A stretch of 43,847 nt of DNA from positions 1 through 43,847 of the IMG/VR virus record IMGVR_UViG_3300015194_000005; one strand, given 5' to 3'. The first letter of the stretch is position 1. Each line of letters starts with the position of its first letter. This DNA comes from a virus. Made by a program: the position numbers and the translations under genes. The notes beneath the pieces were generated by a model that was not told where the DNA came from, searched no databases, and saw nothing but the letters and a program-made list of their open reading frames with translations. This document shows, piece after piece, positions 1 to 43,847 of the stretch.

Positions 1-1
1 A

Positions 2-2179
2 AGGAAGGATATTCTTACAAAGTCTGGATACCCCACTCTCCCTGCTCCAACAAAAGTAGGACCAGATGGGAAGCCAGTCACGACTCCAAATGCCCCCACG
101 ACTTCTACAAATGCCTCAGGATCAACGACAACTCCTCCACCTGCTTCTGGGACGCCAAATGCTCCTACGACGACTGGCGGGGCTACAACGCCTCCTACTA
201 TGAATCCAGATGGAACTCCTGCTGCAAGTGGGACTCCTATACAGCAAACTCCTCCTGTTACGACTCCACAGGATACTGGTATTGCGGCAGCTCTTCAGAA
301 TCTCCCACCAGAGTATGCTTTCTTAGGCCCTCTCTTTCAGCAACAACAGGCACAGATTCAAAACGCGATCTCAAGCAATAAGACAGAGGCTCAAAAGCAG
401 ATGGATAATCTGGATCTTTCTTATAAGTCTATTGCCGATACCATTCAACAGTCGAAAGACGACTACACAACCACGGCTGATGCTATTAAAGGCATGTTGG
501 ATGAAGTGAAGAAGGATAGCGAACAGAATGTCTCTAATCAGGAGACCTCAGCTCAGAACAAGTTACAGTGGACTCTGGACCAGAACTTAAGAGCTGATGC
601 CAAAGCTAAAGTGGATCAGCATAACTCCATGGTTGCTCAGATTGCTCTTTCCGGTGGATTTGGACAGGATGCAGGACTACGAGAAGTCGCTACAAGTGAT
701 GCAACATTTGATCAAAAGATGTCTGACCTTCGGACGACATTTGGCTATGACAGTACGGATTTAAGTGCAAAGTTCACTTCTATGCAGGTTGCGGCGAGGA
801 AGGATTACGCGGATAAGAGCATTGCGAATATGAAGGACTTACAAAGTCATCTTGAGACTCTTTCTACACAAGGAAACCAGAATACTGTCGCTTGGACAAC
901 GGCTCAGAATAATCTTCTGAAGGATTCTTGGAACACTCAGGTTGGGCTACGCAAAGATCTTGCTTCGAGTAACTTGGATATGGGGAAGACGATCGGAACG
1001 ATGGTGGAGAATCGCCAGAAAGCTATTGCAGAAGCCGCAAAGGCTAAGGAGACGAACAGGATCAAGGAAGAAGCTATTGCTGCTGCTAGTGGTACCCGTG
1101 CAGATGCAAGAGCAACTGCAGCTGGTGTACATAATGATGCTTTATCTCAACAGTCAGCTCAGGGCATTAGCACTCAACTACAGGCTATTCGAGGAAAGTT
1201 GCAAACAGCTTCCCAGCCTTATGACGTGTATATCAACGCACAACAGTTTAAGAGTTCCTTTGACGATGCCTATAGCCTCTTCACGGCAAAAGATGCTACA
1301 GAAGGAGACCGGGCAACAGCAGACGCTCAGATGGCCTTTCAGTTCAGTCACTTCCAGAACATTGGCTCTCTCCGTATTCAAGAAGTAGCCGGAGACGCGG
1401 CTAAAGGAAATCAGTCTGCCGCTGCAAAGTTCTCTGCGAATATCAATGCTTGGCTCAATGGTGGTTCTGCTCTTGACCCCACTGTTCGAACAGCCATGAA
1501 GACGTTGATCGAAAACCATACAGCTGATCTACAAAAAGCAGCCACTTCTTCGATCCTTACGGCATGGAGTGACGCACGTTCTGCAAATAGAAACTTCCCA
1601 AATGCTCCGTCTCCGATCACTCCCGATCAATTAACCTCTGATCCTGCACTTCTGAATGCTATGTACCAAGGACAGGATAAATCTGCTGGAGACTTTTGGG
1701 ATAGTGGTGGCTCAGCATCCTCTCAGAGTTCTTCAGCTCCAACCGGAGCTTTTTCCCCCTCCGCACAAATGAAAGGCGGCGTGAGTACAACAATCGGCAC
1801 CAGAACTGTGAGCGGAACACCTCAAATGCTCACCGCTTTACAATCCGCTGATGCTGCAATGTTCAAGGCAACAGGACAACACCTCCAAATCAATTCTGAT
1901 TTTAGAACAGGTGCACAACAGCAACAGGCTTATAATGACTATTTGAGTGGGAAGATCGCTCGTGCTGCTCCTCCCGGTAGTTCACTCCATGAAAAAGGAC
2001 TGGCAGCAGACGTGACGAACTGGAAGGAAGCTGAACCCTATCTTGTTGCCGCAGGTTTAAGTCCTCTTGGGCCTATCGGTTCCAAGATCCGAAGCGAAGA
2101 TCCTGCACATTTCCAATTAGGAGATTCTTATAGTGGGAATGTCGCCTATTCTAATAACTCTCCTGATGCTCAACTTTAA
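2..2179 (+). CDS. Partial virion protein with C-terminal M15 (VanY-like) peptidase domain
   Basis: The reading frame is open from the left edge, so the start lies outside the window; the first ATG inside is at 200 but the Pro/Thr-rich frame continues upstream of it. Order of parts: low-complexity P/T/N/G linker (nt 2-270), a long Gln/Ala/Lys-rich helical or coiled-coil section, a Ser-rich linker near 1700-1760, then about 115 C-terminal residues resembling M15 D,D-peptidases. The zinc-site motif SxHxxGxAxD reads SLHEKGLAAD (about nt 1980-2013) and the closing His lies in DPAHFQ (about 2098-2115). M15 enzymes cut peptidoglycan cross-links or stems. Inference: a virion-borne wall-opening protein used at entry, since it sits with tail genes and not in the lysis cassette. 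Confidence 0.8.
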   Translation, partial: RKDILTKSGYPTLPAPTKVGPDGKPVTTPNAPTTSTNASGSTTTPPPASGTPNAPTTTGGATTPPTMNPDGTPAASGTPIQQTPPVTTPQDTGIAAALQNLPPEYAFLGPLFQQQQAQIQNAISSNKTEAQKQMDNLDLSYKSIADTIQQSKDDYTTTADAIKGMLDEVKKDSEQNVSNQETSAQNKLQWTLDQNLRADAKAKVDQHNSMVAQIALSGGFGQDAGLREVATSDATFDQKMSDLRTTFGYDSTDLSAKFTSMQVAARKDYADKSIANMKDLQSHLETLSTQGNQNTVAWTTAQNNLLKDSWNTQVGLRKDLASSNLDMGKTIGTMVENRQKAIAEAAKAKETNRIKEEAIAAASGTRADARATAAGVHNDALSQQSAQGISTQLQAIRGKLQTASQPYDVYINAQQFKSSFDDAYSLFTAKDATEGDRATADAQMAFQFSHFQNIGSLRIQEVAGDAAKGNQSAAAKFSANINAWLNGGSALDPTVRTAMKTLIENHTADLQKAATSSILTAWSDARSANRNFPNAPSPITPDQLTSDPALLNAMYQGQDKSAGDFWDSGGSASSQSSSAPTGAFSPSAQMKGGVSTTIGTRTVSGTPQMLTALQSADAAMFKATGQHLQINSDFRTGAQQQQAYNDYLSGKIARAAPPGSSLHEKGLAADVTNWKEAEPYLVAAGLSPLGPIGSKIRSEDPAHFQLGDSYSGNVAYSNNSPDAQL

Positions 2180-4382
2180 TCCCACAGGCGCAGGTTCTAC
2201 CTTGGGTCAAGGTATCCCTAATGCCCCATCCACAACGGCAGTAAATAACAAGGTAGCTCCAACGCTTCCTACGCCTCCTCCTGTCGTTCAACCTCCAAAT
2301 CCTATTGTTCCACAGGGATTGAAAACTATGGCTCCAACTCCGCAGGCTCCTCAACCCGCACCTGTAAAATCTGGGTTTGATACTCAGGGACTTTTAGATA
2401 ATTTTAGTATGGGCGTACCACAAGCAGCAGCACAATCTACGCCTCCTCCATCTACGACAAGTCCGAAAATTAGCAATGATATGTTCCAAACGATGAGGAA
2501 TACAATGGATGATTCTACGATCATGCACAATATCTATAATGCAGACCCTGCATTCAAGGCGAAGGTAGACATGATGAAGCCTTTCTATAATAGTCAATCT
2601 CCTGACTGGCAGTCCCGTTTCCCAACATTCGCATTAAACAAGTATTATAACGTTGGAGTTAACTTGCCAAAAGATCCTTCAACGAATGCTCTTTTGAGCG
2701 GCATTACTAGCCCAGATGCGGCAACCGCACCTTGGTTTTCTAATGAAAAATTTGGTTCAGGGGATATGAACCCAATTGATAATGCTTTGGGTATGGCAGG
2801 AAATTTCTTGCAGGAAGCAGGGAACACTATTGCTCATCCTATAAAAACTGCACAAGGAGTTATTTCTAGCACAATCGGAGCAGGAGAACTTGCTGGCCGC
2901 GCCGCCATTAAGGGCATTGATGCCATTAGTGGAGCTGGGACAATGGATCTCTTGAAAAAGATCGTTGCAGCTCACCCAGATGAACAGGGTCCAGTTGCTT
3001 CAGCACTGAGGGCGTTAACTTCCACCACACCAGACCAAGCAGGACTCTTGGACACGTTAAAAACCTATGGCATTACTCCTAAAGGTATTTCTATTGCTGA
3101 TCCTACAGATCCAACGAAGCAGACGTTGGTTAAGGGTCTATTTGAGCACCCACTTCTACCATCATTGATGATTGGAGGTGGCCTATCAAAGCTCAATGAT
3201 GCTACTGGGGCGGTTGATAAGGCTATGGCCCCTGTCGATAATACGGTTTCCTCTGTAGTGCAAGGTGCGAAAAATATTGCAGGTAAAATCACTGGAAAAG
3301 CTGCCACCCCGCAATTCTCACCACAAACGAGTCTCCTCGCTGAGTATTATGGGACAACACCACAGAAGATCACTTCGAGTATAAAGAACGCGGGGTTAGA
3401 TACCGCTGATGGTGTCCAGCCTATCGAAGACCATCTATCGAAGACGTTTGGCAAAGACCACGCAGGGTTTGGAGACTTTGTAGACCAAAAGTTGGGAGAT
3501 AGCGCTACCCCTGCTGACTATAATGCGGCAGAGAATGCGAGGATTGATGCTACGAAGATGCCAGACCAGACTCAGGCTTTCCAGAGAGCAGTCCAGCCTA
3601 AAATGAGTGCGGCAGATACGAAAAAACTCCTTGAATCGAATCCCAAACTCGTTCAAGAAGGAATGAACAAAACAGGGATATTAAAAGGATCCCCTGGATC
3701 TTCATTCACAAAAGATGATGCAAGTCTCGCAGAAGTCGCCAAAACAATCCCAGACTTCAAACCAGTAGCGAACTCTAACAAACATCTTAGCATGAAAGAG
3801 GCTGTTGATAACACTGTTGCCGTGCATGACGCGATCACTAATGAATCAAACGCTCTTAGACAACAGATGATTAAGGCTGGTGACGGAGCGATGAACCCAA
3901 TAGAGACTCAGTCTCGTATCAGTACAGCTCTTGAAGGAATGAAAAAGTATTTTAGAGGTGACAGCGCGAAGATCGACGATGTGAAAACTCTTGCACAAGA
4001 AATAAGCCAAGATCACAAAGGAACATGGTCTGGACAATGGGAGGCAAGGCAGGAGTTTTATAAACAGGCAGAACTCAAGTGGGGGAAGAATATATGGGAT
4101 AAGGGAAATACCTACTCTCAAGCCGTAAAGACCGTTGGGCAAGAATGGAATGGTGCCATCCATGATGCGGCCTCTCCTGCTGGAATTGATTTCCAACCTC
4201 AAATGGAACGGCTTAGTTCTATGTATGACATTCGAGGGAATCTCACGAGTCATGTCACCAACGACATTTATAATTCCAAACTCAAGAATCTTCTGAAGAA
4301 TAATGCTGCTGCAAGAATCCTCACGAAAGCTGCTGCGAATACAGTAGGATTAGGCGCAGCTCACGAAATTCTTTCCCATTAA
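2166..4382 (+). CDS. Large virion-associated protein, function unknown
   Basis: About 738 residues. The N-terminal third is Pro/Thr/Gln-rich and low complexity, followed by helical segments with several Gly/Ala-rich weakly hydrophobic patches (around residues 225-260 and near the C-terminus). I chose the ATG at 2166, which overlaps the upstream stop by 14 bases; an in-frame ATG at 2133 would add 11 residues. No enzymatic motif is visible. Size, composition and position directly after the M15 protein suggest an internal or ejected virion protein of a short-tailed phage; this is inference from context only. A tape-measure role is less likely because the protein lacks a long uniform hydrophobic or coiled repeat. 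Confidence 0.75.
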   Translation: MLNFNPTGAGSTLGQGIPNAPSTTAVNNKVAPTLPTPPPVVQPPNPIVPQGLKTMAPTPQAPQPAPVKSGFDTQGLLDNFSMGVPQAAAQSTPPPSTTSPKISNDMFQTMRNTMDDSTIMHNIYNADPAFKAKVDMMKPFYNSQSPDWQSRFPTFALNKYYNVGVNLPKDPSTNALLSGITSPDAATAPWFSNEKFGSGDMNPIDNALGMAGNFLQEAGNTIAHPIKTAQGVISSTIGAGELAGRAAIKGIDAISGAGTMDLLKKIVAAHPDEQGPVASALRALTSTTPDQAGLLDTLKTYGITPKGISIADPTDPTKQTLVKGLFEHPLLPSLMIGGGLSKLNDATGAVDKAMAPVDNTVSSVVQGAKNIAGKITGKAATPQFSPQTSLLAEYYGTTPQKITSSIKNAGLDTADGVQPIEDHLSKTFGKDHAGFGDFVDQKLGDSATPADYNAAENARIDATKMPDQTQAFQRAVQPKMSAADTKKLLESNPKLVQEGMNKTGILKGSPGSSFTKDDASLAEVAKTIPDFKPVANSNKHLSMKEAVDNTVAVHDAITNESNALRQQMIKAGDGAMNPIETQSRISTALEGMKKYFRGDSAKIDDVKTLAQEISQDHKGTWSGQWEARQEFYKQAELKWGKNIWDKGNTYSQAVKTVGQEWNGAIHDAASPAGIDFQPQMERLSSMYDIRGNLTSHVTNDIYNSKLKNLLKNNAAARILTKAAANTVGLGAAHEILSH

Positions 4383-4483
4383 TCCTTCCTCGACTCGTTC
4401 ACGCCGTAGAACACTGCCATTGCTAGAAAAAATACGATGTACCACATAGCTGCCTATCCTATCAGAAAACTACTCTGCTGTCC

Positions 4484-5371
4484 ATGACCCTCTCCCCCAC
4501 CATCCGTCTCGCCCTTCAAAAGCTCTCTGATGCACAAGCTCAGAGACAAGCTCATATTGAGCAAACTCAAGCCAAAAGGTCTGAGGAGAATATGACGAAT
4601 AAGATGATCCAAGCCTTAGAAGGAATCGGAAAGGTTACTTCCTTACAAGGGCCCAAAGGAGATCCTGGTTACACTCCTATTCGAGGTATCGACTACTTCA
4701 CAGAGCAAGATGTACGAATACTTCTGCAAGCTGCTACTCCAATCAAAGGAACCCACTATTTTGATGGAGAAAGTATCCAAGGTGAACAAGGTCCACAGGG
4801 TGAGGCTGGTCCTATGGGGCCCATCGGTAAATCTGGAGTGGATGGCGAGGATGGAGCCGACGTAGATATGGCAGAAGTGATTGCAGAAGCAAAGAAGGTG
4901 GTTGATACAACTCTCAAGAATCTTCCAAAACAAGACTCTTTCCTCTTGGCAGGAAAGAAGGTCTCTACGACAGAACTACAAGACAAGGATATTTTACAAT
5001 ACAATAAAGAGAAGGATCAGTTTGAGTTTGTGAAGCTCCCAAAGAAGGAAGTCCAACCCTTCTTTTCTGGTGGAGGCCCTTCTGCTTCAACTCGCTATCG
5101 TATCAAAACAGTCACTGCTTCTACCGTCCTCGATCCTCTCGATCAGATCGTGTACGGAAATGCTGGAGGAAACATCACGATCACACTACCTTCAGCCGCA
5201 GGACAAGAAGGTACATGGTTGAATATTAAGAAATTGAACGCAAGTAATACCATTACGATAGCTGCCGCAGGTTCGGACACTATTGATGGACTCTCCACTG
5301 TTGTTCTCACTCAACAATATACATCATTAGAATTTGTTTCTAATGGAGTTTCCTCATGGCTGATCAAATGA
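4484..5371 (+). CDS. Collagen-like tail fibre protein
   Basis: 295 residues. The N-terminal 50 residues form a probable charged helix or coiled coil. Two short collagen-like Gly-X-Y blocks follow: GPKGDPGYTP near residue 56, and one near residues 100-125 containing GEQGPQGEAGPMGPIG. After a Lys-rich linker, the C-terminal 90 residues are beta-rich with the repeated NITITLPSAAG and NTITIAAAG style found in phage fibre heads. Collagen-like triplets are common in trimeric phage fibres. It starts just after a C/T-rich stretch and its 3-prime end overlaps the next fibre gene by 16 bases, so the two are probably made together. Confidence 0.8.
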   Translation: MTLSPTIRLALQKLSDAQAQRQAHIEQTQAKRSEENMTNKMIQALEGIGKVTSLQGPKGDPGYTPIRGIDYFTEQDVRILLQAATPIKGTHYFDGESIQGEQGPQGEAGPMGPIGKSGVDGEDGADVDMAEVIAEAKKVVDTTLKNLPKQDSFLLAGKKVSTTELQDKDILQYNKEKDQFEFVKLPKKEVQPFFSGGGPSASTRYRIKTVTASTVLDPLDQIVYGNAGGNITITLPSAAGQEGTWLNIKKLNASNTITIAAAGSDTIDGLSTVVLTQQYTSLEFVSNGVSSWLIK

Positions 5372-7854
5372 GCTACTTACCCGCCAAATATGTCGTACAG
5401 GCTACAGATACAGCTCAGCCTAATGAGCGTGTTCTCACAGCTGGTAGTGGTATTACGATAACAGATGCAGGAGCGAACTCTACAATAACTATTTCTGCAT
5501 CTGGTGGTGGTGGAGGTGCAACCATTGGTGGAACCGTCACAGGAGGAACAGCTAACTCCGTCCTCTACATAAATTCCACAGGGAAGCTGGCACAGGACTA
5601 TCCGAATTTTACCTATGCCCAATCTAGTGGCATATTTACCGCTCCCGTTATATATGGGACAACAGAAGTCTTATCGTCAAGAATCCGTCTCTCGACGGTG
5701 AGCAGTATTTTTGGGGCAGTTCTGTATGCTTCAGATTCGCCAATCGGCGGGACGCTCACAACGGACGTGAATACGTTCTTCTTTCACCCGAATAATAGAC
5801 AACTAGGTGTAGGAATCAACACCTTCATCAGCGGAGAACGAATGCGCGTGAAGGGTGCAACACTTTCTCCGACGGCTCCTACATCGCCCAGTTCCTCTAT
5901 TAACTACAACCAGTCCACGGGTTACAACACCGGAGGCTATTCTCACACCTACAAGATCTATTCATATAAGACCGTCGATGGCGTGACTGCCTATTCACCG
6001 ACGTATATTAGTGGCGGCGTAACGGATGACGGAAGAGTCCTGAGTTCTCCCGCCGCATCGTCATTCAGTGGTTTCCAGAACTTTTCAGGATCAGGCTACA
6101 CCGATGGAACGGACACCATCTCCTACACCCTGATTCCCTATACAGACTATCCAGCGGGGAGAACGATGGGTTCGTCGCAAGCTGTAGGCATCGCAGAATC
6201 AAACTCGGGAAACCCCTTCAGCGTGGATTTCAATTGGGCAGACGTTGGGGCCTCGGGTTATTACTTAACGAGAAACATCTCCTCTATCGGAACAGACGAA
6301 TATCAAGACGTTGGAAACGTCACCAGCTATTCGGATACCAATAGCGGCTTTGGGGCGGGTGCGCCTTCAGATCCAAGTACGGTTCCAGATCGTTACAATG
6401 TTCAGATCTTCATGACTCCTCCGGGTGGAGAGACGGGGTTCATTGTCACACTGTCTGATACCTATAACGGCTATACCGATAACTATTATCGTCTCCTCGG
6501 TCCGGGCACTACCGCATTTTCCGACGACAACACTGGATGGCTCACCCCCACGCCCAATCTCTCAAACACGACCTATCTAGGACCGTGGCTCTATGCCGAA
6601 GGTGACTACACGATTGTAGGGAATGGAACGATCACAGGAAGGATCGACCAGACAGGAGGATTCCATTCTGATAATCTCTTTGGGCAGTTTGATGGAACGT
6701 ACGGAACGGTTGTGCCTATTGCAAAGGGTGGAACGAATAACACGGGATTCACCCCCTCTGAGCTCATCTTCAGTAATGGCTCCGCGCTCCTCTCTGCAAG
6801 TCAACTTTTCTATTTTGAGGGATATGGAGTCACACAGCTACAGCTTTTTTCATCCTACGCCACTAATAAGGGATTACTGATAAAAGGTGCTGCGTCACAA
6901 AGTGGGAATCTCTTGGAGTTCCAGAACATCGCATCGACACCCATAGCCTATGTTTCCAGTTCGGGTCGAGGATCGTTCTCTCAAGATGCAGTGCTTGTCG
7001 GGATCAACCCGAGCAATAATCAAGCAGGTTTCGTCGTTAACGGAAACGCCAGCGGAGCGAACGGCTATGCAAACTGCTACATTTACCGAGGTTCAACATC
7101 GCAGTCTTCTGGCACGCTTAACGGAACGAATGGCAGCAATGAATGGTTCAGCGGCCCGATAGAATCGAGCCAGGACTTCACCTTCTACAACTTCAACAAG
7201 GGCATTCAAGTCGTCCTTGGATATGGTACGAATGCCACAAGAATGACGATCAATACTATTGATAATGCTTCCATAGGATTAGTGGTGAATGCTACGGCTT
7301 CCGCTTCTGTGGATATTCAGCAATGGCAAAAGAATGGTGCAGTGGTTGCATTGGTGAATTCCGCAGGAAATCTCATTCTAGGTCTCGCAGGGACTCAAAC
7401 AGGTACCATAAAATTCAATGGAACAACATCAGGAACCGTAACACTTGTCCCTGCTGCTGCTGCGGGAACATGGACGATGACGCTTCCTACTTCTGGAGGA
7501 ACAAGTGGGTATGTCCTGTCTACAAACGGATCAGGGGTTACATCTTGGGTAGCGCAATCAGGTGGAAGTGGGATCACTCGAAATATTAATAGTGTTTCGA
7601 CGAATACTACGGCAGCAGCAGCTGCATCGACGGACTATGTGTACCTCTGTAGTAGTACTATGACGTTGACCCTTCCTACTGCCGTATCCAATACAAATCG
7701 CTATTCCATAAAAAATTCAGGGAGTGCTACGGTCACAATAGCAACAACTTCCGCACAGACAATTTTTACTACGGCAGCCGTCTCAACACTCACTCTCGCA
7801 CCAGGTGAAAGTTATGATCTTGTTAGCAATTCTAGTAATTGGTTCGTTCTATAA
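5356..7854 (+). CDS. Long tail fibre protein with AKGGTN motif
   Basis: 832 residues, almost entirely Gly/Ser/Thr/Asn-rich beta sequence. A Gly-rich hinge (SGGGGG) occurs near residue 50. A fibronectin-like section near residues 195-330 contains the peptide YSYKTVDGVTAYS, shared with a minus-strand gene at 21800-22231. The motif PIAKGGTNNTG near residue 455 matches the classic phage tail-fibre repeat. The C-terminus repeats the TLTLPT and ATVTIAT strand pattern also seen at the end of the upstream fibre. The ATG at 5356 follows TTTCCTC, the local start context; an ATG at 5368 overlapping the upstream stop is the alternative. Likely a receptor-binding or fibre-shaft component. Confidence 0.82.
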   Translation: MADQMSYLPAKYVVQATDTAQPNERVLTAGSGITITDAGANSTITISASGGGGGATIGGTVTGGTANSVLYINSTGKLAQDYPNFTYAQSSGIFTAPVIYGTTEVLSSRIRLSTVSSIFGAVLYASDSPIGGTLTTDVNTFFFHPNNRQLGVGINTFISGERMRVKGATLSPTAPTSPSSSINYNQSTGYNTGGYSHTYKIYSYKTVDGVTAYSPTYISGGVTDDGRVLSSPAASSFSGFQNFSGSGYTDGTDTISYTLIPYTDYPAGRTMGSSQAVGIAESNSGNPFSVDFNWADVGASGYYLTRNISSIGTDEYQDVGNVTSYSDTNSGFGAGAPSDPSTVPDRYNVQIFMTPPGGETGFIVTLSDTYNGYTDNYYRLLGPGTTAFSDDNTGWLTPTPNLSNTTYLGPWLYAEGDYTIVGNGTITGRIDQTGGFHSDNLFGQFDGTYGTVVPIAKGGTNNTGFTPSELIFSNGSALLSASQLFYFEGYGVTQLQLFSSYATNKGLLIKGAASQSGNLLEFQNIASTPIAYVSSSGRGSFSQDAVLVGINPSNNQAGFVVNGNASGANGYANCYIYRGSTSQSSGTLNGTNGSNEWFSGPIESSQDFTFYNFNKGIQVVLGYGTNATRMTINTIDNASIGLVVNATASASVDIQQWQKNGAVVALVNSAGNLILGLAGTQTGTIKFNGTTSGTVTLVPAAAAGTWTMTLPTSGGTSGYVLSTNGSGVTSWVAQSGGSGITRNINSVSTNTTAAAAASTDYVYLCSSTMTLTLPTAVSNTNRYSIKNSGSATVTIATTSAQTIFTTAAVSTLTLAPGESYDLVSNSSNWFVL

Positions 7855-7858
7855 TTTT

Positions 7859-10000
7859 ATGAGTTTCCAAATCTCCAAAGGCAATCCATCTTCCTTCTTC
7901 GTTGCTGCTTCCGATGCAACGGCAGCAGACAAGCAACGTGCGGATTTTGTGTGTTCCGGCACAGCCGATCAGACGCAGATTAATACCTACATTACGAAAT
8001 TACTGGCTAATGGCGGAGGGGCCGTCTATCTCTCTGAGGGAACTTTTACCCTATCGGCCACTATAGCGATCACAGGCGATGGGACATCGAATGGACCGAC
8101 CGTTAGTATCCTTGGAGCAGGGAATAGGAATACTATCCTGGTTCCTTCTACAGGAACGCATGGTGTCACCATCGCAGGAGCGACGCAGGTGAAGATATGG
8201 GATATTCAATTCAACTTACTTGGAACAAGTGACGCGATCCACTCAACAGCTCCTGTCGCTTCTCCCTATTGGTCCTTCTGGCAGTCGAGCTTTAAGAACC
8301 TTTTCATCAAAGGAGACTTCTCGGCTCACTCAGGATGGGCGATGAATCTTGAAGCTCCTTTCCGCTCTACGTTCGAGAACATCGAAGCACAGGGGCTGGG
8401 AAACGGCATCTATCTTAAGTCTACAAACGTGAACTTCAATCCTGGGAACTGTACGTTCATCCGCTGCTTCATGGATCTAAACGCGGCAGTCAATGGGGTT
8501 GCCTACAAGCTCCATACTCAAGACGGCAAGGGTCTGATGAATATTTGTACATTCATCCAGTGCGAAGCAATAGACTCGAAGGCTTCTTCCACTACGTCGA
8601 TTGGCTGGTACTTACTCGGTAGTACAACGGATTACCACCAGACGAAAGATATTGTCATCATCAACTCAAATATTGAGCAGTTCAATACTTGCGTGAAACT
8701 TGTGCATTCGTCTGATAACGACATTACTTTGTCCTATGCAGACACGAAAAATTCTTCCGCAACGGGCGCCATCTTCGACTTGTCTAGTACGGTCCAAGGT
8801 GGATCGACCAAGAATGAATGCTACGCACGATCTGGTTACGTCGCACCAAGCACCACGACGAATTTTGTGAACGACGGGAATACGGATGCAAATGCTTCAA
8901 ATATCTTCGGTAAGTTTGAAGCGTATGTAGATACAGGTGCAACCCTCTCAGCCACTACTACTTCGGCAACCATTCTAAAGGAAGTACATTCAACGGGAGT
9001 CGGGACAATTGATGCAAAGCTCACAGGGTTTCCTCTACCAGGGAACAAGATTCAGGCTGTGAAAGTTTCTTCTACGTCACCGACGTCGAACCAAGTTCTC
9101 ACAGCAACATCCTCTACAGCTGCCGGATGGTCTACACCAAGTACGAATGCTGCGACCGTTACGACGAATGCTAATCTCACAGGACCAATTACATCCGTCG
9201 GAAATACTACGTCCATTGCTTCGCAAACGGGGACAGGAACGAAGTTTGTCGTAGATACTTCCCCATCTCTCATTTCTCCTACTGTATCCTCTGGAGACCT
9301 GACCATCACGAGTGGAGCGATACAGGCTAATTCACAAGTACTATTCAATTCCAATGTCTACACCCAGTTCCAGGCAAACGTGGCAAACATTAATTTGAAT
9401 TTCAAGACCGTGGCAGGAACAGGAGGAATAGTTTGTACGGTCAATGGTTCTAAAGATGCCTTTATCGTTAATAGCACTGGAGTACTTCAGGGGCTCGCAG
9501 GAGGTTCTAGTGGGTCTTCTAAAATAGGTGGGATTATTTTCAATAGCTTCACGGATACTTCAAGTACAAGTACGAACGGGACAGAGGATGATCTGTATTC
9601 CTACACCATCGCTGCCAGCACGCTTGCGATTAATGGTGATAGTCTCTACCAGCGCGAACATGCACAGTTCGTGTCCTCAGCAACAGCTTCACGACGTATT
9701 AAGAAGTATTTTGGAGGTACACTCATCTTTGATTCTGGTGCATTGACTCTGACGCTCGGTGGAGATTTCATTCTCGATACACAGGTTATTCGGGAATCGT
9801 CTAGCGTTGTCAGAGTGAGTGTGAGTGTGGTTACGACCTCTGCTTCCTCCGTTCCATACGCAACATATACCCGCATTACTGGTCTTACATTGACCAATAC
9901 CCAAGTTCTCAAAACAACTGGCATTGCGGCAGGTACAGGCGCAGCGAGTGGAGACATCATCAATAAACTTTCTAAGGTAACATTCGAACCAGCCGCTTGA
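7859..10000 (+). CDS. Tailspike-like protein with pectate-lyase-type beta-helix
   Basis: 713 residues. The N-terminal domain has the signature of right-handed beta-helix tailspikes: a conserved start with ADFVCSGTADQTQINTYI, then GGGAVYLSEGTFTLSATI, then short repeating strand turns to about residue 340. The remainder is Thr/Ser-rich fibre-like beta sequence ending in a compact C-terminal domain. Such spikes bind or degrade surface glycans; no catalytic residues can be assigned by eye. I chose the ATG at 7859, five bases after the upstream stop, over an in-frame ATG at 7805 inside the previous gene because the family fold begins after it. Confidence 0.8.
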   Translation: MSFQISKGNPSSFFVAASDATAADKQRADFVCSGTADQTQINTYITKLLANGGGAVYLSEGTFTLSATIAITGDGTSNGPTVSILGAGNRNTILVPSTGTHGVTIAGATQVKIWDIQFNLLGTSDAIHSTAPVASPYWSFWQSSFKNLFIKGDFSAHSGWAMNLEAPFRSTFENIEAQGLGNGIYLKSTNVNFNPGNCTFIRCFMDLNAAVNGVAYKLHTQDGKGLMNICTFIQCEAIDSKASSTTSIGWYLLGSTTDYHQTKDIVIINSNIEQFNTCVKLVHSSDNDITLSYADTKNSSATGAIFDLSSTVQGGSTKNECYARSGYVAPSTTTNFVNDGNTDANASNIFGKFEAYVDTGATLSATTTSATILKEVHSTGVGTIDAKLTGFPLPGNKIQAVKVSSTSPTSNQVLTATSSTAAGWSTPSTNAATVTTNANLTGPITSVGNTTSIASQTGTGTKFVVDTSPSLISPTVSSGDLTITSGAIQANSQVLFNSNVYTQFQANVANINLNFKTVAGTGGIVCTVNGSKDAFIVNSTGVLQGLAGGSSGSSKIGGIIFNSFTDTSSTSTNGTEDDLYSYTIAASTLAINGDSLYQREHAQFVSSATASRRIKKYFGGTLIFDSGALTLTLGGDFILDTQVIRESSSVVRVSVSVVTTSASSVPYATYTRITGLTLTNTQVLKTTGIAAGTGAASGDIINKLSKVTFEPAA

Positions 10001-10034
10001 AGTTCACCCGCTTAATTCTTTCCTTCTTCTCTCT

Positions 10035-10373
10035 ATGAGTATCACTATTGATCAGCCAATTGTTTTAGCCTCAGCCCAAACGATCACTTTTGACCAAGTG
10101 TATATCCAAGGTGGTGCTATTGGTAAACTTAGTGCTCTTGTCACTTTCGTTGTAACAAACGAGAAAGGCGAGCGCATAGATACCTTGGCATTAAAGTACG
10201 AAGGAGAGGATTGGAATGTCTTTCAGAAAAATTTCAATTCTTGGGGATACCTTTACGAAGAGTTGGTAAAAAAGCAGAAGCTCGATGTGAAGATCGATCC
10301 AAAAGTCGAAGAAAGTTTTGTGAACGTTGTCGATCCAGTAGAATCTATCTTTGTAGAACCCATTCCCCAATAA
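10035..10373 (+). CDS. Hypothetical 112-residue protein of tail-lysis junction
   Basis: Beta-rich N-terminal half (SITIDQPIVLASAQTITFDQ) followed by an amphipathic helical C-terminal half rich in Lys, Glu and Val. There is no signal peptide, membrane segment or Cys motif. The start is preceded by a strong C/T tract (TTCCTTCTTCTCTCT). It is the first of a run of short genes between the tailspike and the lysis genes. It could be a small fibre chaperone or a fibre accessory; I do not recognise the family. Confidence 0.7.
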   Translation: MSITIDQPIVLASAQTITFDQVYIQGGAIGKLSALVTFVVTNEKGERIDTLALKYEGEDWNVFQKNFNSWGYLYEELVKKQKLDVKIDPKVEESFVNVVDPVESIFVEPIPQ

Positions 10374-10379
10374 TATCTT

Positions 10380-10556
10380 ATGGAAGAAGTACTCCCACCT
10401 ACCATCGCGAAGACTGCACAGGAACTCCTCACAGAGTTCATGCAAGAAAAGAACATCGTACTGAGCATCGCGAAGGCTCAAGTTGTTCACAGTGAAGATG
10501 GAAGTGTTACCGTTCGTCCTGTTGGATTTACCGTTTCTTTCGCAAAAACTGAGTAA
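10380..10556 (+). CDS. Small hypothetical protein (58 aa)
   Basis: Predicted 58-residue soluble protein: an acidic N-terminal helix (EEVLPPTIAKTAQELLTEF) followed by a short beta hairpin (AQVVHSEDGSVTVRPVGFTV). It begins six bases after the previous stop and ends 11 bases before the next start, so it belongs to the same operon. No known motif is visible. The tight packing and protein-like composition support a real gene. Confidence 0.6.
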   Translation: MEEVLPPTIAKTAQELLTEFMQEKNIVLSIAKAQVVHSEDGSVTVRPVGFTVSFAKTE

Positions 10557-10567
10557 TCCTCTTCCAA

Positions 10568-10786
10568 ATGACCAATCGCCCTTCCGATTCGGACCACAAC
10601 CTCCTCGTTCGTATCGATGAGAGGACGCAGCGTCTTGAAGAAGATGTGAAGTCCATGAAAGAACAATACATTTCAAGGGGAGAGTTCGAAGCAAGATTTG
10701 CCCCAGTACAAAAGTTGGTATTTGGGCTCGTTGGTGTGATACTATTATCCTTTTTTGGAGCTGTAGCCACTTTCTTCATAAAATGA
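10568..10786 (+). CDS. XhlA-like lysis accessory membrane protein
   Basis: 72 residues. An N-terminal charged amphipathic helix (DERTQRLEEDVKSMKEQY) is followed by one C-terminal transmembrane helix (LVFGLVGVILLSFFGAVATFF) ending in a Lys. This is the architecture of the XhlA/haemolysin-type proteins found in phage lysis cassettes. It starts after a C/T tract (CCTCTTCC) and overlaps the next gene by four bases (ATGA). Its place four genes upstream of an amidase fits a role in the lysis cassette, but similarity is by architecture only. Confidence 0.65.
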   Translation: MTNRPSDSDHNLLVRIDERTQRLEEDVKSMKEQYISRGEFEARFAPVQKLVFGLVGVILLSFFGAVATFFIK

Positions 10787-11214
10787 TCAAATGGATTATG
10801 TACATTGGCGTGTTCATAGCATTCCTGTTTGCTCTCGTATTTTTTCTGGGAAGAATTCTTGAAGTGAACCCCGTGACGTATCCACTTACTCCTTTTGCAT
10901 TACGACAAAGAGTCTACACACAGGGTGAACAGGTTATTTTCTCAGTAACACGATGCGCAACAAAAGATACTTCCTATAAATTCGCAGCAGAGCTTGTGAA
11001 CAAAAAAACAAGCGTGAGAAAACTCTTAGGAGGAGCGAACGTCTTTGCGAGAGAAGGGTGCGAGACAATAGATTCAGTCCCAGAACTCCTCCCAGATCCG
11101 CTAGAAGAAGGAACATATAGCATAGAATTCGTCATTGAATCTGAGGGGATCTTTAGAAACTTCAAGCAAAGCAAGCGAACAGACTATTTCCTTGTGAAAA
11201 ATGCACGTAAATAA
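10783..11214 (+). CDS. Membrane-anchored extracytoplasmic protein A
   Basis: 143 residues with one N-terminal transmembrane helix (WIMYIGVFIAFLFALVFFLG) without a clear signal-peptidase site, so probably a membrane anchor. About 110 residues of beta-rich domain on the far side follow, with two Cys about 32 residues apart (VTRCAT and REGCET) that could form a disulphide. It resembles the next gene in layout and in a few motifs (P-hydrophobic-x-R/H-x-V-x-x-G-Q near residue 45), suggesting divergent paralogs. The setting between an XhlA-like protein and the amidase suggests an envelope role at lysis. Confidence 0.7.
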   Translation: MIKWIMYIGVFIAFLFALVFFLGRILEVNPVTYPLTPFALRQRVYTQGEQVIFSVTRCATKDTSYKFAAELVNKKTSVRKLLGGANVFAREGCETIDSVPELLPDPLEEGTYSIEFVIESEGIFRNFKQSKRTDYFLVKNARK

Positions 11215-11641
11215 ACTTCTCTTTGCATTGGCATGGTTTACGATCCTCTCTTGGGCGGTGTTGCTCTTGTTGTGTATTTTCTGGCTCGTATGGCCCTACC
11301 ATGTTATTGATTTTACCTACAATGAACTACCGATCTTGAATGAGAATCACATTGTTCACCGTGGACAGCCTGTTTTGTGGAAAAGCGACCATATCCACTA
11401 TACAAACGGAGTGAAGGTCATAATCACCAAGAATCTTGTTTGCTCAACACTCACACAATTCCCTGATACAAGCTATCTCACAAAAGCAGGAAGTTTCACA
11501 GCCGTCAATTCTTCGGTGACGATTCCGAGTAATAACGTCTTGGGAAAGTGCTTTGTGAATATTCTCAGTGTCTTTGCAATCAATCCTCTCCGATCTATCA
11601 CCTTTGAAAAACACACAGAAGGCTTTACGGTAGTCCCGTAA
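11201..11641 (+). CDS. Membrane-anchored extracytoplasmic protein B
   Basis: 146 residues. The N-terminal transmembrane helix (LFALAWFTILSWAVLLLLCIF) is followed by a beta-rich exported domain with two Cys (LVCSTL, GKCFVN). Same overall design as the preceding gene, overlapping it by 14 bases. The segment HIVHRGQPVLW aligns loosely with RVYTQGEQVIF of the neighbour. Function unknown. A spanin-like pair is conceivable from the position, but neither protein has a lipobox and they are longer than usual spanins. Confidence 0.68.
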   Translation: MHVNKLLFALAWFTILSWAVLLLLCIFWLVWPYHVIDFTYNELPILNENHIVHRGQPVLWKSDHIHYTNGVKVIITKNLVCSTLTQFPDTSYLTKAGSFTAVNSSVTIPSNNVLGKCFVNILSVFAINPLRSITFEKHTEGFTVVP

Positions 11642-11660
11642 GGAGTAACATGATTAATAA

Positions 11661-11825
11661 ATGAACCAAGACCTCACCAAGACAGAGAAGATTGCTCTCG
11701 CACTACTCTGTGCGGAAAAGACAAGGCGTGGTATCCTTGTGGAAGAGGAACTGGATGCAATAGAAAGAGCGTTCACCCTTGCATATAAGTTTGGCGATGT
11801 ATCCCATAAGCATACAAGGATATGA
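11661..11825 (+). CDS. Small helical protein (54 aa) coupled to amidase
   Basis: 54 predicted residues, mostly helical and charged (LTKTEKIALALLCAEKTRR, then VEEELDAIERAFTLAYKFG). The stop overlaps the amidase start as ATGA (11822-11825), implying translational coupling. No known domain. It could regulate or chaperone the endolysin; this is inference from coupling only. Confidence 0.6.
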   Translation: MNQDLTKTEKIALALLCAEKTRRGILVEEELDAIERAFTLAYKFGDVSHKHTRI

Positions 11826-12382
11826 AGTACGTCTTCCTACACCATAGTGCATCCAGCACGCCAGGATTGCAGCTAAATGAGATAAATGCATACCATAAAT
11901 CGAAGGGTTTCACTAAAAGTACGCTTTCCTTTTATGTCGGATATAACTTCGTACTGGACCGCAACTTTCAAGTAACCCAAACACGCTCAGAATTTGAGGA
12001 AGGCTGTCATACCGTCACTCCTAAATTTCCAGATGCAAACAAGAATGGCATTGGTATTTGTATGGCTGGGGACTTTACGAAAGAGATTCCTAGCCCCGCA
12101 CTCCTCAACCTCTTAGCTCCTCTTCTTGCTGATATACAGGTCCGCCATAGGATTCCAGAGAGTGAAGTCTGGTTACATCGAGAGGTAGAGAACATGCCAG
12201 GGGGGACGTATACAGAGTGTTGCGGCCAGGATTTTCGCAGTTTAACAAAGGCTCTAAGGAAAACGTGGCTTCAGAACAAGATCAACAGCCTCCGAGAGTT
12301 GATTGTGAAGACAAACCAGCCTCGAACATCTACGGTACAAGTCTACTTAGATTCCTGTATCTGGCTTCTCGCACAACTTTAG
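11822..12382 (+). CDS. N-acetylmuramoyl-L-alanine amidase (Amidase_2/PGRP family endolysin)
   Basis: 186 residues. Family landmarks in order: HHSA at residues 7-10 (first zinc ligand), YHKSKGF at 24-30, the YVGYNFVLD strand at 38-46, GCHT at 61-64, the GIGICMAGDF core at 76-85, HR at 119-120 (second zinc ligand) and the TECCGQDF loop at 131-138 where the third, Cys ligand is expected. This is the fold of T7 lysozyme and PGRP amidases, which cut the bond between MurNAc and L-Ala. There is no signal peptide, so export should need the neighbouring holin. About 40 C-terminal residues form an extra helix. Confidence 0.9.
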   Translation: MKYVFLHHSASSTPGLQLNEINAYHKSKGFTKSTLSFYVGYNFVLDRNFQVTQTRSEFEEGCHTVTPKFPDANKNGIGICMAGDFTKEIPSPALLNLLAPLLADIQVRHRIPESEVWLHREVENMPGGTYTECCGQDFRSLTKALRKTWLQNKINSLRELIVKTNQPRTSTVQVYLDSCIWLLAQL

Positions 12383-12399
12383 TTCTTACCTATCTCTCT

Positions 12400-12648
12400 A
12401 TGGCAACCTCAGTTTCTAACTCTATGAATAGTCACGATTGGGTTCGAGTCCTTGAAACACTCGCACAAGGTGCAGGTGCTGCGATTCTTACCTACCTTGC
12501 TGGAGCGATCCCTGCGATGGATTTAGGTTCGTACAAGCCTCTCGGGATGCTTGCCGTTCTCGTGATCTCAGAGATCGTGAAACGGTACCTCCAATCTCCG
12601 ACTGTCGTAGTTCCCGACGTCGTTCCTGTCGTTCCTCCTACTCTATAA
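12400..12648 (+). CDS. Holin-like small membrane protein
   Basis: 82 residues with two moderately hydrophobic helices: one around residues 20-40 (AQGAGAAILTYLAGAIPAM) and one around 48-64 (LGMLAVLVISEIVKRYL). A Val/Pro-rich tail follows. The start at 12400 is preceded by a clear C/T tract (CTTACCTATCTCTCT) and lies 17 bases after the amidase stop. Two-helix proteins right after an endolysin are commonly holins. The modest hydrophobicity leaves some doubt. Confidence 0.65.
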   Translation: MATSVSNSMNSHDWVRVLETLAQGAGAAILTYLAGAIPAMDLGSYKPLGMLAVLVISEIVKRYLQSPTVVVPDVVPVVPPTL

Positions 12649-12680
12649 GGAAAACTTGTATCCTCGTACACCTCTTTTTG

Positions 12681-12767
12681 ATGGTGGTCTTAGGGGTGAC
12701 AATGTTCGGACAATACCCTACAAGTAGTGGAGGATTCTCTGTTTCAGGATCTTCCTCTAGCCCATAG
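12681..12767 (+). CDS. Possible 28-aa exported microprotein
   Basis: A short frame downstream of the holin-like gene with a hydrophobic start (MVVLGVTMFGQY) and a Ser/Gly-rich tail. The ATG is preceded by CACCTCTTTTTG, matching the pyrimidine start context of this genome. It overlaps the end of a convergent minus-strand gene by 24 bases. It could be a small lysis or envelope peptide, or chance. Confidence 0.35.
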   Translation: MVVLGVTMFGQYPTSSGGFSVSGSSSSP

Positions 12768-12980
12768 GACGAGAGTTTGTATCTTGTAGACCACTTTATC
12801 TCTTCTGACTTCCCAAATCGTTCTAAAACGATTATGAGAGAAGCAGAAGCATCTGTAGTCTCGTAGTGTAGGATTATCTTTCAGTGGAACGAGTTGGCGT
12901 ACATGAAGATCCAATGAAGAGTGGCAGATGCTGCATTTACCGTAGTATCTTTTGATGGTGTTTTCGACGAGTGAGTCCAC
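12744..12980 (-). CDS. Small Cys-rich (zinc-knuckle) protein, GTG start
   Basis: 78 residues with CSIC at residues 16-19 and CFC further on, followed by SHNRFRT. The pattern suggests a compact zinc-binding fold, perhaps a reduced HNH-like finger. There is no ATG in frame, so a GTG start at 12980 is required. Convergent with the lysis cassette and separated from the other minus-strand genes by the small plus gene and terminator at 13054-13184. Confidence 0.5.
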   Translation of the reverse strand: MDSLVENTIKRYYGKCSICHSSLDLHVRQLVPLKDNPTLRDYRCFCFSHNRFRTIWEVRRDKVVYKIQTLVLWARGRS

Positions 12981-13053
12981 CGAGATAGTATACTCCTAAA
13001 ATGTAATTTTCTCCTCACTGTTACGTCTCATGTATTATTCCCCCCATTATTTT

Positions 13054-13140
13054 ATGAAAGACAATAATCAACCAGTCCCGAAGACAGAACAGGAAGCCCA
13101 AGCAGAAAAGTCAGCAAAAGACCCTAAAGACAATCGTTAA
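13054..13140 (+). CDS. 28-aa hydrophilic peptide before terminator
   Basis: A charged, Gln/Lys/Asp-rich 28-residue peptide with no hydrophobic segment. The strongest support is the start context: CCCCCC eight bases upstream of the ATG, as at other genes here. The stop is 12 bases before a clear rho-independent terminator, so it is the last gene of the plus-strand late unit or a separate short transcript. Function unknown. Confidence 0.5.
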   Translation: MKDNNQPVPKTEQEAQAEKSAKDPKDNR

Positions 13141-13152
13141 CCTTCTTTAACT

Positions 13153-13184
13153 CAGCCTCACTGGGTGGGGCTGTTTTATTTCTT
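13153..13184 (+). terminator. Rho-independent terminator closing the tail-lysis unit
   Basis: Nine-base stem CAGCCTCAC / GTGGGGCTG with a 3-base loop (one G-U pair), followed by TTTTATTTCTT. It lies just after the last plus-strand gene, at the meeting point of convergent transcription, and overlaps the last codons of the minus-strand gene at 13176. Confidence 0.85.
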
Positions 13185-13514
13185 ATCCTCGATAATTCCC
13201 ACTCCGTAAATCATCATATTCATATACCACTTCCTAAAAGCCTCTTCTAGTAACGCCTTATGTAGTAGTTGCTTCTTTGTGAGTTTCTTAGGCTTCTTTC
13301 GTAACTCAATTATTCTAGTTTTCTTGTTTACACGATATTCCTTCAAAAAGTTCTCCTCTGTCCACGAACAAGGGTCTATTCTTGAGTGTTTCGTCCAGAT
13401 AACACGTTTACATTCTTCACAGATATGCTTCTGATACTTTGGAAGGGGTAGATCAGCAATAGCCTCCCAAACTCTCCCTTCGCAGCCTTCGTAGGGGCAA
13501 GTTCCTATGATCAT
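13176..13514 (-). CDS. Zinc-ribbon protein (112 aa)
   Basis: N-terminal zinc ribbon: CPYEGC at residues 6-11 and CEEC at about 32-35, followed by WTKHSRIDPCSW and a Lys/Arg-rich helical tail. Small phage proteins with this ribbon-plus-basic-tail layout are frequent and may bind nucleic acid. Last gene of the chain running from 18.0 kb; its start overlaps the upstream stop (ATGA). Confidence 0.65.
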   Translation of the reverse strand: MIIGTCPYEGCEGRVWEAIADLPLPKYQKHICEECKRVIWTKHSRIDPCSWTEENFLKEYRVNKKTRIIELRKKPKKLTKKQLLHKALLEEAFRKWYMNMMIYGVGIIEDKK

Positions 13515-13900
13515 TCAATGTAGGAAAGAATTATTGGTAAAGCGTTACGAAGTAGGCAAATGAATTTAGCATCCTCCTCACTGATCGTGTTTTCCCTGAA
13601 CATAGGGGTAATACTTCTGCGGCCAAGGCCAAGGCTAATATATCTCATTGGCTCCTCTGTGTTCCCCTCTTCCATCCATGGGGTAGTCACCCCGACTCTC
13701 CACATAGCATCAGGGTGATGAGGTAAATCCCTACCCGACTCGTACATTTTTTCTAGTAAGGTTATTAGAGCATAAATATCAATCGGCTCACATTCTTTCC
13801 AGCACATTTCGCACACTTCTTTCTTTCTCTTAGAGCCGTCCGAATAAGAATCACTAATAGCGAACTGGCAGCAAGCCGATAATTCGTATTTTTCCTTCAT
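13511..13900 (-). CDS. Zinc-finger protein with Ead-like C-terminal motif
   Basis: 129 residues from the ATG at 13900, chosen because it overlaps the upstream stop as ATGA; an ATG eight codons earlier is possible. The N-terminus carries ACCQF and CEMCWKEC, likely one zinc site. The C-terminus EEDAKFICLLRNALPIILSYI resembles the FIAxARxxxPxLL helix common at the end of small phage Ead/Ea22-like proteins. Exact function unknown. Confidence 0.65.
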   Translation of the reverse strand: MKEKYELSACCQFAISDSYSDGSKRKKEVCEMCWKECEPIDIYALITLLEKMYESGRDLPHHPDAMWRVGVTTPWMEEGNTEEPMRYISLGLGRRSITPMFRENTISEEDAKFICLLRNALPIILSYIE

Positions 13901-14286
13901 TGTGCAAAAAGTAAACTCTCCCAAACTCGAATCATACGAGAATGTGCTCTTGGGGTCTTAGAGTGAATAAACTGTCCACTAAAGCGAATCCAACCGTTTT
14001 TAACTCCTGCCCTAAAGACTGCTCCTAAAACATTGCCAAGCCGTAAGTCTTCAAAGGCATTCGCTGTTACCGTTTCCTGCGTCCTACAGAGGTCTTCTAG
14101 TCTTTCTAGGGCTACGGAGATTAAATGAGCATTCGCATGTTCTAGGGCGATTTGTAGGCCGTCCTGAGCCATCTCCTCTCCACTCTTCCCGTACTCAGTA
14201 TCTACCTTATTAGATTTCTGAGCTTGAGTACTGAACCTTTCAGCATGGGCTATGGCTTCTTCGATGCTTTGAGTAAATATCTTCAT
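13897..14286 (-). CDS. Hypothetical protein, possible winged-helix end
   Basis: 129 residues. The first half is an amphipathic helix rich in Glu, Ala and Gln. The second half contains TVTANAFEDLRL then GNVLGAVFRAGVKNGWI, which recalls the winged-helix segment of small phage proteins whose final strand contains GWI. Overlaps both neighbours by four bases. Nucleic-acid binding is a guess. Confidence 0.6.
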   Translation of the reverse strand: MKIFTQSIEEAIAHAERFSTQAQKSNKVDTEYGKSGEEMAQDGLQIALEHANAHLISVALERLEDLCRTQETVTANAFEDLRLGNVLGAVFRAGVKNGWIRFSGQFIHSKTPRAHSRMIRVWESLLFAQ

Positions 14287-14648
14287 AGTTTTAGGGGTTC
14301 GATAGAATCTAAGGCTTCCTGAGCTTTTCTCTTTATAGGCTCAAAATGGTGGTTGATAAATTCTTCTGCTAGAGGGTTTGGTTTACCCATAATTGTGACA
14401 GCTTCACTCTCTGCGATCTCTTTCAGCGCACGCTTTAGTTTCTTGAGCTTATGTGTAAGCGTGATAGTTAATTGCATCTGCCTATCAAATACATCTAACC
14501 ATTGGGCAGGAGAAATCTTCTTTAGCTTCTCTCGTTCAATTTCTTCTATGCCCAGCTCTCGCCAAGCCCATTCAATAGTAGTTTCTCCTATAGGAAGATT
14601 CAGATTACTCTGATGTGTAGAGCCGGTGATCTTTTCTTCTGTGCTCAT
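14283..14648 (-). CDS. Hypothetical coiled-coil protein (121 aa)
   Basis: Mostly charged helix: ELGIEEIEREKLKKI near residue 32 and THKLKKLKRALKEIAE near 64, with a conserved-looking PAQWLDVFDRQM between them. No Cys or membrane segment. Overlaps its neighbours by four bases on both sides, so translation is probably coupled. I do not recognise the family. Confidence 0.6.
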   Translation of the reverse strand: MSTEEKITGSTHQSNLNLPIGETTIEWAWRELGIEEIEREKLKKISPAQWLDVFDRQMQLTITLTHKLKKLKRALKEIAESEAVTIMGKPNPLAEEFINHHFEPIKRKAQEALDSIEPLKL

Positions 14649-14839
14649 AATGTGATTTTGTTAAAAGCGAGTAATTCTTGTTGGCGAGCATTGAAGAACC
14701 GCCCCTCATTAAATTCCTTTGGAGTCTGTAGACTTACTTCATTTGGAGGTACTCGTTCTCCATCGAAAGTGTGGAAACAGTTACCGCAGACATGAATATC
14801 TGTGAGACATTGCCTTGTATGGTGAATGTCGATAGTCAT
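14645..14839 (-). CDS. Small Cys/His protein (64 aa)
   Basis: The N-terminal region is rich in potential metal ligands: HHTRQC and CGNCFHTF with a CxxC pair, then a Phe/Asn-rich tail. Probably a single zinc knuckle. Start and stop overlap adjacent genes (ATGA). Function unknown; one of many CxxC microproteins here. Confidence 0.55.
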   Translation of the reverse strand: MTIDIHHTRQCLTDIHVCGNCFHTFDGERVPPNEVSLQTPKEFNEGRFFNARQQELLAFNKITL

Positions 14840-14970
14840 ATTTTCTGGCAGGAAACAATTTCGGAATCGTCGGCGTGTCGTGCATCACCCAATGCCTCTT
14901 CTTCGGCTTCTCTCTTGGAATTAGCCTCAATGGTGTACATGCTGGTTACAACGATGGCGTATGTGCTCAT
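14836..14970 (-). CDS. Small acidic hypothetical protein (44 aa)
   Basis: 44 residues: a hydrophobic beta-like start (MSTYAIVVTSMYTIEA), then an acidic helical tail with many Glu, Asp and Ala. Supported by four-base ATGA overlaps at both ends, which fill the gap between 14839 and 14967 exactly. Too short for family recognition. Confidence 0.55.
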   Translation of the reverse strand: MSTYAIVVTSMYTIEANSKREAEEEALGDARHADDSEIVSCQKI

Positions 14971-15374
14971 AGAGAGGATGGGGAAGAGACGGCTCCTAAT
15001 GTAGCTCCGTTCTTCAGTTCTTCGTATTTGAATTGCATGGCGTGGAGAAGGTCTACAATGGCTCCTTCCATTTGTTTTCTACTCTGCTCTGTGTGTTGTT
15101 CGCCGCTAAGCACCATAGAATTGAGGAGGCCAATTGCCTCCATAGCCTTGTGCATCGCATTTTTGTCACGCTCACTCGCTACCAATGCGCCTTTCGCCGT
15201 GCTCTTCACAAGGCCTAATGCCTCGTCAACTTTATCAATTTCTCTTTTTTGAAATTCACTCTCAATGAGCGAGAGAAGCTTGTCGTAAAATACATCAGTC
15301 AACCAAGGTGTGTTGGGTGCCTCCTCATAGAGGAGCTTGATGATTGCATCGCGGAGAGAATTAGAGTTGCTCAT
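14967..15374 (-). CDS. Hypothetical helical protein (135 aa)
   Basis: Predicted all-helical: IIKLLYEEAPNTPWLTDVF, then charged helices to about residue 110, with a Ser/Pro tail. No Cys. The start follows a C/T tract (CTTCCTTACTTACTCT); the stop overlaps the next start (ATGA). No recognised domain. Confidence 0.6.
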   Translation of the reverse strand: MSNSNSLRDAIIKLLYEEAPNTPWLTDVFYDKLLSLIESEFQKREIDKVDEALGLVKSTAKGALVASERDKNAMHKAMEAIGLLNSMVLSGEQHTEQSRKQMEGAIVDLLHAMQFKYEELKNGATLGAVSSPSSL

Positions 15375-15396
15375 AGAGTAAGTAAGGAAGCGATGG

Positions 15397-15717
15397 TTAG
15401 AGAGGCTCGTTAGGTAAAGGGATTTGGCAGTTTAGGAACTCTTGTGCCCACTGACGGATCTTCAGCATGTACGTTTCTATTTCGCTTGTCGTGAGCAGGG
15501 TCGTTGTTTTGTCTATCTCTCGTTCTGCGTCTCCTACAGTGACAAACATTCTTTCGAGGAACTTCTCTTTCATCTGCGTGTGTACGTCTTCCGCAGAGAG
15601 CCCTATTTCATCTGCAATGGTCTGGTAGACAACGGACCAGAGGTAGGCGTTCTGTTTCATTGATCGGTCCTTCAGAGACCTACCACATCCAGAGCAGCGA
15701 GTAGGAGCGTTGCTCAT
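15397..15717 (-). CDS. Zinc-knuckle plus helical phage protein
   Basis: 106 residues. N-terminal CSGCGRSL knuckle, then KQNAYLWSVVYQTIADEIG and SAEDVHTQMKEKFL. The KQNxYLWxVVY...IAxExG...EEVHxxxKEKFL pattern is well known in small phage recombination-associated proteins such as NinB-like ones, although a true relationship cannot be shown by eye. Overlaps the HTH gene upstream by four bases. Confidence 0.6.
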   Translation of the reverse strand: MSNAPTRCSGCGRSLKDRSMKQNAYLWSVVYQTIADEIGLSAEDVHTQMKEKFLERMFVTVGDAEREIDKTTTLLTTSEIETYMLKIRQWAQEFLNCQIPLPNEPL

Positions 15718-16163
15718 TTTGCCTCAGTAATAAGATACACAATACACTCTTCTTTTAACTCCTCAGAGAGAGGTAACTTTGTAATTTGAACAATGAGGTC
15801 TACAAGAGAGGGTCTTATATCGAAGGGAGTCGTTACTTTCGCCTTCTGTCTCTTATCCTTCAGTACACGCTTGTAATATGAACGATTCTGCGCCCGTTTC
15901 TTTTCCTTCTCCGTTGGTCTTACGGTAAAGGAATCTTTCAAGGTGAGTTCTACTCCCTCTTGATGAGCTGTATGTAACCAGCCTCTTTTCTCCATTTCTG
16001 TTTCAATACGAGTAACTGTTTTCTTCTGAGGCTTCCTTGATCCGTTTAGGAAGTCACCTAATACAGAAGGTGGTACACCTGAAGACTGAGCAAATTCATC
16101 TCTGGCAATACCAGAAGCGAGGATTGAGTTGTAGAGATTTTTTCTCGTAGTAGAGACAGACAT
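15714..16163 (-). CDS. Xre-type helix-turn-helix protein with basic tail
   Basis: 149 residues. Residues about 8-60 fit an Xre/Cro-like HTH: LYNSILASGIARDEFAQSSG, then PSVLGDFLNGSRKPQKKTV as the turn and recognition helix. A strongly basic stretch (EKEKKRAQNRSYYKRVLKDK) follows, and a helical C-terminus. Likely a DNA-binding regulator or replication accessory. The start is preceded by TTACCCCCCTACTC, a model example of the local start tract. Confidence 0.7.
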   Translation of the reverse strand: MSVSTTRKNLYNSILASGIARDEFAQSSGVPPSVLGDFLNGSRKPQKKTVTRIETEMEKRGWLHTAHQEGVELTLKDSFTVRPTEKEKKRAQNRSYYKRVLKDKRQKAKVTTPFDIRPSLVDLIVQITKLPLSEELKEECIVYLITEAK

Positions 16164-16187
16164 GAGTAGGGGGGTAAGAGTTAAGAG

Positions 16188-16676
16188 TTACTTAGCACGA
16201 GCGAGAAGATCCTTTAGCTCAGAAACAGTGAATTTCTTTCCTTCGATCTCAATGGTCTTTTCCGTATCAACTGGAATGCTGGAAAGTCCTGTGATCTTCT
16301 TTGTAAGTTCAAGATCGAACTCTGGTATTTTAGCGATCTTGGCCCACTGAGAGTCACGGACACGACCCCATTCTTTTTCCCATCCTTCACGAGCATCTAA
16401 TGTGAAGTCGGAAAGAATTGTATTGATCGTATCTTTTATCTGCTCAAAGCGACTTTCTGTTACGGGTTTGTTCCAAGCCATGAGATTCTTGTGGTACCCA
16501 GAACCTTGAGATTCAGAACTCCCTTCACCTAGACAGAAAATCATCTTCTCAGACTGGCGAAGTCCTTTCGAGAAGTAACAGGAGGAACAGGAGGAACAGG
16601 AGTAACAGGAGGAACAGTAGGAACAGGAGTAACAGTAGAAACAGGAGGAACAGTTATCGTTCGTATCTTTAGACAT
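16188..16676 (-). CDS. Protein with Cys-triplet repeat head
   Basis: 162 residues. After MSKDTNDN the chain runs as C-x-x triplets (x is Ser, Tyr or Phe) for about nine copies, placing Cys at every third residue between residues 9 and 34. A normal soluble region follows, with a WEKEWGRVRDSQW segment and a short C-terminal domain with SELKDLLARAK. Such runs occur in uncharacterised phage and plasmid proteins; metal-cluster binding is a guess. The start tract (TTTCTCCCCCTATCT) is nearly identical to that of the gene at 22231. Confidence 0.75.
   Translation of the reverse strand: MSKDTNDNCSSCFYCYSCSYCSSCYSCSSCSSCYFSKGLRQSEKMIFCLGEGSSESQGSGYHKNLMAWNKPVTESRFEQIKDTINTILSDFTLDAREGWEKEWGRVRDSQWAKIAKIPEFDLELTKKITGLSSIPVDTEKTIEIEGKKFTVSELKDLLARAK
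16573..16653 (-). repeat. 9-bp tandem repeat encoding C-x-x triplets
   Basis: On the minus strand the unit is TGT TMC TMC (M is A or C), repeated about nine times with point variation. It keeps frame with the 16188-16676 gene and encodes its Cys ladder. Variation among units is limited to Ser/Tyr/Phe second and third codons, so Cys is strictly kept. Confidence 0.85.
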
Positions 16677-16697
16677 AGATAGGGGGAGAAATAAGAG

Positions 16698-17276
16698 TTA
16701 AAGTGATTCAACAATAGCTTGTGCTCTCTTGAGGTTTTCTTTGTAAGCGAGTTCGGCGAGGTTGAAAGCATCTTCTATGAGCTTGGCCATTGAGCCGCCG
16801 AGTTTTTCATCGTATCGGGAATGTTCTAGCAAGGCTGGAATTATCTGTTGGCTGTAGCCCTGTAAGCTGATGGCCGCAGACTTCACCGCCTGGGCATCTA
16901 CAGTAGCTTCTAGTTTCCTTTCTTGAGTAGGAGTCATTTGAGGGGGGGAATATATTACGGATTCCATAGCGTCACCTTCAGCAGCAAAGACGTAGTTAAA
17001 GTAACTGGGTTTGCCTTCACGCTTCTTCTCTACTTTACAGATAGTTACTCTGTCCAGCGGCTTGAGAGTTTCGAGATCCTTCTGTTCGTACTCGTTTGCG
17101 TAGAAGGCCATTTCTGCGTACTCAGCATCAGAGAAGATGTGGAGCCATTGGAATTTTCCTGGGATCTCTAGTTTCGTCTTGTAGTCGGTAGCAGGATATT
17201 TACCTACGAACTTCTGATAGGTGACTTTCCTTGGGATATTGATTGCCAAGAGTTTTGATAAATATATTTTCGACAT
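16698..17276 (-). CDS. Hypothetical protein, possible ssDNA-binding/OB-fold type
   Basis: 192 residues. The first 105 residues are beta-rich with aromatics (KFQWLHIFSDAEYAEMAFYA, then DRVTICKVEKKREGKPSYF), and the rest is helical with Gln/Ala. The layout (beta domain with aromatics and Lys, then a helical tail) is compatible with a DNA-binding OB fold, but no family motif can be named. Start tract CTGCTCTAACC. Located in the early gene chain. Confidence 0.6.
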   Translation of the reverse strand: MSKIYLSKLLAINIPRKVTYQKFVGKYPATDYKTKLEIPGKFQWLHIFSDAEYAEMAFYANEYEQKDLETLKPLDRVTICKVEKKREGKPSYFNYVFAAEGDAMESVIYSPPQMTPTQERKLEATVDAQAVKSAAISLQGYSQQIIPALLEHSRYDEKLGGSMAKLIEDAFNLAELAYKENLKRAQAIVESL

Positions 17277-17318
17277 AGCTATGAGTTGGTTAGAGCAGGA
17301 GCAACCTGCGAAATAAAG

Positions 17319-17471
17319 TTAAGAAAGGAATTTAACACAAGCCTTCATGTCTTCGTTCGCTTTTGTAAGATCCATTATCATCTTGTCGAGAGTTTCGATA
17401 CATTGCTTCGCAGAGAGGTCAGCCATTGTCCTAGCGTTGACATAGTCGATTTCGGCTTGAGTGAGAGTCAT
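17319..17471 (-). CDS. Small helical protein (50 aa)
   Basis: 50 residues, a single amphipathic helical protein (TQAEIDYVNARTMADLSAKQ, then LDKMIMDLTKANEDMKACV) with two Cys. The start follows CCCACTCTAACC. No family recognised. Confidence 0.55.
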   Translation of the reverse strand: MTLTQAEIDYVNARTMADLSAKQCIETLDKMIMDLTKANEDMKACVKFLS

Positions 17472-17473
17472 GG

Positions 17474-17536
17474 TTAGAGTGGGTTAATGATTAGAAACAT
17501 AAGACCTATGCCGATTATTATGTGGAGAGCTTTCAC
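17474..17536 (-). CDS. Possible 20-aa membrane microprotein, GTG start
   Basis: A GTG overlapping the upstream stop as GTGA opens a 20-residue frame that is almost entirely one hydrophobic helix (HIIIGIGLMFLIINPL). It fills the only notable gap in this stretch. Hydrophobic content and coupling support it; its tiny size and rare start argue for caution. Confidence 0.4.
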   Translation of the reverse strand: MKALHIIIGIGLMFLIINPL

Positions 17537-17766
17537 AAAAGGTCTGGGGTAACAGCTTGTAAAGCGTAGGCTTGTTGATCTCGCGACACAGAATCCTCAT
17601 ACGGTGTGTCAAAAATCTCTGGGTAGTTCTCCCTCATAAAACTTTCCACGGGGACTTCTTTTTCTTTTTCCCAATACCCGCAAGTATCACATTCGTATCC
17701 TGATACTTCTCGCAATGTGCGGTAATGGAGAACGTCTGAGCAACTAAGGCAAGGAGGTTTGGACAT
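17533..17766 (-). CDS. Two-CxxC zinc-ribbon protein (77 aa)
   Basis: The ATG at 17766 is chosen because CCTTCCCTCACCCCTCT precedes it; an upstream in-frame ATG at 17856 would add 30 unlikely residues. CLSC at residues 6-9 and CDTC at about 26-29 form a classic zinc ribbon, followed by an acidic tail. Might bind nucleic acid or bridge proteins. Function unknown. Confidence 0.65.
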   Translation of the reverse strand: MSKPPCLSCSDVLHYRTLREVSGYECDTCGYWEKEKEVPVESFMRENYPEIFDTPYEDSVSRDQQAYALQAVTPDLL

Positions 17767-17836
17767 AGAGGGGTGAGGGAAGGAGATGTGCTCAGTATAG
17801 TTCAAGCACGATGAACGCGCAATGCGAAATGTATTG

Positions 17837-18007
17837 TCACGCAGGGCATTTCTCATCCTGGTCTATCATGTACTTCTTAATCTTCCGTTCCACCCAAACA
17901 GAGGTTTTGACCATCTTTGCCCTCAAGGTTCCGTCTTTAGCCCATTGCTGGGCAGTGCGCTTTGGCTGGTTATTCTTCTGAGCCCATTCTTCTAGTGAAA
18001 TTAGCAT
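17837..18007 (-). CDS. Excisionase-like/MerR-type HTH DNA-binding protein (56 aa)
   Basis: ISLEEWAQKNN, PKRTAQQWAKDGTLRAKMV, then SVWVERKIKKYM: the helix-turn-helix plus wing layout of small excisionase/AlpA-like DNA-binding proteins, where the Arg-Thr-xx-xx-Trp helix reads DNA and the wing follows. First gene behind the promoter at 18034-18062 and next to the CGTAC repeat array, so autoregulation of this operon is a reasonable inference. No integrase is present in the window, so a role as transcription factor is more likely than excision. Confidence 0.75.
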   Translation of the reverse strand: MLISLEEWAQKNNQPKRTAQQWAKDGTLRAKMVKTSVWVERKIKKYMIDQDEKCPA

Positions 18008-18033
18008 ATAGTGAGTTAGGGATATGGAAAATC

Positions 18034-18062
18034 ATCATAGCACGCTTAGAGCGCAGATGCAA
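18034..18062 (-). promoter_or_regulatory. Minus-strand promoter of the HTH operon
   Basis: -35-like TTGCAT and -10-like TATGAT (read on the minus strand) with a 17-base spacer, about 27 bases upstream of the HTH gene start. The -35-like box abuts the CGTAC array. The same TTGCAN-17-TATNNT design occurs at 20973-21001 and 25199-25227. Confidence 0.65.
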
Positions 18063-18065
18063 ATA

Positions 18066-18101
18066 CGTACGCCTTCCGTACGGATGCGTACGGATGCGTA
18101 C
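18066..18101. promoter_or_regulatory. Helically phased CGTAC operator array
   Basis: CGTAC begins at 18066, 18077, 18087 and 18097 (spacing 11, 10, 10), the last copies embedded in the direct repeat CGTACGGATG. One-turn spacing places all copies on the same DNA face. Located between the KilA-N gene and the promoter of the HTH operon. Confidence 0.7.
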
Positions 18102-18132
18102 ATACCAAGAGCAGTTTTTATGCTACCCGGCC

Positions 18133-18780
18133 CTATAGAAGCTGTTTTAGCCTGAACAAACTTGTCATTCTTTGGCTGTAGTCTTTACCCTCTGCCATGA
18201 GTTTTATATCCGCTTTCTGAATAGTTTTTAATAGAGCTAATTGCGGAGGTGTAGCTAGTTGCCGTTGGCCACTCTCTGATGATCCAAATACAATCTTATT
18301 GATCATTCTGATTTCGTTTTTGTAGACTTCAATGTCTGTAGGCTTGAGATGGTCTTTAATCGACGCTGTTAAGTCTTTATAGTCATCCCCTACTTCATTA
18401 CGCAAAGAAATCAGATTATCATAGATCCATTCGATACAAAGCACCTTAAAATCGGCTGAGAGCCACATGGCAAAATCTATAAATTGGTATGGGTGCATCC
18501 ACGTTCCTCCTCGGTCACTCTTCATACCTTTACTTGTCCTAATAATGTCGTCTGACAAGAACACTCTATCAGAGTGATCTTGGTTTAAACGCCTTAGAAG
18601 GGCCTCAATCATCTCTTTGGTCTCTGGCCTCTTCATGTAATGGTCTAATCTTTTCTTAGTTTTGTGGATCTGCTTATTATAGACGACAAGGAGGTCATTG
18701 GCATTAAACATCCCATCTTTGCTTTCTTGCCGCACTTCATGGCTTCCAAGAACCCTCTTCATTATAACGGATGTTTTCAT
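18133..18780 (-). CDS. KilA-N domain protein (antirepressor-like)
   Basis: 215 residues. Residues about 24-120 contain the KilA-N fold: NANDLLVVYN, a central basic helix, and the signature GGTWMHPYQFIDFAMWLS at 91-108 followed by CIEWIYDNL. KilA-N proteins bind DNA and act as antirepressors or regulators in many phages. The C-terminal half is helical and charged with no clear second domain. It stands between a terminator upstream (18824-18857) and the CGTAC array downstream, so it has its own transcript. Confidence 0.85.
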   Translation of the reverse strand: MKTSVIMKRVLGSHEVRQESKDGMFNANDLLVVYNKQIHKTKKRLDHYMKRPETKEMIEALLRRLNQDHSDRVFLSDDIIRTSKGMKSDRGGTWMHPYQFIDFAMWLSADFKVLCIEWIYDNLISLRNEVGDDYKDLTASIKDHLKPTDIEVYKNEIRMINKIVFGSSESGQRQLATPPQLALLKTIQKADIKLMAEGKDYSQRMTSLFRLKQLL

Positions 18781-18823
18781 GTAGGGACATTACCCATATA
18801 TTTACCATTAATCAAGGACAAAC

Positions 18824-18857
18824 TAAAAAAGCCCCTACCTTTTGTTGATAGGGGCTT
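18824..18857 (-). terminator. Rho-independent terminator of the exported-protein unit
   Basis: Perfect nine-base stem AAGCCCCTA / TAGGGGCTT with an 11-base loop; on the minus strand it is followed directly by TTTTTTAG. It sits nine bases after the stop of the gene at 18866 and ends the minus-strand unit that begins at the promoter at 20973-21001. Confidence 0.88.
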
Positions 18858-18865
18858 ACGGTTGA

Positions 18866-19261
18866 TCAGTTCTTCTGAAATCCTTGTCCACATTCAGAAA
18901 CCGAATTCATCACACCTTCTGCATAGAGGTTATGAAGGCATCCTGTAGAGAGAGAGGCTTCTGTGAGTCGGAGATTCATGTCTGCGATCTGCTTCACTCG
19001 CTCTGGAGTGTCCAAAGTCTTCTTTGGAATGGATTGTTCACGAGCGACGACACAAACGGAACGATCAAGGGTTCGGTTCGTAATCTGGGTCTGGTTATTG
19101 AACCACTGAATGGAATGATACACAGCGGTTTCCTTGTACGGCATGACGATGGATGACTTCGGCATCGAGCACACACGGAGGGCAGGAGACTCTGCGGCGC
19201 TTGCACCGAGAGGAAGTCCTACGCTGAGGAGGGTAGCTAAGGAGAGAAGAAGACTTCTCAT
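18866..19261 (-). CDS. Secreted protein with signal peptide (131 aa)
   Basis: Clear signal peptide: MRS, a hydrophobic core (LLLSLATLLSVGLPLG), and cleavage site ASA-A near residue 22. The mature part has four Cys (RVCSMP, SVCVVA, TGCLHN, SECGQG), suggesting disulphides, and no known motif. Start tract CTTTTCTCCCCCACTTT. Last gene of the six-gene exported unit, followed by its terminator. Might act on the host envelope. Confidence 0.75.
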   Translation of the reverse strand: MRSLLLSLATLLSVGLPLGASAAESPALRVCSMPKSSIVMPYKETAVYHSIQWFNNQTQITNRTLDRSVCVVAREQSIPKKTLDTPERVKQIADMNLRLTEASLSTGCLHNLYAEGVMNSVSECGQGFQKN

Positions 19262-19309
19262 AAAGTGGGGGAGAAAAGAAAGATAAAATAGACGAGTTAA
19301 GGATAGTTG

Positions 19310-19456
19310 TCAACTTCCTGATCTGGCTAAGACTAAAGCGGCGCCAAGGAGGAAAGCTGAAAGCCATCCAAGTCCTGCCGAAAGATTACCTTCTGCGAAG
19401 CCAATAAGACATGAAGCCAGTGAAAAGAAACACCCTAATACTATAAGCAAATTCAT
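19310..19456 (-). CDS. Two-helix membrane protein (48 aa)
   Basis: MNLLIVLGCFFSLASCLIGF, a short polar turn (AEGNLSAG), then LGWLSAFLLGAALVLA: two transmembrane helices in 48 residues. Start at 19456 chosen from the tract CTCTCTTTTCCCTC and from its overlap with the upstream stop. The size matches small holins or superinfection-exclusion proteins, and its place behind a lysozyme-like gene suits either. Confidence 0.68.
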   Translation of the reverse strand: MNLLIVLGCFFSLASCLIGFAEGNLSAGLGWLSAFLLGAALVLARSGS

Positions 19457-20109
19457 AACGAGTTGAGGGAAAAGAGAGATAACTTCCTTTCGATGTTCGA
19501 GACGTAACCAGCCTTGGAATCGAGACCGCCACCATTCGCGCATGCAGGGCAGTTATGACCAAGGACTGTACGGCGAATGCTTCCGTTGTACTTGGATCTT
19601 CGGAAGACGATTTCATCAGCCATCGCCTGAAGCTGGAAGTGGGTCTCTTTCCATTCCGGGTTCTTTTCGAGGAACTTCTTGGCGTTCATTCCGTTTCGAG
19701 CACAGGCGTTGTATTGAAGAATCCCGAATGAGCAGCCGTGATCTCCGACAACGTGAGAAGCAAGCGAGCCGTTCTCCGCGTAAATCTGTGAGACGTACCA
19801 GCGTTGTTCCGTTTGTGGGATTTCTCTCTTGGTAAGCATGTCCTGGAAGTCTTTGAGGATGCGATTCTTGTACTCCGTATCGAAGCCTGAGAGCGTCCAG
19901 TACTTGCCCTGAGACTCTGGAAGAGAAATAGAACGTCCTCCGATCTTCGGATTGAAGTAGAAGGCCTGAGCAGCAGGAGCCAGAGGAACAGACCAAACCA
20001 TCTCAAGGAAGAAGACGAGGATGCCGAGCCAGACGTAGGCTTTCATACAGGATGTTAAGGAGGGGAGTTTTTTGTAGGTTCCGATGATGGAAGTAGTGTG
20101 GGTGTTCAT
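19453..20109 (-). CDS. Exported lysozyme/lytic-transglycosylase-like protein
   Basis: Residues after the leader contain YVSQIYAENGSLASHVVGDH then GCSFGILQYNACARNG, the lysozyme-superfamily pattern: catalytic Glu in AENG, then GDxG-SFGxxQ. The N-terminus has a hydrophobic segment (YVWLGILVFFLEMVW) and a likely signal site near PAAQA, so it should act outside the membrane. Two starts are possible: ATG at 20109, coupled to the upstream stop as ATGA, or ATG at 20046 (MKAYVWLG), 22 codons in. The first 31 codons duplicate those of the upstream lipoprotein. It would cut glycan strands. Confidence 0.72.
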   Translation of the reverse strand: MNTHTTSIIGTYKKLPSLTSCMKAYVWLGILVFFLEMVWSVPLAPAAQAFYFNPKIGGRSISLPESQGKYWTLSGFDTEYKNRILKDFQDMLTKREIPQTEQRWYVSQIYAENGSLASHVVGDHGCSFGILQYNACARNGMNAKKFLEKNPEWKETHFQLQAMADEIVFRRSKYNGSIRRTVLGHNCPACANGGGLDSKAGYVSNIERKLSLFSLNSL

Positions 20110-20609
20110 AGTTTTGGAAGTAAAGGCAGTGGGTGGAGTTTGGAGCACTTGTCGGCGAACATAGCCGTGTATTCCTCCCAGATCGTGAGACCAGGGCCAC
20201 CCTCTTCGCTGATCTTCTTCTGCGAATAGTACGCCATACACTCTTCTCGAATCCTCTCGATTTCTTCGGTCCTCTCGTAGACAGAGGGCTCACTCACCGG
20301 GATTCGTTCCACTCTGCTTGGATCGTCGAGCTTCATTTCGGAGTAGCAGTAGCCATCTTCCGATAATCCAATAGCGCTGGGCTTCCATTCGCAGTTGAGG
20401 ACAGAATCTCCCCAACGAAACGCGACGTGGTCTCCCTTTTGGAGAATTCGCGATTCTTTTGGCAGTTGTACCGAATTGACGATAACGCTCGTTGGATTTG
20501 TGCATCCAGTAATAAGCAGGATACCAAGCCAGACGTAGGCTTTCATACAGGAAGAGAAGGAAGGGGTTTTTCGGTAAAGGCCGACAATTGAAGTCATGTG
20601 GGTGTTCAT
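20106..20609 (-). CDS. Predicted lipoprotein (167 aa)
   Basis: The segment MKAYVWLGILLITGC is a short lipoprotein signal with lipobox ITGC, giving a mature Cys at about residue 36 of the long form. The coding frame begins 21 codons earlier at 20609 (MNTHMTSIVG), and that extension is also present in the next gene with mostly synonymous differences, which supports translation of the long form. The mature part is Glu/Ser-rich with several Cys and no known domain. Within the exported cassette it may anchor in the membrane to shield against other phages. Confidence 0.7.
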   Translation of the reverse strand: MNTHMTSIVGLYRKTPSFSSCMKAYVWLGILLITGCTNPTSVIVNSVQLPKESRILQKGDHVAFRWGDSVLNCEWKPSAIGLSEDGYCYSEMKLDDPSRVERIPVSEPSVYERTEEIERIREECMAYYSQKKISEEGGPGLTIWEEYTAMFADKCSKLHPLPLLPKL

Positions 20610-20831
20610 TTAGAGAGGGGAAAGAGTTCTACAATCTTGAGGCCAATCATAGCCGTATTTACGGAGCATCATCTTGTCTATTCTTTGGCAGGATTGTTCG
20701 GCTTGGATCACTGCATTTCCTGTCTGACGCCATTGAGCGTTGATGAGGAAAAACGAAGTAACTGCCATTCCAGATATTAAGCCCATTGCCATCGGAAGAA
20801 GATACTCACGTGGAGAAGGAGAGCGCATCAT
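20610..20831 (-). CDS. Single-pass membrane protein (73 aa)
   Basis: N-terminal basic head (MMRSPSPREY), transmembrane helix (LLPMAMGLISGMAVTSFFLI), then a soluble tail with two Cys (EQSCQRID and PQDCRTL). Start at 20831 overlaps the upstream stop; its stop TAA directly abuts the ATG of the lipoprotein gene. The two tail Cys suggest location on the oxidising side. Family unknown. Confidence 0.68.
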   Translation of the reverse strand: MMRSPSPREYLLPMAMGLISGMAVTSFFLINAQWRQTGNAVIQAEQSCQRIDKMMLRKYGYDWPQDCRTLSPL

Positions 20832-20932
20832 AGAACAGCGGGGAAAAGAGCAAAACCAAATGTTTTCAATAGTAACCCGAACCAAAAAGCCAAAGGCACG
20901 AGTAGGAAAATGAATGAACCAGAACGGAACAT
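20828..20932 (-). CDS. Hydrophobic membrane microprotein (34 aa)
   Basis: 34 residues that are almost wholly hydrophobic: SFIFLLVPLAFWFGLLLKTF with one central Lys, then FALFPAVL. The ATG at 20932 follows one of the best start tracts in the window (CTTCCTCACCCCCCACTCT) and lies about 35 bases downstream of a good promoter. The stop overlaps the next ATG. First gene of the exported-protein unit. Confidence 0.65.
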   Translation of the reverse strand: MFRSGSFIFLLVPLAFWFGLLLKTFGFALFPAVL

Positions 20933-20972
20933 AGAGTGGGGGGTGAGGAAGTAGGTTTGGATGTGTGACTCA

Positions 20973-21001
20973 AGTATAGCGTAGTTGACATATCTTTGCA
21001 A
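20973..21001 (-). promoter_or_regulatory. Promoter of the exported-protein unit
   Basis: Minus-strand TTGCAA, 17-base spacer, TATACT, followed by TTGAGTC. The nearest start is at 20932, giving a leader of about 35 bases. The sequence ATACTTGAGTC recurs upstream of the minus gene at 24516-24662. Confidence 0.72.
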
Positions 21002-21037
21002 GGTGTTCTAAAGTGCAGAGACACAGCCGTATCGTGG

Positions 21038-21577
21038 TTATACTGTAGAAGGTTTCCAGTCGTCTGGCTGGGGAGGCAGAATGGCTGTATTTGATCGGTG
21101 CCACGCACAATGATGAGCAGGACACATCCAAATGACATCTAGCCAGTGATCTTGATAGTAGTTACTATGGTGAGCTTGCACCTTGAGGATTTGTCCACAT
21201 ACTTCACATGGTTGCTTCTCAAGAGTCCCGCGCCGTAGGGCATAGAACACGGCTCTAGCGGCTAGCACACCGACCCACCCCTTCCATGTGGCACGACGTC
21301 TTCGATTCCTAGCTGCTTGAAGACGCCATTTGGATGGGTAAAGTTCTTTGCGGATATATCTATAAGATTCCTTTTTCTGGATTCGATTGATCCATCTTCT
21401 GTATCGTTTCACTTTTAGATCGCGAATTTTTGTCACTAAGCTCTTTTTCACACGCTTATCTTTGTGAAGGAATTGACGATAATGATTATCGCAAAGCCCT
21501 TTTGCTTTATGCTTCTTGCTACAACCTTGGACAGTGCATAGCCGAAGAGGTATGGTTTGCGGGTCATCATAAGACAA
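21038..21577 (-). CDS. HNH-like zinc-finger protein, start uncertain
   Basis: Up to 179 residues. N-terminal finger CTVQGCSKKHKAKGLCDNH, a long basic middle, then CEVCGQ, VQAHHSNYY and VIWMCPAHHCAWH: the C-x2-C / HH / C-x2-HxxxH arrangement of HNH nuclease-like proteins. There is no ATG in frame; the frame opens after a TGA and the first usual alternative start is TTG at 21577. An ATG in another frame near 21624 with a good C/T tract (CCCCTTGTTCTTTGTCACC) leads into the same region, so a frameshift or rare start is possible. Likely a homing-type or accessory nuclease. Confidence 0.65.
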   Translation of the reverse strand: MSYDDPQTIPLRLCTVQGCSKKHKAKGLCDNHYRQFLHKDKRVKKSLVTKIRDLKVKRYRRWINRIQKKESYRYIRKELYPSKWRLQAARNRRRRATWKGWVGVLAARAVFYALRRGTLEKQPCEVCGQILKVQAHHSNYYQDHWLDVIWMCPAHHCAWHRSNTAILPPQPDDWKPSTV

Positions 21578-21799
21578 TGAACAGCATACGTCTTGGGAAT
21601 GACCTTCTCAAGGCGTTTTGCCATTGGTGACAAAGAACAAGGGGACGTGCCCATGCCTTCCCGGCTCCATGTTTCCTGCATGGTTTGTTAGGGCACATCT
21701 CTTTAGTCTTGTTTCGATGATTTGAAGAGACCAAGGAGTGACATGCAGGCCATCGATTTTTATTGGACCGCAACATGCCACTCTTCGGACTCGAAAGGA
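21578..21799. other. Gap of 222 bp with only short overlapping frames
   Basis: Minus-strand frames here are short. One begins MCPNKPCRKHGAG and ends at 21567; another begins MAKRLEKVIPKTYA near 21624 with a good start tract and ends at 21448 inside the HNH gene. Neither is convincing alone. The stretch may be a decayed or frameshifted 5-prime part of the HNH gene. Confidence 0.4.
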
Positions 21800-22231
21800 T
21801 CAATCCCCCGTGGGATGCTGGCAGTCGCACTGACGATCTTCAGGATGAGGACGAGAGCAGTTCCCACAGAAGATGCTCGGATCGAGATAGATCAGTCCTA
21901 CCGCCTTACAGAGATAACAAGTCCCCTGAGTGGGGAAAGAGAGGTCCGCCGACTTCCTACTTGGTAGGCATTGGTGGCAGCGTCCGGAGAAAGTCATTTT
22001 GAGGAAGGAATTGGGAATGGGAAAACCACTCTTCGTAGGTACTGCATTGCATATTTCGCACGGCTTGCTGCTTACGGTGGATGAGTGAACCCCACCTTCT
22101 CTATGGTCTTTACAGTAGTTTCCCGATGGCAGAGCGTCAGTTGGCATCGAATAGTAGGTGACGCCATCAACGGTTTTATAAGAATAGACCTTGTACGTCG
22201 AGAGACGGAATCGTGTTGAACCTTTAGACAT
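21800..22231 (-). CDS. Multi-CxxC protein sharing a fibre peptide
   Basis: 143 residues from the ATG at 22231 (start tract TTTCTCCCCCAATCT). The N-terminus STYKVYSYKTVDGVTYYS matches the fibre gene at 5356-7854 over about 17 residues. The rest holds CKDH, CEIC, CHQC, CYLC, CGNC and CDC, enough for three or four zinc sites. Looks like a zinc-ribbon chain or reduced HNH protein joined to a shared beta module. Function unknown. Confidence 0.68.
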   Translation of the reverse strand: MSKGSTRFRLSTYKVYSYKTVDGVTYYSMPTDALPSGNYCKDHREGGVHSSTVSSKPCEICNAVPTKSGFPIPNSFLKMTFSGRCHQCLPSRKSADLSFPTQGTCYLCKAVGLIYLDPSIFCGNCSRPHPEDRQCDCQHPTGD

Positions 22232-22253
22232 AGATTGGGGGAGAAATAAGGAA

Positions 22254-22433
22254 TTAAATTCCTTCGCGGAAAATTTTAAGAACAATATCCGAAACTTCTT
22301 TATCAGACAGTCCTGAAACCCATGAATCGAAGCGAGTCTCCATATCATCGTCTGTTCCGTTGTAATCCTCACTGAAGTGACACTGTAAGAGTTCTAGAAG
22401 GGCCTGTGCTTTTTCTTTTTGGAAGAGGGACAT
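22254..22433 (-). CDS. Small acidic helical protein (59 aa)
   Basis: 59 residues from the ATG at 22433, which overlaps the upstream stop (TAATG). Helical N-terminus (QKEKAQALLELLQCHF), acidic loop (SEDYNGTDDDME), helical end (DKEVSDIVLKIF). The composition is like small phage inhibitor proteins, but no family is recognised. Confidence 0.6.
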   Translation of the reverse strand: MSLFQKEKAQALLELLQCHFSEDYNGTDDDMETRFDSWVSGLSDKEVSDIVLKIFREGI

Positions 22434-22708
22434 TATGCGGAGGGGAATAAATCTTTTTCGAGTGCAGCTTTTGCTATAGAAGATTCTGATTCTAATTTTT
22501 CGAGGGTAGTTACTGCTAGCTTCAACGCCTTCATCGCAATAGGCAAAGTCGCCCACGCTCCTAGTAGTTTCTCGACAGTGTTGCAATCTTTTTCAAACCA
22601 TTTCTCTGGGTCTGAAGATATTGTATTTGGTTCGTCTACGGAGTCTCTCAACTCCTCAAGCATTTTTCCTATATTTCTTAGTTTCCTATTCTCTGAAACA
22701 TTTTTCAT
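22433..22708 (-). CDS. First gene of the leftward early unit (91 aa)
   Basis: 91 residues, helical and charged: RKLRNIGKMLEELRDSV, then KALKLAVTTLEKLESES. Start tract GTTTCCTTCCCCACTACCC. About 20 bases downstream of the minus-strand promoter at 22735-22762, so it is probably expressed at once on infection. Function unknown. Confidence 0.62.
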   Translation of the reverse strand: MKNVSENRKLRNIGKMLEELRDSVDEPNTISSDPEKWFEKDCNTVEKLLGAWATLPIAMKALKLAVTTLEKLESESSIAKAALEKDLFPSA

Positions 22709-22734
22709 GGGTAGTGGGGAAGGAAACTAAAGCC

Positions 22735-22762
22735 ATCATAGCGAACGTATATACAAAGTCAA
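22735..22762 (-). promoter_or_regulatory. Leftward early promoter
   Basis: Minus-strand TTGACT, 16-base spacer, TATGAT. The spacer contains the palindrome GTATATAC (22747-22754). Drives the unit beginning at 22708. Confidence 0.72.
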
Positions 22763-22789
22763 ACAGTAATGAGCTTGACATGTATATAC
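22747..22789. promoter_or_regulatory. Paired GTATATAC operators between divergent promoters
   Basis: Two copies of the 8-bp palindrome GTATATAC at 22747-22754 and 22782-22789, 35 bp apart, one inside the spacer of each divergent promoter. Short palindromes in pairs are typical targets of ribbon-helix-helix dimers, and an RHH gene starts 20 bp to the right. Confidence 0.68.
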
Positions 22790-22802
22790 GAAAGAATAAG
22801 AT
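22775..22802 (+). promoter_or_regulatory. Rightward early promoter
   Basis: TTGACA (perfect -35), 16-base spacer with GTATATAC, then TAAGAT. Only six bases separate the -10-like box from the ATG at 22809, so the RHH transcript may be leaderless. Confidence 0.68.
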
Positions 22803-22808
22803 ACGCCC

Positions 22809-22952
22809 ATGCCACATATAACAATTCGTGTAACAGAAGAGGAAAGAACGAACTACAAAAAGGCTGTTGAAGCCAAAGGCATGAGCATGACGGAGGCGAT
22901 TAAATTTTTTCTAGATCGCTTAGTGAAAAGTGTTTCCCAGAAAAAGAAATGA
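22809..22952 (+). CDS. Ribbon-helix-helix (CopG/Arc-like) regulator (47 aa)
   Basis: 47 residues. ITIRVTEEERTNYKKAVEAK then GMSMTEAIKFFLDRLV: a short beta strand with alternating polar residues, helix, a G-M-S turn, second helix, and a basic tail. This is the Arc/CopG fold, which binds DNA as dimers through the strand. It lies next to the paired GTATATAC palindromes inside its own promoter, so it is the obvious candidate repressor of both divergent units. The stop overlaps the next start. Confidence 0.8.
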   Translation: MPHITIRVTEEERTNYKKAVEAKGMSMTEAIKFFLDRLVKSVSQKKK

Positions 22953-23137
22953 AAACCCAAGGACAATACAGCCTAGAAAAGTACGTCCCACTCATTGACG
23001 TTATCGCTTTTGCCGAACCTATAGACGGGCAATGGGATGAGCTTATTTTCGCAGTCCTCGGTCCTCGTAACTCACCCTTTACTGATGAATCCGTTATTAT
23101 TCCCAAAACCTCCAAGGCGCATAAAAAAGCCTCGTAA
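22949..23137 (+). CDS. Hypothetical protein (62 aa) after RHH gene
   Basis: 62 residues, starting at an ATG that overlaps the RHH stop (ATGA). Mixed composition with a hydrophobic mid section (YVPLIDVIAFAEPI, LIFAVLGPRNS) and a Lys-rich tail. Co-transcribed and probably co-translated with the regulator. Unknown function. Confidence 0.55.
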   Translation: MKTQGQYSLEKYVPLIDVIAFAEPIDGQWDELIFAVLGPRNSPFTDESVIIPKTSKAHKKAS

Positions 23138-23375
23138 AACTCTTCGGAAGTTCTCCAAAAAATCAGGAGCTATCCGTAAGAAAGATCGACAACTACAGGA
23201 GTCAATCGGAGCAGGACATTGTGAGAACTGCGGACACTACGAAGATCACCGAGTTGGTCATCATAAGATCGGTCGTCGTCATCTGGCAACAAGGTGGGAT
23301 ATGAATAATATCGCTATGTTATGCCATACTTGTCACTTCAAGGTTCACACAGGAGAGATTAAACTCTCACTATGA
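23085..23375 (+). CDS. HNH endonuclease-like protein (96 aa)
   Basis: Basic N-terminus, then CENC at residues 46-49, GHHKIG with HH at 59-60, WDMNNIAMLC and CHTCHFKVH (Cys 80 and 83, His 84 and 88): the HNH nuclease core with structural zinc Cys pairs. The ATG at 23085 is preceded by CTCACCCTTTACTG and overlaps the previous gene by 53 bases; an in-frame ATG at 23037 is possible. It may nick phage or host DNA; no terminase-adjacent position, so a packaging role is not implied. Confidence 0.78.
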   Translation: MNPLLFPKPPRRIKKPRKTLRKFSKKSGAIRKKDRQLQESIGAGHCENCGHYEDHRVGHHKIGRRHLATRWDMNNIAMLCHTCHFKVHTGEIKLSL

Positions 23376-23530
23376 CCCATAAACAGATCGAAGGAGACTG
23401 CGCCAAGCTCCTCTGTACCAACCTCGCCTTCACTAGAGTAGATGGTATTAGTTACTGCATGACTCACGCGAATGTTCGGAGAGCACAAAAGAGACGTTTT
23501 CTTGCCCATCCCATCGATGAAAAAGATTGA
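23372..23530 (+). CDS. Small Cys/His protein (52 aa)
   Basis: 52 residues with GDCAKLLC and SYCMTHANV, i.e. C-x5-C and C-x2-H, a likely single zinc finger, and a basic tail (RRAQKRRF). Starts with an ATGA overlap on the HNH gene. Not recognised further. Confidence 0.55.
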   Translation: MTHKQIEGDCAKLLCTNLAFTRVDGISYCMTHANVRRAQKRRFLAHPIDEKD

Positions 23531-23753
23531 AGGAGAGTGTAGCTTCTGCGATTATCTTGCGATGACTCGACAGAGAGGAATCCCTGTCTGTTATGCTTGT
23601 TATAAGAAATGCAGGAGTAGGAAGCACCAATACGTTGAAGAAGTCATTCCTCCACCACCAGAACCTATAGAACCTTCCCATTACAAAGGCCGTAGGGCGT
23701 TCCTACAGGCGTGGTACCGAAGCCAGGCTACCCCTATAGCCATTAGTCAGTAA
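23517..23753 (+). CDS. Two-CxxC zinc-ribbon protein (78 aa)
   Basis: From the ATG at 23517 (context TTGCCCATCCCATCG) the protein reads GECSFCDYLA then GIPVCYACYKKC, a zinc ribbon, and then a Pro-rich linker (IPPPPEPIEP) and a basic helical end. Overlaps the preceding gene by 14 bases. Possibly a nucleic-acid or protein adaptor. Confidence 0.62.
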   Translation: MKKIEGECSFCDYLAMTRQRGIPVCYACYKKCRSRKHQYVEEVIPPPPEPIEPSHYKGRRAFLQAWYRSQATPIAISQ

Positions 23754-23785
23754 TCTCCTCACCTAGAGCGTTATTACATTAAATT

Positions 23786-24160
23786 ATGCACTTCACTGTT
23801 GAAGGCCAACCACAGGGCAAAGCACGAGCAAGATTTGGGAACGGCCATGCGTACACTCCACAGAAGACAAAAGACTATGAAGAGAGGGTAGGCTGGGCGG
23901 CAAAACAAGTTTGTAGAGGACTCATACAAGGGCCAGTCAGAGTAATCATCGTTGCTTACTTTCAGGTTCCTAAAAAATTCAAGAACAAAACCCCATTTCC
24001 AAAGCCTCTCACAAAACCCGATCTGGATAACATTGCAAAAAGCTGTCTTGATTCTTGTAATGGGATTCTCTGGAAAGATGATGCTCAAGTCGTGAGTCTT
24101 CTTATAACAAAAGAATATTCAGAATTTCCTCGTGTTGAAGTTGATGTTCTAGCTATCTAA
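23786..24160 (+). CDS. RusA-like Holliday junction resolvase
   Basis: 124 residues. The N-terminal strand HFTVEGQPQGKARARF, then the family active-site region KPDLDNIAKSCLDSCNGIL plus WKDDAQV with Asp 79, 81 and 98/99 as the metal-binding acidic triad. RusA enzymes cut branched DNA made in recombination or replication, which must be resolved before packaging. Full-length for the family. Ends in a 12-base convergent overlap with a minus-strand gene. Confidence 0.88.
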   Translation: MHFTVEGQPQGKARARFGNGHAYTPQKTKDYEERVGWAAKQVCRGLIQGPVRVIIVAYFQVPKKFKNKTPFPKPLTKPDLDNIAKSCLDSCNGILWKDDAQVVSLLITKEYSEFPRVEVDVLAI

Positions 24161-24349
24161 CAGACGAAAATACATATGCTTCACCATCACCATTGCATGA
24201 TTCCATGCTTCCTTCCTTGTGTTGAAGTTCCCCGCTCCCATTCCTTCTGTAGACCATCTATATAACCCCGAAGGCCCACGAGTGATCGCTATGGAGAAGC
24301 CTGTAATCTCTTGAGAGGTCACAGAGGAGAATGTTCGATCAGTGAACAC
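24149..24349 (-). CDS. Small hypothetical protein (66 aa), GTG start
   Basis: 66 residues: beta-like ITGFSIAITRGPSGLYRWST and a helical end FNTRKEAWNHAMVMVKHMYF. Protein-like composition with two Trp supports coding. The frame has no early ATG; a GTG at 24349 is used, overlapping an out-of-frame ATG. Isolated on the minus strand, convergent with the rusA-like gene. Confidence 0.5.
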   Translation of the reverse strand: MFTDRTFSSVTSQEITGFSIAITRGPSGLYRWSTEGMGAGNFNTRKEAWNHAMVMVKHMYFRLLDS

Positions 24350-24419
24350 ATAAAGTCAACAAGACTGGTAATGGTAAAGGTAACTATACGTCTCAATGAG
24401 TACTTACCCCCATTTTACT

Positions 24420-24545
24420 ATGGTAGTATTCGAAAAAGACTACGTATTACTAGAGGATCTGGAATTCGATGAAGTGGAAAAAGAAATCATCGAAAAGCTG
24501 AAGGTAGAAGAAGAGCTACTCACTATGAATCATAAGGGCTCCTAA
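24420..24545 (+). CDS. Acidic 41-aa protein
   Basis: 41 residues, strongly acidic helix (YVLLEDLEFDEVEKEII, then KLKVEEELL). The ATG follows TACTTACCCCCATTTTACT, a good start tract. The last 30 bases overlap the end of a convergent minus-strand gene. Small acidic proteins can mimic DNA; that is speculation. Confidence 0.5.
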   Translation: MVVFEKDYVLLEDLEFDEVEKEIIEKLKVEEELLTMNHKGS

Positions 24546-24662
24546 TCTCTTTCGTAATTGCGAGGCATCTTCTGAAATTGTGTCTTCTTCAAGACTTTCT
24601 TCTATTGCTACTATTTCTAGAGGAGTAATGGTGAACTCTTTTTCTGGGTGAGAATTATCCAT
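24516..24662 (-). CDS. Acidic 48-aa protein on minus strand
   Basis: 48 residues: PEKEFTITPLEIVAIEESLE, an acidic Ser/Asp section and a basic end. Composition resembles that of the convergent acidic 41-aa protein. Upstream on the minus strand is ATACTTGAGTC, also found just after the -10-like box at 20973, hinting at a related promoter. Unknown function. Confidence 0.48.
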   Translation of the reverse strand: MDNSHPEKEFTITPLEIVAIEESLEEDTISEDASQLRKRLGALMIHSE

Positions 24663-24792
24663 AGATCTAAGATACTCCATCAATAGTTAGACTCAAGTAT
24701 TTTGCACCATTAGGCAACTCAATCACCAGAGGGATACTTCTTTATGAATGCCTCAACGCCTTCTTCATCTAAGACTCTTCCCATCTTTGCCT

Positions 24793-24960
24793 ATGTACGC
24801 CTTCAACGGAACCCTTTGGGTTCCGACAGCCGAACAGGATCTTATAATCACGGATACCAGTGCGTTACAAAGACTAGGCTTTGTACCGATGACCATTAAC
24901 CTAGATGAGCACATTCTTCCTCAGCTCAATAAAAAAGAGGAGGGGCGCGTGAACGCCTAA
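24793..24960 (+). CDS. Small hypothetical protein (55 aa)
   Basis: 55 residues from the ATG at 24793, which follows CTTCCCATCTTTGCCT; an upstream in-frame ATG at 24748 is less likely. Sequence starts with an aromatic beta strand (MYAFNGTLWVPTAEQDLI) and ends in a charged helix. Last gene before the structured gap at 24961-25342. Confidence 0.55.
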   Translation: MYAFNGTLWVPTAEQDLIITDTSALQRLGFVPMTINLDEHILPQLNKKEEGRVNA

Positions 24961-24969
24961 CTCCTCGTA

Positions 24970-25170
24970 GATGTACAAAGTTTCCGGATGAACCAGAGGC
25001 TACCGGAGCTTTGTGCTGCATAAGCAGCTTTTGATCCTCGAAAACAAAGAACAAAAGCTATTCATGTAGACACACCATCGCCGAAGACTTGAAGGAGCTG
25101 GAGTGCTCAGTGACCCACCCTTTACCTAGGCAAGGTGGGATACTTAGAACTCCAAAGAGCTACTTCATTG
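24970..25170 (+). ncRNA. Candidate structured noncoding RNA
   Basis: A 382-bp gene-free gap (24961-25342) opens with dense paired segments: ACAAAG-TTTCCGG (24975-24987) with CCGGAGCTTTGT (25003-25014); hairpin GCTGC-ATAA-GCAGC (25015-25028); AGCTTTTG (25026-25033) with CAAAAGCT (25052-25059); and a nested long arm TGAAGGAGCT (25090-25099) with AGCTACTTCA (25158-25167), GGAGT (25100) with ACTCC (25149), CCCACC (25114) with GGTGGG (25134). The second and third stems share AGC, so they may be alternative states. No frame of note lies here. Strand is assumed from the flanking genes. Does not match a class I recognise. Confidence 0.55.
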
Positions 25171-25185
25171 TATCACATCTTCTCT

Positions 25186-25320
25186 GGATACGGGTAACTT
25201 GCATTGATAAAAATCAGAGAGTATTATTTTCTCGTGCGTAAACAGGAACTCTTATCGGCCTTTCCGTGCAGACGTGTATACAAAAGGTTTACGCACAGTT
25301 TACCGTATCCACGTTTGCAC
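25186..25320. repeat. Nested inverted repeats around the replication promoter and leader
   Basis: Outer arms GGATACGG (25186-25193) and CCGTATCC (25303-25310). Inner perfect 10-bp arms GTGCGTAAAC (25234-25243) and GTTTACGCAC (25287-25296). A third imperfect pair, GTGCAGACGT (25266-25275) and ACGTTTGCAC (25311-25320), interleaves. In RNA the inner pair would form a leader hairpin starting at the predicted transcript start; in DNA they could be operator or origin sites. Confidence 0.65.
25199..25227 (+). promoter_or_regulatory. Promoter of the replication operon
   Basis: TTGCAT, 17-base spacer, TATTAT. Predicted start near 25234, giving a leader of about 110 bases before the ATG at 25343. Same TTGCAN-17 design as the minus-strand promoters at 18034-18062 and 20973-21001. 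Confidence 0.65.
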
Positions 25321-25342
25321 AGAGGGGCTTCCCTTTTTTTCT

Positions 25343-26137
25343 ATGGCAAATAACTGGTTCCCTCATGATTCTTCCGCGTCTACAGATCAAAAAATTCTCC
25401 TTCTGCGGTCTGAATTTGGGAATGTAGGTTATGCTTGGTATTTTATGATTTTAGAATGGCTCTGGCAAACTGCTGATGGGAAATCGCCCTACAACATTGA
25501 CTCAATTTCCTTCTTTTTACATGAAGATCGAACGATCATCGAACGATACATCCAACGATGTATTGATCTAGAGTTATTCATTAGAGAGAAAAATGAGTTC
25601 TATTCCTTCCGATTGACTCAAGAGAAAGACTTTTGGTTAGAGAAATCTAAGAATGGGAAGAGGGCTGTTGCTATTCGTGAAGCCAAAAAGAAGAAGATTG
25701 ACGAGAACAAAGAAAAGAATACTAGTATCGAACGATCATCGGATGATATATCGAATGATCATCCCGTACCAACCAACCGTACCAACCAACCAACCGTACC
25801 AACATCTATGTCCGATAAATCGGACGCGAAAATACAAGTGATGAATGAACTTGAGATTTTCTCACGCTGGCTTTCTGGTGCTGGTATCTTCTCTGACAGA
25901 AAAACGATTACGGAGAAGGCTAAAAAGAAGTGGAATGCTCGCCGTTCTAAATACAGTCCCGCGGAAATTACAAACGCTTTTAGCAACCTTGTCAACGAGC
26001 CTGACAGATGGAAATTGAACAACAACGGCCATCGTCCGATTTCGTGGTGGCTTGATTCTGATGATCGACTGGAAGAAATGAAGAACTGTCATTTGAAACG
26101 TTCCGCAAACCAAAAGCCTTTATATATTATTCCCTAA
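25343..26137 (+). CDS. Replication initiator-like protein (DUF4373/Lin1244-type N-terminus)
   Basis: 264 residues from the ATG at 25343 (tract CCCTTTTTTTCT). The first 80 residues read NNWFPHDSSASTDQKILLLR, GNVGYAWYFMILEWLW and a basic HTH-like end, matching the Lin1244/DUF4373 domain found in phage and plasmid replication proteins. A Lys-rich and then Pro/Thr/Asn-rich linker (residues about 110-155) is followed by a C-terminal helical domain ending in RPISWWLDSDDR, a DnaD-like trait. Likely loads the host replisome. Direct repeats inside the gene form an origin candidate. Confidence 0.75.
   Translation: MANNWFPHDSSASTDQKILLLRSEFGNVGYAWYFMILEWLWQTADGKSPYNIDSISFFLHEDRTIIERYIQRCIDLELFIREKNEFYSFRLTQEKDFWLEKSKNGKRAVAIREAKKKKIDENKEKNTSIERSSDDISNDHPVPTNRTNQPTVPTSMSDKSDAKIQVMNELEIFSRWLSGAGIFSDRKTITEKAKKKWNARRSKYSPAEITNAFSNLVNEPDRWKLNNNGHRPISWWLDSDDRLEEMKNCHLKRSANQKPLYIIP
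25527..25799. repeat. Iteron-like repeats inside the initiator gene (origin candidate)
   Basis: ATCGAACGATCATCG occurs exactly at 25527-25541 and 25727-25741, and ATCGAATGATCATCC at 25750-25764; a partial copy (ATCGAACGAT) begins at 25538. The two exact copies are 200 bp apart and in different reading frames, so the match is not due to protein sequence. Next comes a run of CCGTACCAA units with CGTAC at 25765, 25778 and 25795. The layout resembles lambdoid origins placed inside the initiator gene. Confidence 0.65.
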
Positions 26138-26148
26138 CCACAATTTTT

Positions 26149-26520
26149 ATGCGTTATGTTATTTCCTTCTTTGACCGCTCTACGAAACGTGTCCCTCAAG
26201 AGGATGTTCCACAGTTCATGGCCGCTATGAACAATTCAGGAAATGTTCTCTGTCGAGGGCAAATGTACTCAGGCAAGAGTATTTCTAGCATTCAATCTAT
26301 CATCGGATATTACAAAGACCGTGTTAGTGACGCGAATGAATCAGGTAAATTCTTCTGTAAATATGGATACCTCCACCCAGCAAGAGGCGAATGTTCCTGC
26401 AAGGATGCTGGGAAGGAACGGATGTTGAATGAAGAGGAAATGACTGCTTTGCCGTTATGGAACGAAGCGATAGATGCAAGCGCAACAAAATCTTTATTAT
26501 CTTCCTCAGCTCAGAGATGA
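26149..26520 (+). CDS. Hypothetical protein with Cys/His cluster (123 aa)
   Basis: 123 residues. N-terminal alpha/beta region (MRYVISFFDRSTKRVPQEDV), then KFFCKYGYLHPARGECSCKD, a likely zinc site, and a helical tail. It directly follows the initiator gene and its stop overlaps the next start (ATGA). A replication accessory role is possible from context only. Confidence 0.6.
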   Translation: MRYVISFFDRSTKRVPQEDVPQFMAAMNNSGNVLCRGQMYSGKSISSIQSIIGYYKDRVSDANESGKFFCKYGYLHPARGECSCKDAGKERMLNEEEMTALPLWNEAIDASATKSLLSSSAQR

Positions 26521-26783
26521 CAAACCTCCAAGAGCTATCCAAAGGCCACAAAGGTTGTCTTCGATGTGAGGGGGTTGGTTCTTACGTTTTCCATGGAGTA
26601 AAGATATTCTGTGAGAGCTGCCATGACATAGAAAAGATCACGGCAATGTATGCACTGATGGACTCCCATTTTCCGAAGCCTGATACAAAACCCGAGAATA
26701 AAACATGGGAAAAGAATGCAGAGATGTTAGGTTTCGCTGATGCCCAAAAAGTCCTCAACACTAAACCCATGACTAAAATATGA
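26517..26783 (+). CDS. DnaJ-type zinc-knuckle protein (88 aa)
   Basis: 88 residues from the ATG at 26517, overlapping the upstream stop. GCLRCEGVGSYVFHG then FCESCHDIEK: two CxxC knuckles with the CxxCxGxG flavour of DnaJ zinc fingers, then a helical tail. Probably binds one zinc. The stop overlaps the next start. Role unknown. Confidence 0.6.
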   Translation: MTNLQELSKGHKGCLRCEGVGSYVFHGVKIFCESCHDIEKITAMYALMDSHFPKPDTKPENKTWEKNAEMLGFADAQKVLNTKPMTKI

Positions 26784-27025
26784 TGAGCAAGAAAGAAATC
26801 CAGCGTAGGCAAAAAGAATGTCCGAAACATATCAAGAAAAAAACTCTTGTGACATTCAAGGACGGAACAAGACACCTAGAAGTCCGCTGTAGACTCTGCC
26901 AGAAATTCTTTGGCTACGAGAAACAGAGCCAGAACGCCTACGATCCTGAGCGTATAAAAGGCTTGAGCTATGACGATCAAATAGCATACGAACAAGAGCT
27001 TTTCAGGAATGGATTTATTGCGTGA
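26780..27025 (+). CDS. Small zinc-binding protein (81 aa)
   Basis: 81 residues: basic N-terminus (MMSKKEIQRRQKECPKHIKK), a CRLCQKFFG knuckle with one earlier Cys and His as the other possible ligands, and an acidic helical tail. Starts at ATGATG overlapping the upstream stop. Last gene before a promoter-like element at 27018-27045. Confidence 0.58.
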   Translation: MMSKKEIQRRQKECPKHIKKKTLVTFKDGTRHLEVRCRLCQKFFGYEKQSQNAYDPERIKGLSYDDQIAYEQELFRNGFIA

Positions 27026-27045
27026 CGGGTTCTTCCGAGTAGAAT
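27018..27045 (+). promoter_or_regulatory. Promoter for a possibly leaderless transcript
   Basis: TTGCGT, 16-base spacer, TAGAAT. The ATG at 27052 lies seven bases after the -10-like box, so transcription would begin at or next to the start codon. The following gene lacks the usual pyrimidine tract, consistent with a different start mode. Confidence 0.5.
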
Positions 27046-27051
27046 AGGGGT

Positions 27052-27171
27052 ATGGATGGTCCTAAAACCCCAGAGCGTCCAGAAGAGTGTGAAGTTGATC
27101 TCACGGCCCTACCGAGCTATCAGATTTTGAAAGAAGCCGAGGCCCAGATTACTGATATAAGCGGAACATAA
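27052..27171 (+). CDS. Small acidic protein (39 aa)
   Basis: 39 residues, Pro/Glu-rich N-terminus (DGPKTPERPEECEVDLTA), then a helical end. The start is preceded by AATAGGGGT, purine-rich unlike its neighbours, and sits at the predicted transcription start. Unknown. Confidence 0.5.
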   Translation: MDGPKTPERPEECEVDLTALPSYQILKEAEAQITDISGT

Positions 27172-27223
27172 TTCTCAAGAATTGGTAAAGGAACCCTAGC
27201 TTTCGCTTTGGATTCCGAGTACC

Positions 27224-27559
27224 ATGTGTTTGATGAGAAACACGTCCAGTACTGTATCACAGGCAAACCCTTCAATCATAGTTAAACCAGTTGGGCTACA
27301 ATCTTCTGAGCTTATTCGCATTGAATGCAAGTGCGGTGAGCAAATGAAGATCGACACTACTTCTCAGTGGGAAGTAGAAATGATCGGACAATGGAAGTTC
27401 ACTCACCACTGCGGATGGACCGTAACAGTTCCGAATGATGAGCTGATCCAGGACATTAAGGACCATCCAGAATGGGCGAAGCCAGAACCTTCCCTCATTA
27501 AAGGCTCTGCAAATAACTCACCAAATTTAACGGAATGGAAGGATGCCCCTCTCTCCTAA
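27224..27559 (+). CDS. Zinc-ribbon-like protein (111 aa)
   Basis: 111 residues. Core IECKCGEQMKID and FTHHCGWTVTVPN form a beta ribbon with a CxC and an HHC ligand set. The C-terminal third is Pro/Asn-rich. Start at 27224 or three codons later at 27233; neither has a clear tract. Function unknown. Confidence 0.55.
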   Translation: MCLMRNTSSTVSQANPSIIVKPVGLQSSELIRIECKCGEQMKIDTTSQWEVEMIGQWKFTHHCGWTVTVPNDELIQDIKDHPEWAKPEPSLIKGSANNSPNLTEWKDAPLS

Positions 27560-27572
27560 CCCCTAAGACCCT

Positions 27573-27752
27573 ATGGAACCCAACGAAGAACTCCCAACAG
27601 AAGAAACGTACGACAAAGTCCTTGGCCGTCTTCTCTTAGAATCTGCAAAAGACCAGCTAAAATGGATCAAGAGTGGCATCGTAGGAATCTCAGTATTCTT
27701 CATCTGCCTTGGAGCGCTTGGTGTAATCGCTTTAGCTCGAACTATTTTTTGA
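27573..27752 (+). CDS. Single-pass membrane protein (59 aa)
   Basis: 59 residues: acidic N-terminal tail (EPNEELPTEETYDKV), amphipathic helix, then a transmembrane helix (GIVGISVFFICLGALGVIAL). Start tract CCCTCTCTCCTAACCCC. Could be a membrane anchor for an infection complex; no family recognised. Confidence 0.58.
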   Translation: MEPNEELPTEETYDKVLGRLLLESAKDQLKWIKSGIVGISVFFICLGALGVIALARTIF

Positions 27753-27764
27753 TTTCCCCTCCAA

Positions 27765-27968
27765 ATGACCAAAAACCTAACACTGCTTCCTATGAAATAT
27801 GAATATTGTTCCTACAATGCTAGTAAGGTAATTATGCCAGAACAGATGAATGAAATGATTGAGGAATTCAACAAGCTAGGAAAAGAAGGATGGGAGCTTT
27901 GTGCTTATCATGGTGGTTTTCTTTTTGTCTTTCGTCGTGTTCTCCCAATTTCCTCCCCTAATCTATGA
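27765..27968 (+). CDS. DUF4177-like small protein (67 aa)
   Basis: 67 residues. KYEYCSYNASKV, then EEFNKLGKEGWELCAYHGGF and LFVFRRVL: the YEY...LNxLGxEGWELV...FxR pattern of the DUF4177 family, a small alpha/beta protein with no defined role. Start tract TTTCCCCTCC. Overlaps the next gene by four bases. Confidence 0.7.
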   Translation: MTKNLTLLPMKYEYCSYNASKVIMPEQMNEMIEEFNKLGKEGWELCAYHGGFLFVFRRVLPISSPNL

Positions 27969-28378
27969 GTACATGTGATCACAATCAACTCTTCAGCATC
28001 CAATTGAATGGGAATAACCATTTGTTATGCAAAGAATGCTCTATAGAGTTCTTCCCTAATGGTTGTAAGTTCTCAATAGAGAAATGTGCAGATTGCAAGT
28101 TGGCAAACGTTATGAGAAAAGATTGCCTATGCCCCTGTCACTCAGAGGAGAAGCCGAAGGATCGCTGCACATGTAATGACACATTTGGAGGAGTACAACC
28201 TCAGTGTCCTGTTCATAAGCCCACCCCCCAGAAGCAATGCGAGGAGAAGAGCGACGAGAAACCTAAACAGAGCTACCACCGTATCCGATGCAACGAATGT
28301 GTTGGCCATCATAAGAACGCAGACCACTCGGAATGCTGTACACTCTGCTGCATTGAGTCACAACCTAATTCCCTTTAA
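27965..28378 (+). CDS. Cys-rich multi-zinc protein (137 aa)
   Basis: About 20 Cys in 137 residues, as LCKEC, KCADCKLA, CLCPCH, RCTCND, QCPVH, RCNEC and CCTLCC motifs. The layout suggests three or more zinc sites strung by charged linkers. Start tract TTTCCTCCCC. It is the most Cys-rich of the zinc-knuckle proteins in this operon. May be a protein-binding decoy or adaptor; function unknown. Confidence 0.62.
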   Translation: MSTCDHNQLFSIQLNGNNHLLCKECSIEFFPNGCKFSIEKCADCKLANVMRKDCLCPCHSEEKPKDRCTCNDTFGGVQPQCPVHKPTPQKQCEEKSDEKPKQSYHRIRCNECVGHHKNADHSECCTLCCIESQPNSL

Positions 28379-28390
28379 CCCCCTCTCAGT

Positions 28391-28543
28391 ATGTTATCCA
28401 CCATTCTTCCTTTCATTATTTTGTTAATAGTCGCGATAGTCTTCTTCAGCATCCCAATGGAGCCAGTACTCCAAAGGATCGGAGGGATCGTTATTGGAGT
28501 TGTTGCACTTGTTATGCTGCTTCAGTTCACGAAGATTCTATGA
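28391..28543 (+). CDS. Two-helix membrane protein (50 aa)
   Basis: 50 residues: TILPFIILLIVAIVFFSI, a short loop with Glu and Arg, and GGIVIGVVALVMLLQF. Start tract CTTTAACCCCCTCTC. The stop overlaps the next start (ATGA). Resembles small phage holin or exclusion proteins in shape, but it lies in the early operon, far from the endolysin. Confidence 0.6.
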   Translation: MLSTILPFIILLIVAIVFFSIPMEPVLQRIGGIVIGVVALVMLLQFTKIL

Positions 28544-28872
28544 GCCATTACCTTTCAGATGAATGGCGAGACAAATTACTTGCAGCAGGATTCCCGAAAG
28601 AAGACCTGTGCATTGGTGTTGCAGAAGAGATAATCAGTAAGTTGCCAGAAGCCCTTTATCTAGGAGAAGAACGGAATGCTGTCTATCTCAGCATCATGCC
28701 CGACGGTTCTAAGTGGATTGTTCTCTACTCACCTGAGTACGATCAAAGACGGTGCGACAAGGAGAACTTCTGGAAACGGAGCAAGAACTCTTTGGCTGAT
28801 GCAGCAGCGATCATGTACGTCTTCCTTGTTGAACAGGAGCTCCTCCAACCCAATTACACGAAGATTCTCTGA
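28540..28872 (+). CDS. Hypothetical protein (110 aa)
   Basis: 110 residues, alpha/beta with Trp-rich start (HYLSDEWRDKLLAAGFPKED) and a beta mid part (NAVYLSIMPDGSKWIVLYSP). Its last codons ACGAAGATTCT repeat the last codons of the preceding gene. Coupled by ATGA to the membrane protein upstream. No family recognised. Confidence 0.58.
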   Translation: MSHYLSDEWRDKLLAAGFPKEDLCIGVAEEIISKLPEALYLGEERNAVYLSIMPDGSKWIVLYSPEYDQRRCDKENFWKRSKNSLADAAAIMYVFLVEQELLQPNYTKIL

Positions 28873-28994
28873 TACTTGCCCTCGCTTACTCCAAAGCCCG
28901 TGGTGGAGATGTTCACCTCTATGGCCCTGATGTCTTCATAGATCCTATAATTGACCGTCTATTCCCCCTAGACACTCCCACAAAGGAAGTCTAA
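28869..28994 (+). CDS. Possible 41-aa protein with CTG start
   Basis: A frame overlapping the previous stop as CTGA opens ILALAYSKARGGDVHLYGPD then VFIDPIIDRLFPLD, which reads like a real soluble protein. No ATG, GTG or TTG is available. If real, it uses a rare start coupled to the upstream stop; otherwise it is a remnant. Confidence 0.35.
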   Translation: MILALAYSKARGGDVHLYGPDVFIDPIIDRLFPLDTPTKEV

Positions 28995-29006
28995 GATAGA
29001 TCCCCT

Positions 29007-29414
29007 ATGAACTCAAAAACCTGCACTCTCTGCCAGAAATCAAAGTCTATCTCTGAATACCATAAAGACACCAAGGGAACAGATGGCTTTGCTGCTCGTT
29101 GCAAAACTTGTAAGAACGCTAGCCGCAGACAGGTAAAAGTTAATATGGTAAAACTAAGCATTCCTAAGACCGTAGCAAAGCGAGAACTGAAAGAAGCTAT
29201 CAAGGAGCCAAAGAAAATTACACAGGCCTCTACGGTCATTATTACAAGAAATAGCATCTTCGAGGAACTCATGGAGAAGTTCAATGCTCCCTTCACGCTC
29301 ACTGTTACAAAACAAGGCTCACGCCTCCAAGTCCATACCAAGAACCCTGATCAGAGTTGGAAAGGAGACAATGCAACACAAATCCTAGAGAAAGCACTTT
29401 CGTTTCGTCTATGA
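29007..29414 (+). CDS. Zinc-finger protein (CxxC...CKxC type, 135 aa)
   Basis: 135 residues. CTLCQKSKSISEYHKDTKG then CKTCKN: the CxxC-x-K-SxxEFxxD...CKxC finger found at the N-terminus of many phage HNH-family proteins. Here the remainder is a basic linker and an alpha/beta end (IFEELMEKFNAPFTLTVTKQ) without HNH residues. Start context GATCCCCT. Probably nucleic-acid binding. Confidence 0.65.
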   Translation: MNSKTCTLCQKSKSISEYHKDTKGTDGFAARCKTCKNASRRQVKVNMVKLSIPKTVAKRELKEAIKEPKKITQASTVIITRNSIFEELMEKFNAPFTLTVTKQGSRLQVHTKNPDQSWKGDNATQILEKALSFRL

Positions 29415-29479
29415 GAAAGAAGAAAAAATTGCATCGTGAAAAATATGAGCTTAGACTAGAGACTCTTTCACCCCCTACC

Positions 29480-29680
29480 ATGACTGATTTACCCGTACCA
29501 GAAGGCTTTGATCTCACACAGGCCGTTCTCCAGTTGCAAGTTGATCTCGAAGCTATGAAGGCTGCCCCAGCTCCTGTTGACCCTTCCGCACCTGTTGCCG
29601 TTGACTTGACTCCTCTTGAAGCTCGCATTAAGAATCTTGAACTCCGAGTCTTCGAACCAAGCGAAATTCAAGCTGCGTAA
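29480..29680 (+). CDS. Small coiled protein (66 aa), start ambiguous
   Basis: I prefer the ATG at 29480 because CTCTTTCACCCCCTACC precedes it. An in-frame ATG at 29411, overlapping the upstream stop as ATGA, would add a basic leader of 23 residues (MRKKKKLHREKYEL). The protein has a Val/Leu helix, an Ala/Pro-rich middle (APAPVDPSAPVAVD) and a final helix. Followed by a hairpin. Function unknown. Confidence 0.52.
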   Translation: MTDLPVPEGFDLTQAVLQLQVDLEAMKAAPAPVDPSAPVAVDLTPLEARIKNLELRVFEPSEIQAA

Positions 29681-29687
29681 CTCAAAA

Positions 29688-29711
29688 AGGGGCTTTCTTC
29701 GGAAAGCCCTT
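29688..29711 (+). terminator. UUCG-tetraloop hairpin after 29680
   Basis: Ten-pair stem AGGGGCTTTC / GAAAGCCCTT closed by TTCG. The plus strand lacks a U-run after it, while the minus strand has TTTTTG; so it may be a weak or bidirectional terminator or a mRNA-end stabiliser. It lies between two genes where a new promoter-like box follows. Confidence 0.55.
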
Positions 29712-29715
29712 CATG

Positions 29716-29721
29716 TAAAAT
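29716..29721 (+). promoter_or_regulatory. -10-like box placed seven bases before an ATG
   Basis: TAAAAT followed by seven bases and the ATG at 29729, the geometry of a leaderless transcript. No good -35 box is seen, which lowers confidence. Confidence 0.38.
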
Positions 29722-29728
29722 AGCTACT

Positions 29729-30061
29729 ATGAAAAAACGCTATCTAAAAGTTACCGAAAAGGACATGATGAGGTTCGGGGACGTCTGGAGGTTCAGAATT
29801 GGAGCCGAGATAGGTACAGGGAATATCAAGTTTGAGATCCTGTGTCAGAACCACGAACTCGATGAGAAGAAGATTCAGGAGATTAACAATGAATTTAAGA
29901 ACAGTCTCAGATACTGCAAGCACTACGGAGGGTACTATGACGAGTCAGCTACCAAAGAAGAAGTCACTACAGCTATGAACAAACTCAGTTCTACGAATAT
30001 GGGAATTGGTATCAAGATTGCCGACGATCCACTACCAGAGTTCGTTCCTTTCTCTCTCTAG
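29729..30061 (+). CDS. Hypothetical protein (110 aa)
   Basis: 110 residues, alpha/beta, basic N-terminus (MKKRYLKVTEKDMMRFGDVW), then charged helix (ELDEKKIQEINNEFKN) and beta end (GIGIKIADDPLPEFVPF). Two Cys only. The start has no pyrimidine tract and lies seven bases after TAAAAT. No family recognised. Confidence 0.55.
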   Translation: MKKRYLKVTEKDMMRFGDVWRFRIGAEIGTGNIKFEILCQNHELDEKKIQEINNEFKNSLRYCKHYGGYYDESATKEEVTTAMNKLSSTNMGIGIKIADDPLPEFVPFSL

Positions 30062-30119
30062 GAGACTATACTTTTGACCATCTCAGACCTCACCCGAAAA
30101 CTTTCGCTTCCTGTTCTCT

Positions 30120-30293
30120 ATGACTCTGTATAGTTATCATTGTGATTGTGGCCAAGACGTAGAACAAGATTTCCCCTTTGGTAAGCCAAGAAAAGTTACT
30201 TGTGACTGTGGAAAAAATATGTATAGAGTCTTAGGTATCCCTACTGTAACATTTAGAGGAGAAGGGTTTAGTCGAGAGGGGACAAGACATTAG
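30120..30293 (+). CDS. FmdB-like zinc-ribbon protein (57 aa)
   Basis: 57 residues: YSYHCDCGQDVEQDFPF, VTCDCGKNMYRVLG, then VTFRGEGFSREGTR. This is the FmdB/zinc-ribbon pattern YxYxCxxCG...CxCG...xGxGF, here with CxC instead of CxxC in both knuckles. Start tract CTTTCGCTTCCTGTTCTCT. Small transcription-associated proteins of this class are known, but the phage role is unknown. Just upstream of the packaging genes. Confidence 0.68.
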   Translation: MTLYSYHCDCGQDVEQDFPFGKPRKVTCDCGKNMYRVLGIPTVTFRGEGFSREGTRH

Positions 30294-30297
30294 TTTG

Positions 30298-30306
30298 TGC
30301 TACACT
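30298..30306 (+). promoter_or_regulatory. Extended -10-like element before the terminase genes
   Basis: TGCTACACT: a TGn extension directly before TACACT, with the ATG of the small terminase gene eight bases after. A late promoter giving a leaderless or very short-leader transcript is plausible. No -35 box is seen. Confidence 0.42.
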
Positions 30307-30314
30307 AAAGATCT

Positions 30315-30695
30315 ATGCCGAAACACGCAGGAGGACGGCCAAGCGAATATGAAGCAAAGCATACTGCTTTCGCTCTTTCGTATGTAACTCTCTACGAAGG
30401 TCTAGGTGATGCCGTTCCTACAGTAGAAGGCTTATGTGATGAACTAGGAATTTCTAAACAATGTTGCTATGAGTGGGGAGATAAGTTCCCAGAGTTTGGT
30501 GACGCCCTAGCTGCTATTAAGGTCAAACAGGGCCGTTTGCTCCAATCTAAGGGTTTAAACAATCAAACAAATTCTGTCATTACTAAGCTCATGCTCTCCG
30601 CTAATCATGGCATGGCTGAGAAGACAGAACAGGATCTTACAAGTAAGGGCGAGAAGATTACTGGTGTTGCTGTAGAGTTCATTAAAGCCAAATGA
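30315..30695 (+). CDS. Terminase small subunit-like protein
   Basis: 126 residues. Basic start (PKHAGGRPSEYEAKHTAFAL), then an HTH-like region (VEGLCDELGISKQCCYEWGD, KFPEFGDALAAIKVKQGRLL) typical of small terminase subunits that recognise phage DNA, and a C-terminal tail with VAVEFIKAK. Position directly upstream of the large subunit, overlapping it by four bases, supports the call. Confidence 0.82.
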   Translation: MPKHAGGRPSEYEAKHTAFALSYVTLYEGLGDAVPTVEGLCDELGISKQCCYEWGDKFPEFGDALAAIKVKQGRLLQSKGLNNQTNSVITKLMLSANHGMAEKTEQDLTSKGEKITGVAVEFIKAK

Positions 30696-32050
30696 CAATC
30701 CTTAAAGCACAATGCCCTGAAATCTTAGAGCCACTTTACAATGACTATCTCCGATATGTTATCCTTGAAGGAGGAAGAGGTGGGATGAAGTCTCATGGAG
30801 TAGCGACTTCTCAACTTGTCAGAGGAATGAAGCGTCCTATGCTGTTCCTTGACGCTCGTGAGATCCAGAAGTCTATAGCCGATTCTGTTCATGCTCTCCT
30901 TGAAAAGAAGATCAATGACCTTGGAGCTGGTAGCTTCTATAAAATTTTAGATAACGAGATTCGAGGAGATAACGGGACGCGCTTCATATTTGCCGGGTTA
31001 AGACACAATATCTCGAACATTAAATCCATCGAAGATGTGGACGAATGTTGGGTAGAGGAGGCACAAACCGTGAGCGATGCGACTTGGAAGACGCTTATAC
31101 CCACTATCCGTAAAGAAATCTCGCCTTGTTGTTATGTTGCGTTAGGGATGGGCACAGAGGCACAGAAGCCTTGTTCTAAATGTGGGAGAGAGATTCCGCT
31201 CAATAAGATTATCCCTTCAAGAATCGTCGTTACCTTTAACCCAGATCTAGAGAGTGATCCAACCTATCAAAGATTCGTGGTCAAAACTCCAAGCAATAGT
31301 ATCCACATAAAGACGAGCTATAAGGACAATCCTTGGTTCACAGGCGTCATGAGGCAGGATATGGAAGACTTAAAGGCAGACAACTACCAAGACTATCTTC
31401 ATGTGTATGAAGGACATTGTAAGTCTTCTGTTGATGGTGCTATTTACGCTGAGGCTCTACAAAAAGCTCGTGACGAAGGCCGAATAGGAGAATTTAAGTA
31501 TGACACCCGTTACCCTGTGTCAGCCTTTGCAGACATCGGATGGGCAGATAACACTTCTTTCTGGTTCCTACAGTTGATTAACGGACGGCCTAGGGTTATT
31601 GGGTGCTATCAGAATCAATTCAAGCGCACACCGTTCTACATAGAACAACTAGAGGCGAGAAAGTATAGATATGATCGTATTGTCCTGCCTCACGATTCAG
31701 AGAATGAACACGCTAATGCCGAAAGAACATGGCTACAGATGTTCCAGAAGTCTTTTCCTAACACTAGGGTCTATGCAGGGAAGAGACAGGCTGTTGAATT
31801 ACGTTTAGAGGCCACAAAGAACATGTTTGATCTTGCTGAGATTCATCAGGATGGATGTTCGGATGGTCTATTCGCTCTCGCACATTATCATTATGCTATT
31901 GATCCAGATACGAAGAAAACGACGAGAGAGCCTTTCCACGGGCCAGAGTCGAACTACGCTGATGCGTTTGGATATATGTGGCTTGAGATGATAGAACCAA
32001 AGAGACAGAGAGAGAGTTTTAAGAAGAATAGTATTTATACAACAGTTTAG
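30692..32050 (+). CDS. Terminase large subunit (PBSX/Terminase_3-like)
   Basis: 452 residues. The ATPase half has the Walker A-like LEGGRGGMKSHG (Lys 33) and the Walker B region DVDECWVEEAQTV at about 115-127. The C-terminal nuclease half has YPVSAFADIGWADNTSF around 273-289, with the Asp expected for metal binding, and VLPHDSENEHA further on. It packages DNA into proheads through the portal. Odd detail: a Cys pair (PCSKCGRE) near residue 155, a possible zinc insertion in the ATPase-nuclease linker area. Confidence 0.9.
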   Translation: MTILKAQCPEILEPLYNDYLRYVILEGGRGGMKSHGVATSQLVRGMKRPMLFLDAREIQKSIADSVHALLEKKINDLGAGSFYKILDNEIRGDNGTRFIFAGLRHNISNIKSIEDVDECWVEEAQTVSDATWKTLIPTIRKEISPCCYVALGMGTEAQKPCSKCGREIPLNKIIPSRIVVTFNPDLESDPTYQRFVVKTPSNSIHIKTSYKDNPWFTGVMRQDMEDLKADNYQDYLHVYEGHCKSSVDGAIYAEALQKARDEGRIGEFKYDTRYPVSAFADIGWADNTSFWFLQLINGRPRVIGCYQNQFKRTPFYIEQLEARKYRYDRIVLPHDSENEHANAERTWLQMFQKSFPNTRVYAGKRQAVELRLEATKNMFDLAEIHQDGCSDGLFALAHYHYAIDPDTKKTTREPFHGPESNYADAFGYMWLEMIEPKRQRESFKKNSIYTTV

Positions 32051-32106
32051 TATTTATGCGAAACTACCAAAGTACAGAGTTAGAATTGCCAATAACCCAA
32101 TAATCT

Positions 32107-32271
32107 ATGTGGGAAGATAACGGAACCAAAGGCTCACCAGCTCAATGGGAGTTCTCTGAAGTACGAGAGGCAAATGAAACTCGTACAGCAAGAGAACAAA
32201 TGGAGGAAAGACTAGCTAAAAAGAACAAGATTCGTGGAAAGTCGATTTACAGGTTCCTTCTTGGGAGGTAG
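32107..32271 (+). CDS. Small charged protein (54 aa) between terminase and portal
   Basis: 54 residues, helical and charged (QWEFSEVREANETRTAREQM, ERLAKKNKIRGKSIYRF). The start is preceded by CCAATAACCCAATAATCT. Small genes between terminase and portal are common and often unassigned. No family recognised. Confidence 0.55.
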   Translation: MWEDNGTKGSPAQWEFSEVREANETRTAREQMEERLAKKNKIRGKSIYRFLLGR

Positions 32272-32295
32272 GTTAAACGCATTCCCCCTTGAATC

Positions 32296-32439
32296 ATGAC
32301 AGATCCATCTCTTATCTCTCCTCGCAAGCGTGCGGCTATGGGACTTGTTGCACAGCCAACAGTAGACTTCTCTCCGAAGAATACTCCAACAGAGTTCAAT
32401 GGTAACTGCACAGATAACGACTCTGGAGACTCGAACTAA
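32296..32439 (+). CDS. Small hypothetical protein (47 aa)
   Basis: 47 residues: LISPRKRAAMGLVAQPTVDF, then an Asn/Thr/Asp-rich polar tail. The ATG follows CATTCCCCCTTGAATC, supporting a real start. Unknown; may be a minor head component. Confidence 0.52.
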   Translation: MTDPSLISPRKRAAMGLVAQPTVDFSPKNTPTEFNGNCTDNDSGDSN

Positions 32440-32508
32440 GAAAAAGTTTGCTTCTTGAGTAAGAATCATTAAGATTCTTAGTAGGTGTGTGATGCCGAAC
32501 TTTTTTCC

Positions 32509-34698
32509 ATGATTGATTCTCTAGATCAACAAGTGCAGAAGAGGAGCGGGTTGTTCCCGATGTACCATGAGATAGATGAGAAGGAACGCCTGTCTCAGGG
32601 TGATGTTTCTGATGAGTCGAGAGAATCTACATCTCAAGATTGGTCTGATTGTAAGTACATGATTGACTACCGAACGAATATCGGATGGGACTTAAAAGCT
32701 CGGAGAGGAATGAGGATCTATAACGTGACACAAACCATGCAGCCCGATGATGAGGTGAGTAGGATCTTTTTAGGTTACAGCCGCATGATCATTGATAAGG
32801 GGATCGAACAGATGACGGAAGGAGAGCCGAATTTTGACTTTGAACCTTTTGGGCCTTCTGATCATCTCAAGACGATAGTATGGAAGCATCTCATTAAGAT
32901 GGTTCTATCGAATTGTGAGTACAAGTTACATCAGGAGACCTTCTTTCGGGATTACTTTGTGACAGGATCAGGAGTCTTTGAGGTCTATATTGATTATCCA
33001 AAACGGACGCTACGGGTGCCGAATAGCTCTTGGCCAGGAGGGTTTGAGTCTATTGTTGTACAGGATAAGAGAAGGCCAAAGGTAGGAGTGCGCGCAGTCA
33101 ATCCAATGAATTGTTGGAGAAACCCGAACATTGATCATTCAAATCAAGTGCCTTCGTGCTTACGTAGACGCGTTATTACATGGAATCAGTTCGCTCAGGA
33201 CTTTGGCCGTTGCCAAAAGCCAGATGGAAGCCCGATGTATGAGGATCTCGACAAGTTAGCGAAGGGGACACATGTTGCTTTGTTCTATTACCAAGACGAG
33301 ATCCGAGACATCTATCGAATCTATGCCAAGCCTTTTGGTTCTCAGTCTGATGGGAAATTAACATGGCCTCCTCTCGACGGTCTTGGGATTCGTGTTCTCA
33401 ATAGCTCACTCAAGATCCACGAAGAGACGAAGGACAAGATTGTCTATCGCTCTACTGGTCTGAATATCCCAGGGATGTGTTCTCTACGATGGGGCACGTT
33501 CTTTGATGCGTACGATAAGACCTTCGATGGCAGCCATTCTGTTTATGGAATGGGACTGCCTCAGAGAATCGAAGGGGAAGACACGGCACTCCAAACGATG
33601 TTTAACATGTATCTAGACCAAGAGCGTTGGGCGGGGACTGTTGCGTTGAACTACAAAGGGAACTCTGGGGATAGTTACTTAGATCTGGATGCGAATAGGT
33701 TTGTAGGAGGAGAATTAATTGATGGAGAAGTAACACCGATGCCTCTTGGGATCTCACGTCCGAACTCTTTTGATGCTGTACAGAATGTTATTAACACGAA
33801 CGTCATTCCTTCAACGGGTATCAATCATCAACAGATGACAGGGGACACGAGTAAGACTGCCTTTGAGTTTGCTCAGCGCATTAAGGCAGCGAACAGAGGC
33901 GCAGAGCAACGTCTTGCTCGGTTAGAATCAGAAGTGTTCAAGCCTGTCGGTTCTCTCCTGCTTGCGAACTCTCTTACTGTCCTTACAGTCAATGAGTACG
34001 AAGCACTGACAGAGGAACAAGTGAAGACCGCCAGAGCACAGATTAAGTCAGGGAAGTCTACACTTTCTGACTACCAAGATTTGAATGGCAAAGACCCTAA
34101 GAAGAGGAACATTCAATACATCCCGCTAAAGGGTGAGAAGATTCGTGAAGACTTCACGGTCACGAAGAAAAGGAAACTTGAATATAACGCGGAGTACACG
34201 AAGACAGGGCAGACAACGAATACGCTTATTCCAGATAAGACCATGAAGGTAGAGACAAGCTACGTTCCGATGACAGAAGAGTACGTTTACCCTGCTGAAT
34301 ATATTGAGTCTGGTCTTCTGCCAGATTGTATTGTTGATAGCAGTAGAATGCTTGGAGATATGAAAGCTCAGGACGTCCAGAACTTCCAAGCTGCCACGAA
34401 CTTCTTACTTCAGCTCATGCTCTCAGGATACAAGGGGCTCGATCTGGATAAGGTTGCACAAATGACGCTCGAATTTGCAAACATTGACTCAAAGGATATT
34501 CTTACGACAAGTACAGGAGGGTCCGCAGTTCTCGACAAGATCAAGCAAACCCTAGAACAAGCATCTAACCCCCAAGCTAATGCTCAAGCACCTCAACAGA
34601 TGGCTCCTCAAGCAAACGCAGGAGCAGCTTTTCCCTTCGCAGGAGGACAAAGCCAGCCTCAAAACGCTCTCGAAAAGTCATCGTCAGGCGCTTTATAA
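32509..34698 (+). CDS. Portal protein (large, podovirus-like)
   Basis: 729 residues from the ATG at 32509 (context GAACTTTTTTCC); a GTG at 32485 is less likely. The N-terminal third has WKHLIKMVLSNCEYKLHQET and FFRDYFVTGSGVFEV, as in large portal proteins where a conserved G-xG precedes the wing. The stem-clip region includes QQMTGDTSKTAFEFAQRIKA then NRGAEQRLARLESEVFKPVG. A low-complexity Gln/Ala-rich C-terminal tail follows. It forms the DNA gate and motor dock; the length fits short-tailed phages. Right after the terminase genes. Confidence 0.82.
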   Translation: MIDSLDQQVQKRSGLFPMYHEIDEKERLSQGDVSDESRESTSQDWSDCKYMIDYRTNIGWDLKARRGMRIYNVTQTMQPDDEVSRIFLGYSRMIIDKGIEQMTEGEPNFDFEPFGPSDHLKTIVWKHLIKMVLSNCEYKLHQETFFRDYFVTGSGVFEVYIDYPKRTLRVPNSSWPGGFESIVVQDKRRPKVGVRAVNPMNCWRNPNIDHSNQVPSCLRRRVITWNQFAQDFGRCQKPDGSPMYEDLDKLAKGTHVALFYYQDEIRDIYRIYAKPFGSQSDGKLTWPPLDGLGIRVLNSSLKIHEETKDKIVYRSTGLNIPGMCSLRWGTFFDAYDKTFDGSHSVYGMGLPQRIEGEDTALQTMFNMYLDQERWAGTVALNYKGNSGDSYLDLDANRFVGGELIDGEVTPMPLGISRPNSFDAVQNVINTNVIPSTGINHQQMTGDTSKTAFEFAQRIKAANRGAEQRLARLESEVFKPVGSLLLANSLTVLTVNEYEALTEEQVKTARAQIKSGKSTLSDYQDLNGKDPKKRNIQYIPLKGEKIREDFTVTKKRKLEYNAEYTKTGQTTNTLIPDKTMKVETSYVPMTEEYVYPAEYIESGLLPDCIVDSSRMLGDMKAQDVQNFQAATNFLLQLMLSGYKGLDLDKVAQMTLEFANIDSKDILTTSTGGSAVLDKIKQTLEQASNPQANAQAPQQMAPQANAGAAFPFAGGQSQPQNALEKSSSGAL

Positions 34699-34873
34699 GC
34701 AACTGACTTACTTGTCGTATGCCTGTAATAAAGACGAACACAGGATGGCTGCACTCTTTATTCGCAACACACTCTTAGAAGCAACAAGGAGTGAATCGAA
34801 CACTCTCCCCAGTGAGAAAATCTTCAAGGCTTCACCTTCTGACTTCATTCCCGATGCGATGCGAGATGAATAA
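34580..34873 (+). CDS. Possible small protein overlapping portal end
   Basis: A frame overlapping the portal tail by 119 bases and running on for 175 bases as YLSYACNKDEHRMAALFIRN and TRSESNTLPSEKIF. The ATG at 34580 follows TCTAACCCCCAAGCTA; an internal ATG at 34745 would give 42 residues. The part beyond the portal stop looks protein-like. Uncertain. Confidence 0.42.
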   Translation: MLKHLNRWLLKQTQEQLFPSQEDKASLKTLSKSHRQALYKQLTYLSYACNKDEHRMAALFIRNTLLEATRSESNTLPSEKIFKASPSDFIPDAMRDE

Positions 34874-34875
34874 CT

Positions 34876-35187
34876 TTATGAACACACTTTCTTCCAATTC
34901 CTCGGTGGTAGGATACCTTTCACCCAGTCGTAGGACAATCGTTCGCCTGTTTCTAGAGATACAACAGAAGGACGCTCGCAGTACTTTTTACATTGTCCGA
35001 CAGGTTTCCCTTGAATTGGGTTACACGCTGGACACAAACGGGTCCAATAGTCACGTAATGAGGGTAATAAGAGAGTATTTCGGGAAAGCAGAGCAGTCCA
35101 TACGATAAAGTTGGTGGCTCGAAGAATACTTGCTTCGACCATTTTGACGATTGAGTTCCTTAATTTTTGGAAAGTAAGATGTTTCAT
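34876..35187 (-). CDS. Possible minus-strand zinc protein inside late region
   Basis: 103 residues with LCPACNP and GQCKKYCERP (two Cys pairs), and Trp-bearing YDWVKGILPPRNWKK. The composition resembles the zinc-knuckle proteins of the early region. It is the only convincing leftward gene between 24.7 kb and the right edge. A plus-strand frame at 34891-35108 competes for the same bases and lacks Cys or Trp. Confidence 0.45.
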   Translation of the reverse strand: MKHLTFQKLRNSIVKMVEASILRATNFIVWTALLSRNTLLLPSLRDYWTRLCPACNPIQGKPVGQCKKYCERPSVVSLETGERLSYDWVKGILPPRNWKKVCS

Positions 35188-35275
35188 AGCACTCCGATGC
35201 TAGCACGAGATGGATGGTTAGTAAGAGCAAGTGCTAGATTCATTCCTAGTTCTCATGTTCTTTTTCATCACAGAC

Positions 35276-35346
35276 GAACTAAGCACGGTGGCTGAGTTCT
35301 GGGGGCTTCCACACTCCTGTCCTCAGAACCTAGCCACTTGCTAGTT
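35276..35346 (+). terminator. Long imperfect hairpin before the scaffold gene
   Basis: GTGGCT (35288-35293) and GTTCTG (35296-35301) pair with CAGAAC (35324-35329) and AGCCAC (35332-35337) with one internal mismatch step. The base may extend through AACTA with TAGTT, and GTTTTTCCC follows. Acts as a terminator or processing site between portal and capsid genes. The same 174-bp gap also has CTAGCAC / GTGCTAG arms at 35196-35240. Confidence 0.5.
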
Positions 35347-35361
35347 TTTCCCTCAATTACT

Positions 35362-35958
35362 ATGCCCACTGACGCGAATGGAAACGGCTCAAGCCCTACT
35401 TCCAATAACGCCAACGCTCAGGTCGACGTGACTTCGCTCACTCCCGAACAGTTGGAAGCGAACCCTCACTTTGCCGATCTGAAGACAAAGTACTCAGCCG
35501 CACGAACAGGAATGGATGATGCCAATGTTTCCAAAAAAGATCTTAAAGCAGAGATCGCTCGTCTTCGAGTCCTCGCTGGAGAAGAAATTACCCCAGAGAA
35601 GGAAGACGATTCATCAAAGCCGATTACCAAAGCTGATCTCCAGAAGCAAGTTTGGGAGCTCTCAAATGCTAAGGATATCGATCTCTATGGAGACGAGGAG
35701 TACAAGAATGACGTGGATAGTGGAATCCCAAAGGAATATGCCTTGAAGACCGCTCAACTACGCTTTCAATCCAATCCCGACAAAGTCCGCTTAGAACGTC
35801 AGCAGTTTATGGCCTCTGGCTCCTCTGCAAGTACTCGCAACGTGTCTTCTATCGACATGGAAGGGTACAACCCCGAAGAAGCGAAGAAATGGGGATACTC
35901 AAAGGAGACATGGATCAAACAGCGAGAGATGAAGAAAGCAAGAGGGCAACAAGTTTAA
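35362..35958 (+). CDS. Scaffold-like protein
   Basis: 198 residues, acidic and helical: Ser/Asn-rich start (DANGNGSSPTSNNANA), long charged helix region (KKDLKAEIARLRVLAGEE) and a basic C-terminal end (WIKQREMKKARGQQV). Charged helices ending in a basic tail, placed between portal and major capsid, are the usual marks of a phage scaffold. Start at 35362 chosen over 35338 from the family-like polar N-terminus and tract TTTTTCCCTC. Confidence 0.75.
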   Translation: MPTDANGNGSSPTSNNANAQVDVTSLTPEQLEANPHFADLKTKYSAARTGMDDANVSKKDLKAEIARLRVLAGEEITPEKEDDSSKPITKADLQKQVWELSNAKDIDLYGDEEYKNDVDSGIPKEYALKTAQLRFQSNPDKVRLERQQFMASGSSASTRNVSSIDMEGYNPEEAKKWGYSKETWIKQREMKKARGQQV

Positions 35959-35975
35959 TTTCTACCCTCTTACCT

Positions 35976-36419
35976 ATGAATTTATTTAAAGAAAACCGTA
36001 CTTGCGGACTCTTTTCCCGTATGTCTGGGAAGAGTGCCTATAAGACGTTCCCTAACACGGCTGTTGCACTTGTCGCTGGAGCTTCCGTCCAGTTTGATGA
36101 AGGTGGCAACGTCGCCGTTGGTGCTACGAACAAGCAGATTGTTGGTGTTGAAGTCAACGCTCAGGCTCTGAGCACTGTTGGCAATATCGACGTTGTGGAT
36201 GATGGCTCGATTTGGAAGGTCACTGGCTGCACAGGAACAATGGCAGCAGCAACCATCGGAAAAACATGTGATCTCCTCGCTGGTGGTCTCACAGCAGATC
36301 TTGGAACCGATACGAACCACGACCTCACGGTTGTTGGTTGGGATGGTTCTACGACTAGCGTTGCTTATGTTGTCTTTAACCAAGGCGGCCTTGCTCGTCA
36401 CGTCGCTGGTTTGGCTTAA
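35976..36419 (+). CDS. Capsid decoration-like protein
   Basis: 147 residues from the ATG at 35976 (context TACCCTCTTACCT). Beta-rich, Gly/Ala/Val-rich: FPNTAVALVAGASVQFDEGG then NVAVGATNKQIVGVEVNAQ, similar to the short decoration or stabilising proteins often placed just before the major capsid gene. Assigned mostly from position and composition. Confidence 0.65.
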   Translation: MNLFKENRTCGLFSRMSGKSAYKTFPNTAVALVAGASVQFDEGGNVAVGATNKQIVGVEVNAQALSTVGNIDVVDDGSIWKVTGCTGTMAAATIGKTCDLLAGGLTADLGTDTNHDLTVVGWDGSTTSVAYVVFNQGGLARHVAGLA

Positions 36420-36446
36420 ATTTTGTACCTCTTACTTTTCTAATAT

Positions 36447-37493
36447 ATGGCTTTTAACACATTAGGATTCAATGAATTCGTGGACAACGTAGAGCGCACC
36501 GTCCTCGAACAGATCCAAACGGCTAAACCTAACATGGTTCGCTCACTCTTCCGCTCTGTTCCTTGGAATCCAGGGGATGGAGAGAAAGTAACCTTTAACT
36601 CGGTTTGTCTCTCTGGTTTCGCACCACGCGTAGTAGAAAATGAAAACTATACTGTTGTGAACCCAACGAAAGGCAATGAACTCTCTAAGACGCAGTTGCA
36701 ATTCGGCGATAAGCTTGAAATCACTCGTCGTATGATGAAGTTCAATGACCGTTACGCAAACGCTCAATTCGATGCTCAGGCTCTCGTTCGTCGTTTGATG
36801 AACTCTCTCGACCTTGAGATGACGATGCAGTGTTTCGCAGAAGCTGATCAGACCACCTTTACTCCTCTTTCGAGCACAGGTGCAGCCTATAACATCGCCA
36901 CAAGTGATGCTCAGCCTCTCGTCTCTACTGCTCACTCCTACGGTGGTGTGACATTCAGCAACATGTTGAGCAACGCCACACAGGCAGGAGGTGTTGCCCC
37001 AGTTCTCTCTATCGGTAACGTGACTGCTGCTATCACTGCGATGGTACAGAACACGCCAGACGACTTTGGAACGTATATCGCTCCTCAGCCAGACACTCTC
37101 TTGATTGCGAACGAACAGACCATGATCGTAAAAGCTCATCAGATGTTCGGTTCCTCTCTCACCCCAGAGTCTGCTAATAACGCTGTAAACTATTACGGTG
37201 GAGCTGGTTCTATGAAGGTGATCGCACTGAACTTTGGTGATCGCAAGCCTAACGGCGCTGTTGATGCCAATGCTTCGACAACGAATATGTATCGCTGGGC
37301 AGTTCTCGACTCCAACATGATCGCTCGTGCATGGCAGTTGATGATGGCCGAGGACCCAACACCAGAACAGAAGTTCACGGACTCAGACAACGTTCTGGCT
37401 AAAATCCTTGTAACGCAGTTCGCTGCTTACGCTATCGTTCAGCCACAGGGATCGATCTACTCGCTTTCGATCACGAAGCCTACTCTTAGCTAA
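36447..37493 (+). CDS. Major capsid protein
   Basis: 348 residues of mixed alpha/beta sequence: N-terminal helix (FNEFVDNVERTVLEQIQTAK), a beta extended loop region (EKVTFNSVCLSGFAPRVVEN), a spine-like helix (RRLMNSLDLEMTMQCFAEAD) and a conserved-looking beta end with FTDSDNVLAKILVTQFAAYA. HK97-fold coat proteins have this length and order. Position after scaffold and decoration genes strongly supports it. Codon choice is strongly skewed to GCT, GTT and CTC, fitting a highly expressed gene. Confidence 0.85.
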   Translation: MAFNTLGFNEFVDNVERTVLEQIQTAKPNMVRSLFRSVPWNPGDGEKVTFNSVCLSGFAPRVVENENYTVVNPTKGNELSKTQLQFGDKLEITRRMMKFNDRYANAQFDAQALVRRLMNSLDLEMTMQCFAEADQTTFTPLSSTGAAYNIATSDAQPLVSTAHSYGGVTFSNMLSNATQAGGVAPVLSIGNVTAAITAMVQNTPDDFGTYIAPQPDTLLIANEQTMIVKAHQMFGSSLTPESANNAVNYYGGAGSMKVIALNFGDRKPNGAVDANASTTNMYRWAVLDSNMIARAWQLMMAEDPTPEQKFTDSDNVLAKILVTQFAAYAIVQPQGSIYSLSITKPTLS

Positions 37494-37508
37494 TTCCCCC
37501 CTTTCCAA

Positions 37509-38120
37509 ATGTTTACAGTATTGACGAACTTAGCACTGGGGGTCGTCTCGACGCTTATGGCGCAGATGATGGCTATATCAGGTCTTCCTGTCGGATCTCT
37601 TATTATCCCTGGGCATTTAATGTTCGATAATACGAATAATACGAACATTGAGTACGTTGGTCTACAACAGGTAGTCAAGCACACAGCTACAGGCCCTGAC
37701 TACATCACGAACGGAACACAATCTGGTGTCATGATTAAAGACAACGGAAACATTGTGTTTGGTTCTTACACGAAGAACTGTACAGGAACAGGAGGATCTA
37801 CTGGTCTCTATGACACCTGTTTTATTAAACCTCTCCTAAGTTCTAGCGGATCAATCACACGTATCACGCTGATGGTCTCTGCTTCACCAAAAGTAGTTAG
37901 TATCGACTGCGGATTCACAAAAGCTGCTAGGACAGCAACTGGAACTGTTTTCCAGAACTTCAATAACTTCTCTACATCAACGGGAAGCATTGTCGTGTTT
38001 GGAACAGGTTCAATACGTTGGAACGGTGCAGATAACATTAAGTGTGGGACGCTCACCGATCCTACAGCTTCCTTCGCTGCGAAGTTAAAAGTTGATTACT
38101 TTGATGAAACATCTGAGTAG
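37509..38120 (+). CDS. Virion-module protein with hydrophobic leader (203 aa)
   Basis: 203 residues. The N-terminus (VLTNLALGVVSTLMAQMMAI) is hydrophobic and looks like a signal or membrane segment; the rest is beta-rich with Thr/Ser/Asn and four Cys, resembling fibre or surface proteins. Start tract CCCCCCTTTCC. A leader on a protein in the head-tail cassette is unusual. Followed by a hairpin at 38129-38152. Confidence 0.65.
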   Translation: MFTVLTNLALGVVSTLMAQMMAISGLPVGSLIIPGHLMFDNTNNTNIEYVGLQQVVKHTATGPDYITNGTQSGVMIKDNGNIVFGSYTKNCTGTGGSTGLYDTCFIKPLLSSSGSITRITLMVSASPKVVSIDCGFTKAARTATGTVFQNFNNFSTSTGSIVVFGTGSIRWNGADNIKCGTLTDPTASFAAKLKVDYFDETSE

Positions 38121-38128
38121 TTTCCTCA

Positions 38129-38152
38129 CTCTGATCTCTACGGAGGTCGGAG
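38129..38152 (+). other. UACG-tetraloop hairpin after 38120
   Basis: Ten-pair stem CTCTGATCTC / GAGGTCGGAG with two G-U pairs and a TACG loop of the stable UNCG type. There is no U-run, so it is more likely an RNA stability or processing element than a terminator. Confidence 0.6.
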
Positions 38153-38178
38153 ATGAGTAAATTTCCCCCCTACCTTCT

Positions 38179-38490
38179 ATGGATGGTCCTAACTTCGAAA
38201 GCCTCTTCCAGTCAATGAACTGCCTCAATGGTGAAGCAAACTTGAAAGAGATCGTTCAGTATCTGCGCTTCTCAAAGAGCGAAGGTGGCTACCAGACGTT
38301 CCTCGCACACTATCTCCCCATGCTCCCAAAAGAAGAATTTGATGAGTTCATTGTTGATGTCACTGATTCTGCAAAATCCGAAGAATTGAAGAAAGGGTTT
38401 GAGGTCAAAGAGGAAGAAGAGACAGTTGAGAAAAAGAAGCCAGGACGTCCTAAGAAGGAAGAACCTATTTCCTCACCCGCCTCACTATGA
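38179..38490 (+). CDS. Small protein with AT-hook-like tail (103 aa)
   Basis: 103 residues: helical body (LFQSMNCLNGEANLKEIVQY, EEFDEFIVDVTDS), then an acidic-Lys tail with KKKPGRPKKEEP, the AT-hook core GRP flanked by Lys. Start tract TTTCCCCCCTACC. Could bind DNA at the vertex or bridge head proteins. The stop overlaps the next start by four bases. Confidence 0.65.
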   Translation: MDGPNFESLFQSMNCLNGEANLKEIVQYLRFSKSEGGYQTFLAHYLPMLPKEEFDEFIVDVTDSAKSEELKKGFEVKEEEETVEKKKPGRPKKEEPISSPASL

Positions 38491-38813
38491 TCTCCTCACG
38501 AACACTCTGGGCACCTACCGTTGGATCAACAGTCCTCCTTGCTGGTAAAGGAGTGACGAGACTTTGTGATCTTGAAGTACAAAACGGCACTGCCGCCATC
38601 CTCTACGTTCAGTTATTCAATGCAGCTTCTGCAAGCGATGTGACGATAGGGACTACGGCACCTGACAAGGTTATTAAAGTAGAAGCCAGCGTTGCTGTGC
38701 ATAGAAGTTTCCCTAACCCACCAGACTTCCCGCTTGGGCTTTGCTACGCGTCGACAACGACAGCCACGGGCTCTAGCACTGCTGCATGTTCGATTAATTT
38801 TGATCTAGCGTAA
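38487..38813 (+). CDS. Small head-tail protein (108 aa)
   Basis: 108 residues, beta-rich with hydrophobic strands (VGSTVLLAGKGVTRLCDLEV, AAILYVQLFNAASASDV). Resembles small virion surface or joining proteins. Start tract ATTTCCTCACCCGCCTC. Not a recognised family. Confidence 0.6.
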   Translation: MISSRTLWAPTVGSTVLLAGKGVTRLCDLEVQNGTAAILYVQLFNAASASDVTIGTTAPDKVIKVEASVAVHRSFPNPPDFPLGLCYASTTTATGSSTAACSINFDLA

Positions 38814-38827
38814 TCCCCCTTCTGAAG

Positions 38828-39703
38828 ATGGCCAATCCCTTAGTCAGTGAAATCATCACACGTGCTCGGGGACTAATCCGAGCAGAACAGGGTAGTGATG
38901 TCCCTGCTGTTTCAGATGATTTTATGATCTCTGCCATCTCTGATGCAGACAAAGAACTTTTGAGAGCTTTTCGAGGAGGTGGAGGGAATACTCCCTCTTC
39001 TATAGCCAGAGAGACGGGATTTAATCTTGCCTCAGAGACTGCTATCAATGACGTTAATGGTGTAACAACAGCAAGCACCTCGATCACTGTAGATTCTACG
39101 ACTGGGTATGATTCTGCTGGAGCTGCGATGTTTTGGGATAAGGAAATGTTTGACATCTTCTACTACACAGGAATCACGGCTACGACGTTCACGGGTGTCA
39201 CAGGGATTCAGTTTTCTCACACCGATAATACTGCCATTCAACCACTGCAAGCTCTCCCAGCCAACTTCAAGAACTTTCGGCACACTGAACAGTATGGAGA
39301 TGGCGTGAGTTTGAACGGTTTCCCTCTAACTTATATGGAAGGGCCACCCCTTCAAGGGAAATTCTCTATGGTGAATGATGGAACGACCACTTACTTGTGG
39401 TTATTCCGTGGTTCTACAGGCACCGCAGGAGTCTACTACGACAAATCAGGCTCAAGCATCACGACGACAGGGGACAGCGTCTCATTTTATGATGATTCTC
39501 TCTATTTCTACGTCTGGAGGTGTATCGAAATGTGTCTATTTGGCAGAGGAGAATACCAAACGATCCAAATAGCCAAGCAGAAGGGTGATTATGTCAAATT
39601 AGACGTCCTCAAGGATAGAAATAACGGCAGGAGAGTACGAGTCCGACAATTCCAGCCTGTTGGTTCTAATTACCGTCTGGCTTTACGTGAAAACGCTTTA
39701 TGA
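38828..39703 (+). CDS. Head-tail adaptor-like protein
   Basis: 291 residues. The N-terminus VSEIITRARGLIRAEQGSDV then SDDFMISAISDADKELLRAF is the helical start seen in podovirus tail-tube adaptors (gp11/TTPA-like) and other head-tail connectors. A beta domain follows, ending in a basic strand (RNNGRRVRVRQFQPVGSNYR). Located between small head genes and a likely nozzle protein. Start tract AATCCCCCTTCTG. Assigned by architecture and order. Confidence 0.62.
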   Translation: MANPLVSEIITRARGLIRAEQGSDVPAVSDDFMISAISDADKELLRAFRGGGGNTPSSIARETGFNLASETAINDVNGVTTASTSITVDSTTGYDSAGAAMFWDKEMFDIFYYTGITATTFTGVTGIQFSHTDNTAIQPLQALPANFKNFRHTEQYGDGVSLNGFPLTYMEGPPLQGKFSMVNDGTTTYLWLFRGSTGTAGVYYDKSGSSITTTGDSVSFYDDSLYFYVWRCIEMCLFGRGEYQTIQIAKQKGDYVKLDVLKDRNNGRRVRVRQFQPVGSNYRLALRENAL

Positions 39704-41760
39704 GTGAAATTACTATCCCCTACGTCAGCTTGCGCCGTCCTTGGACTGGTTTCAAATCATACTTTAGTGATCCAGCCAATGCAGGGTACAACAACCTCTC
39801 TTCCCCTTCTCAGAACTGTCTCATCACAGAGTCAGGAAGTGTGGAAAGCAGGAAAGGATACATGGCTGAGTTCTCTATTGGTGTAAATGGAAGTCCTGCT
39901 ACAGCTTTTTACCTTTCAACCTATGAAGTCGCTTTCTTTGCTCTCGGAACAAAACTCTATTATCGAGACTTTACAACGGCAGCGACCTACGACACGGGGA
40001 TCACTCTCACGACTGGGACGACGACGAGATTCGCTGAATATAATGGAGATATTTATTGTACTAATACGACTGACGGACCTCGACGAATTGTCTGTATGAG
40101 ACTCAATGGAAACGTCGCAGCTGGGGATACCTCTATCACGGTAGACGCAGACGGACTTTCACGCTTGCAGGTCTTTAGTGTTACGTCTGGGAATCTGATC
40201 ATTAACGGTACAGCTGAAGCCTTCACAAACCCTATTGTTCCTTACGGTTCTATTAATGGTGCAGTGACTGATGGAGGATTGATTAAAATAACTTCTACTG
40301 CGAATCATAACCTCCTCACAGGGGACTCTATTACGATCACAGGAGTTACAGGCACAACTGAGGCAAACGGAACGTGGACGGTGACGAAGATCGATGCTAC
40401 CCATTTCGATCTACAGACTTCCGTCTTCACGAATGCGTATGTCTCTGGTGGAGCATTTACATGGGATTATTCAGGTGGATCAGGTGGAAAGGTTCATCTC
40501 ACGACCACGGCAAGTCAGGCGTATACAGATAACACGTTCGCTCTTGTCGTTCAGAATATCTCTTCTGTTGTTGGGATTGAAAAGCCAAGTAAGATTGAGT
40601 TTTGGAAGTCTCGCCTTCATTTGATGGGATTCCCTTCGACAAAAAATGTTGATCAGCCTAATAACTCCGTTATTGCTGGTCAATTCATCGACGGTCAAGC
40701 GAACGAAATACAAAACATTATTGATTTTACCTATGGAACTGGTGGAGCGACGAAAATAACAGTCGGTTCTGGAGGTAAACTCACGAATATCTTAGGTGTA
40801 AAGGACTTCCTGTACTTCTTCCTTGAGAACAAAACTTATGCAGCAAACTCTGCGGATGTTGTAAAATCAGGTTCTGGGATAGGGAATACCGTCCCCGAGA
40901 TTAAAGACGAGCTACACGGGTGTCTCAACGAAGACTGCGCAACGATTATGGGTGAGAGCGGACTTCTCTACGCCACAAGTGACAAACGCATCATGATGAT
41001 CTCGACTGCTACCGACACGGGAGCTGCTGTAAGTGCCCCACAAGAAGACTTTGACGTTCCTATTAGGGGACATCTTGTAAATATGGACAACGATCAAACT
41101 GGAGCTCTTGTGTACCACTATAGAGGTGGACGGCAGACGATCTGCCAGTTAAAAGTTAGTGGTCAGTGGTATTGGTTCATCTATGACCATAACATCGTCA
41201 TTAACCTCGGCCAGACGACGCAGAATGGAGCATGGCAGCCTCCTCAGTCTATTTCTCCTGTCACTGCCTTCATGGAAAGGAATGGAGTCCTTTATGGAAC
41301 CGACTCATCAACAGATACGGTCTACAGTTACTTCACAACCTTCACGGATAACTTGAACCCTATTCAAGTGGTTGTTGCTACGGGAGAATTTAACGTAGGA
41401 AGTGCGATGATGAAGACTGCCATGATGCAGGGAACGATCAACCAACCTTCGCAGATTAACATGAACTGTTATGTGGTAAACGAAACACTCGGAAGGCGTA
41501 CTGGTTCAGCAAAGATCGTCAATGGGTCGGACTACAACTACAGTGATGACCAGTCTGTCGGTGCAGTCCCTGTAGGGAGTGGAGGCATAGGGCAGTCAAC
41601 GCCTATCGCAAAGTGGAAGAGGGAGTTTGGTGTCTATCCTTCCGAGGCGAACCGCGTTCAACTTATTGCAACAAACTTCCAAGATGGTGGTTACTTTAGT
41701 GTTTCCTATTACTCCCTTGTTGGAGATTCTTATCCTGGCACATTTAAGCCTCAGCTCTAA
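39700..41760 (+). CDS. Tail nozzle/stabilisation-like protein with FCCH-type insert
   Basis: 686 residues. The start reads YVSLRRPWTGFKSYFSDP, NNLSSPSQNCLITESGSVES and RKGYM, the usual opening of podovirus nozzle (TTPB-like) or stabilisation proteins. A small beta insert near residues 185-250 (SANHNLLTGDSITITGVTG, TTEANGTWTVTKID) matches the repeating Ig/FCCH-like module common in phage. Beta-propeller-like region follows (GVLYGTDSSTDTVYSY). Overlaps the adaptor by four bases. Likely forms the tail tube end. Confidence 0.7.
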   Translation: MSEITIPYVSLRRPWTGFKSYFSDPANAGYNNLSSPSQNCLITESGSVESRKGYMAEFSIGVNGSPATAFYLSTYEVAFFALGTKLYYRDFTTAATYDTGITLTTGTTTRFAEYNGDIYCTNTTDGPRRIVCMRLNGNVAAGDTSITVDADGLSRLQVFSVTSGNLIINGTAEAFTNPIVPYGSINGAVTDGGLIKITSTANHNLLTGDSITITGVTGTTEANGTWTVTKIDATHFDLQTSVFTNAYVSGGAFTWDYSGGSGGKVHLTTTASQAYTDNTFALVVQNISSVVGIEKPSKIEFWKSRLHLMGFPSTKNVDQPNNSVIAGQFIDGQANEIQNIIDFTYGTGGATKITVGSGGKLTNILGVKDFLYFFLENKTYAANSADVVKSGSGIGNTVPEIKDELHGCLNEDCATIMGESGLLYATSDKRIMMISTATDTGAAVSAPQEDFDVPIRGHLVNMDNDQTGALVYHYRGGRQTICQLKVSGQWYWFIYDHNIVINLGQTTQNGAWQPPQSISPVTAFMERNGVLYGTDSSTDTVYSYFTTFTDNLNPIQVVVATGEFNVGSAMMKTAMMQGTINQPSQINMNCYVVNETLGRRTGSAKIVNGSDYNYSDDQSVGAVPVGSGGIGQSTPIAKWKREFGVYPSEANRVQLIATNFQDGGYFSVSYYSLVGDSYPGTFKPQL

Positions 41761-41770
41761 CCCCTTTTCT

Positions 41771-43303
41771 ATGAAAACCCTTCAATCTATCTTCAAGTAT
41801 ATCTCTAAGAGTACGACTTCGACTCTCACAGGCATTCTTGTCCTTTCCTTAGTGATTCGACTTGGGATTTCTATTACACACGCTGCTGGATCGTATGACG
41901 TTACTAACGAGTCACAGATGTTCCTCGATAACTCGATCAATGGAACACAGACGACAGGCATTGTCCTTTCATCCCCTCAACTGAACGGTGCTGCTCAGCG
42001 TTTCTCTACAACATCAGGCGCAGTCCTTCGCATTCGTTACGGGAACTACCGTGAGGACATTTACACCTCTTCTGCAACGATCAACACAGTCACGAATAAG
42101 GTGACACTTGTTGGAGTGACAAGAAATATATGTCCACAGTTTGGAAGAAGTTTTATCTCTTGCGGGAATGGTCGTTCTTGGGGAAAAGGAGCGATCGTAG
42201 AGTTGAATGTGGATGCTCGTCTGTTAAACCTAAAGGCAAACGTTGATCGTGGGAATAACTTCACAGCTTCGGGAGCGATTGCCTTTCTAACGAACGGTAG
42301 TGGGTCACTGATCCAACCTGTTTATACTACGACAACTCTTCGTGATCATAATCTTGGTGCTGTGCCTCGCTTTGGAATGTCTGCTTGCACTTCTGATACA
42401 GGTCTTTGTTATGACGGTCTTGGTGGAGCTTGGGTTGCTCGTGGTTCTAATGCTACGGCGAATGCAAGTGAGACTGTTGCTGGTAAAGTTCAACTTGGAA
42501 CAATTCTCGATCAAATCGCAAAAACTATACTCGGTTCAACGGGAGCACCGACTGTTGTGCAAACGAAGTATCTTACAAGTTCTGGATCTGTACATGGGAC
42601 GAACGATTCTGTGAACGCAGGAAGAGTGCTCATGCTGAATTCTTCTGGAGCTATTTCTGCAACGGTAGGAGGTCTTGGACGAGTTAATGCTACCTCGGGA
42701 GCACTCATTGTTGCTCAAGGTTCTGGTGCTGTTCGTCTTATTACTCCAGCTCCAAACGGATATTTCTTAAAATCCAATGGAACGAGTTGGGGGAGTGGAA
42801 CAACAACCGTGACTACTCAGGTAGTCTTCGTAGCTTCTTCCTCTTCCACTTCTACAGGTGCAACGAGCACGAAGAACTTCACGTTTGACACAAACCAATA
42901 CACGATTCCTGCGAATACACTTGTAGCTGGTGTGTGTTATGAGTTTGATGCGTATTCAAATTATACTACTGGAGGATCCTATACGGTGCAGCCAAATATC
43001 CAAGTTGGTCCAAGCGGAGATCAGGCAGCGGGAATTTATACAACTGCTGGATTATCCAATATCCACCACATGTCTTCTGTATGCGGAACGGGGGCGGCTG
43101 GTGCTGCTGTGAATGTACGTATCGGGACAAGTTATACCGTGAATAAAACAACAGCGAATAGTGCTCAGTATTCAGAAATCACTAAAGCCACAAATGGGCC
43201 GATCCTTGTACGTTTAGGAGGAATTTTTGGAACGTCTGATGCAAGTAATAGTGCTCAGTCTGTCATGCTCATTGTCAGAAAAATTTCTTCTACTGGATTC
43301 TAA
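41771..43303 (+). CDS. Fibre-like protein with predicted signal peptide
   Basis: 510 residues from the ATG at 41771 (context AACCCCTTTTCT), chosen over 41627 inside the previous gene. Leader: KTLQSIFKYISK, hydrophobic LTGILVLSLVIRLGI and a THA-A cleavage-like site near residue 40. The rest is beta-rich Ser/Thr/Gly sequence with Cys pairs (RNICPQFG, ISCGNGR) and fibre-like repeats. An export signal on a phage tail protein is unusual. May be displayed on the host envelope or use the leader as a membrane anchor. Confidence 0.68.
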   Translation: MKTLQSIFKYISKSTTSTLTGILVLSLVIRLGISITHAAGSYDVTNESQMFLDNSINGTQTTGIVLSSPQLNGAAQRFSTTSGAVLRIRYGNYREDIYTSSATINTVTNKVTLVGVTRNICPQFGRSFISCGNGRSWGKGAIVELNVDARLLNLKANVDRGNNFTASGAIAFLTNGSGSLIQPVYTTTTLRDHNLGAVPRFGMSACTSDTGLCYDGLGGAWVARGSNATANASETVAGKVQLGTILDQIAKTILGSTGAPTVVQTKYLTSSGSVHGTNDSVNAGRVLMLNSSGAISATVGGLGRVNATSGALIVAQGSGAVRLITPAPNGYFLKSNGTSWGSGTTTVTTQVVFVASSSSTSTGATSTKNFTFDTNQYTIPANTLVAGVCYEFDAYSNYTTGGSYTVQPNIQVGPSGDQAAGIYTTAGLSNIHHMSSVCGTGAAGAAVNVRIGTSYTVNKTTANSAQYSEITKATNGPILVRLGGIFGTSDASNSAQSVMLIVRKISSTGF

Positions 43304-43327
43304 CGCCTACTCCTTTCGCCCAATAAA

Positions 43328-43847
43328 TGGCTACTCTCTCTTCCATACAGGCACTTCAAAAGAACGCTGGGGTTAAACCAACGACTGCTCCTATGACATC
43401 TACTCAGACGGCAGTTGTTGCTAAGGATCAGGATGCGACACATGCCGCCACTATTCCTGCCGCTGCCCATGAAGGGATGACTCCAAGTTATAATCCTACG
43501 GATGCTGCGTATCTTGAGAAAGGTGCAAACTCAGGAGGAATTGGTGCGAGTGATCAACACGGTAGACAACTTTTACAAGGGGGAAGCTCTACAGGAGCTC
43601 AAGAACTTGGCACAATCTATGCAGGAATCGACGCGAAGGCTAAGGCTCAAGCTGCGTCTGGGCAGTCTATCGATCCTAATGCTATTGCAAATGAAAAGGC
43701 CGCTGCTGCCGCTCAGTATCAGGCACAACAGAATGATGCCGCTCATGCTCATGCTGCCGCTATTCAGAAGCAACAGAATGATATTGCGAATATGAAAGGA
43801 ATTACTGCGACAACGCCCGGTGGTATTCAAGCTCAACAGTTCGCACA
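43328..43847 (+). CDS. Partial Gln/Ala-rich virion protein at right edge
   Basis: 173 codons are visible, open to the right edge. Thr/Ala-rich start (MATLSSIQALQKNAG) followed by Gln/Ala/His coiled-coil-like sequence (AIANEKAAAAAQYQAQQND). Composition and gene order fit the 5-prime part of the M15 gene that enters at the left edge. Joining the edges directly would shift the frame, so some bases would be missing. Start context CTCCTTTCGCCC. Confidence 0.72.

Follow-up and report, generated by a model that had tools for sequence, protein, structure and literature searches.

A positioned pyrimidine tract at gene starts of a podovirus-like phage clade and its likely Peribacterales hosts

Many gene starts in a viral DNA of 43,847 nucleotides, analysed over its whole length and called the window here, are preceded by a C/T-rich tract which was confirmed to be real. 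We consider it fairly probable (roughly 0.6) that this tract is a host-matched, positioned translation-initiation element which replaces the Shine-Dalgarno (SD) sequence in a clade of uncultured, podovirus-like phages, that the hosts are Peribacterales and that the element is read without an anti-SD. The placement of the tract in the sequence suggests that it acts in translation. The question addressed is how start codons are found in bacteria that have lost both SD and anti-SD, for which the tract offers a testable positioned signal, along with a bacterial lineage and a group of phages where this signal would replace the SD.

Gene starts of the window

A first-pass annotation had described C/T-rich sequence before most starts and had picked starts partly by this feature, so the enrichment was re-tested with tests blind to the tract. 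All 17 starts named in the annotation are ATG. Between -20 and -3 CCCC was found at 13 of them, CCCCC at nine and an SD 4-mer at none, and mean C+T at -20 to -6 was 0.82 as compared to 0.50 (sd 0.16) at 1439 other ATGs. C+T outside the called genes was likewise 0.50 (plus strand), hence the tract is not intergenic background, and the annotation was borne out against both random ATGs and intergenic DNA.

Tract-blind gene calling was performed with a codon-based caller which gave 43 genes and replaced a hexamer version that had given only 21. CCCC was present at 13 of 42 ATG starts called in this way against 3% of other ATGs in the window, while SD 4-mers were depleted (3/42, 7%, against a background of 16%). 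The C/T enrichment and the scarcity of SD motifs were both upheld, but for the CCCC form the annotation's wording of most starts goes too far, as this form was limited to about a third of tract-blind starts. In ORFs of at least 100 codons mean C+T was 0.60 at the 5'-most ATG (n = 54) versus 0.47 at inner in-frame ATGs (n = 245; P = 4e-6). In a motif-centred test covering both strands, 31 runs of at least five C (C5+) were counted, and 16 of them ended 4–9 nt upstream of an ATG that begins an ORF of 40 codons or more. The chance level for this spacing is 3.2% (binomial P about 2e-16), and a set of 300 first-order Markov sequences contained a mean of 0.36 and a maximum of 3 such placements. Chance may account for some of the ORFs behind C5+ runs, which are short or lie antisense to other genes.

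The choice of starts by the tract raises the concern that it is an artefact of that choice or of base composition. The tract-blind calls, the random-ATG, inner-ATG and Markov controls and the held-out AUC given below all speak against this, as do eight comparison phages which were biased the opposite way and SD-enriched, and we give an artefact next to no weight.

The consensus is approximately TTTCCCC, with T at -15 to -13 and C at -12 to -9. Base frequencies for C were.50,.46 and.49 at -12 to -10 and for A.19–.28 at -14 to -6, and G was depleted. The individual tracts and two of the genes are as follows:

37496..37501, plus strand: C6 tract before ATG 37509 (203 codons); L016 ortholog with C6 at the same place
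38165..38170, plus strand: C6 tract before ATG 38179 (103 codons); C5 in L016, T/C-rich in L017
38815..38819, plus strand: C5 tract before ATG 38828 (291 codons); C6 in L016, pyrimidine-rich in L017 and L003
32284..32288, plus strand: C5 tract before ATG 32296 (47 codons)
29471..29475, plus strand: C5 tract before ATG 29480 (66 codons)
36427..36446, plus strand: C/T-rich leader of the major capsid gene (ATG 36447), with no C4 run
16169..16174, minus strand: C6 tract before ATG 16163 (149 codons)
16682..16686, minus strand: C5 tract before ATG 16676 (162 codons)
19267..19271, minus strand: C5 tract before ATG 19261 (131 codons)
20938..20943, minus strand: C6 tract before ATG 20932 (34 codons)
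22237..22241, minus strand: C5 tract before ATG 22231 (143 codons)
30692..32050, plus strand: terminase large subunit (PF04466, 6e-39; phrog_3717, 9e-55), the anchor for finding relatives
36447..37493, plus strand: major capsid protein, assigned from homology with the gene annotated as such in MW202647

Among other individual starts, that at 2139 appears SD-like and that at 30692 is without a tract.

Related and comparison phages

The pyrimidine excess was common to six related phage records with a GC content of 37–63%, and CCCC was clearly enriched in four of these; phages L035 and L039 had CCCC at about one start each. When the seven records were pooled, 50 of 198 starts had CCCC (5.9 expected) and 11 of 198 had SD 4-mers, which were not enriched (25.4 expected), and TTCCC was the most enriched 5-mer of the clade. 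At several orthologous starts the letters differ while the pyrimidine richness is kept in L016, L017 and L003, and the leaders of the capsid-gene orthologs in these three phages are likewise C/T-rich. A start matrix trained on the six relatives, with the window starts held out, gave an AUC of 0.745 on the window starts, 0.60–0.78 on nine Peribacterales genomes and 0.19–0.54 on 12 comparison phages.

The nearest annotated phage, the P22-like podovirus MW202647 (Manatee Spring), has a terminase that is 69% identical, the other matched genes being mostly about 23–36% identical, and also carries the tract. Phages L004–L007, more distant by terminase, have ordinary AAGGA/AGGAG-type SD sequences (the tract-blind start comparison covered L004, L005 and L007).

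Frequencies of C at -12 to -9 were.56,.51,.56 and.43 before operon-internal genes (n = 99) and.43,.38,.43 and.28 before first genes (n = 81), and this sharper tract inside operons argues against a promoter. A transcription or DNA-level element of any kind (promoter, regulator site, packaging or replication motif) would accommodate the 15 of 31 C5+ runs which lie elsewhere than 4–9 nt before an ATG-ORF, but it is very unlikely given that strand and spacing of the tract track the ORF start with a peak inside operons, that the tract recurs at ortholog starts and that bacterial gene starts bear the same motif.

Bacteroidota-type SD-independent initiation (Flavobacterium, Prevotella) is likewise without SD, and in part of this group the anti-SD core is gone as well according to PMC3522020 and the sections of PMC10783764 covered here. 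Flavobacteria show an A-rich bias (PMC3522020), whereas the tract of the phages is C/T-rich, has its C core at -12 to -9 and is depleted in G, and the leaders of tract starts were not A-rich.

Candidate hosts

Comparison with candidate hosts revealed the same positioned tract in Peribacterales, the order of Candidatus Peribacteria UBA11694 and a little-studied group of very small candidate-phyla bacteria, where SD was not significantly enriched. From these start signals and from composition we infer that Peribacterales are the likely hosts of the phage clade. TTCCC preceded 28 of 221 starts in G024 and 19 of 182 in G177 (4.5 and 2.4 expected, respectively), and CCCC preceded 11 of 106 in G295 (1.6 expected) despite a pattern ratio below 1 in that genome. 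Across the 74 order genomes the forward/control pattern ratio was at least 2 in 58 and below 2 in the other 16, with values below 1 in G134, G293, G295 and G296. An extra C excess at -3 to -1 in G024 was absent from the phages. As regards leaderless initiation, with an mRNA 5' end at or beside the start codon, host first genes have -10-like k-mers near the ATG; in the phages the tract peaks at operon-internal genes.

The candidate order was first chosen by the tract. A genome scan by the tract pattern gave at least 120 stretches, and 40 of these 120 loci were surveyed and used only to reach diverse genomes; as the matches were apparently mostly chance, no host was named from the pattern count. 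Among the surveyed loci G024 was notable for density at its size (46 hits versus 9 in the control, 1.4 Mb), with similar hit-to-control ratios elsewhere (G023, 94:16; G040, 52:10; G004, 68:14; G005, 34:7). Pattern counts alone are undiagnostic, since G004 (Nitrospira, 13 starts) and G190 were pattern-enriched yet SD-enriched at starts.

Tetranucleotide composition, which is independent of the tract, matched the order with an AUC of 0.93 for the window, 0.94 for L034, 0.77 for L038, 0.75 for L037 and 0.69 for L039, as compared to 0.29–0.67 for eight comparison phages. Support from composition was weak for L003 (AUC 0.65, P = 0.06) and L035 (AUC 0.60, P = 0.15). Because the nine reference genomes are relatives, these P values overstate the significance. 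Searches with MCP, portal and terminase, run without a positive control, found no phage-host protein link to Peribacterales: MCP matched 0 of 74 order genomes, portal 0 of 353 genomes of the class and terminase 1 of 74 order genomes, a doubtful match in short contigs of G269 without the tract, and a terminase search of genome contigs gave no match.

The host could be another SD-poor lineage, for example Akkermansia-like Verrucomicrobiota, with the tract reflecting a general pyrimidine preference there. Pattern ratios of 3–6 were common among 155 Verrucomicrobiota surveyed, and four further genomes were sampled for starts. The MAG G040 (record L108, named Akkermansia muciniphila; 36 starts) is SD-poor and had a matrix AUC of 0.81, as high as the phages, G023 and G328 scored 0.64 and overlap the lower Peribacterales values, and Akkermansia is given as SD-scarce with a conserved CCUCC in the sections of PMC10783764 covered. 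However, the pyrimidine excess of G040 is diffuse (about -28 to -1) and in composition this MAG comes 53rd of 109 for the window, while of five other Verrucomicrobiota G390, G345 and G419 use SD, G328 is without C-tracts (1/57) and G023 is ambiguous (29 starts). A 16S gene of G040 was looked for and gave no match in its available DNA. We regard such a host as unlikely and prefer Peribacterales. A cyanobacterial host was dropped because cyanophages L008, L009, L011 and L012 (50-kb parts for three of the four) were enriched in SD and poor in pyrimidines upstream of starts.

Viruses of candidate-phyla bacteria resist host assignment, and the tract may be of use in connecting phages with such hosts. 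Gene callers which expect an SD may set starts wrongly in the genomes concerned.

16S tails and reading of the tract

A 16S match was obtained in 57 of 70 order genomes searched and tails were read for 41. CCUCC was missing in 38 of the 41 (39 of 42 distinct genes) and kept in three, GGATCA was found in none of the 42 distinct readable genes, and CCUCC was present in 10 of 10 genomes outside the order. The changed host 16S 3' end proposed in the first-pass annotation thus fits the best host candidate. As an explanation of the tract it fared less well, as order members G259 and G270 keep CCUCC yet still have C-tracts and the commonest degenerate Peribacterales tail showed no pairing with the tract (AUC 0.28). 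Candidate-phyla genomes G190 and G091, outside the order, use SD and have CCUCC; such SD-using neighbours, and order members with and without CCUCC, provide natural contrasts.

That one Peribacteria species has lost the anti-SD is published, as category iv of PMC10783764 (SD-scarce, without CCUCC) includes Ca. Peribacter riflensis with 7% SD, and also lineages such as Absconditabacteria, Wolfebacteria and Campbellbacteria; the sections of that paper covered here report no pyrimidine replacement signal. The present analysis adds the tails over 41 order genomes and the positioned pyrimidine tract in the order and in phages.

Start regions paired worse with a canonical anti-SD tail than random ATGs did (AUC 0.27), which excludes canonical anti-SD pairing as the signal, as had been anticipated from the likeness of the tract to the anti-SD itself. 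Pairing of start regions with helix 45 gave an AUC of 0.62. SD pairing might be inverted if the host 16S 3' end extends beyond the former anti-SD into a conserved purine stretch AGGGAR that pairs with UUCCC/CUCCC of the mRNA. Downstream of the degenerate anti-SD, 40 of 42 distinct readable genes of the order have AGGGA, which is complementary to TTCCC, and G234, with AGGAAA instead, showed no TTCCC enrichment (4/149 starts, 4.1 expected; CCCC weak, 12/149, 6.2 expected). The same purine stretch, however, follows canonical anti-SDs of other bacteria (CCTCCTTTCTAGGGAG in G091, G099 and G180) so that a precursor or spacer function is the simpler explanation for it. Extended-tail duplex energy barely separates starts from other ATGs (AUC 0.56), and a single deviating genome does not amount to covariation; the pattern count of this genome, G234, is moreover not low (79 versus 33). 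We hold inverted pairing to be distinctly improbable. It is a rather doubtful proposition that the order as a whole and its phages swapped the polarity of the ribosome signal, with a pyrimidine element in the SD position being read specifically, either by a purine tail of the 16S or by a protein devoted to it, for instance their S1 with its unusual C-terminal extension.

With the host-matched initiation element that we favour, the 30S subunit would bind a single-stranded, C/T-rich stretch lying at the SD site and would need no anti-SD pairing for this, and the reader would most likely be ribosomal protein S1 or another platform protein. The signal would be matched to the host in that Peribacterales genes carry the same tract, are non-SD and have mostly lost the CCUCC anti-SD. 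S1-driven initiation, also raised in the first-pass annotation, may operate here. S1-dependent (RPS1) non-SD initiation shares with the present case the missing SD, a pyrimidine-rich region and S1-domain proteins in the candidate hosts, but differs in that the tract here has a fixed position and a C core and the start regions were no less structured than those of SD phages. S1 prefers U/A-rich RNA. S1-domain proteins were found in 12 of 12 bacterial genomes searched, including eight of this order in which several S1-domain matches fell within one open frame of about 440–530 aa.

The pyrimidine tract at gene starts of the window

The window, 43,847 bases long, is a phage of P22-like podovirus kind, whose portal, capsid and tail genes match those of MW202647 (L003, from Manatee Spring), mostly at about 23–36% identity. 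A search of the window for tRNA genes found none. Three of its genes are:

30692–32050, terminase large subunit (PF04466)
11822–12382, Amidase_2
18133–18780, KilA-N

The terminase was 69% identical to that of MW202647 (30124–31491) compared with mostly 23–36% for the neighbouring structural genes, a contrast which, judged from these two records, looks like gene exchange. Positions 39700–41760 encode a tail or stabilization-type protein with a match to the ubiquitin-activating E1 FCCH domain (PF16190, 9e-8).

The first-pass annotation had claimed that a C/T-rich tract replaces the Shine-Dalgarno (SD) site at most starts. All 17 starts which it named carried ATG, 13 of them were preceded by CCCC and none by an SD 4-mer, and mean C+T content at −20 to −6 was 0.82 compared with 0.50 for the 1439 other ATGs. 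Since these starts had been picked using the tract, three tests independent of it were applied. Sixteen of the 31 runs of five or more C on both strands ended 4–9 nt upstream of an ATG with an ORF of at least 40 codons (background 3.2%), while 300 Markov sequences gave a mean of 0.36 and a maximum of 3. Gene calls made blind to the tract placed CCCC at 13/42 starts, compared with 3% of other ATGs, and SD 4-mers at 3/42, compared with 16%. Within long ORFs, C+T was higher before the 5′-most ATG than before inner ATGs (P 4e-6). As enrichment was observed in all three tests the tract is real, although the CCCC form is found at about one third of tract-blind starts rather than at most of them.

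Related phages and position of the signal

Searches with terminase, tail, portal and capsid proteins recovered MW202647 and the IMG/VR contigs L016/L034, L017/L018/L035, L037 (one contig with L033), L038 and L039; a further contig (L015/L019/L036) gave the same identities as L017/L018/L035. The capsid proteins of the IMG/VR contigs were 63–87% identical to that of the window and the L003 capsid 26%, and GC ranged from 0.37 to 0.63. Start analysis of L003, L034, L035, L037, L038 and L039 revealed more pyrimidine before starts than before other ATGs in all six (weakest in L038, 0.53 vs 0.47) and SD enrichment in none. CCCC was clearly enriched in L003, L034, L037 and L038, and was present at about one start each in L039 and in L035, where the tracts are T-rich. 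At several orthologous starts the leader stays C/T-rich while the letters differ. An exact-pattern scan of the viral collection, with the tract as typed from L003 starts, returned 12 stretches, of which L033 was later placed in a clade member. Eight comparison phages (L004, L005, L007, L010 and cyanophages L008, L009, L011, L012) were SD-enriched and pyrimidine-poor, and these together with L001, L006, L013 and L014 scored 0.19–0.54 with the clade matrix.

When 198 tract-blind starts were pooled over seven phage records, T at −15 to −13 was.43,.49 and.37, C at −12 to −9 was.50,.46,.49 and.38, and G at −12 to −9 was.06–.10. The distance from C-run to ATG is mostly 4–9 nt, the region of the G peak (−11 to −7) in SD-using phages. 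The signal was stronger at operon-internal genes than at first genes, and therefore fits translation better than transcription. The portions consulted of the open-licence literature on Peribacteria, on initiation in Patescibacteria/candidate phyla and on C-rich or non-SD phage motifs describe no such tract.

Peribacterales as candidate host

The tract pattern was surveyed in 39 genomes, drawn from 40 of at least 120 loci matched by a genome scan. Candidatus Peribacteria bacterium UBA11694 (G024, record L076) was pattern-dense for its genome size; several other genomes had comparable ratios. At least 25 matches were counted in six of 192 genomes from the phylum of G024, and five of these six belong to its order. 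We call this order Peribacterales, a name suggested by the record title and used for an order at NCBI; a sixth member of the order in this sample, G134, showed no enrichment. The remaining pattern-rich genome, G190, was found by start analysis to be an SD user.

By start analysis CCCC exceeded expectation in all nine Peribacterales genomes (G024, 36/221 vs 9.7 expected; G177, 20/182 vs 4.4; G295, 11/106 vs 1.6), with the smallest relative excess in G234 (12/149 vs 6.2). SD enrichment was significant in none of the nine, the highest being G270 (5/17 vs 2.7, P 0.12). In the large samples, G024 and G177, the profile is phage-like, with T near −15 and C at −12 to −9, but flatter and with extra C adjoining the ATG. 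A matrix from the phage relatives gave AUC 0.60–0.78 on the nine genomes, weak recognition of genomes G023 and G328 (0.64), and also 0.81 on 36 starts of G040, a Verrucomicrobiota MAG. This MAG (L177–L179, recorded as Akkermansia muciniphila) is SD-poor with a diffuse pyrimidine excess from about −28 to −1, and is possibly an independent SD-free lineage.

Kmers resembling −10 elements (TGCTA, TACACT, TATACT) were enriched within 20 nt of the ATG in G024, G177, G285 and G234 (L160–L199, L265–L284), with the strongest enrichment at first genes, which suggests many leaderless mRNAs in Peribacterales alongside the tract class.

Tetranucleotide usage, corrected for base composition, was compared over all bacterial sequence in 8-kb pieces between nine Peribacterales genomes and 99 others. 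The window matched the order with AUC 0.93 (ranks 1, 3, 4, 6, 7, 11, 17, 20 and 38), and so did, among its relatives, L034 (0.94), L038 (0.77), L037 (0.75) and L039 (0.69); the match was not significant for L003 (0.65) or L035 (0.60). The eight comparison phages gave 0.29–0.67, and the top match of the Planktothrix phage was a cyanobacterium (Spirulina). Composition provides independent support for Peribacterales as candidate host. Counting against this host, MCP homologs were found in 0/74 genomes of the order and portal homologs in 0/353 of the class, and the one terminase match (G269) lies on short contigs without the tract.

16S rRNA tails and reading of the tract

We compared 42 distinct 16S genes from 41 Peribacterales genomes, two more being unreadable. 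CCUCC was kept in 3/42, the most frequent tail being GGAACACUUCCUUA (17/42), and was present in 10/10 genomes outside the order (17 searched, 11 with a 16S match, 10 reaching the 3′ end). Its loss in Ca. Peribacter riflensis is already seen in Table 4 of PMC10783764. CCUCC-keeping members also have C-tracts (G259, 6/99 vs 1.0 expected; G270, 4/17 vs 0.5), and therefore the tract is independent of the final loss of the core.

Pairing of phage start regions with the canonical anti-SD was worse than at random ATGs (AUC 0.27). An attractive but weak explanation is inverted pairing of the tract with a purine element, AGGGAR, that comes after the old anti-SD; however, this element also follows canonical anti-SDs in other bacteria, and such pairing separates starts poorly (AUC 0.56). 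Most likely, recognition of the tract would take place on the platform of the 30S subunit and involve no anti-SD pairing, and S1 may be its reader. S1-domain proteins were found in 12/12 bacterial genomes searched. In 7/8 Peribacterales genomes (L343, L347, L348, L345, L346, L342, L340) the likely ribosomal protein S1 carries a conserved C-terminal extension, following the S1 domains, with a pattern like VASKTGKKYY..A..IKEENRV.F...EAEKAGYSA. The extension was absent from G285 (L349) and from S1 of G190 and G091, two candidate-phyla genomes outside the order, and a Pfam scan of two extended proteins (L343, L340) named no domain in it.

GAUCA is the binding site of the GTPase Era, which PMC10582724 gives as lost in most candidate-phyla bacteria. 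None of the 42 distinct readable Peribacterales genes has the usual GGATCA after helix 45; each has GGAACA or a variant in its place (loci L220–L264, L294).

Follow-up and report, generated by a model that had tools for sequence, protein, structure and literature searches.

What purpose is served by a compact run of six minus-strand genes whose predicted products are all directed to the cell envelope, and is such a unit found in other phages? The locus lies in a virus record of 43,847 bases (IMG/VR virus record IMGVR_UViG_3300015194_000005), the whole of which is referred to here as the window. One reading frame runs open from the end of the record into its start, and the window is therefore most likely the complete circular map of a podovirus of ~44 kb. 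It is related by terminase, portal and capsid to podovirus MW202647 (Manatee Spring).

Genomic setting of the six-gene unit

The late genes of the window occupy the plus strand from ~30.3 kb through the record ends to 12.6 kb, with the lysis cassette last. Early-type genes occupy the minus strand between 22.7 and 12.7 kb and the plus strand between 22.8 and 30 kb, and the six-gene envelope cassette sits within the minus-strand early-type part. The preliminary description had placed it among regulators and apart from the lysis genes. The separation from lysis was confirmed: the late lysis cassette (10.6-12.6 kb) comprises a protein with a C-terminal transmembrane (TM) segment (10568-10786), an Amidase_2 endolysin (11822-12382) and a holin-like TM protein (12217-12648), placing the main endolysin and holin genes outside the envelope cassette. 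The regulatory neighbourhood held on one side, as a KilA-N gene (18133-18780) lies directly downstream, whereas the upstream neighbour is an HNH endonuclease gene (21038-21577).

Other proteins of the window deserve mention. Within the late lysis cassette, the amidase is preceded by two adjacent single-TM exported proteins of ~145 aa (10783-11641, plus strand), for which no strong family match was found. A large protein (200-2179, plus strand, running on across the record ends) has a weak match near its C-terminus to phrog_13118, a phage endolysin profile; the matching segment resembles a VanY-type peptidase and is possibly virion-borne. On the minus strand, the protein at 16188-16676 carries N-terminal Cys/Ser/Tyr repeats (CSSCFYCYSCSYCSSCYSCSSC).

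The regulators flanking the cassette, KilA-N and HTH proteins, would suit a host-phenotype cassette for long-term carriage in a pseudolysogenic or plasmid-like state, in which envelope conversion aids the infected cell, and independent expression is likewise a property of morons (PMC2629481). We regard this explanation as improbable. Neither tyrosine nor serine recombinases (integrase or resolvase) turned up in five clade records, in a search that detected its positive controls, which makes lysogenic conversion less likely. A benefit during lytic infection is accordingly likelier than a benefit to a lysogen, which points towards superinfection exclusion. Our scans for a host or prophage among genome contigs found none.

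Signals and products of the cassette

The cassette (18829-21001, minus strand) resembles a transcription unit, with a promoter, six tightly packed genes and an 11-bp terminator. The promoter and strong terminator said to bound it were both recovered in place by our scan, and both are consensus matches only. The promoter, TTGCAA-17-TATACT with CGC ahead of the -10 element, maps to 20973..21001 (minus strand), and the intrinsic terminator, an 11-bp stem followed by a T-run, to 18829..18857 (minus strand), where a 65-nt region folds at -22.5 kcal/mol. At this consensus level, the cassette has the independent promoter and terminator that characterize a moron.

Six minus-strand ORFs of 34, 73, 167 (or 146), 218, 48 and 131 aa are present as originally described. 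The first encodes a single-TM microprotein of 34 aa (20828..20932). It is followed by a 73-aa protein (20610..20831) with one N-terminal TM segment and a short exported domain containing two Cys, and by a lipoprotein (20106..20609) with the lipobox LITGC, which is 167 aa in length, or 146 aa if translated from an internal ATG at 20546. The fourth product is a predicted exported enzyme of 218 aa (19453..20109), with a signal segment, an AQA cleavage site and an AE-x16-GI motif (AENGSLASHVVGDHGCSFGI). A 48-aa protein predicted to form a two-TM hairpin (19310..19456) and a secreted 131-aa protein with four Cys and a signal peptide ending in an ASA site (18866..19261) complete the set. ATGA start overlaps connect the 34- and 73-aa, the 167- and 218-aa, and the 218- and 48-aa genes, and a TAA-ATG junction connects the 73- and 167-aa genes. 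The 131-aa gene trails the 48-aa gene by ~50 bases, within which the scan placed a promoter-like site, TTGACA-17-TATTTT (19285..19313, minus strand). Because the 131-aa gene has this site of its own, the cassette may consist of two transcription units.

The view that every product targets the envelope was borne out, by a TM or signal segment in hydropathy profiles for five of the six proteins and by the lipobox for the remaining one. Export was predicted from Kyte-Doolittle hydropathy and cleavage motifs read by hand rather than with SignalP, and it was the lipobox that flagged the lipoprotein. By hydropathy, 13 of the 73 genes in the window encode exported or membrane products, and the cassette forms a run of six. 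In a permutation of the curated, partly hand-chosen gene list, a run of this length had a probability of ~0.0005. A cruder permutation, based on genes called mechanically, found no run longer than three (P 0.34), because the caller had overlooked the lipoprotein signal and introduced spurious ORFs.

Sequence duplication was also evident within the cassette. A 92-nt element covering the start and signal region of the lipoprotein gene (20518..20609, minus strand) recurs with 79% identity at the 5' end of the enzyme gene (20018..20109, minus strand), and 10 of the 19 mismatches between the copies fall at third codon positions. In each of these two genes, two candidate starts lie in frame at a distance of 63 nt, and the second (MKAYVW...) falls within the 92-nt element.

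The translation start signals of this phage are unusual. A Shine-Dalgarno motif precedes only 2 of 43 window starts, compared with ~20% of all ATGs, whereas a C-rich pyrimidine motif of the TTCC/CCCC type precedes 30 of the 43 (against ~21%). The C-rich signal is present at the cassette starts and is most striking at the 34-aa gene (TTCCTCACCCCCCACTCT-ATG), supporting this very short ORF as a real gene. C-rich starts lacking a Shine-Dalgarno motif were seen across the clade, in the window, MW202647 (our sequence L004), L015 and L135-L139, unlike the more distant terminase relatives, which mostly have Shine-Dalgarno starts. C-rich ribosome binding sites are able to function in vitro (PMC3310771), and the host may have an unusual mechanism of translation start. 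The possibility that the cassette is a gene-calling artefact was rejected, as its starts are coupled and carry the genome's own start signal.

Counterparts in two related phages

Ordinary sequence searches found no relatives of the cassette proteins, and none of the six matched a library entry. No close relatives were found for the enzyme or the 131-aa protein among viral contigs, or for the enzyme among genome contigs, and nothing was found for the enzyme, the lipoprotein or the 131-aa protein in the phage set. A further 36 genomes, related more distantly by terminase, were searched for the enzyme by alignment, in a run that lacked a positive control, and gave no match.

We compared the architecture of the cassette across three genomes: the window, MW202647 (terminase 69% identical) and IMGVR_UViG_3300012001_000001 (G003; capsid 76% identical), the last of which is in pieces that include L138 and L139. 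The same gene order in other phages had been proposed as a test, and the core of the architecture is indeed kept in both related genomes. Common to both are a promoter of the same class, one or more tiny TM proteins, an anchored or exported enzyme with the AE-x16-GI motif and a secreted protein with a Cys pair. The counterparts of the 34-aa microprotein are the leading proteins of 34 aa (MW202647) and 40 aa (G003), those of the 131-aa protein are the secreted proteins of 93 and 90 aa, respectively, and a hydrophobic protein of 55 aa in MW202647 may correspond to the 48-aa hairpin. As in the window, these cassettes lie apart from their own lysis genes, which encode a VanY/M15-type endolysin and a small holin-like protein. 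Their genomic places are comparable, but not identical, to that in the window.

In MW202647, the cassette (L004:37656-38983, minus strand) has a promoter-like site, TTGCGC-17-TATAAT with an extended -10, and leads with a 34-aa hydrophobic protein. It also encodes a protein of 55 aa, in which one TM segment exceeds the threshold and another stretch is hydrophobic, a membrane-anchored protein of 226 aa containing AETGGCTDGTALNRRNCHGI, and a 93-aa secreted protein with a C-terminal Cys pair, after which comes GGCCACC..GGTGGCCTTTTT. The cassette ends in a stem-loop and T-run, which were read in the sequence and folded. Downstream of it, L004:36496-37041 is homologous (E ~1e-7) to window positions 16698-17276, which likewise lie downstream of the window cassette on the same strand.

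In G003, the core is divided between two units. The enzyme unit begins with a 40-aa TM protein, includes what may be another small TM ORF, and encodes a membrane-anchored enzyme of 244 aa in which AETASCTDGTAVKRKNCFGI is found. The second, 3 kb further on, encodes a 90-aa secreted protein with a C-terminal Cys pair and ends in a terminator-like hairpin. The two units have nearly identical promoters, TTGACGGGTGCACTTCCGT[AC]CGCTATA[CG]T, which suggests that the enzyme and the secreted Cys protein are co-regulated. Adjoining the secreted-protein unit (L139:9651-10820, minus strand) is a 389-aa protein that we recognized by eye and presume to resemble RtcB RNA ligase. At the contig ends of G003 (L138:2-748, minus strand, and the end of L139) is a long tandem-repeat gene (NSVGSSVRSSVWNSV...), which probably marks the cut point of a circular assembly.

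Single copies of the promoter pattern TTG-N17..19-GCTATANT (TTGN3-N14..16-GCTATANT) are present in the window and in MW202647, and the L139 piece of G003 has two. Every GCTATANT-class occurrence in those sequences is at a cassette unit, and the expected number per sequence is about 0.15-0.35. Another variant of the G003 promoter precedes other small genes at L138:2090, and the first minus-strand operon of the window has a similar TTGACT..CGCTATGAT site. These two sites identify the cassette promoter, as far as can be read from its sequence, as a promoter type of these phages that is not exclusive to the cassette.

Could the cassette simply consist of unrelated exported genes collected by drift, with no joint function? 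The lipoprotein and the 73- and 48-aa proteins are without a clear counterpart in both relatives, as such chance neighbours would be; for the lipoprotein and the 73-aa protein, none was seen in the cassette of either MW202647 or G003. We consider drift very unlikely, given the permutation result for the run of six and the recurrence of the core in three genomes. Because the architecture is kept in two relatives, we interpret the recurring cassette as a conserved envelope 'moron' rather than a product of chance. Divergence is far quicker in its proteins than in terminase or capsid, a pattern that arms-race genes would be expected to show.

The enzyme illustrates this divergence. The AE-x16-GI motif has identical spacing in all three enzymes, and at the motif level each has the catalytic Glu and downstream G-I motif of the lysozyme superfamily. 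Homology links the G003 enzyme to that of MW202647 (43% over 121 aa, E 1e-24), and MW202647 was the sole match when the G003 enzyme was searched against the phage set by tblastn. Between the window enzyme and these two, profile alignment did not detect homology (hhalign probability 0.2). The G003 enzyme touches PF01832 (GH73 glucosaminidase) with an E-value of 0.007 and 17.4 bits against a cut-off of 30.2, and no profile exceeded its curated cut-off for any of the three. The description of the window enzyme as lysozyme-like depends on its motif, as no match was found in Pfam, PHROG, NCBIfam or the PDB. AlphaFold2 models built from single sequences, for the window enzyme and for the enzyme domain from G003, were unusable (pLDDT 38.8). 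The conserved Glu followed at fixed spacing by a G-I motif recalls hydrolases of the SLT (PF01464) and GH73 families, from which the cassette enzymes differ in reaching no profile cut-off. By inference only, all three would be glycan hydrolases of the lysozyme-superfamily type. An SFGIxQYN motif after a Glu is also found in phage tape-measure-like proteins, and a pattern search with SFGILQYN matched tape-measure-like proteins of unrelated contigs and no cassettes.

A secreted enzyme encoded with a co-regulated secreted partner and membrane proteins could also be an antibacterial lysozyme aimed at neighbouring cells, accompanied by its own immunity proteins. The MW202647 and G003 enzymes have strongly hydrophobic membrane anchors that would keep them in the cell, and this explanation seems to us highly improbable.

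Candidate functions and known systems

Superinfection exclusion, host-surface remodelling and a second lysis module had been put forward as possible functions. The sequence evidence favours the first two over the third and does not settle the choice among them. Our tentative interpretation is that the cassette is an envelope moron, transcribed on its own, in a clade of podoviruses that do not integrate, and that its most likely purpose is early remodelling of the envelope that blocks superinfecting phages. We hold this reading at somewhat less than even confidence. In such a mechanism, host RNA polymerase would transcribe the units early and the products would pass through Sec. Close to the membrane, the exported enzyme, tethered or freed, would cut the glycan strands of peptidoglycan, perhaps restrained or directed by the secreted Cys protein that is co-regulated with it. 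The small TM proteins would act in the inner membrane. The resulting early change to the infected cell's envelope would block the entry of superinfecting phages. Early expression is inferred from the promoter class. Expression solely with the late lysis genes is argued against by the early-type sigma70 promoter, the location opposite the late-gene strand in the window and the separate lysis cassette of each genome.

The closest rival to this reading is an auxiliary lysis module that assists or times lysis, which we think unlikely, if worth serious consideration. Judged by topology, the six proteins could supply all four types of lysis component, as in a cassette of holin, exported endolysin and spanins: the exported muralytic-type enzyme as endolysin, the 48-aa TM hairpin as a pinholin-like protein, and the single-TM 73-aa protein and lipoprotein as a spanin-like pair. 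The membrane-tethered enzymes of the two relatives would likewise fit a signal-anchor endolysin. However, each of the three genomes already closes its late operon with endolysin and small TM or holin-like genes and has a full late lysis cassette outside the envelope cassette. In the window, the late genes lie on the other strand from the envelope cassette, which is preceded by a separate early-type promoter. In addition, counterparts of the putative spanin pair were not seen in the relatives, and 73 aa is very short for an inner-membrane spanin.

Early superinfection exclusion has a precedent, by other means, in phage T4. Imm is a small membrane protein of that phage. T4 superinfection exclusion involves early Imm and periplasmic Spackle, a small secreted disulfide protein that is expressed early and acts at the cell-wall/entry step (PMC7677548). 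At 97 aa, the Spackle (gp61.3) precursor is similar in size to the 90-131 aa secreted proteins of the cassettes. The systems differ in that Spackle inhibits an incoming phage lysozyme, whereas the cassette itself encodes an exported lysozyme-like enzyme. The cassette proteins match no catalogued exclusion family, and comparison with known exclusion and defence homologues gave no PHROG, Pfam, NCBIfam or PADLOC match. Exclusion lipoproteins are represented by Ltp (S. thermophilus TP-J34), and the lipoprotein of the cassette matched no library entry. Since its sequence has none of the features that define a known family of exclusion proteins, naming the cassette an exclusion system is premature.

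A bolder, rather doubtful proposal is that the cassette represents a new early envelope system, in which TM microproteins, a glycan hydrolase that is tethered or exported, and its co-regulated secreted disulfide partner rewrite the wall of the infected cell and exclude other phages, in a clade where translation begins from C-rich leaders rather than Shine-Dalgarno sites. We know of no exclusion system that includes a glycan hydrolase. If the remodelling interpretation is true, these phages retain an early module devoted to editing the wall of the host by means of their own enzyme, which would lie outside known exclusion systems. The three cassettes are small, testable constructs.

As a kind of genetic element, the cassette is familiar. 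Morons are independently expressed groups of genes inserted in phage genomes, such as the 'ant moron' of the P22 group with sieA (PMC2629481). The cassette resembles them in its own promoter and terminator, variable content and regulator neighbours, and differs in being purely envelope-directed and in having a core that is recognizable across the clade. What is new here is the persistence of an enzyme-plus-partner core despite near-total sequence turnover. Architecture, promoter, topology and motif allowed this core to be traced where sequence similarity has vanished, as is typical of unannotated small phage genes.

Follow-up and report, generated by a model that had tools for sequence, protein, structure and literature searches.

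In the virus record IMGVR_UViG_3300015194_000005 of IMG/VR, a 43.8-kb phage contig of 43,847 bases with phage genes that is referred to at its full length as the window, a strongly folded stretch lies ahead of the replication gene, and we read it, with a probability of about one half, as encoding on its minus strand a discrete RNA that is not translated. The strand and the limits of the putative RNA are taken from the promoter-like and terminator-like signals that flank the fold, and its transcription and regulatory role are putative. Transcription would begin at an extended -10 promoter, with its start near 25160, head away from the replication operon, pass through three hairpins (H1 to H3) and end near 24931, where a strong intrinsic terminator overlaps the last part of a small gene that faces it. 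The fold itself is real, the reading as an RNA gene is plausible, and the function is putative. Few noncoding RNAs have been annotated in uncultivated phages; if the region that controls replication held an entire RNA gene, from promoter through folded body to terminator, it would be a concrete candidate for the RNA-based control of phage replication. The features on which this reading is built are compiled in Table 1.

Table 1. Features of the gap and its surroundings, and positions of the hairpin ahead of the capsid scaffold gene in the window and in related phages.
Feature	Position	Strand	Remarks
Proposed noncoding RNA gene, ~230 nt	24931..25160	-	Fold z -5.8 for 24926-25168; ends set by the promoter-like and terminator-like signals; transcription predicted
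Extended -10 element TGATACAAT	25167..25175	-	Sole TGNTAYAAT in the window
Hairpin H1	25090..25167	-	-33.8 kcal/mol alone
Hairpin H2, with the arms that have AGC in common	25008..25076	-	-27.2 kcal/mol alone
Hairpin H3, with competing pairings	24975..25013	-	-13.0 kcal/mol alone
Intrinsic terminator, H4 and T tract (GAGGAG...CTCCTC TTTTTT)	24930..24966	-	-17.5 kcal/mol
Operator-like half site GGATACGGGTAACT, covering the place of a -35 for the RNA promoter	25186..25199	+	Putative function
Possible replication-operon promoter TTGCAT-17-TATTAT	25198..25226	+	Read from the sequence; weak -35
Small convergent ORF, 3' end overlapping the terminator	24793..24960	+	Codon score +0.09 per codon, coding-like
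Replication gene with Lin1244_N domain	25343..26137	+	Pfam PF14297, E 2.7e-8
Scaffold hairpin, window	35288..35338	+	
Scaffold hairpin, L004	8855..8919		
Scaffold hairpin, L005	4721..4784		
Scaffold hairpin, L006	7602..7664		
Scaffold hairpin, L019	12720..12786		
Scaffold hairpin, L021	12589..12650		
Scaffold hairpin, L007 (MW202647.1)	27585..27519	-	

Stability and architecture of the fold

The stretch lies in a gap of 382 bp (24961-25342), between the end of the convergent ORF and the start of the replication gene, as a preliminary description of this DNA had stated. The same description presented positions 24961-25190 as a highly structured noncoding region and a possible new RNA, a view that is supported by the fold statistics, by negative Rfam, tRNA and tmRNA searches, and by promoter-like and terminator-like signals that stand in order on one strand. 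It had also named a folding energy no better than that of shuffled controls as grounds for refutation; compared with dinucleotide shuffles (n=200), the interval folds at -70.8 kcal/mol on the plus strand (z -3.4) and at -84.1 kcal/mol on the minus strand (z -4.6), and on neither strand did any of the 200 shuffles reach the native value. When the minus strand is extended to the terminator (24926-25168), the energy is -91.8 kcal/mol and the z-score -5.8, again with 0/200 shuffles as good. The fold of the described interval is thus upheld and its left edge is not: the strongest candidate RNA, on the minus strand, runs about 30 nt past it. Among 1,746 segments of 200 nt taken from the two strands across the entire window, with G+C and skew corrected for, minus-strand positions 24976-25175 come first in stability for their base composition, at -4.6 sd, and the next unrelated region follows at -3.7 sd.

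Taken by themselves, these energies distinguish neither RNA from DNA nor the minus strand from the plus strand. Attempts to choose the strand from energies or G-U pairs were abandoned: either strand has 9 G-U pairs, and the difference between the strands is unremarkable. As single-stranded DNA the two strands also fold well, with z-scores of -4.7 and -5.0, which would suit a DNA element whose hairpins serve as an origin of replication or a site of recombination. Its position next to the replication gene and the inverted repeats that follow at 25185-25311 point the same way; however, the promoter-like and terminator-like signals frame the stretch on one strand, the G+C skew does not turn at the site, and repeat families of the origin type are absent from the arms, and we consider a DNA element unlikely.

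The complementary arms that had been described are real, and they are predicted to form four nested minus-strand hairpins, H1 to H4, of which the last, without its T tract, occupies 24966-24937; a C-rich unpaired linker separates H1 from H2. The proposal that two stems sharing AGC exclude each other, as in a switch, did not hold. The alternative GCUGC/GCAGC pairing has a probability of 0.007-0.016 (at most 0.02) compared with 0.98 for the main H2 helix, and H2 prevails in every transcript prefix long enough to contain it. We therefore rejected the AGC switch on the pairing probabilities, in which no balanced pair of stems is found.

Signals at the edges of the stretch and the neighboring genes

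On the minus strand, the arms are bordered 5' by the extended -10 element and 3' by the terminator. TGNTAYAAT, a pattern picked after the site had been seen, occurs once in the window, where 2.7 occurrences are expected by chance, and no match to a -35 element was found for this promoter. From the usual -10 spacing, the transcript is predicted to start near 25160. Such a start would leave the lowest helix of H1 (25167-25163/25094-25090) outside the RNA, which is a weak point of the reading as an RNA gene. The operator-like half site has an inverted partner at 25297-25311. At the other edge, H4 is followed by TTTTTTA, and this terminator, which overlaps the ORF ending at 24960, ranks among the three strongest of the window; in shuffled genomes, terminators of -15 or lower occur roughly once in every three genomes.

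Coding potential was scored with a codon model for which the genes of this phage served as the training set; the model is weak for ORFs this short. No coding signal was found across the structured stretch, where ORFs score from -0.11 to -0.19 per codon. The convergent ORF, which has no Pfam match, scores similarly to other small genes in this phage, and on this codon score we regard it as a probable gene. Since it is coding-like, the layout would be that of a stand-alone gene between two plus-strand genes.

Two kinds of leader were considered as alternatives. The stretch could be the 5' leader, of the attenuator or riboswitch type, of a minus-strand gene at 24914-24765 behind the terminator. 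It resembles such leaders in its intrinsic terminator, in the hairpins that typically precede one, and in a possible ribosome site (GAGGAAG) with an ATG 17 nt past the terminator. It differs from them in that the ORF behind lacks a coding signal, no anti-terminator pairing competes with the terminator, and no riboswitch model of Rfam matches. With a score of -0.12 per codon for this ORF and of +0.09 for the plus-strand ORF that overlaps it, a stand-alone RNA gene fits better, and the minus-strand leader seems improbable to us. We find it very improbable that the stretch is part of a plus-strand leader of the replication operon, transcribed from a promoter further upstream: the plus strand folds well (z -3.4) and is the strand of the replication gene, but a simple scan of 24000-25200 detects no upstream promoter-like site on it, and the promoter of the operon, as far as it can be recognized, appears to sit downstream of the structure.

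Relatives, known systems and the possible role of the RNA

The earlier statement that the stretch matches no tRNA, tmRNA or riboswitch remains valid. The Rfam scan suggested in the preliminary description (Rfam 15, gathering cut-offs) gave 0 matches in the whole window, and at E-values up to 10 only chance-level matches appear between 24600 and 25400; ARAGORN predicts 0 tRNA or tmRNA genes in the window. No homolog of the RNA was found in IMG/VR through the TerL, capsid, portal and replication proteins, in GTDB genomes through the portal protein, or in phages and plasmids by DNA searches, including blastn against phage records. Exact loop patterns retrieved only chance matches from IMG/VR and GTDB, and a single-sequence covariance model run over all fetched loci recovered only the window itself. 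The portal, capsid and TerL proteins lead to a group of related phages (L004/L016/L022, L005, L006, L019/L020, L021 and GenBank entry MW202647.1, which is L007). Among these relatives, a clearly related replication gene is present only in L019, with 37-38% protein identity, and the gap upstream of that gene contains no such RNA.

The lack of homologs in the searched collections and the absence from L019, which has the same replication gene, are what would be expected if the structure had arisen by chance or had decayed without function, for example as the relic of an insertion. Yet no other place in the window folds as stably for its base composition, and the start and stop signals that frame it are rare there; we regard such an origin as rather unlikely.

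If the RNA exists, its most likely nature is that of an orphan phage intergenic sRNA, of a known kind and with a putative function. The closest comparison is the OOP RNA of phage lambda, which is transcribed leftward from pO, ends at a terminator and overlaps the 3' end of cII by 52 bases (PMC5869508; reviewed in PMC12197685). As with OOP, transcription of the RNA proposed here would start at a predicted promoter next to the replication genes and lead away from them, and its intrinsic terminator reaches into the 3' end of the convergent ORF, by about 30 bases compared with the 52 in lambda. Unlike OOP, it would be about 230 nt long with three extra hairpins, and the likeness is one of anatomy, not of sequence: blastn against phage records gave no match that would indicate homology to OOP, and the convergent ORF has no Pfam match that would mark it as a cII. 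By this analogy, the most likely role of the RNA would be to regulate the early/replication region: a divergent transcript, itself controlled from the promoter region that it shares with the replication gene, it might act as an antisense where the convergent gene ends, by way of the unpaired C-rich linker, or both, and the hairpins would serve stability or protein binding. Given that the RNA exists, we consider a role of this kind possible but somewhat doubtful. In the pairing model, the C-rich run could bind ribosome sites; the predicted pairing to translation starts is unspecific, and the replication gene comes fifth among the pairings listed.

GOLLD and ROOL (PMC12286853) are likewise phage-encoded and elaborately folded noncoding RNAs, as is predicted here. 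They measure from about 660 to more than 800 nt, are represented by Rfam models and are often found close to tRNA islands; in contrast to them, the present stretch matches no Rfam model and there is no tRNA in the window.

A larger folded region is found in MW202647.1, where about 950 nt (38769-39735) are highly structured (z -4.3) and apparently noncoding. It has no Rfam family match beyond chance level, and the record annotates tiny hypothetical ORFs in it. This stretch starts at TGTTATAAT, one of two extended -10 sites in that genome, a coincidence that we count in favor of the reading of the gap as an RNA gene. Window positions 17280-18132, upstream of the relative of an MW202647.1 operon gene, are unstructured (z -0.9). 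It is quite unlikely, in our estimation, that the RNA is the first of a new class of structured phage RNAs, divergently placed beside an early operon and started from a rare extended -10, with the stretch of MW202647.1 as its large counterpart in the same group.

Other structured elements in the phage group

Six phages share a conserved hairpin ahead of the gene for the capsid scaffold; both sides are changed in 7/16 of its pairs, and the covariation score is 0.52, compared with 0.22 in shuffles. The model built from these six finds it in a seventh, MW202647.1, at the same place (E 3.3e-7); Rfam gives no match to it. As this hairpin covaries in seven relatives, structured RNA seems to have more than a single place of use in this little-studied group of phages, and the evidence for selection is stronger here than for the RNA at 24931-25160. 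A separate pair count, made on alignment A7, was discarded, one row of A7 being an antisense copy of another. Because the AGCC/CTAGC of its 3' arm can pair alternatively with a downstream GGCTA/GCTAG repeat, the scaffold hairpin may be a real switch-like leader.

The leader of the replication gene (window 25233-25340, plus strand) contains two mutually exclusive helices and a T-rich end. The first to form is 25234-25243/25287-25296; a longer helix (25256-25275/25309-25328) then takes its place and extends over the likely ribosome site AGAGGGG as well as a small terminator-like hairpin. A similar leader hairpin is seen at the same place in L019 (4535-4450, minus strand).

Two further elements resemble known RNA families. 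In L025, positions 17953-18068 of the minus strand score 31.9 bits with the Rfam tRNA model (cut-off 29) and have a long insert in the region of the anticodon arm; ARAGORN makes no call there, and the element is possibly an intron-containing or unusual tRNA. In L007, positions 45725-45761 of the plus strand match the abiF RNA (RF03085), barely over the gathering score. In the window, short tandem repeats of the CGTACGGATG type are located at 18063-18103, between a small minus-strand ORF (17837-18007) and a KilA-N gene, and are possible operators or iterons.

Follow-up and report, generated by a model that had tools for sequence, protein, structure and literature searches.

The window analyzed here is a 43,847-base phage record whose products include a terminase, a portal-like protein, and RusA, along with a protein that weakly matches a capsid. 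The gene at 25343–26137 on the plus strand was characterized from its translation and with Pfam, PHROG, and AlphaFold. Its 264-residue product consists of a Lin1244_N winged-helix domain, a linker, and a helical C-terminal part. Pfam matches residues 5–82 to Lin1244_N (PF14297; E 2.2e-8; 35.1 bits, cut-off 25), and PHROG 2562, 'replication initiation protein', is matched with E 1.1e-13; the match to PHROG 9327 (primosomal) is weak (E 0.0014). On these profile matches the gene, which the first-pass annotation had called an initiator gene, is a Lin1244/Lin1753-like phage initiator. All 65 members of set A2 carry the Lin1244_N match in Pfam. The C-terminal DnaB_2 (DnaD-like) domain is found in 7 of the 65 and is absent from the window initiator in Pfam, and it is therefore not a constant trait of the family. 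Lin1244_N is the only Pfam match of the window initiator at E ≤ 0.01, so RepA_N (PF06970) is not detected by sequence, and no member of set A2 matches RepA_N in Pfam. NCBIfam has no family for four window proteins, the initiator included. A single-protein search of viral_contigs and genome_contigs with the window initiator gave no relative, but alignment-based searches did find relatives. A tblastn search of named phages returned 20 records, none spanning 80% of the query.

The AlphaFold model has a mean pLDDT of 75.1 and a pTM of 0.50, and its linker is poorly ordered (pLDDT about 46–54). Its third helix spans residues 63–75 and is followed by two strands that resemble a wing; this helix is probably the recognition helix of the modelled domain. 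The best VIA-align rows for the predicted domain are 4pql and 5kbj ('Rep-DNA complex'), which we take to be the same protein, and 4pt7 ('initiator'), with Z scores of 8.2–8.5 over 86 residues. The fold match is weak, and CRP chains (Z 8.0–8.1) fall inside the tie margin of these three. The accessible text of PMC7145576 describes 4pt7 and 4pta as RepA_N proteins. The model thus hints that the domain may be most like RepA_N initiators, with CRP chains tying. Foldseek with the predicted structure gave nothing at E ≤ 0.001, and a sequence profile run against solved structures gave six chains (best E 0.047), none of them named as an initiator.

No helicase loader was recognized beside the initiator; the genes at 26149–26520 and 26457–26780 have no informative match in Pfam or PHROG. 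The former, directly after the initiator, contains GQMYSGKS, which resembles a nucleotide-binding P-loop, and has no match to a Pfam or PHROG family. Elsewhere in the window, 18066–18101 holds CGTACGGATG in tandem (2.5 copies) with inverted CGTAC words; this operator-like stretch adjoins a repressor-like gene (18133–18777, PHROG 129). The minus-strand gene 16188–16676 has a tandem repeat (9/27 bp, AACAGGAGG) in register with its codons at 16574–16653. In the structural region, 39700–41760 encodes a 686-residue protein with an above-cut-off match (E 9.3e-8) to the E1_FCCH domain of ubiquitin-activating enzymes, which probably reflects a shared beta fold. The window has no exact terminal repeats of lengths 12–200, and tRNA and Rfam scans of it found nothing. 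Two terminase relatives (L003 and L004) have no recognizable initiator in the stretch examined.

Two repeat modules within the initiator gene

The first-pass annotation reported an exact 15-bp repeat occurring twice, 200 bp apart and in different frames, with further copies at 25538 (partial) and 25750. All of these copies are present: ATCGAACGATCATCG is exact at 25527–25541 and 25727–25741, and a copy with two mismatches lies at 25750–25764. The working unit is shorter than the 15-mer and is ATCGAACGAT, a 10-bp 4-2-4 dyad. Three units form cluster 1 on the plus strand (25527–25559; units at 25527, 25538, and, with one mismatch, 25550), which begins 184 bp into the gene. Cluster 2 (25727–25759, plus strand) lies 200 bp downstream, with units at 25727, 25738 (two mismatches), and 25750 (one mismatch). 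Both triplets step by 11 bp and then by 12 bp, the dyad units occupy all three codon frames, and identity between the 33-bp modules is 85%. Cluster 2 falls in codons 129–139 of the linker, where the repeats had been placed earlier. Cluster 1 falls in codons 62–73, which correspond to the third helix of the model (residues 63–75), and that the 25527 copy thus lies in the folded DNA-binding domain had been overlooked.

The low-complexity linker repeats that the annotation placed after the iterons are an A/C-rich tract, CCGTACCAACC(AACC), on the plus strand at 25764–25803 with 13/17-bp tandem periods. We infer that this tract is the counterpart of the tract behind the iterons in relatives. A perfect inverted repeat (GTCCGAT-AA-ATCGGAC, 25810–25825) was read directly after it, and an A-rich purine stretch on the plus strand (25679–25726), possibly an easily melted one, directly precedes cluster 2. 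The AT content in 100-bp steps from 25500 to 25899 is 0.57–0.66, barely above the surroundings, and the post-iteron tract is A/C-rich. No dyad copies were found at the upstream gene boundary.

The repeats were compared with codon shuffles, in which synonymous codons are permuted so that the protein and codon usage are kept and DNA signals are destroyed. The best local match between the domain and linker codons (gene regions 90–300 and 330–600) scores 18, and the maximum in 5000 codon-preserving shuffles was 14. The CCGTACCAACC tract has an out-of-frame tandem score of 19, a value reached by none of 1000 codon shuffles. The whole window contains 10 matches to ATCGAACGATCATCG with up to three mismatches against 1.12 expected, and none of 100 shuffles reached 10. 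The eight richest of 870 intervals (350 bp each) for 8-mer pairs out of 3-register all overlap the initiator gene. The largest 10-mer family within two mismatches (7 copies) is unremarkable, with 238 of 1000 shuffles reaching 7. The window gene fails exact-lag tests at 11/22 bp (98/200 shuffles) and at 5/10/20 bp (81/200) because its steps alternate between 11 and 12 bp and its tract is A/C-rich. These data confirm that the repeats are real and selected as DNA: they occupy three frames with matched 11/12-bp steps, and 0 of 5000 codon shuffles attain the likeness between the modules. The coordinates, spacing, and frames given in the first-pass annotation are correct. A GC-skew switch, proposed as a check, is absent from the site; the cumulative skew reaches its minimum at 15263, peaks at 34366, and does not turn at 25.7 kb, and gene direction confounds this measure.

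Linker repeats across Lin1244 genes

Relatives were gathered from named phages and two collections; the searches behind the family sets used the best 80 of 317, of 88, and of 507 relatives. Phages with a Lin1244 initiator include the Lactobacillus brevis phages LBR48 and JNU_P2. The first set comprised 166 genes, with start codons set by rule of thumb, of which 148 were complete and at least 180 residues long. Single linkage at 75% identity over 40% of the length grouped these into 66 clusters, one of them with 48 members. The first gene represented each cluster, and the window gene is one of the 66. Flanking genes served as controls (n = 58; 8 of the 66 clusters had no control gene). A second set of 36 new loci gave 33 complete genes and 22 new clusters.

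Out-of-frame self-matches were stronger than in any of 100 codon shuffles for 24 of 66 Lin1244 genes, the window gene included, compared to 0 of 58 flanking genes; the other 42 failed to exceed every shuffle. In the second, independent set, the out-of-frame repeats were above all shuffles in 12 of 22 genes and in 0 of 20 controls. Of the 24 strongest genes, 19 had their best step at 10 or 11 bp. The linker lag spectrum of the Lin1244 genes has excesses at 10, 11, 15, 20, 22, 25, and 33 bp. An excess of at least 4 occurs at lag 10 in 31 of 66 genes, at lag 11 in 23, and at lag 15 in 25, and in 0 of 58 controls at each lag. We attribute this spectrum to two elements: one is a series of dyads repeating every 11 bp, and the other is a purine tract built of 5-bp units of the AAAGT/AAAGG type. 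Both elements are individually significant in nine genes, and the 11-bp dyad block precedes the 5-bp tract in all nine. The linkers of 88 genes contain 99 4-2-4 dyads (52.2 expected) and 36 5-1-5 dyads (10.7 expected), and controls are near expectation for both. The two tests also pass other sequences: some blocks with 11/22-bp lags are A-rich and not dyads (L093), and the 5/10/20 test passes some sequences that do not resemble AAAG (L077, L154, L065, and L108).

The iteron words vary by lineage and include GCAATGC, AACGACCGTT, AAGCCACCC, and TAACACTGTTA, among others; other Lin1244 genes keep the layout of the window gene with different words. The AAAGT/AAAGG repeat is found behind the iterons in many Firmicutes/Bacteroidota members (e.g. 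L110, gene offset 468–530) and is less variable than the iteron word.

Repeat copies in the codons of the DNA-binding domain

Domain codons were compared with linker codons in the 66 genes. The match ranked at 9/200 shuffles or better in 13 genes, and 12 of these 13 matches end at gene offsets 160–230; 5 of 58 controls reach the same rank, at scattered positions. Of the 88 Lin1244 genes, 81 were long enough for an enlarged test. Sixteen, the window gene included, are significant at 5/100 shuffles or better where about 4 are expected by chance, and all 16 matches end at offsets 166–225 within the tested range of 90–300. Domain copies can be read by eye in L153 and L145 (GCAATGC), in L010, L015, and L077 (GGGGGGCT-like), and in L191 and L199 (TATAACA). 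The pooled positional profile has only a modest domain peak (bin 160, mean z 0.218, SE 0.074), and z exceeds 2.5 in 24 of 66 genes compared to 8 of 58 controls. In alignment columns, the family peak corresponds to window residues 45–64, slightly upstream of the window's own cluster (62–73). Synonymous codon identity is higher at codons 49–66 than in the rest of the domain by 0.124 (SE 0.021, 53 of 69 pairs). It is also raised at codons 73–88 (0.094), where no cluster is seen, and constraint alone is thus no marker of binding sites.

These data suggest, tentatively, that Lin1244-type initiators may have a two-part origin, one part of which lies within the codons of the DNA-reading helix itself. 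A competing view is that cluster 2 works alone and cluster 1 arose by chance or is a historical remnant, kept under constraint by the helix that it encodes. It fits the 65 of 81 Lin1244 genes that lack significant domain-to-linker likeness, the elevated synonymous constraint at the cluster-free codons 73–88, and the absence of such a domain cluster from RepA_N, lambda O, and Tuc2009 rep. We consider it unlikely, though still to be reckoned with: none of 5000 shuffles match the domain-to-linker likeness of the window gene, the 16 significant genes of 81 exceed the roughly 4 expected and share end points at offsets 166–225, and synonymous identity is raised at codons 49–66 (+0.124). If the recognition-helix cluster of a two-part origin is functional, it would be a rare case in which a binding site and its reader share bases. 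The bases of cluster 1 would then spell the word and at the same time encode part of its reader. Any change of the iteron there would alter the helix that reads it, and word and protein specificity would therefore have to evolve as one. Such sharing would explain why iteron words vary by lineage at two fixed positions.

The same DNA word in other viral contigs

An 18-mer of the window has one match among 2.9 million viral contigs, in contig L002. L002 contains six ATCGAACGAT units, each stepping exactly 11 bp from the last and together using all three frames (9683–9747), within the linker of a 324-residue initiator-like protein. The array scores 55, none of 300 codon shuffles come near it (maximum 31), and a 6-bp purine tract follows. 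The protein matches PHROG 9327 (primosomal, E 2.9e-17) and PHROG 270 (replication initiation, E 5.9e-12) and, weakly and under the cut-off, DUF1376; compared by profile with the Lin1244 alignment, it reaches a probability of 92.4% across 94 columns. A reading of the L002 match as an unrelated tandem repeat is rejected, since the initiator-like gene bears the same array. Three further exact ATCGAACGAT units at 11-bp steps lie at L002:12001–12032, in another ORF after an SSB gene and some 2.3 kb downstream from the initiator-like one, and are possibly a second origin block of the same phage.

A looser two-unit pattern gave 19 stretches in viral contigs, L002 included. L172 and L176 share a context, as do L173, L182, and L186, and there are therefore 16 distinct stretches. 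Three of the 19, on unrelated contigs (L002, L170, and L184), have the array in the linker codons of a gene that resembles a replication initiator. L170 has four exact units after the N-terminal domain (10585–10641; 0/200 shuffles) in a protein that matches DUF1376 (E 8.2e-22) and PHROG 3992 (primosomal). L184 has three units after the N-terminal domain (506–548; 1/200 shuffles) in a protein that matches PHROG 9327 (E 7.9e-6). The remaining 16 stretches are outside any recognized initiator gene, and 7 of these have no ORF of at least 80 residues over the match, while the others fall in genes that lack an initiator match; the gene scan behind these counts was uneven (L176, L184–L187, and others), with L176 skipped as a duplicate and L187 scanned with PHROGs only. 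The same word is thus kept between initiators that differ in their linkers and even in their domains, an outcome that bears out the expectation that the repeats would be conserved with divergent linker proteins. DUF1376 is a family with no assigned function; as the DUF1376-like proteins of L170 and L184 bear same-word iterons within their genes, DUF1376 proteins may be in-gene-origin initiators too.

Discussion

Taken as DNA, the repeat pattern argues strongly that the site is a phage replication origin embedded in its own initiator gene, and this is very probably its function. The first-pass annotation had proposed in-gene iterons as a candidate origin, and this is still the best reading. The dyads are probably the initiator's own docking sites. 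The winged-helix N-terminal domain would bind the 10-bp ATCGAACGAT dyads, which are about one helical turn apart so that bound proteins would all sit on the same side of the double helix. The bound initiator would then bend or wrap the DNA and open the adjacent tract. Cluster 2 and the low-complexity tract would form the core, where strand opening, helicase loading, and primase entry take place. Cluster 1 would be a second binding block, and a DNA loop of about 19 turns may bring it together with cluster 2; alternatively, the initiator bound there may block transcription of its own gene. The opening sequence is modelled on the descriptions of lambda O and pSK41 Rep in the accessible texts, and we infer the steps that go beyond the DNA pattern.

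A rival proposal is that the dyads are operators that only repress the initiator's own transcription and that the origin is elsewhere. Short dyads suit repressors, and a protein bound at cluster 1, 184 bp into the gene, could stop RNA polymerase. This proposal is improbable. The 11-bp block stands before the 5-bp tract in nine of nine genes, as the lambda iterons stand before an AT-rich region, and operators need no such tract; the same lags occur in Tuc2009 rep, where an origin is annotated; and the upstream gene boundary is without dyad copies. Low-complexity slippage in a tolerant linker can hardly account for the repeats: the linker is poorly ordered (pLDDT about 46–54) and such linkers do expand, but tolerated coding slippage comes in multiples of 3 and the excess here is at 10, 11, 20, 22, and 25, a step of 10 or 11 is the best one for 19 of the 24 genes with the strongest signal, and cluster 1 lies in a folded domain.

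With an origin inside the gene, an uncharacterized initiator family of phages and prophages of Bacteroidota, Firmicutes, and other viruses would gain predictable origins. Each could be located from sequence alone by searching the linker codons for dyads at 11-bp spacing and for the tract that follows. The family would also supply many naturally occurring pairs of word and reader, from which the rules of DNA choice by winged helices could be learned. The 'low-complexity linkers' of phage initiators would be largely DNA signals that are translated by necessity.

Comparison with known origins

Origins inside initiator genes are already known from lambda O, SPP1 gene 38, and pSK41 rep. Accessible text describes dyad-symmetric lambda iterons in the middle of gene O, adjoining a melting tract (PMC7466680, PMC6022878), and places the iterons before an AT-rich region (PMC7466680). 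The lambda iterons are annotated at gene O offsets 348–432. The lambdoid parallel drawn by the first-pass annotation holds for the layout, in that both genes contain dyad iterons, but not for the initiator family, which is Phage_rep_O for lambda and Lin1244_N only for the window gene in Pfam. The lambda iterons are 18 bp long at 20–24-bp steps compared to 10-bp units at 11/12-bp steps in the window, and lambda O, unlike the window gene, has no cluster in its domain codons. In the lag analysis lambda O gives its known steps of 20–23 bp, and it is also weaker by the out-of-frame statistic (7/200 shuffles).

In the portion of PMC5703833 available, pSK41 Rep has a winged-helix N-terminal domain and binding boxes in linker codons, and the linker protein is dispensable; RepA_N iterons are semi-palindromic direct repeats in the available part of PMC7145576. 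The window initiator may resemble RepA_N proteins in its winged-helix N-terminal domain, for which they are the best fold match (CRP chains tie), and in the putative binding boxes in its linker codons. The RepA_N comparator comprised 31 loci, of which 14 gave a gene in 12 clusters (lactobacillal). These differ in having a long in-frame 54-bp linker period (10 of 12 clusters), and a domain cluster is absent from 11 of 12, with the remaining one at offset 260. By its published description, in the accessible part of PMC6316719, SPP1 oriL has gp38-bound direct repeats inside gene 38 and an AT-rich unwinding element, and on that basis it resembles the window in having its repeats within the initiator gene.

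The closest lag spectrum is that of Lactococcus phage Tuc2009 rep (orf16), whose GenBank note reads 'contains origin of replication'. Its top lags are 15, 22, 10, 25, 11, and 33, nearly the spectrum of the Lin1244 family, and it combines 11/22-bp lag repeats within the gene with a 5-bp repeat tract. It differs in matching Rep_Org_C only in Pfam and in having no repeat copy in its domain codons. The open literature searched gave no description of a recurrent second cluster and a family-wide rule, and the open texts available mention Lin1244, DUF4373, or PF14297 only under iron-themed titles. What appears to be new is the combination of short dyads spaced by one turn, a small-unit tract, and a second block in the codons of the probable DNA-reading helix, recurring across a family.
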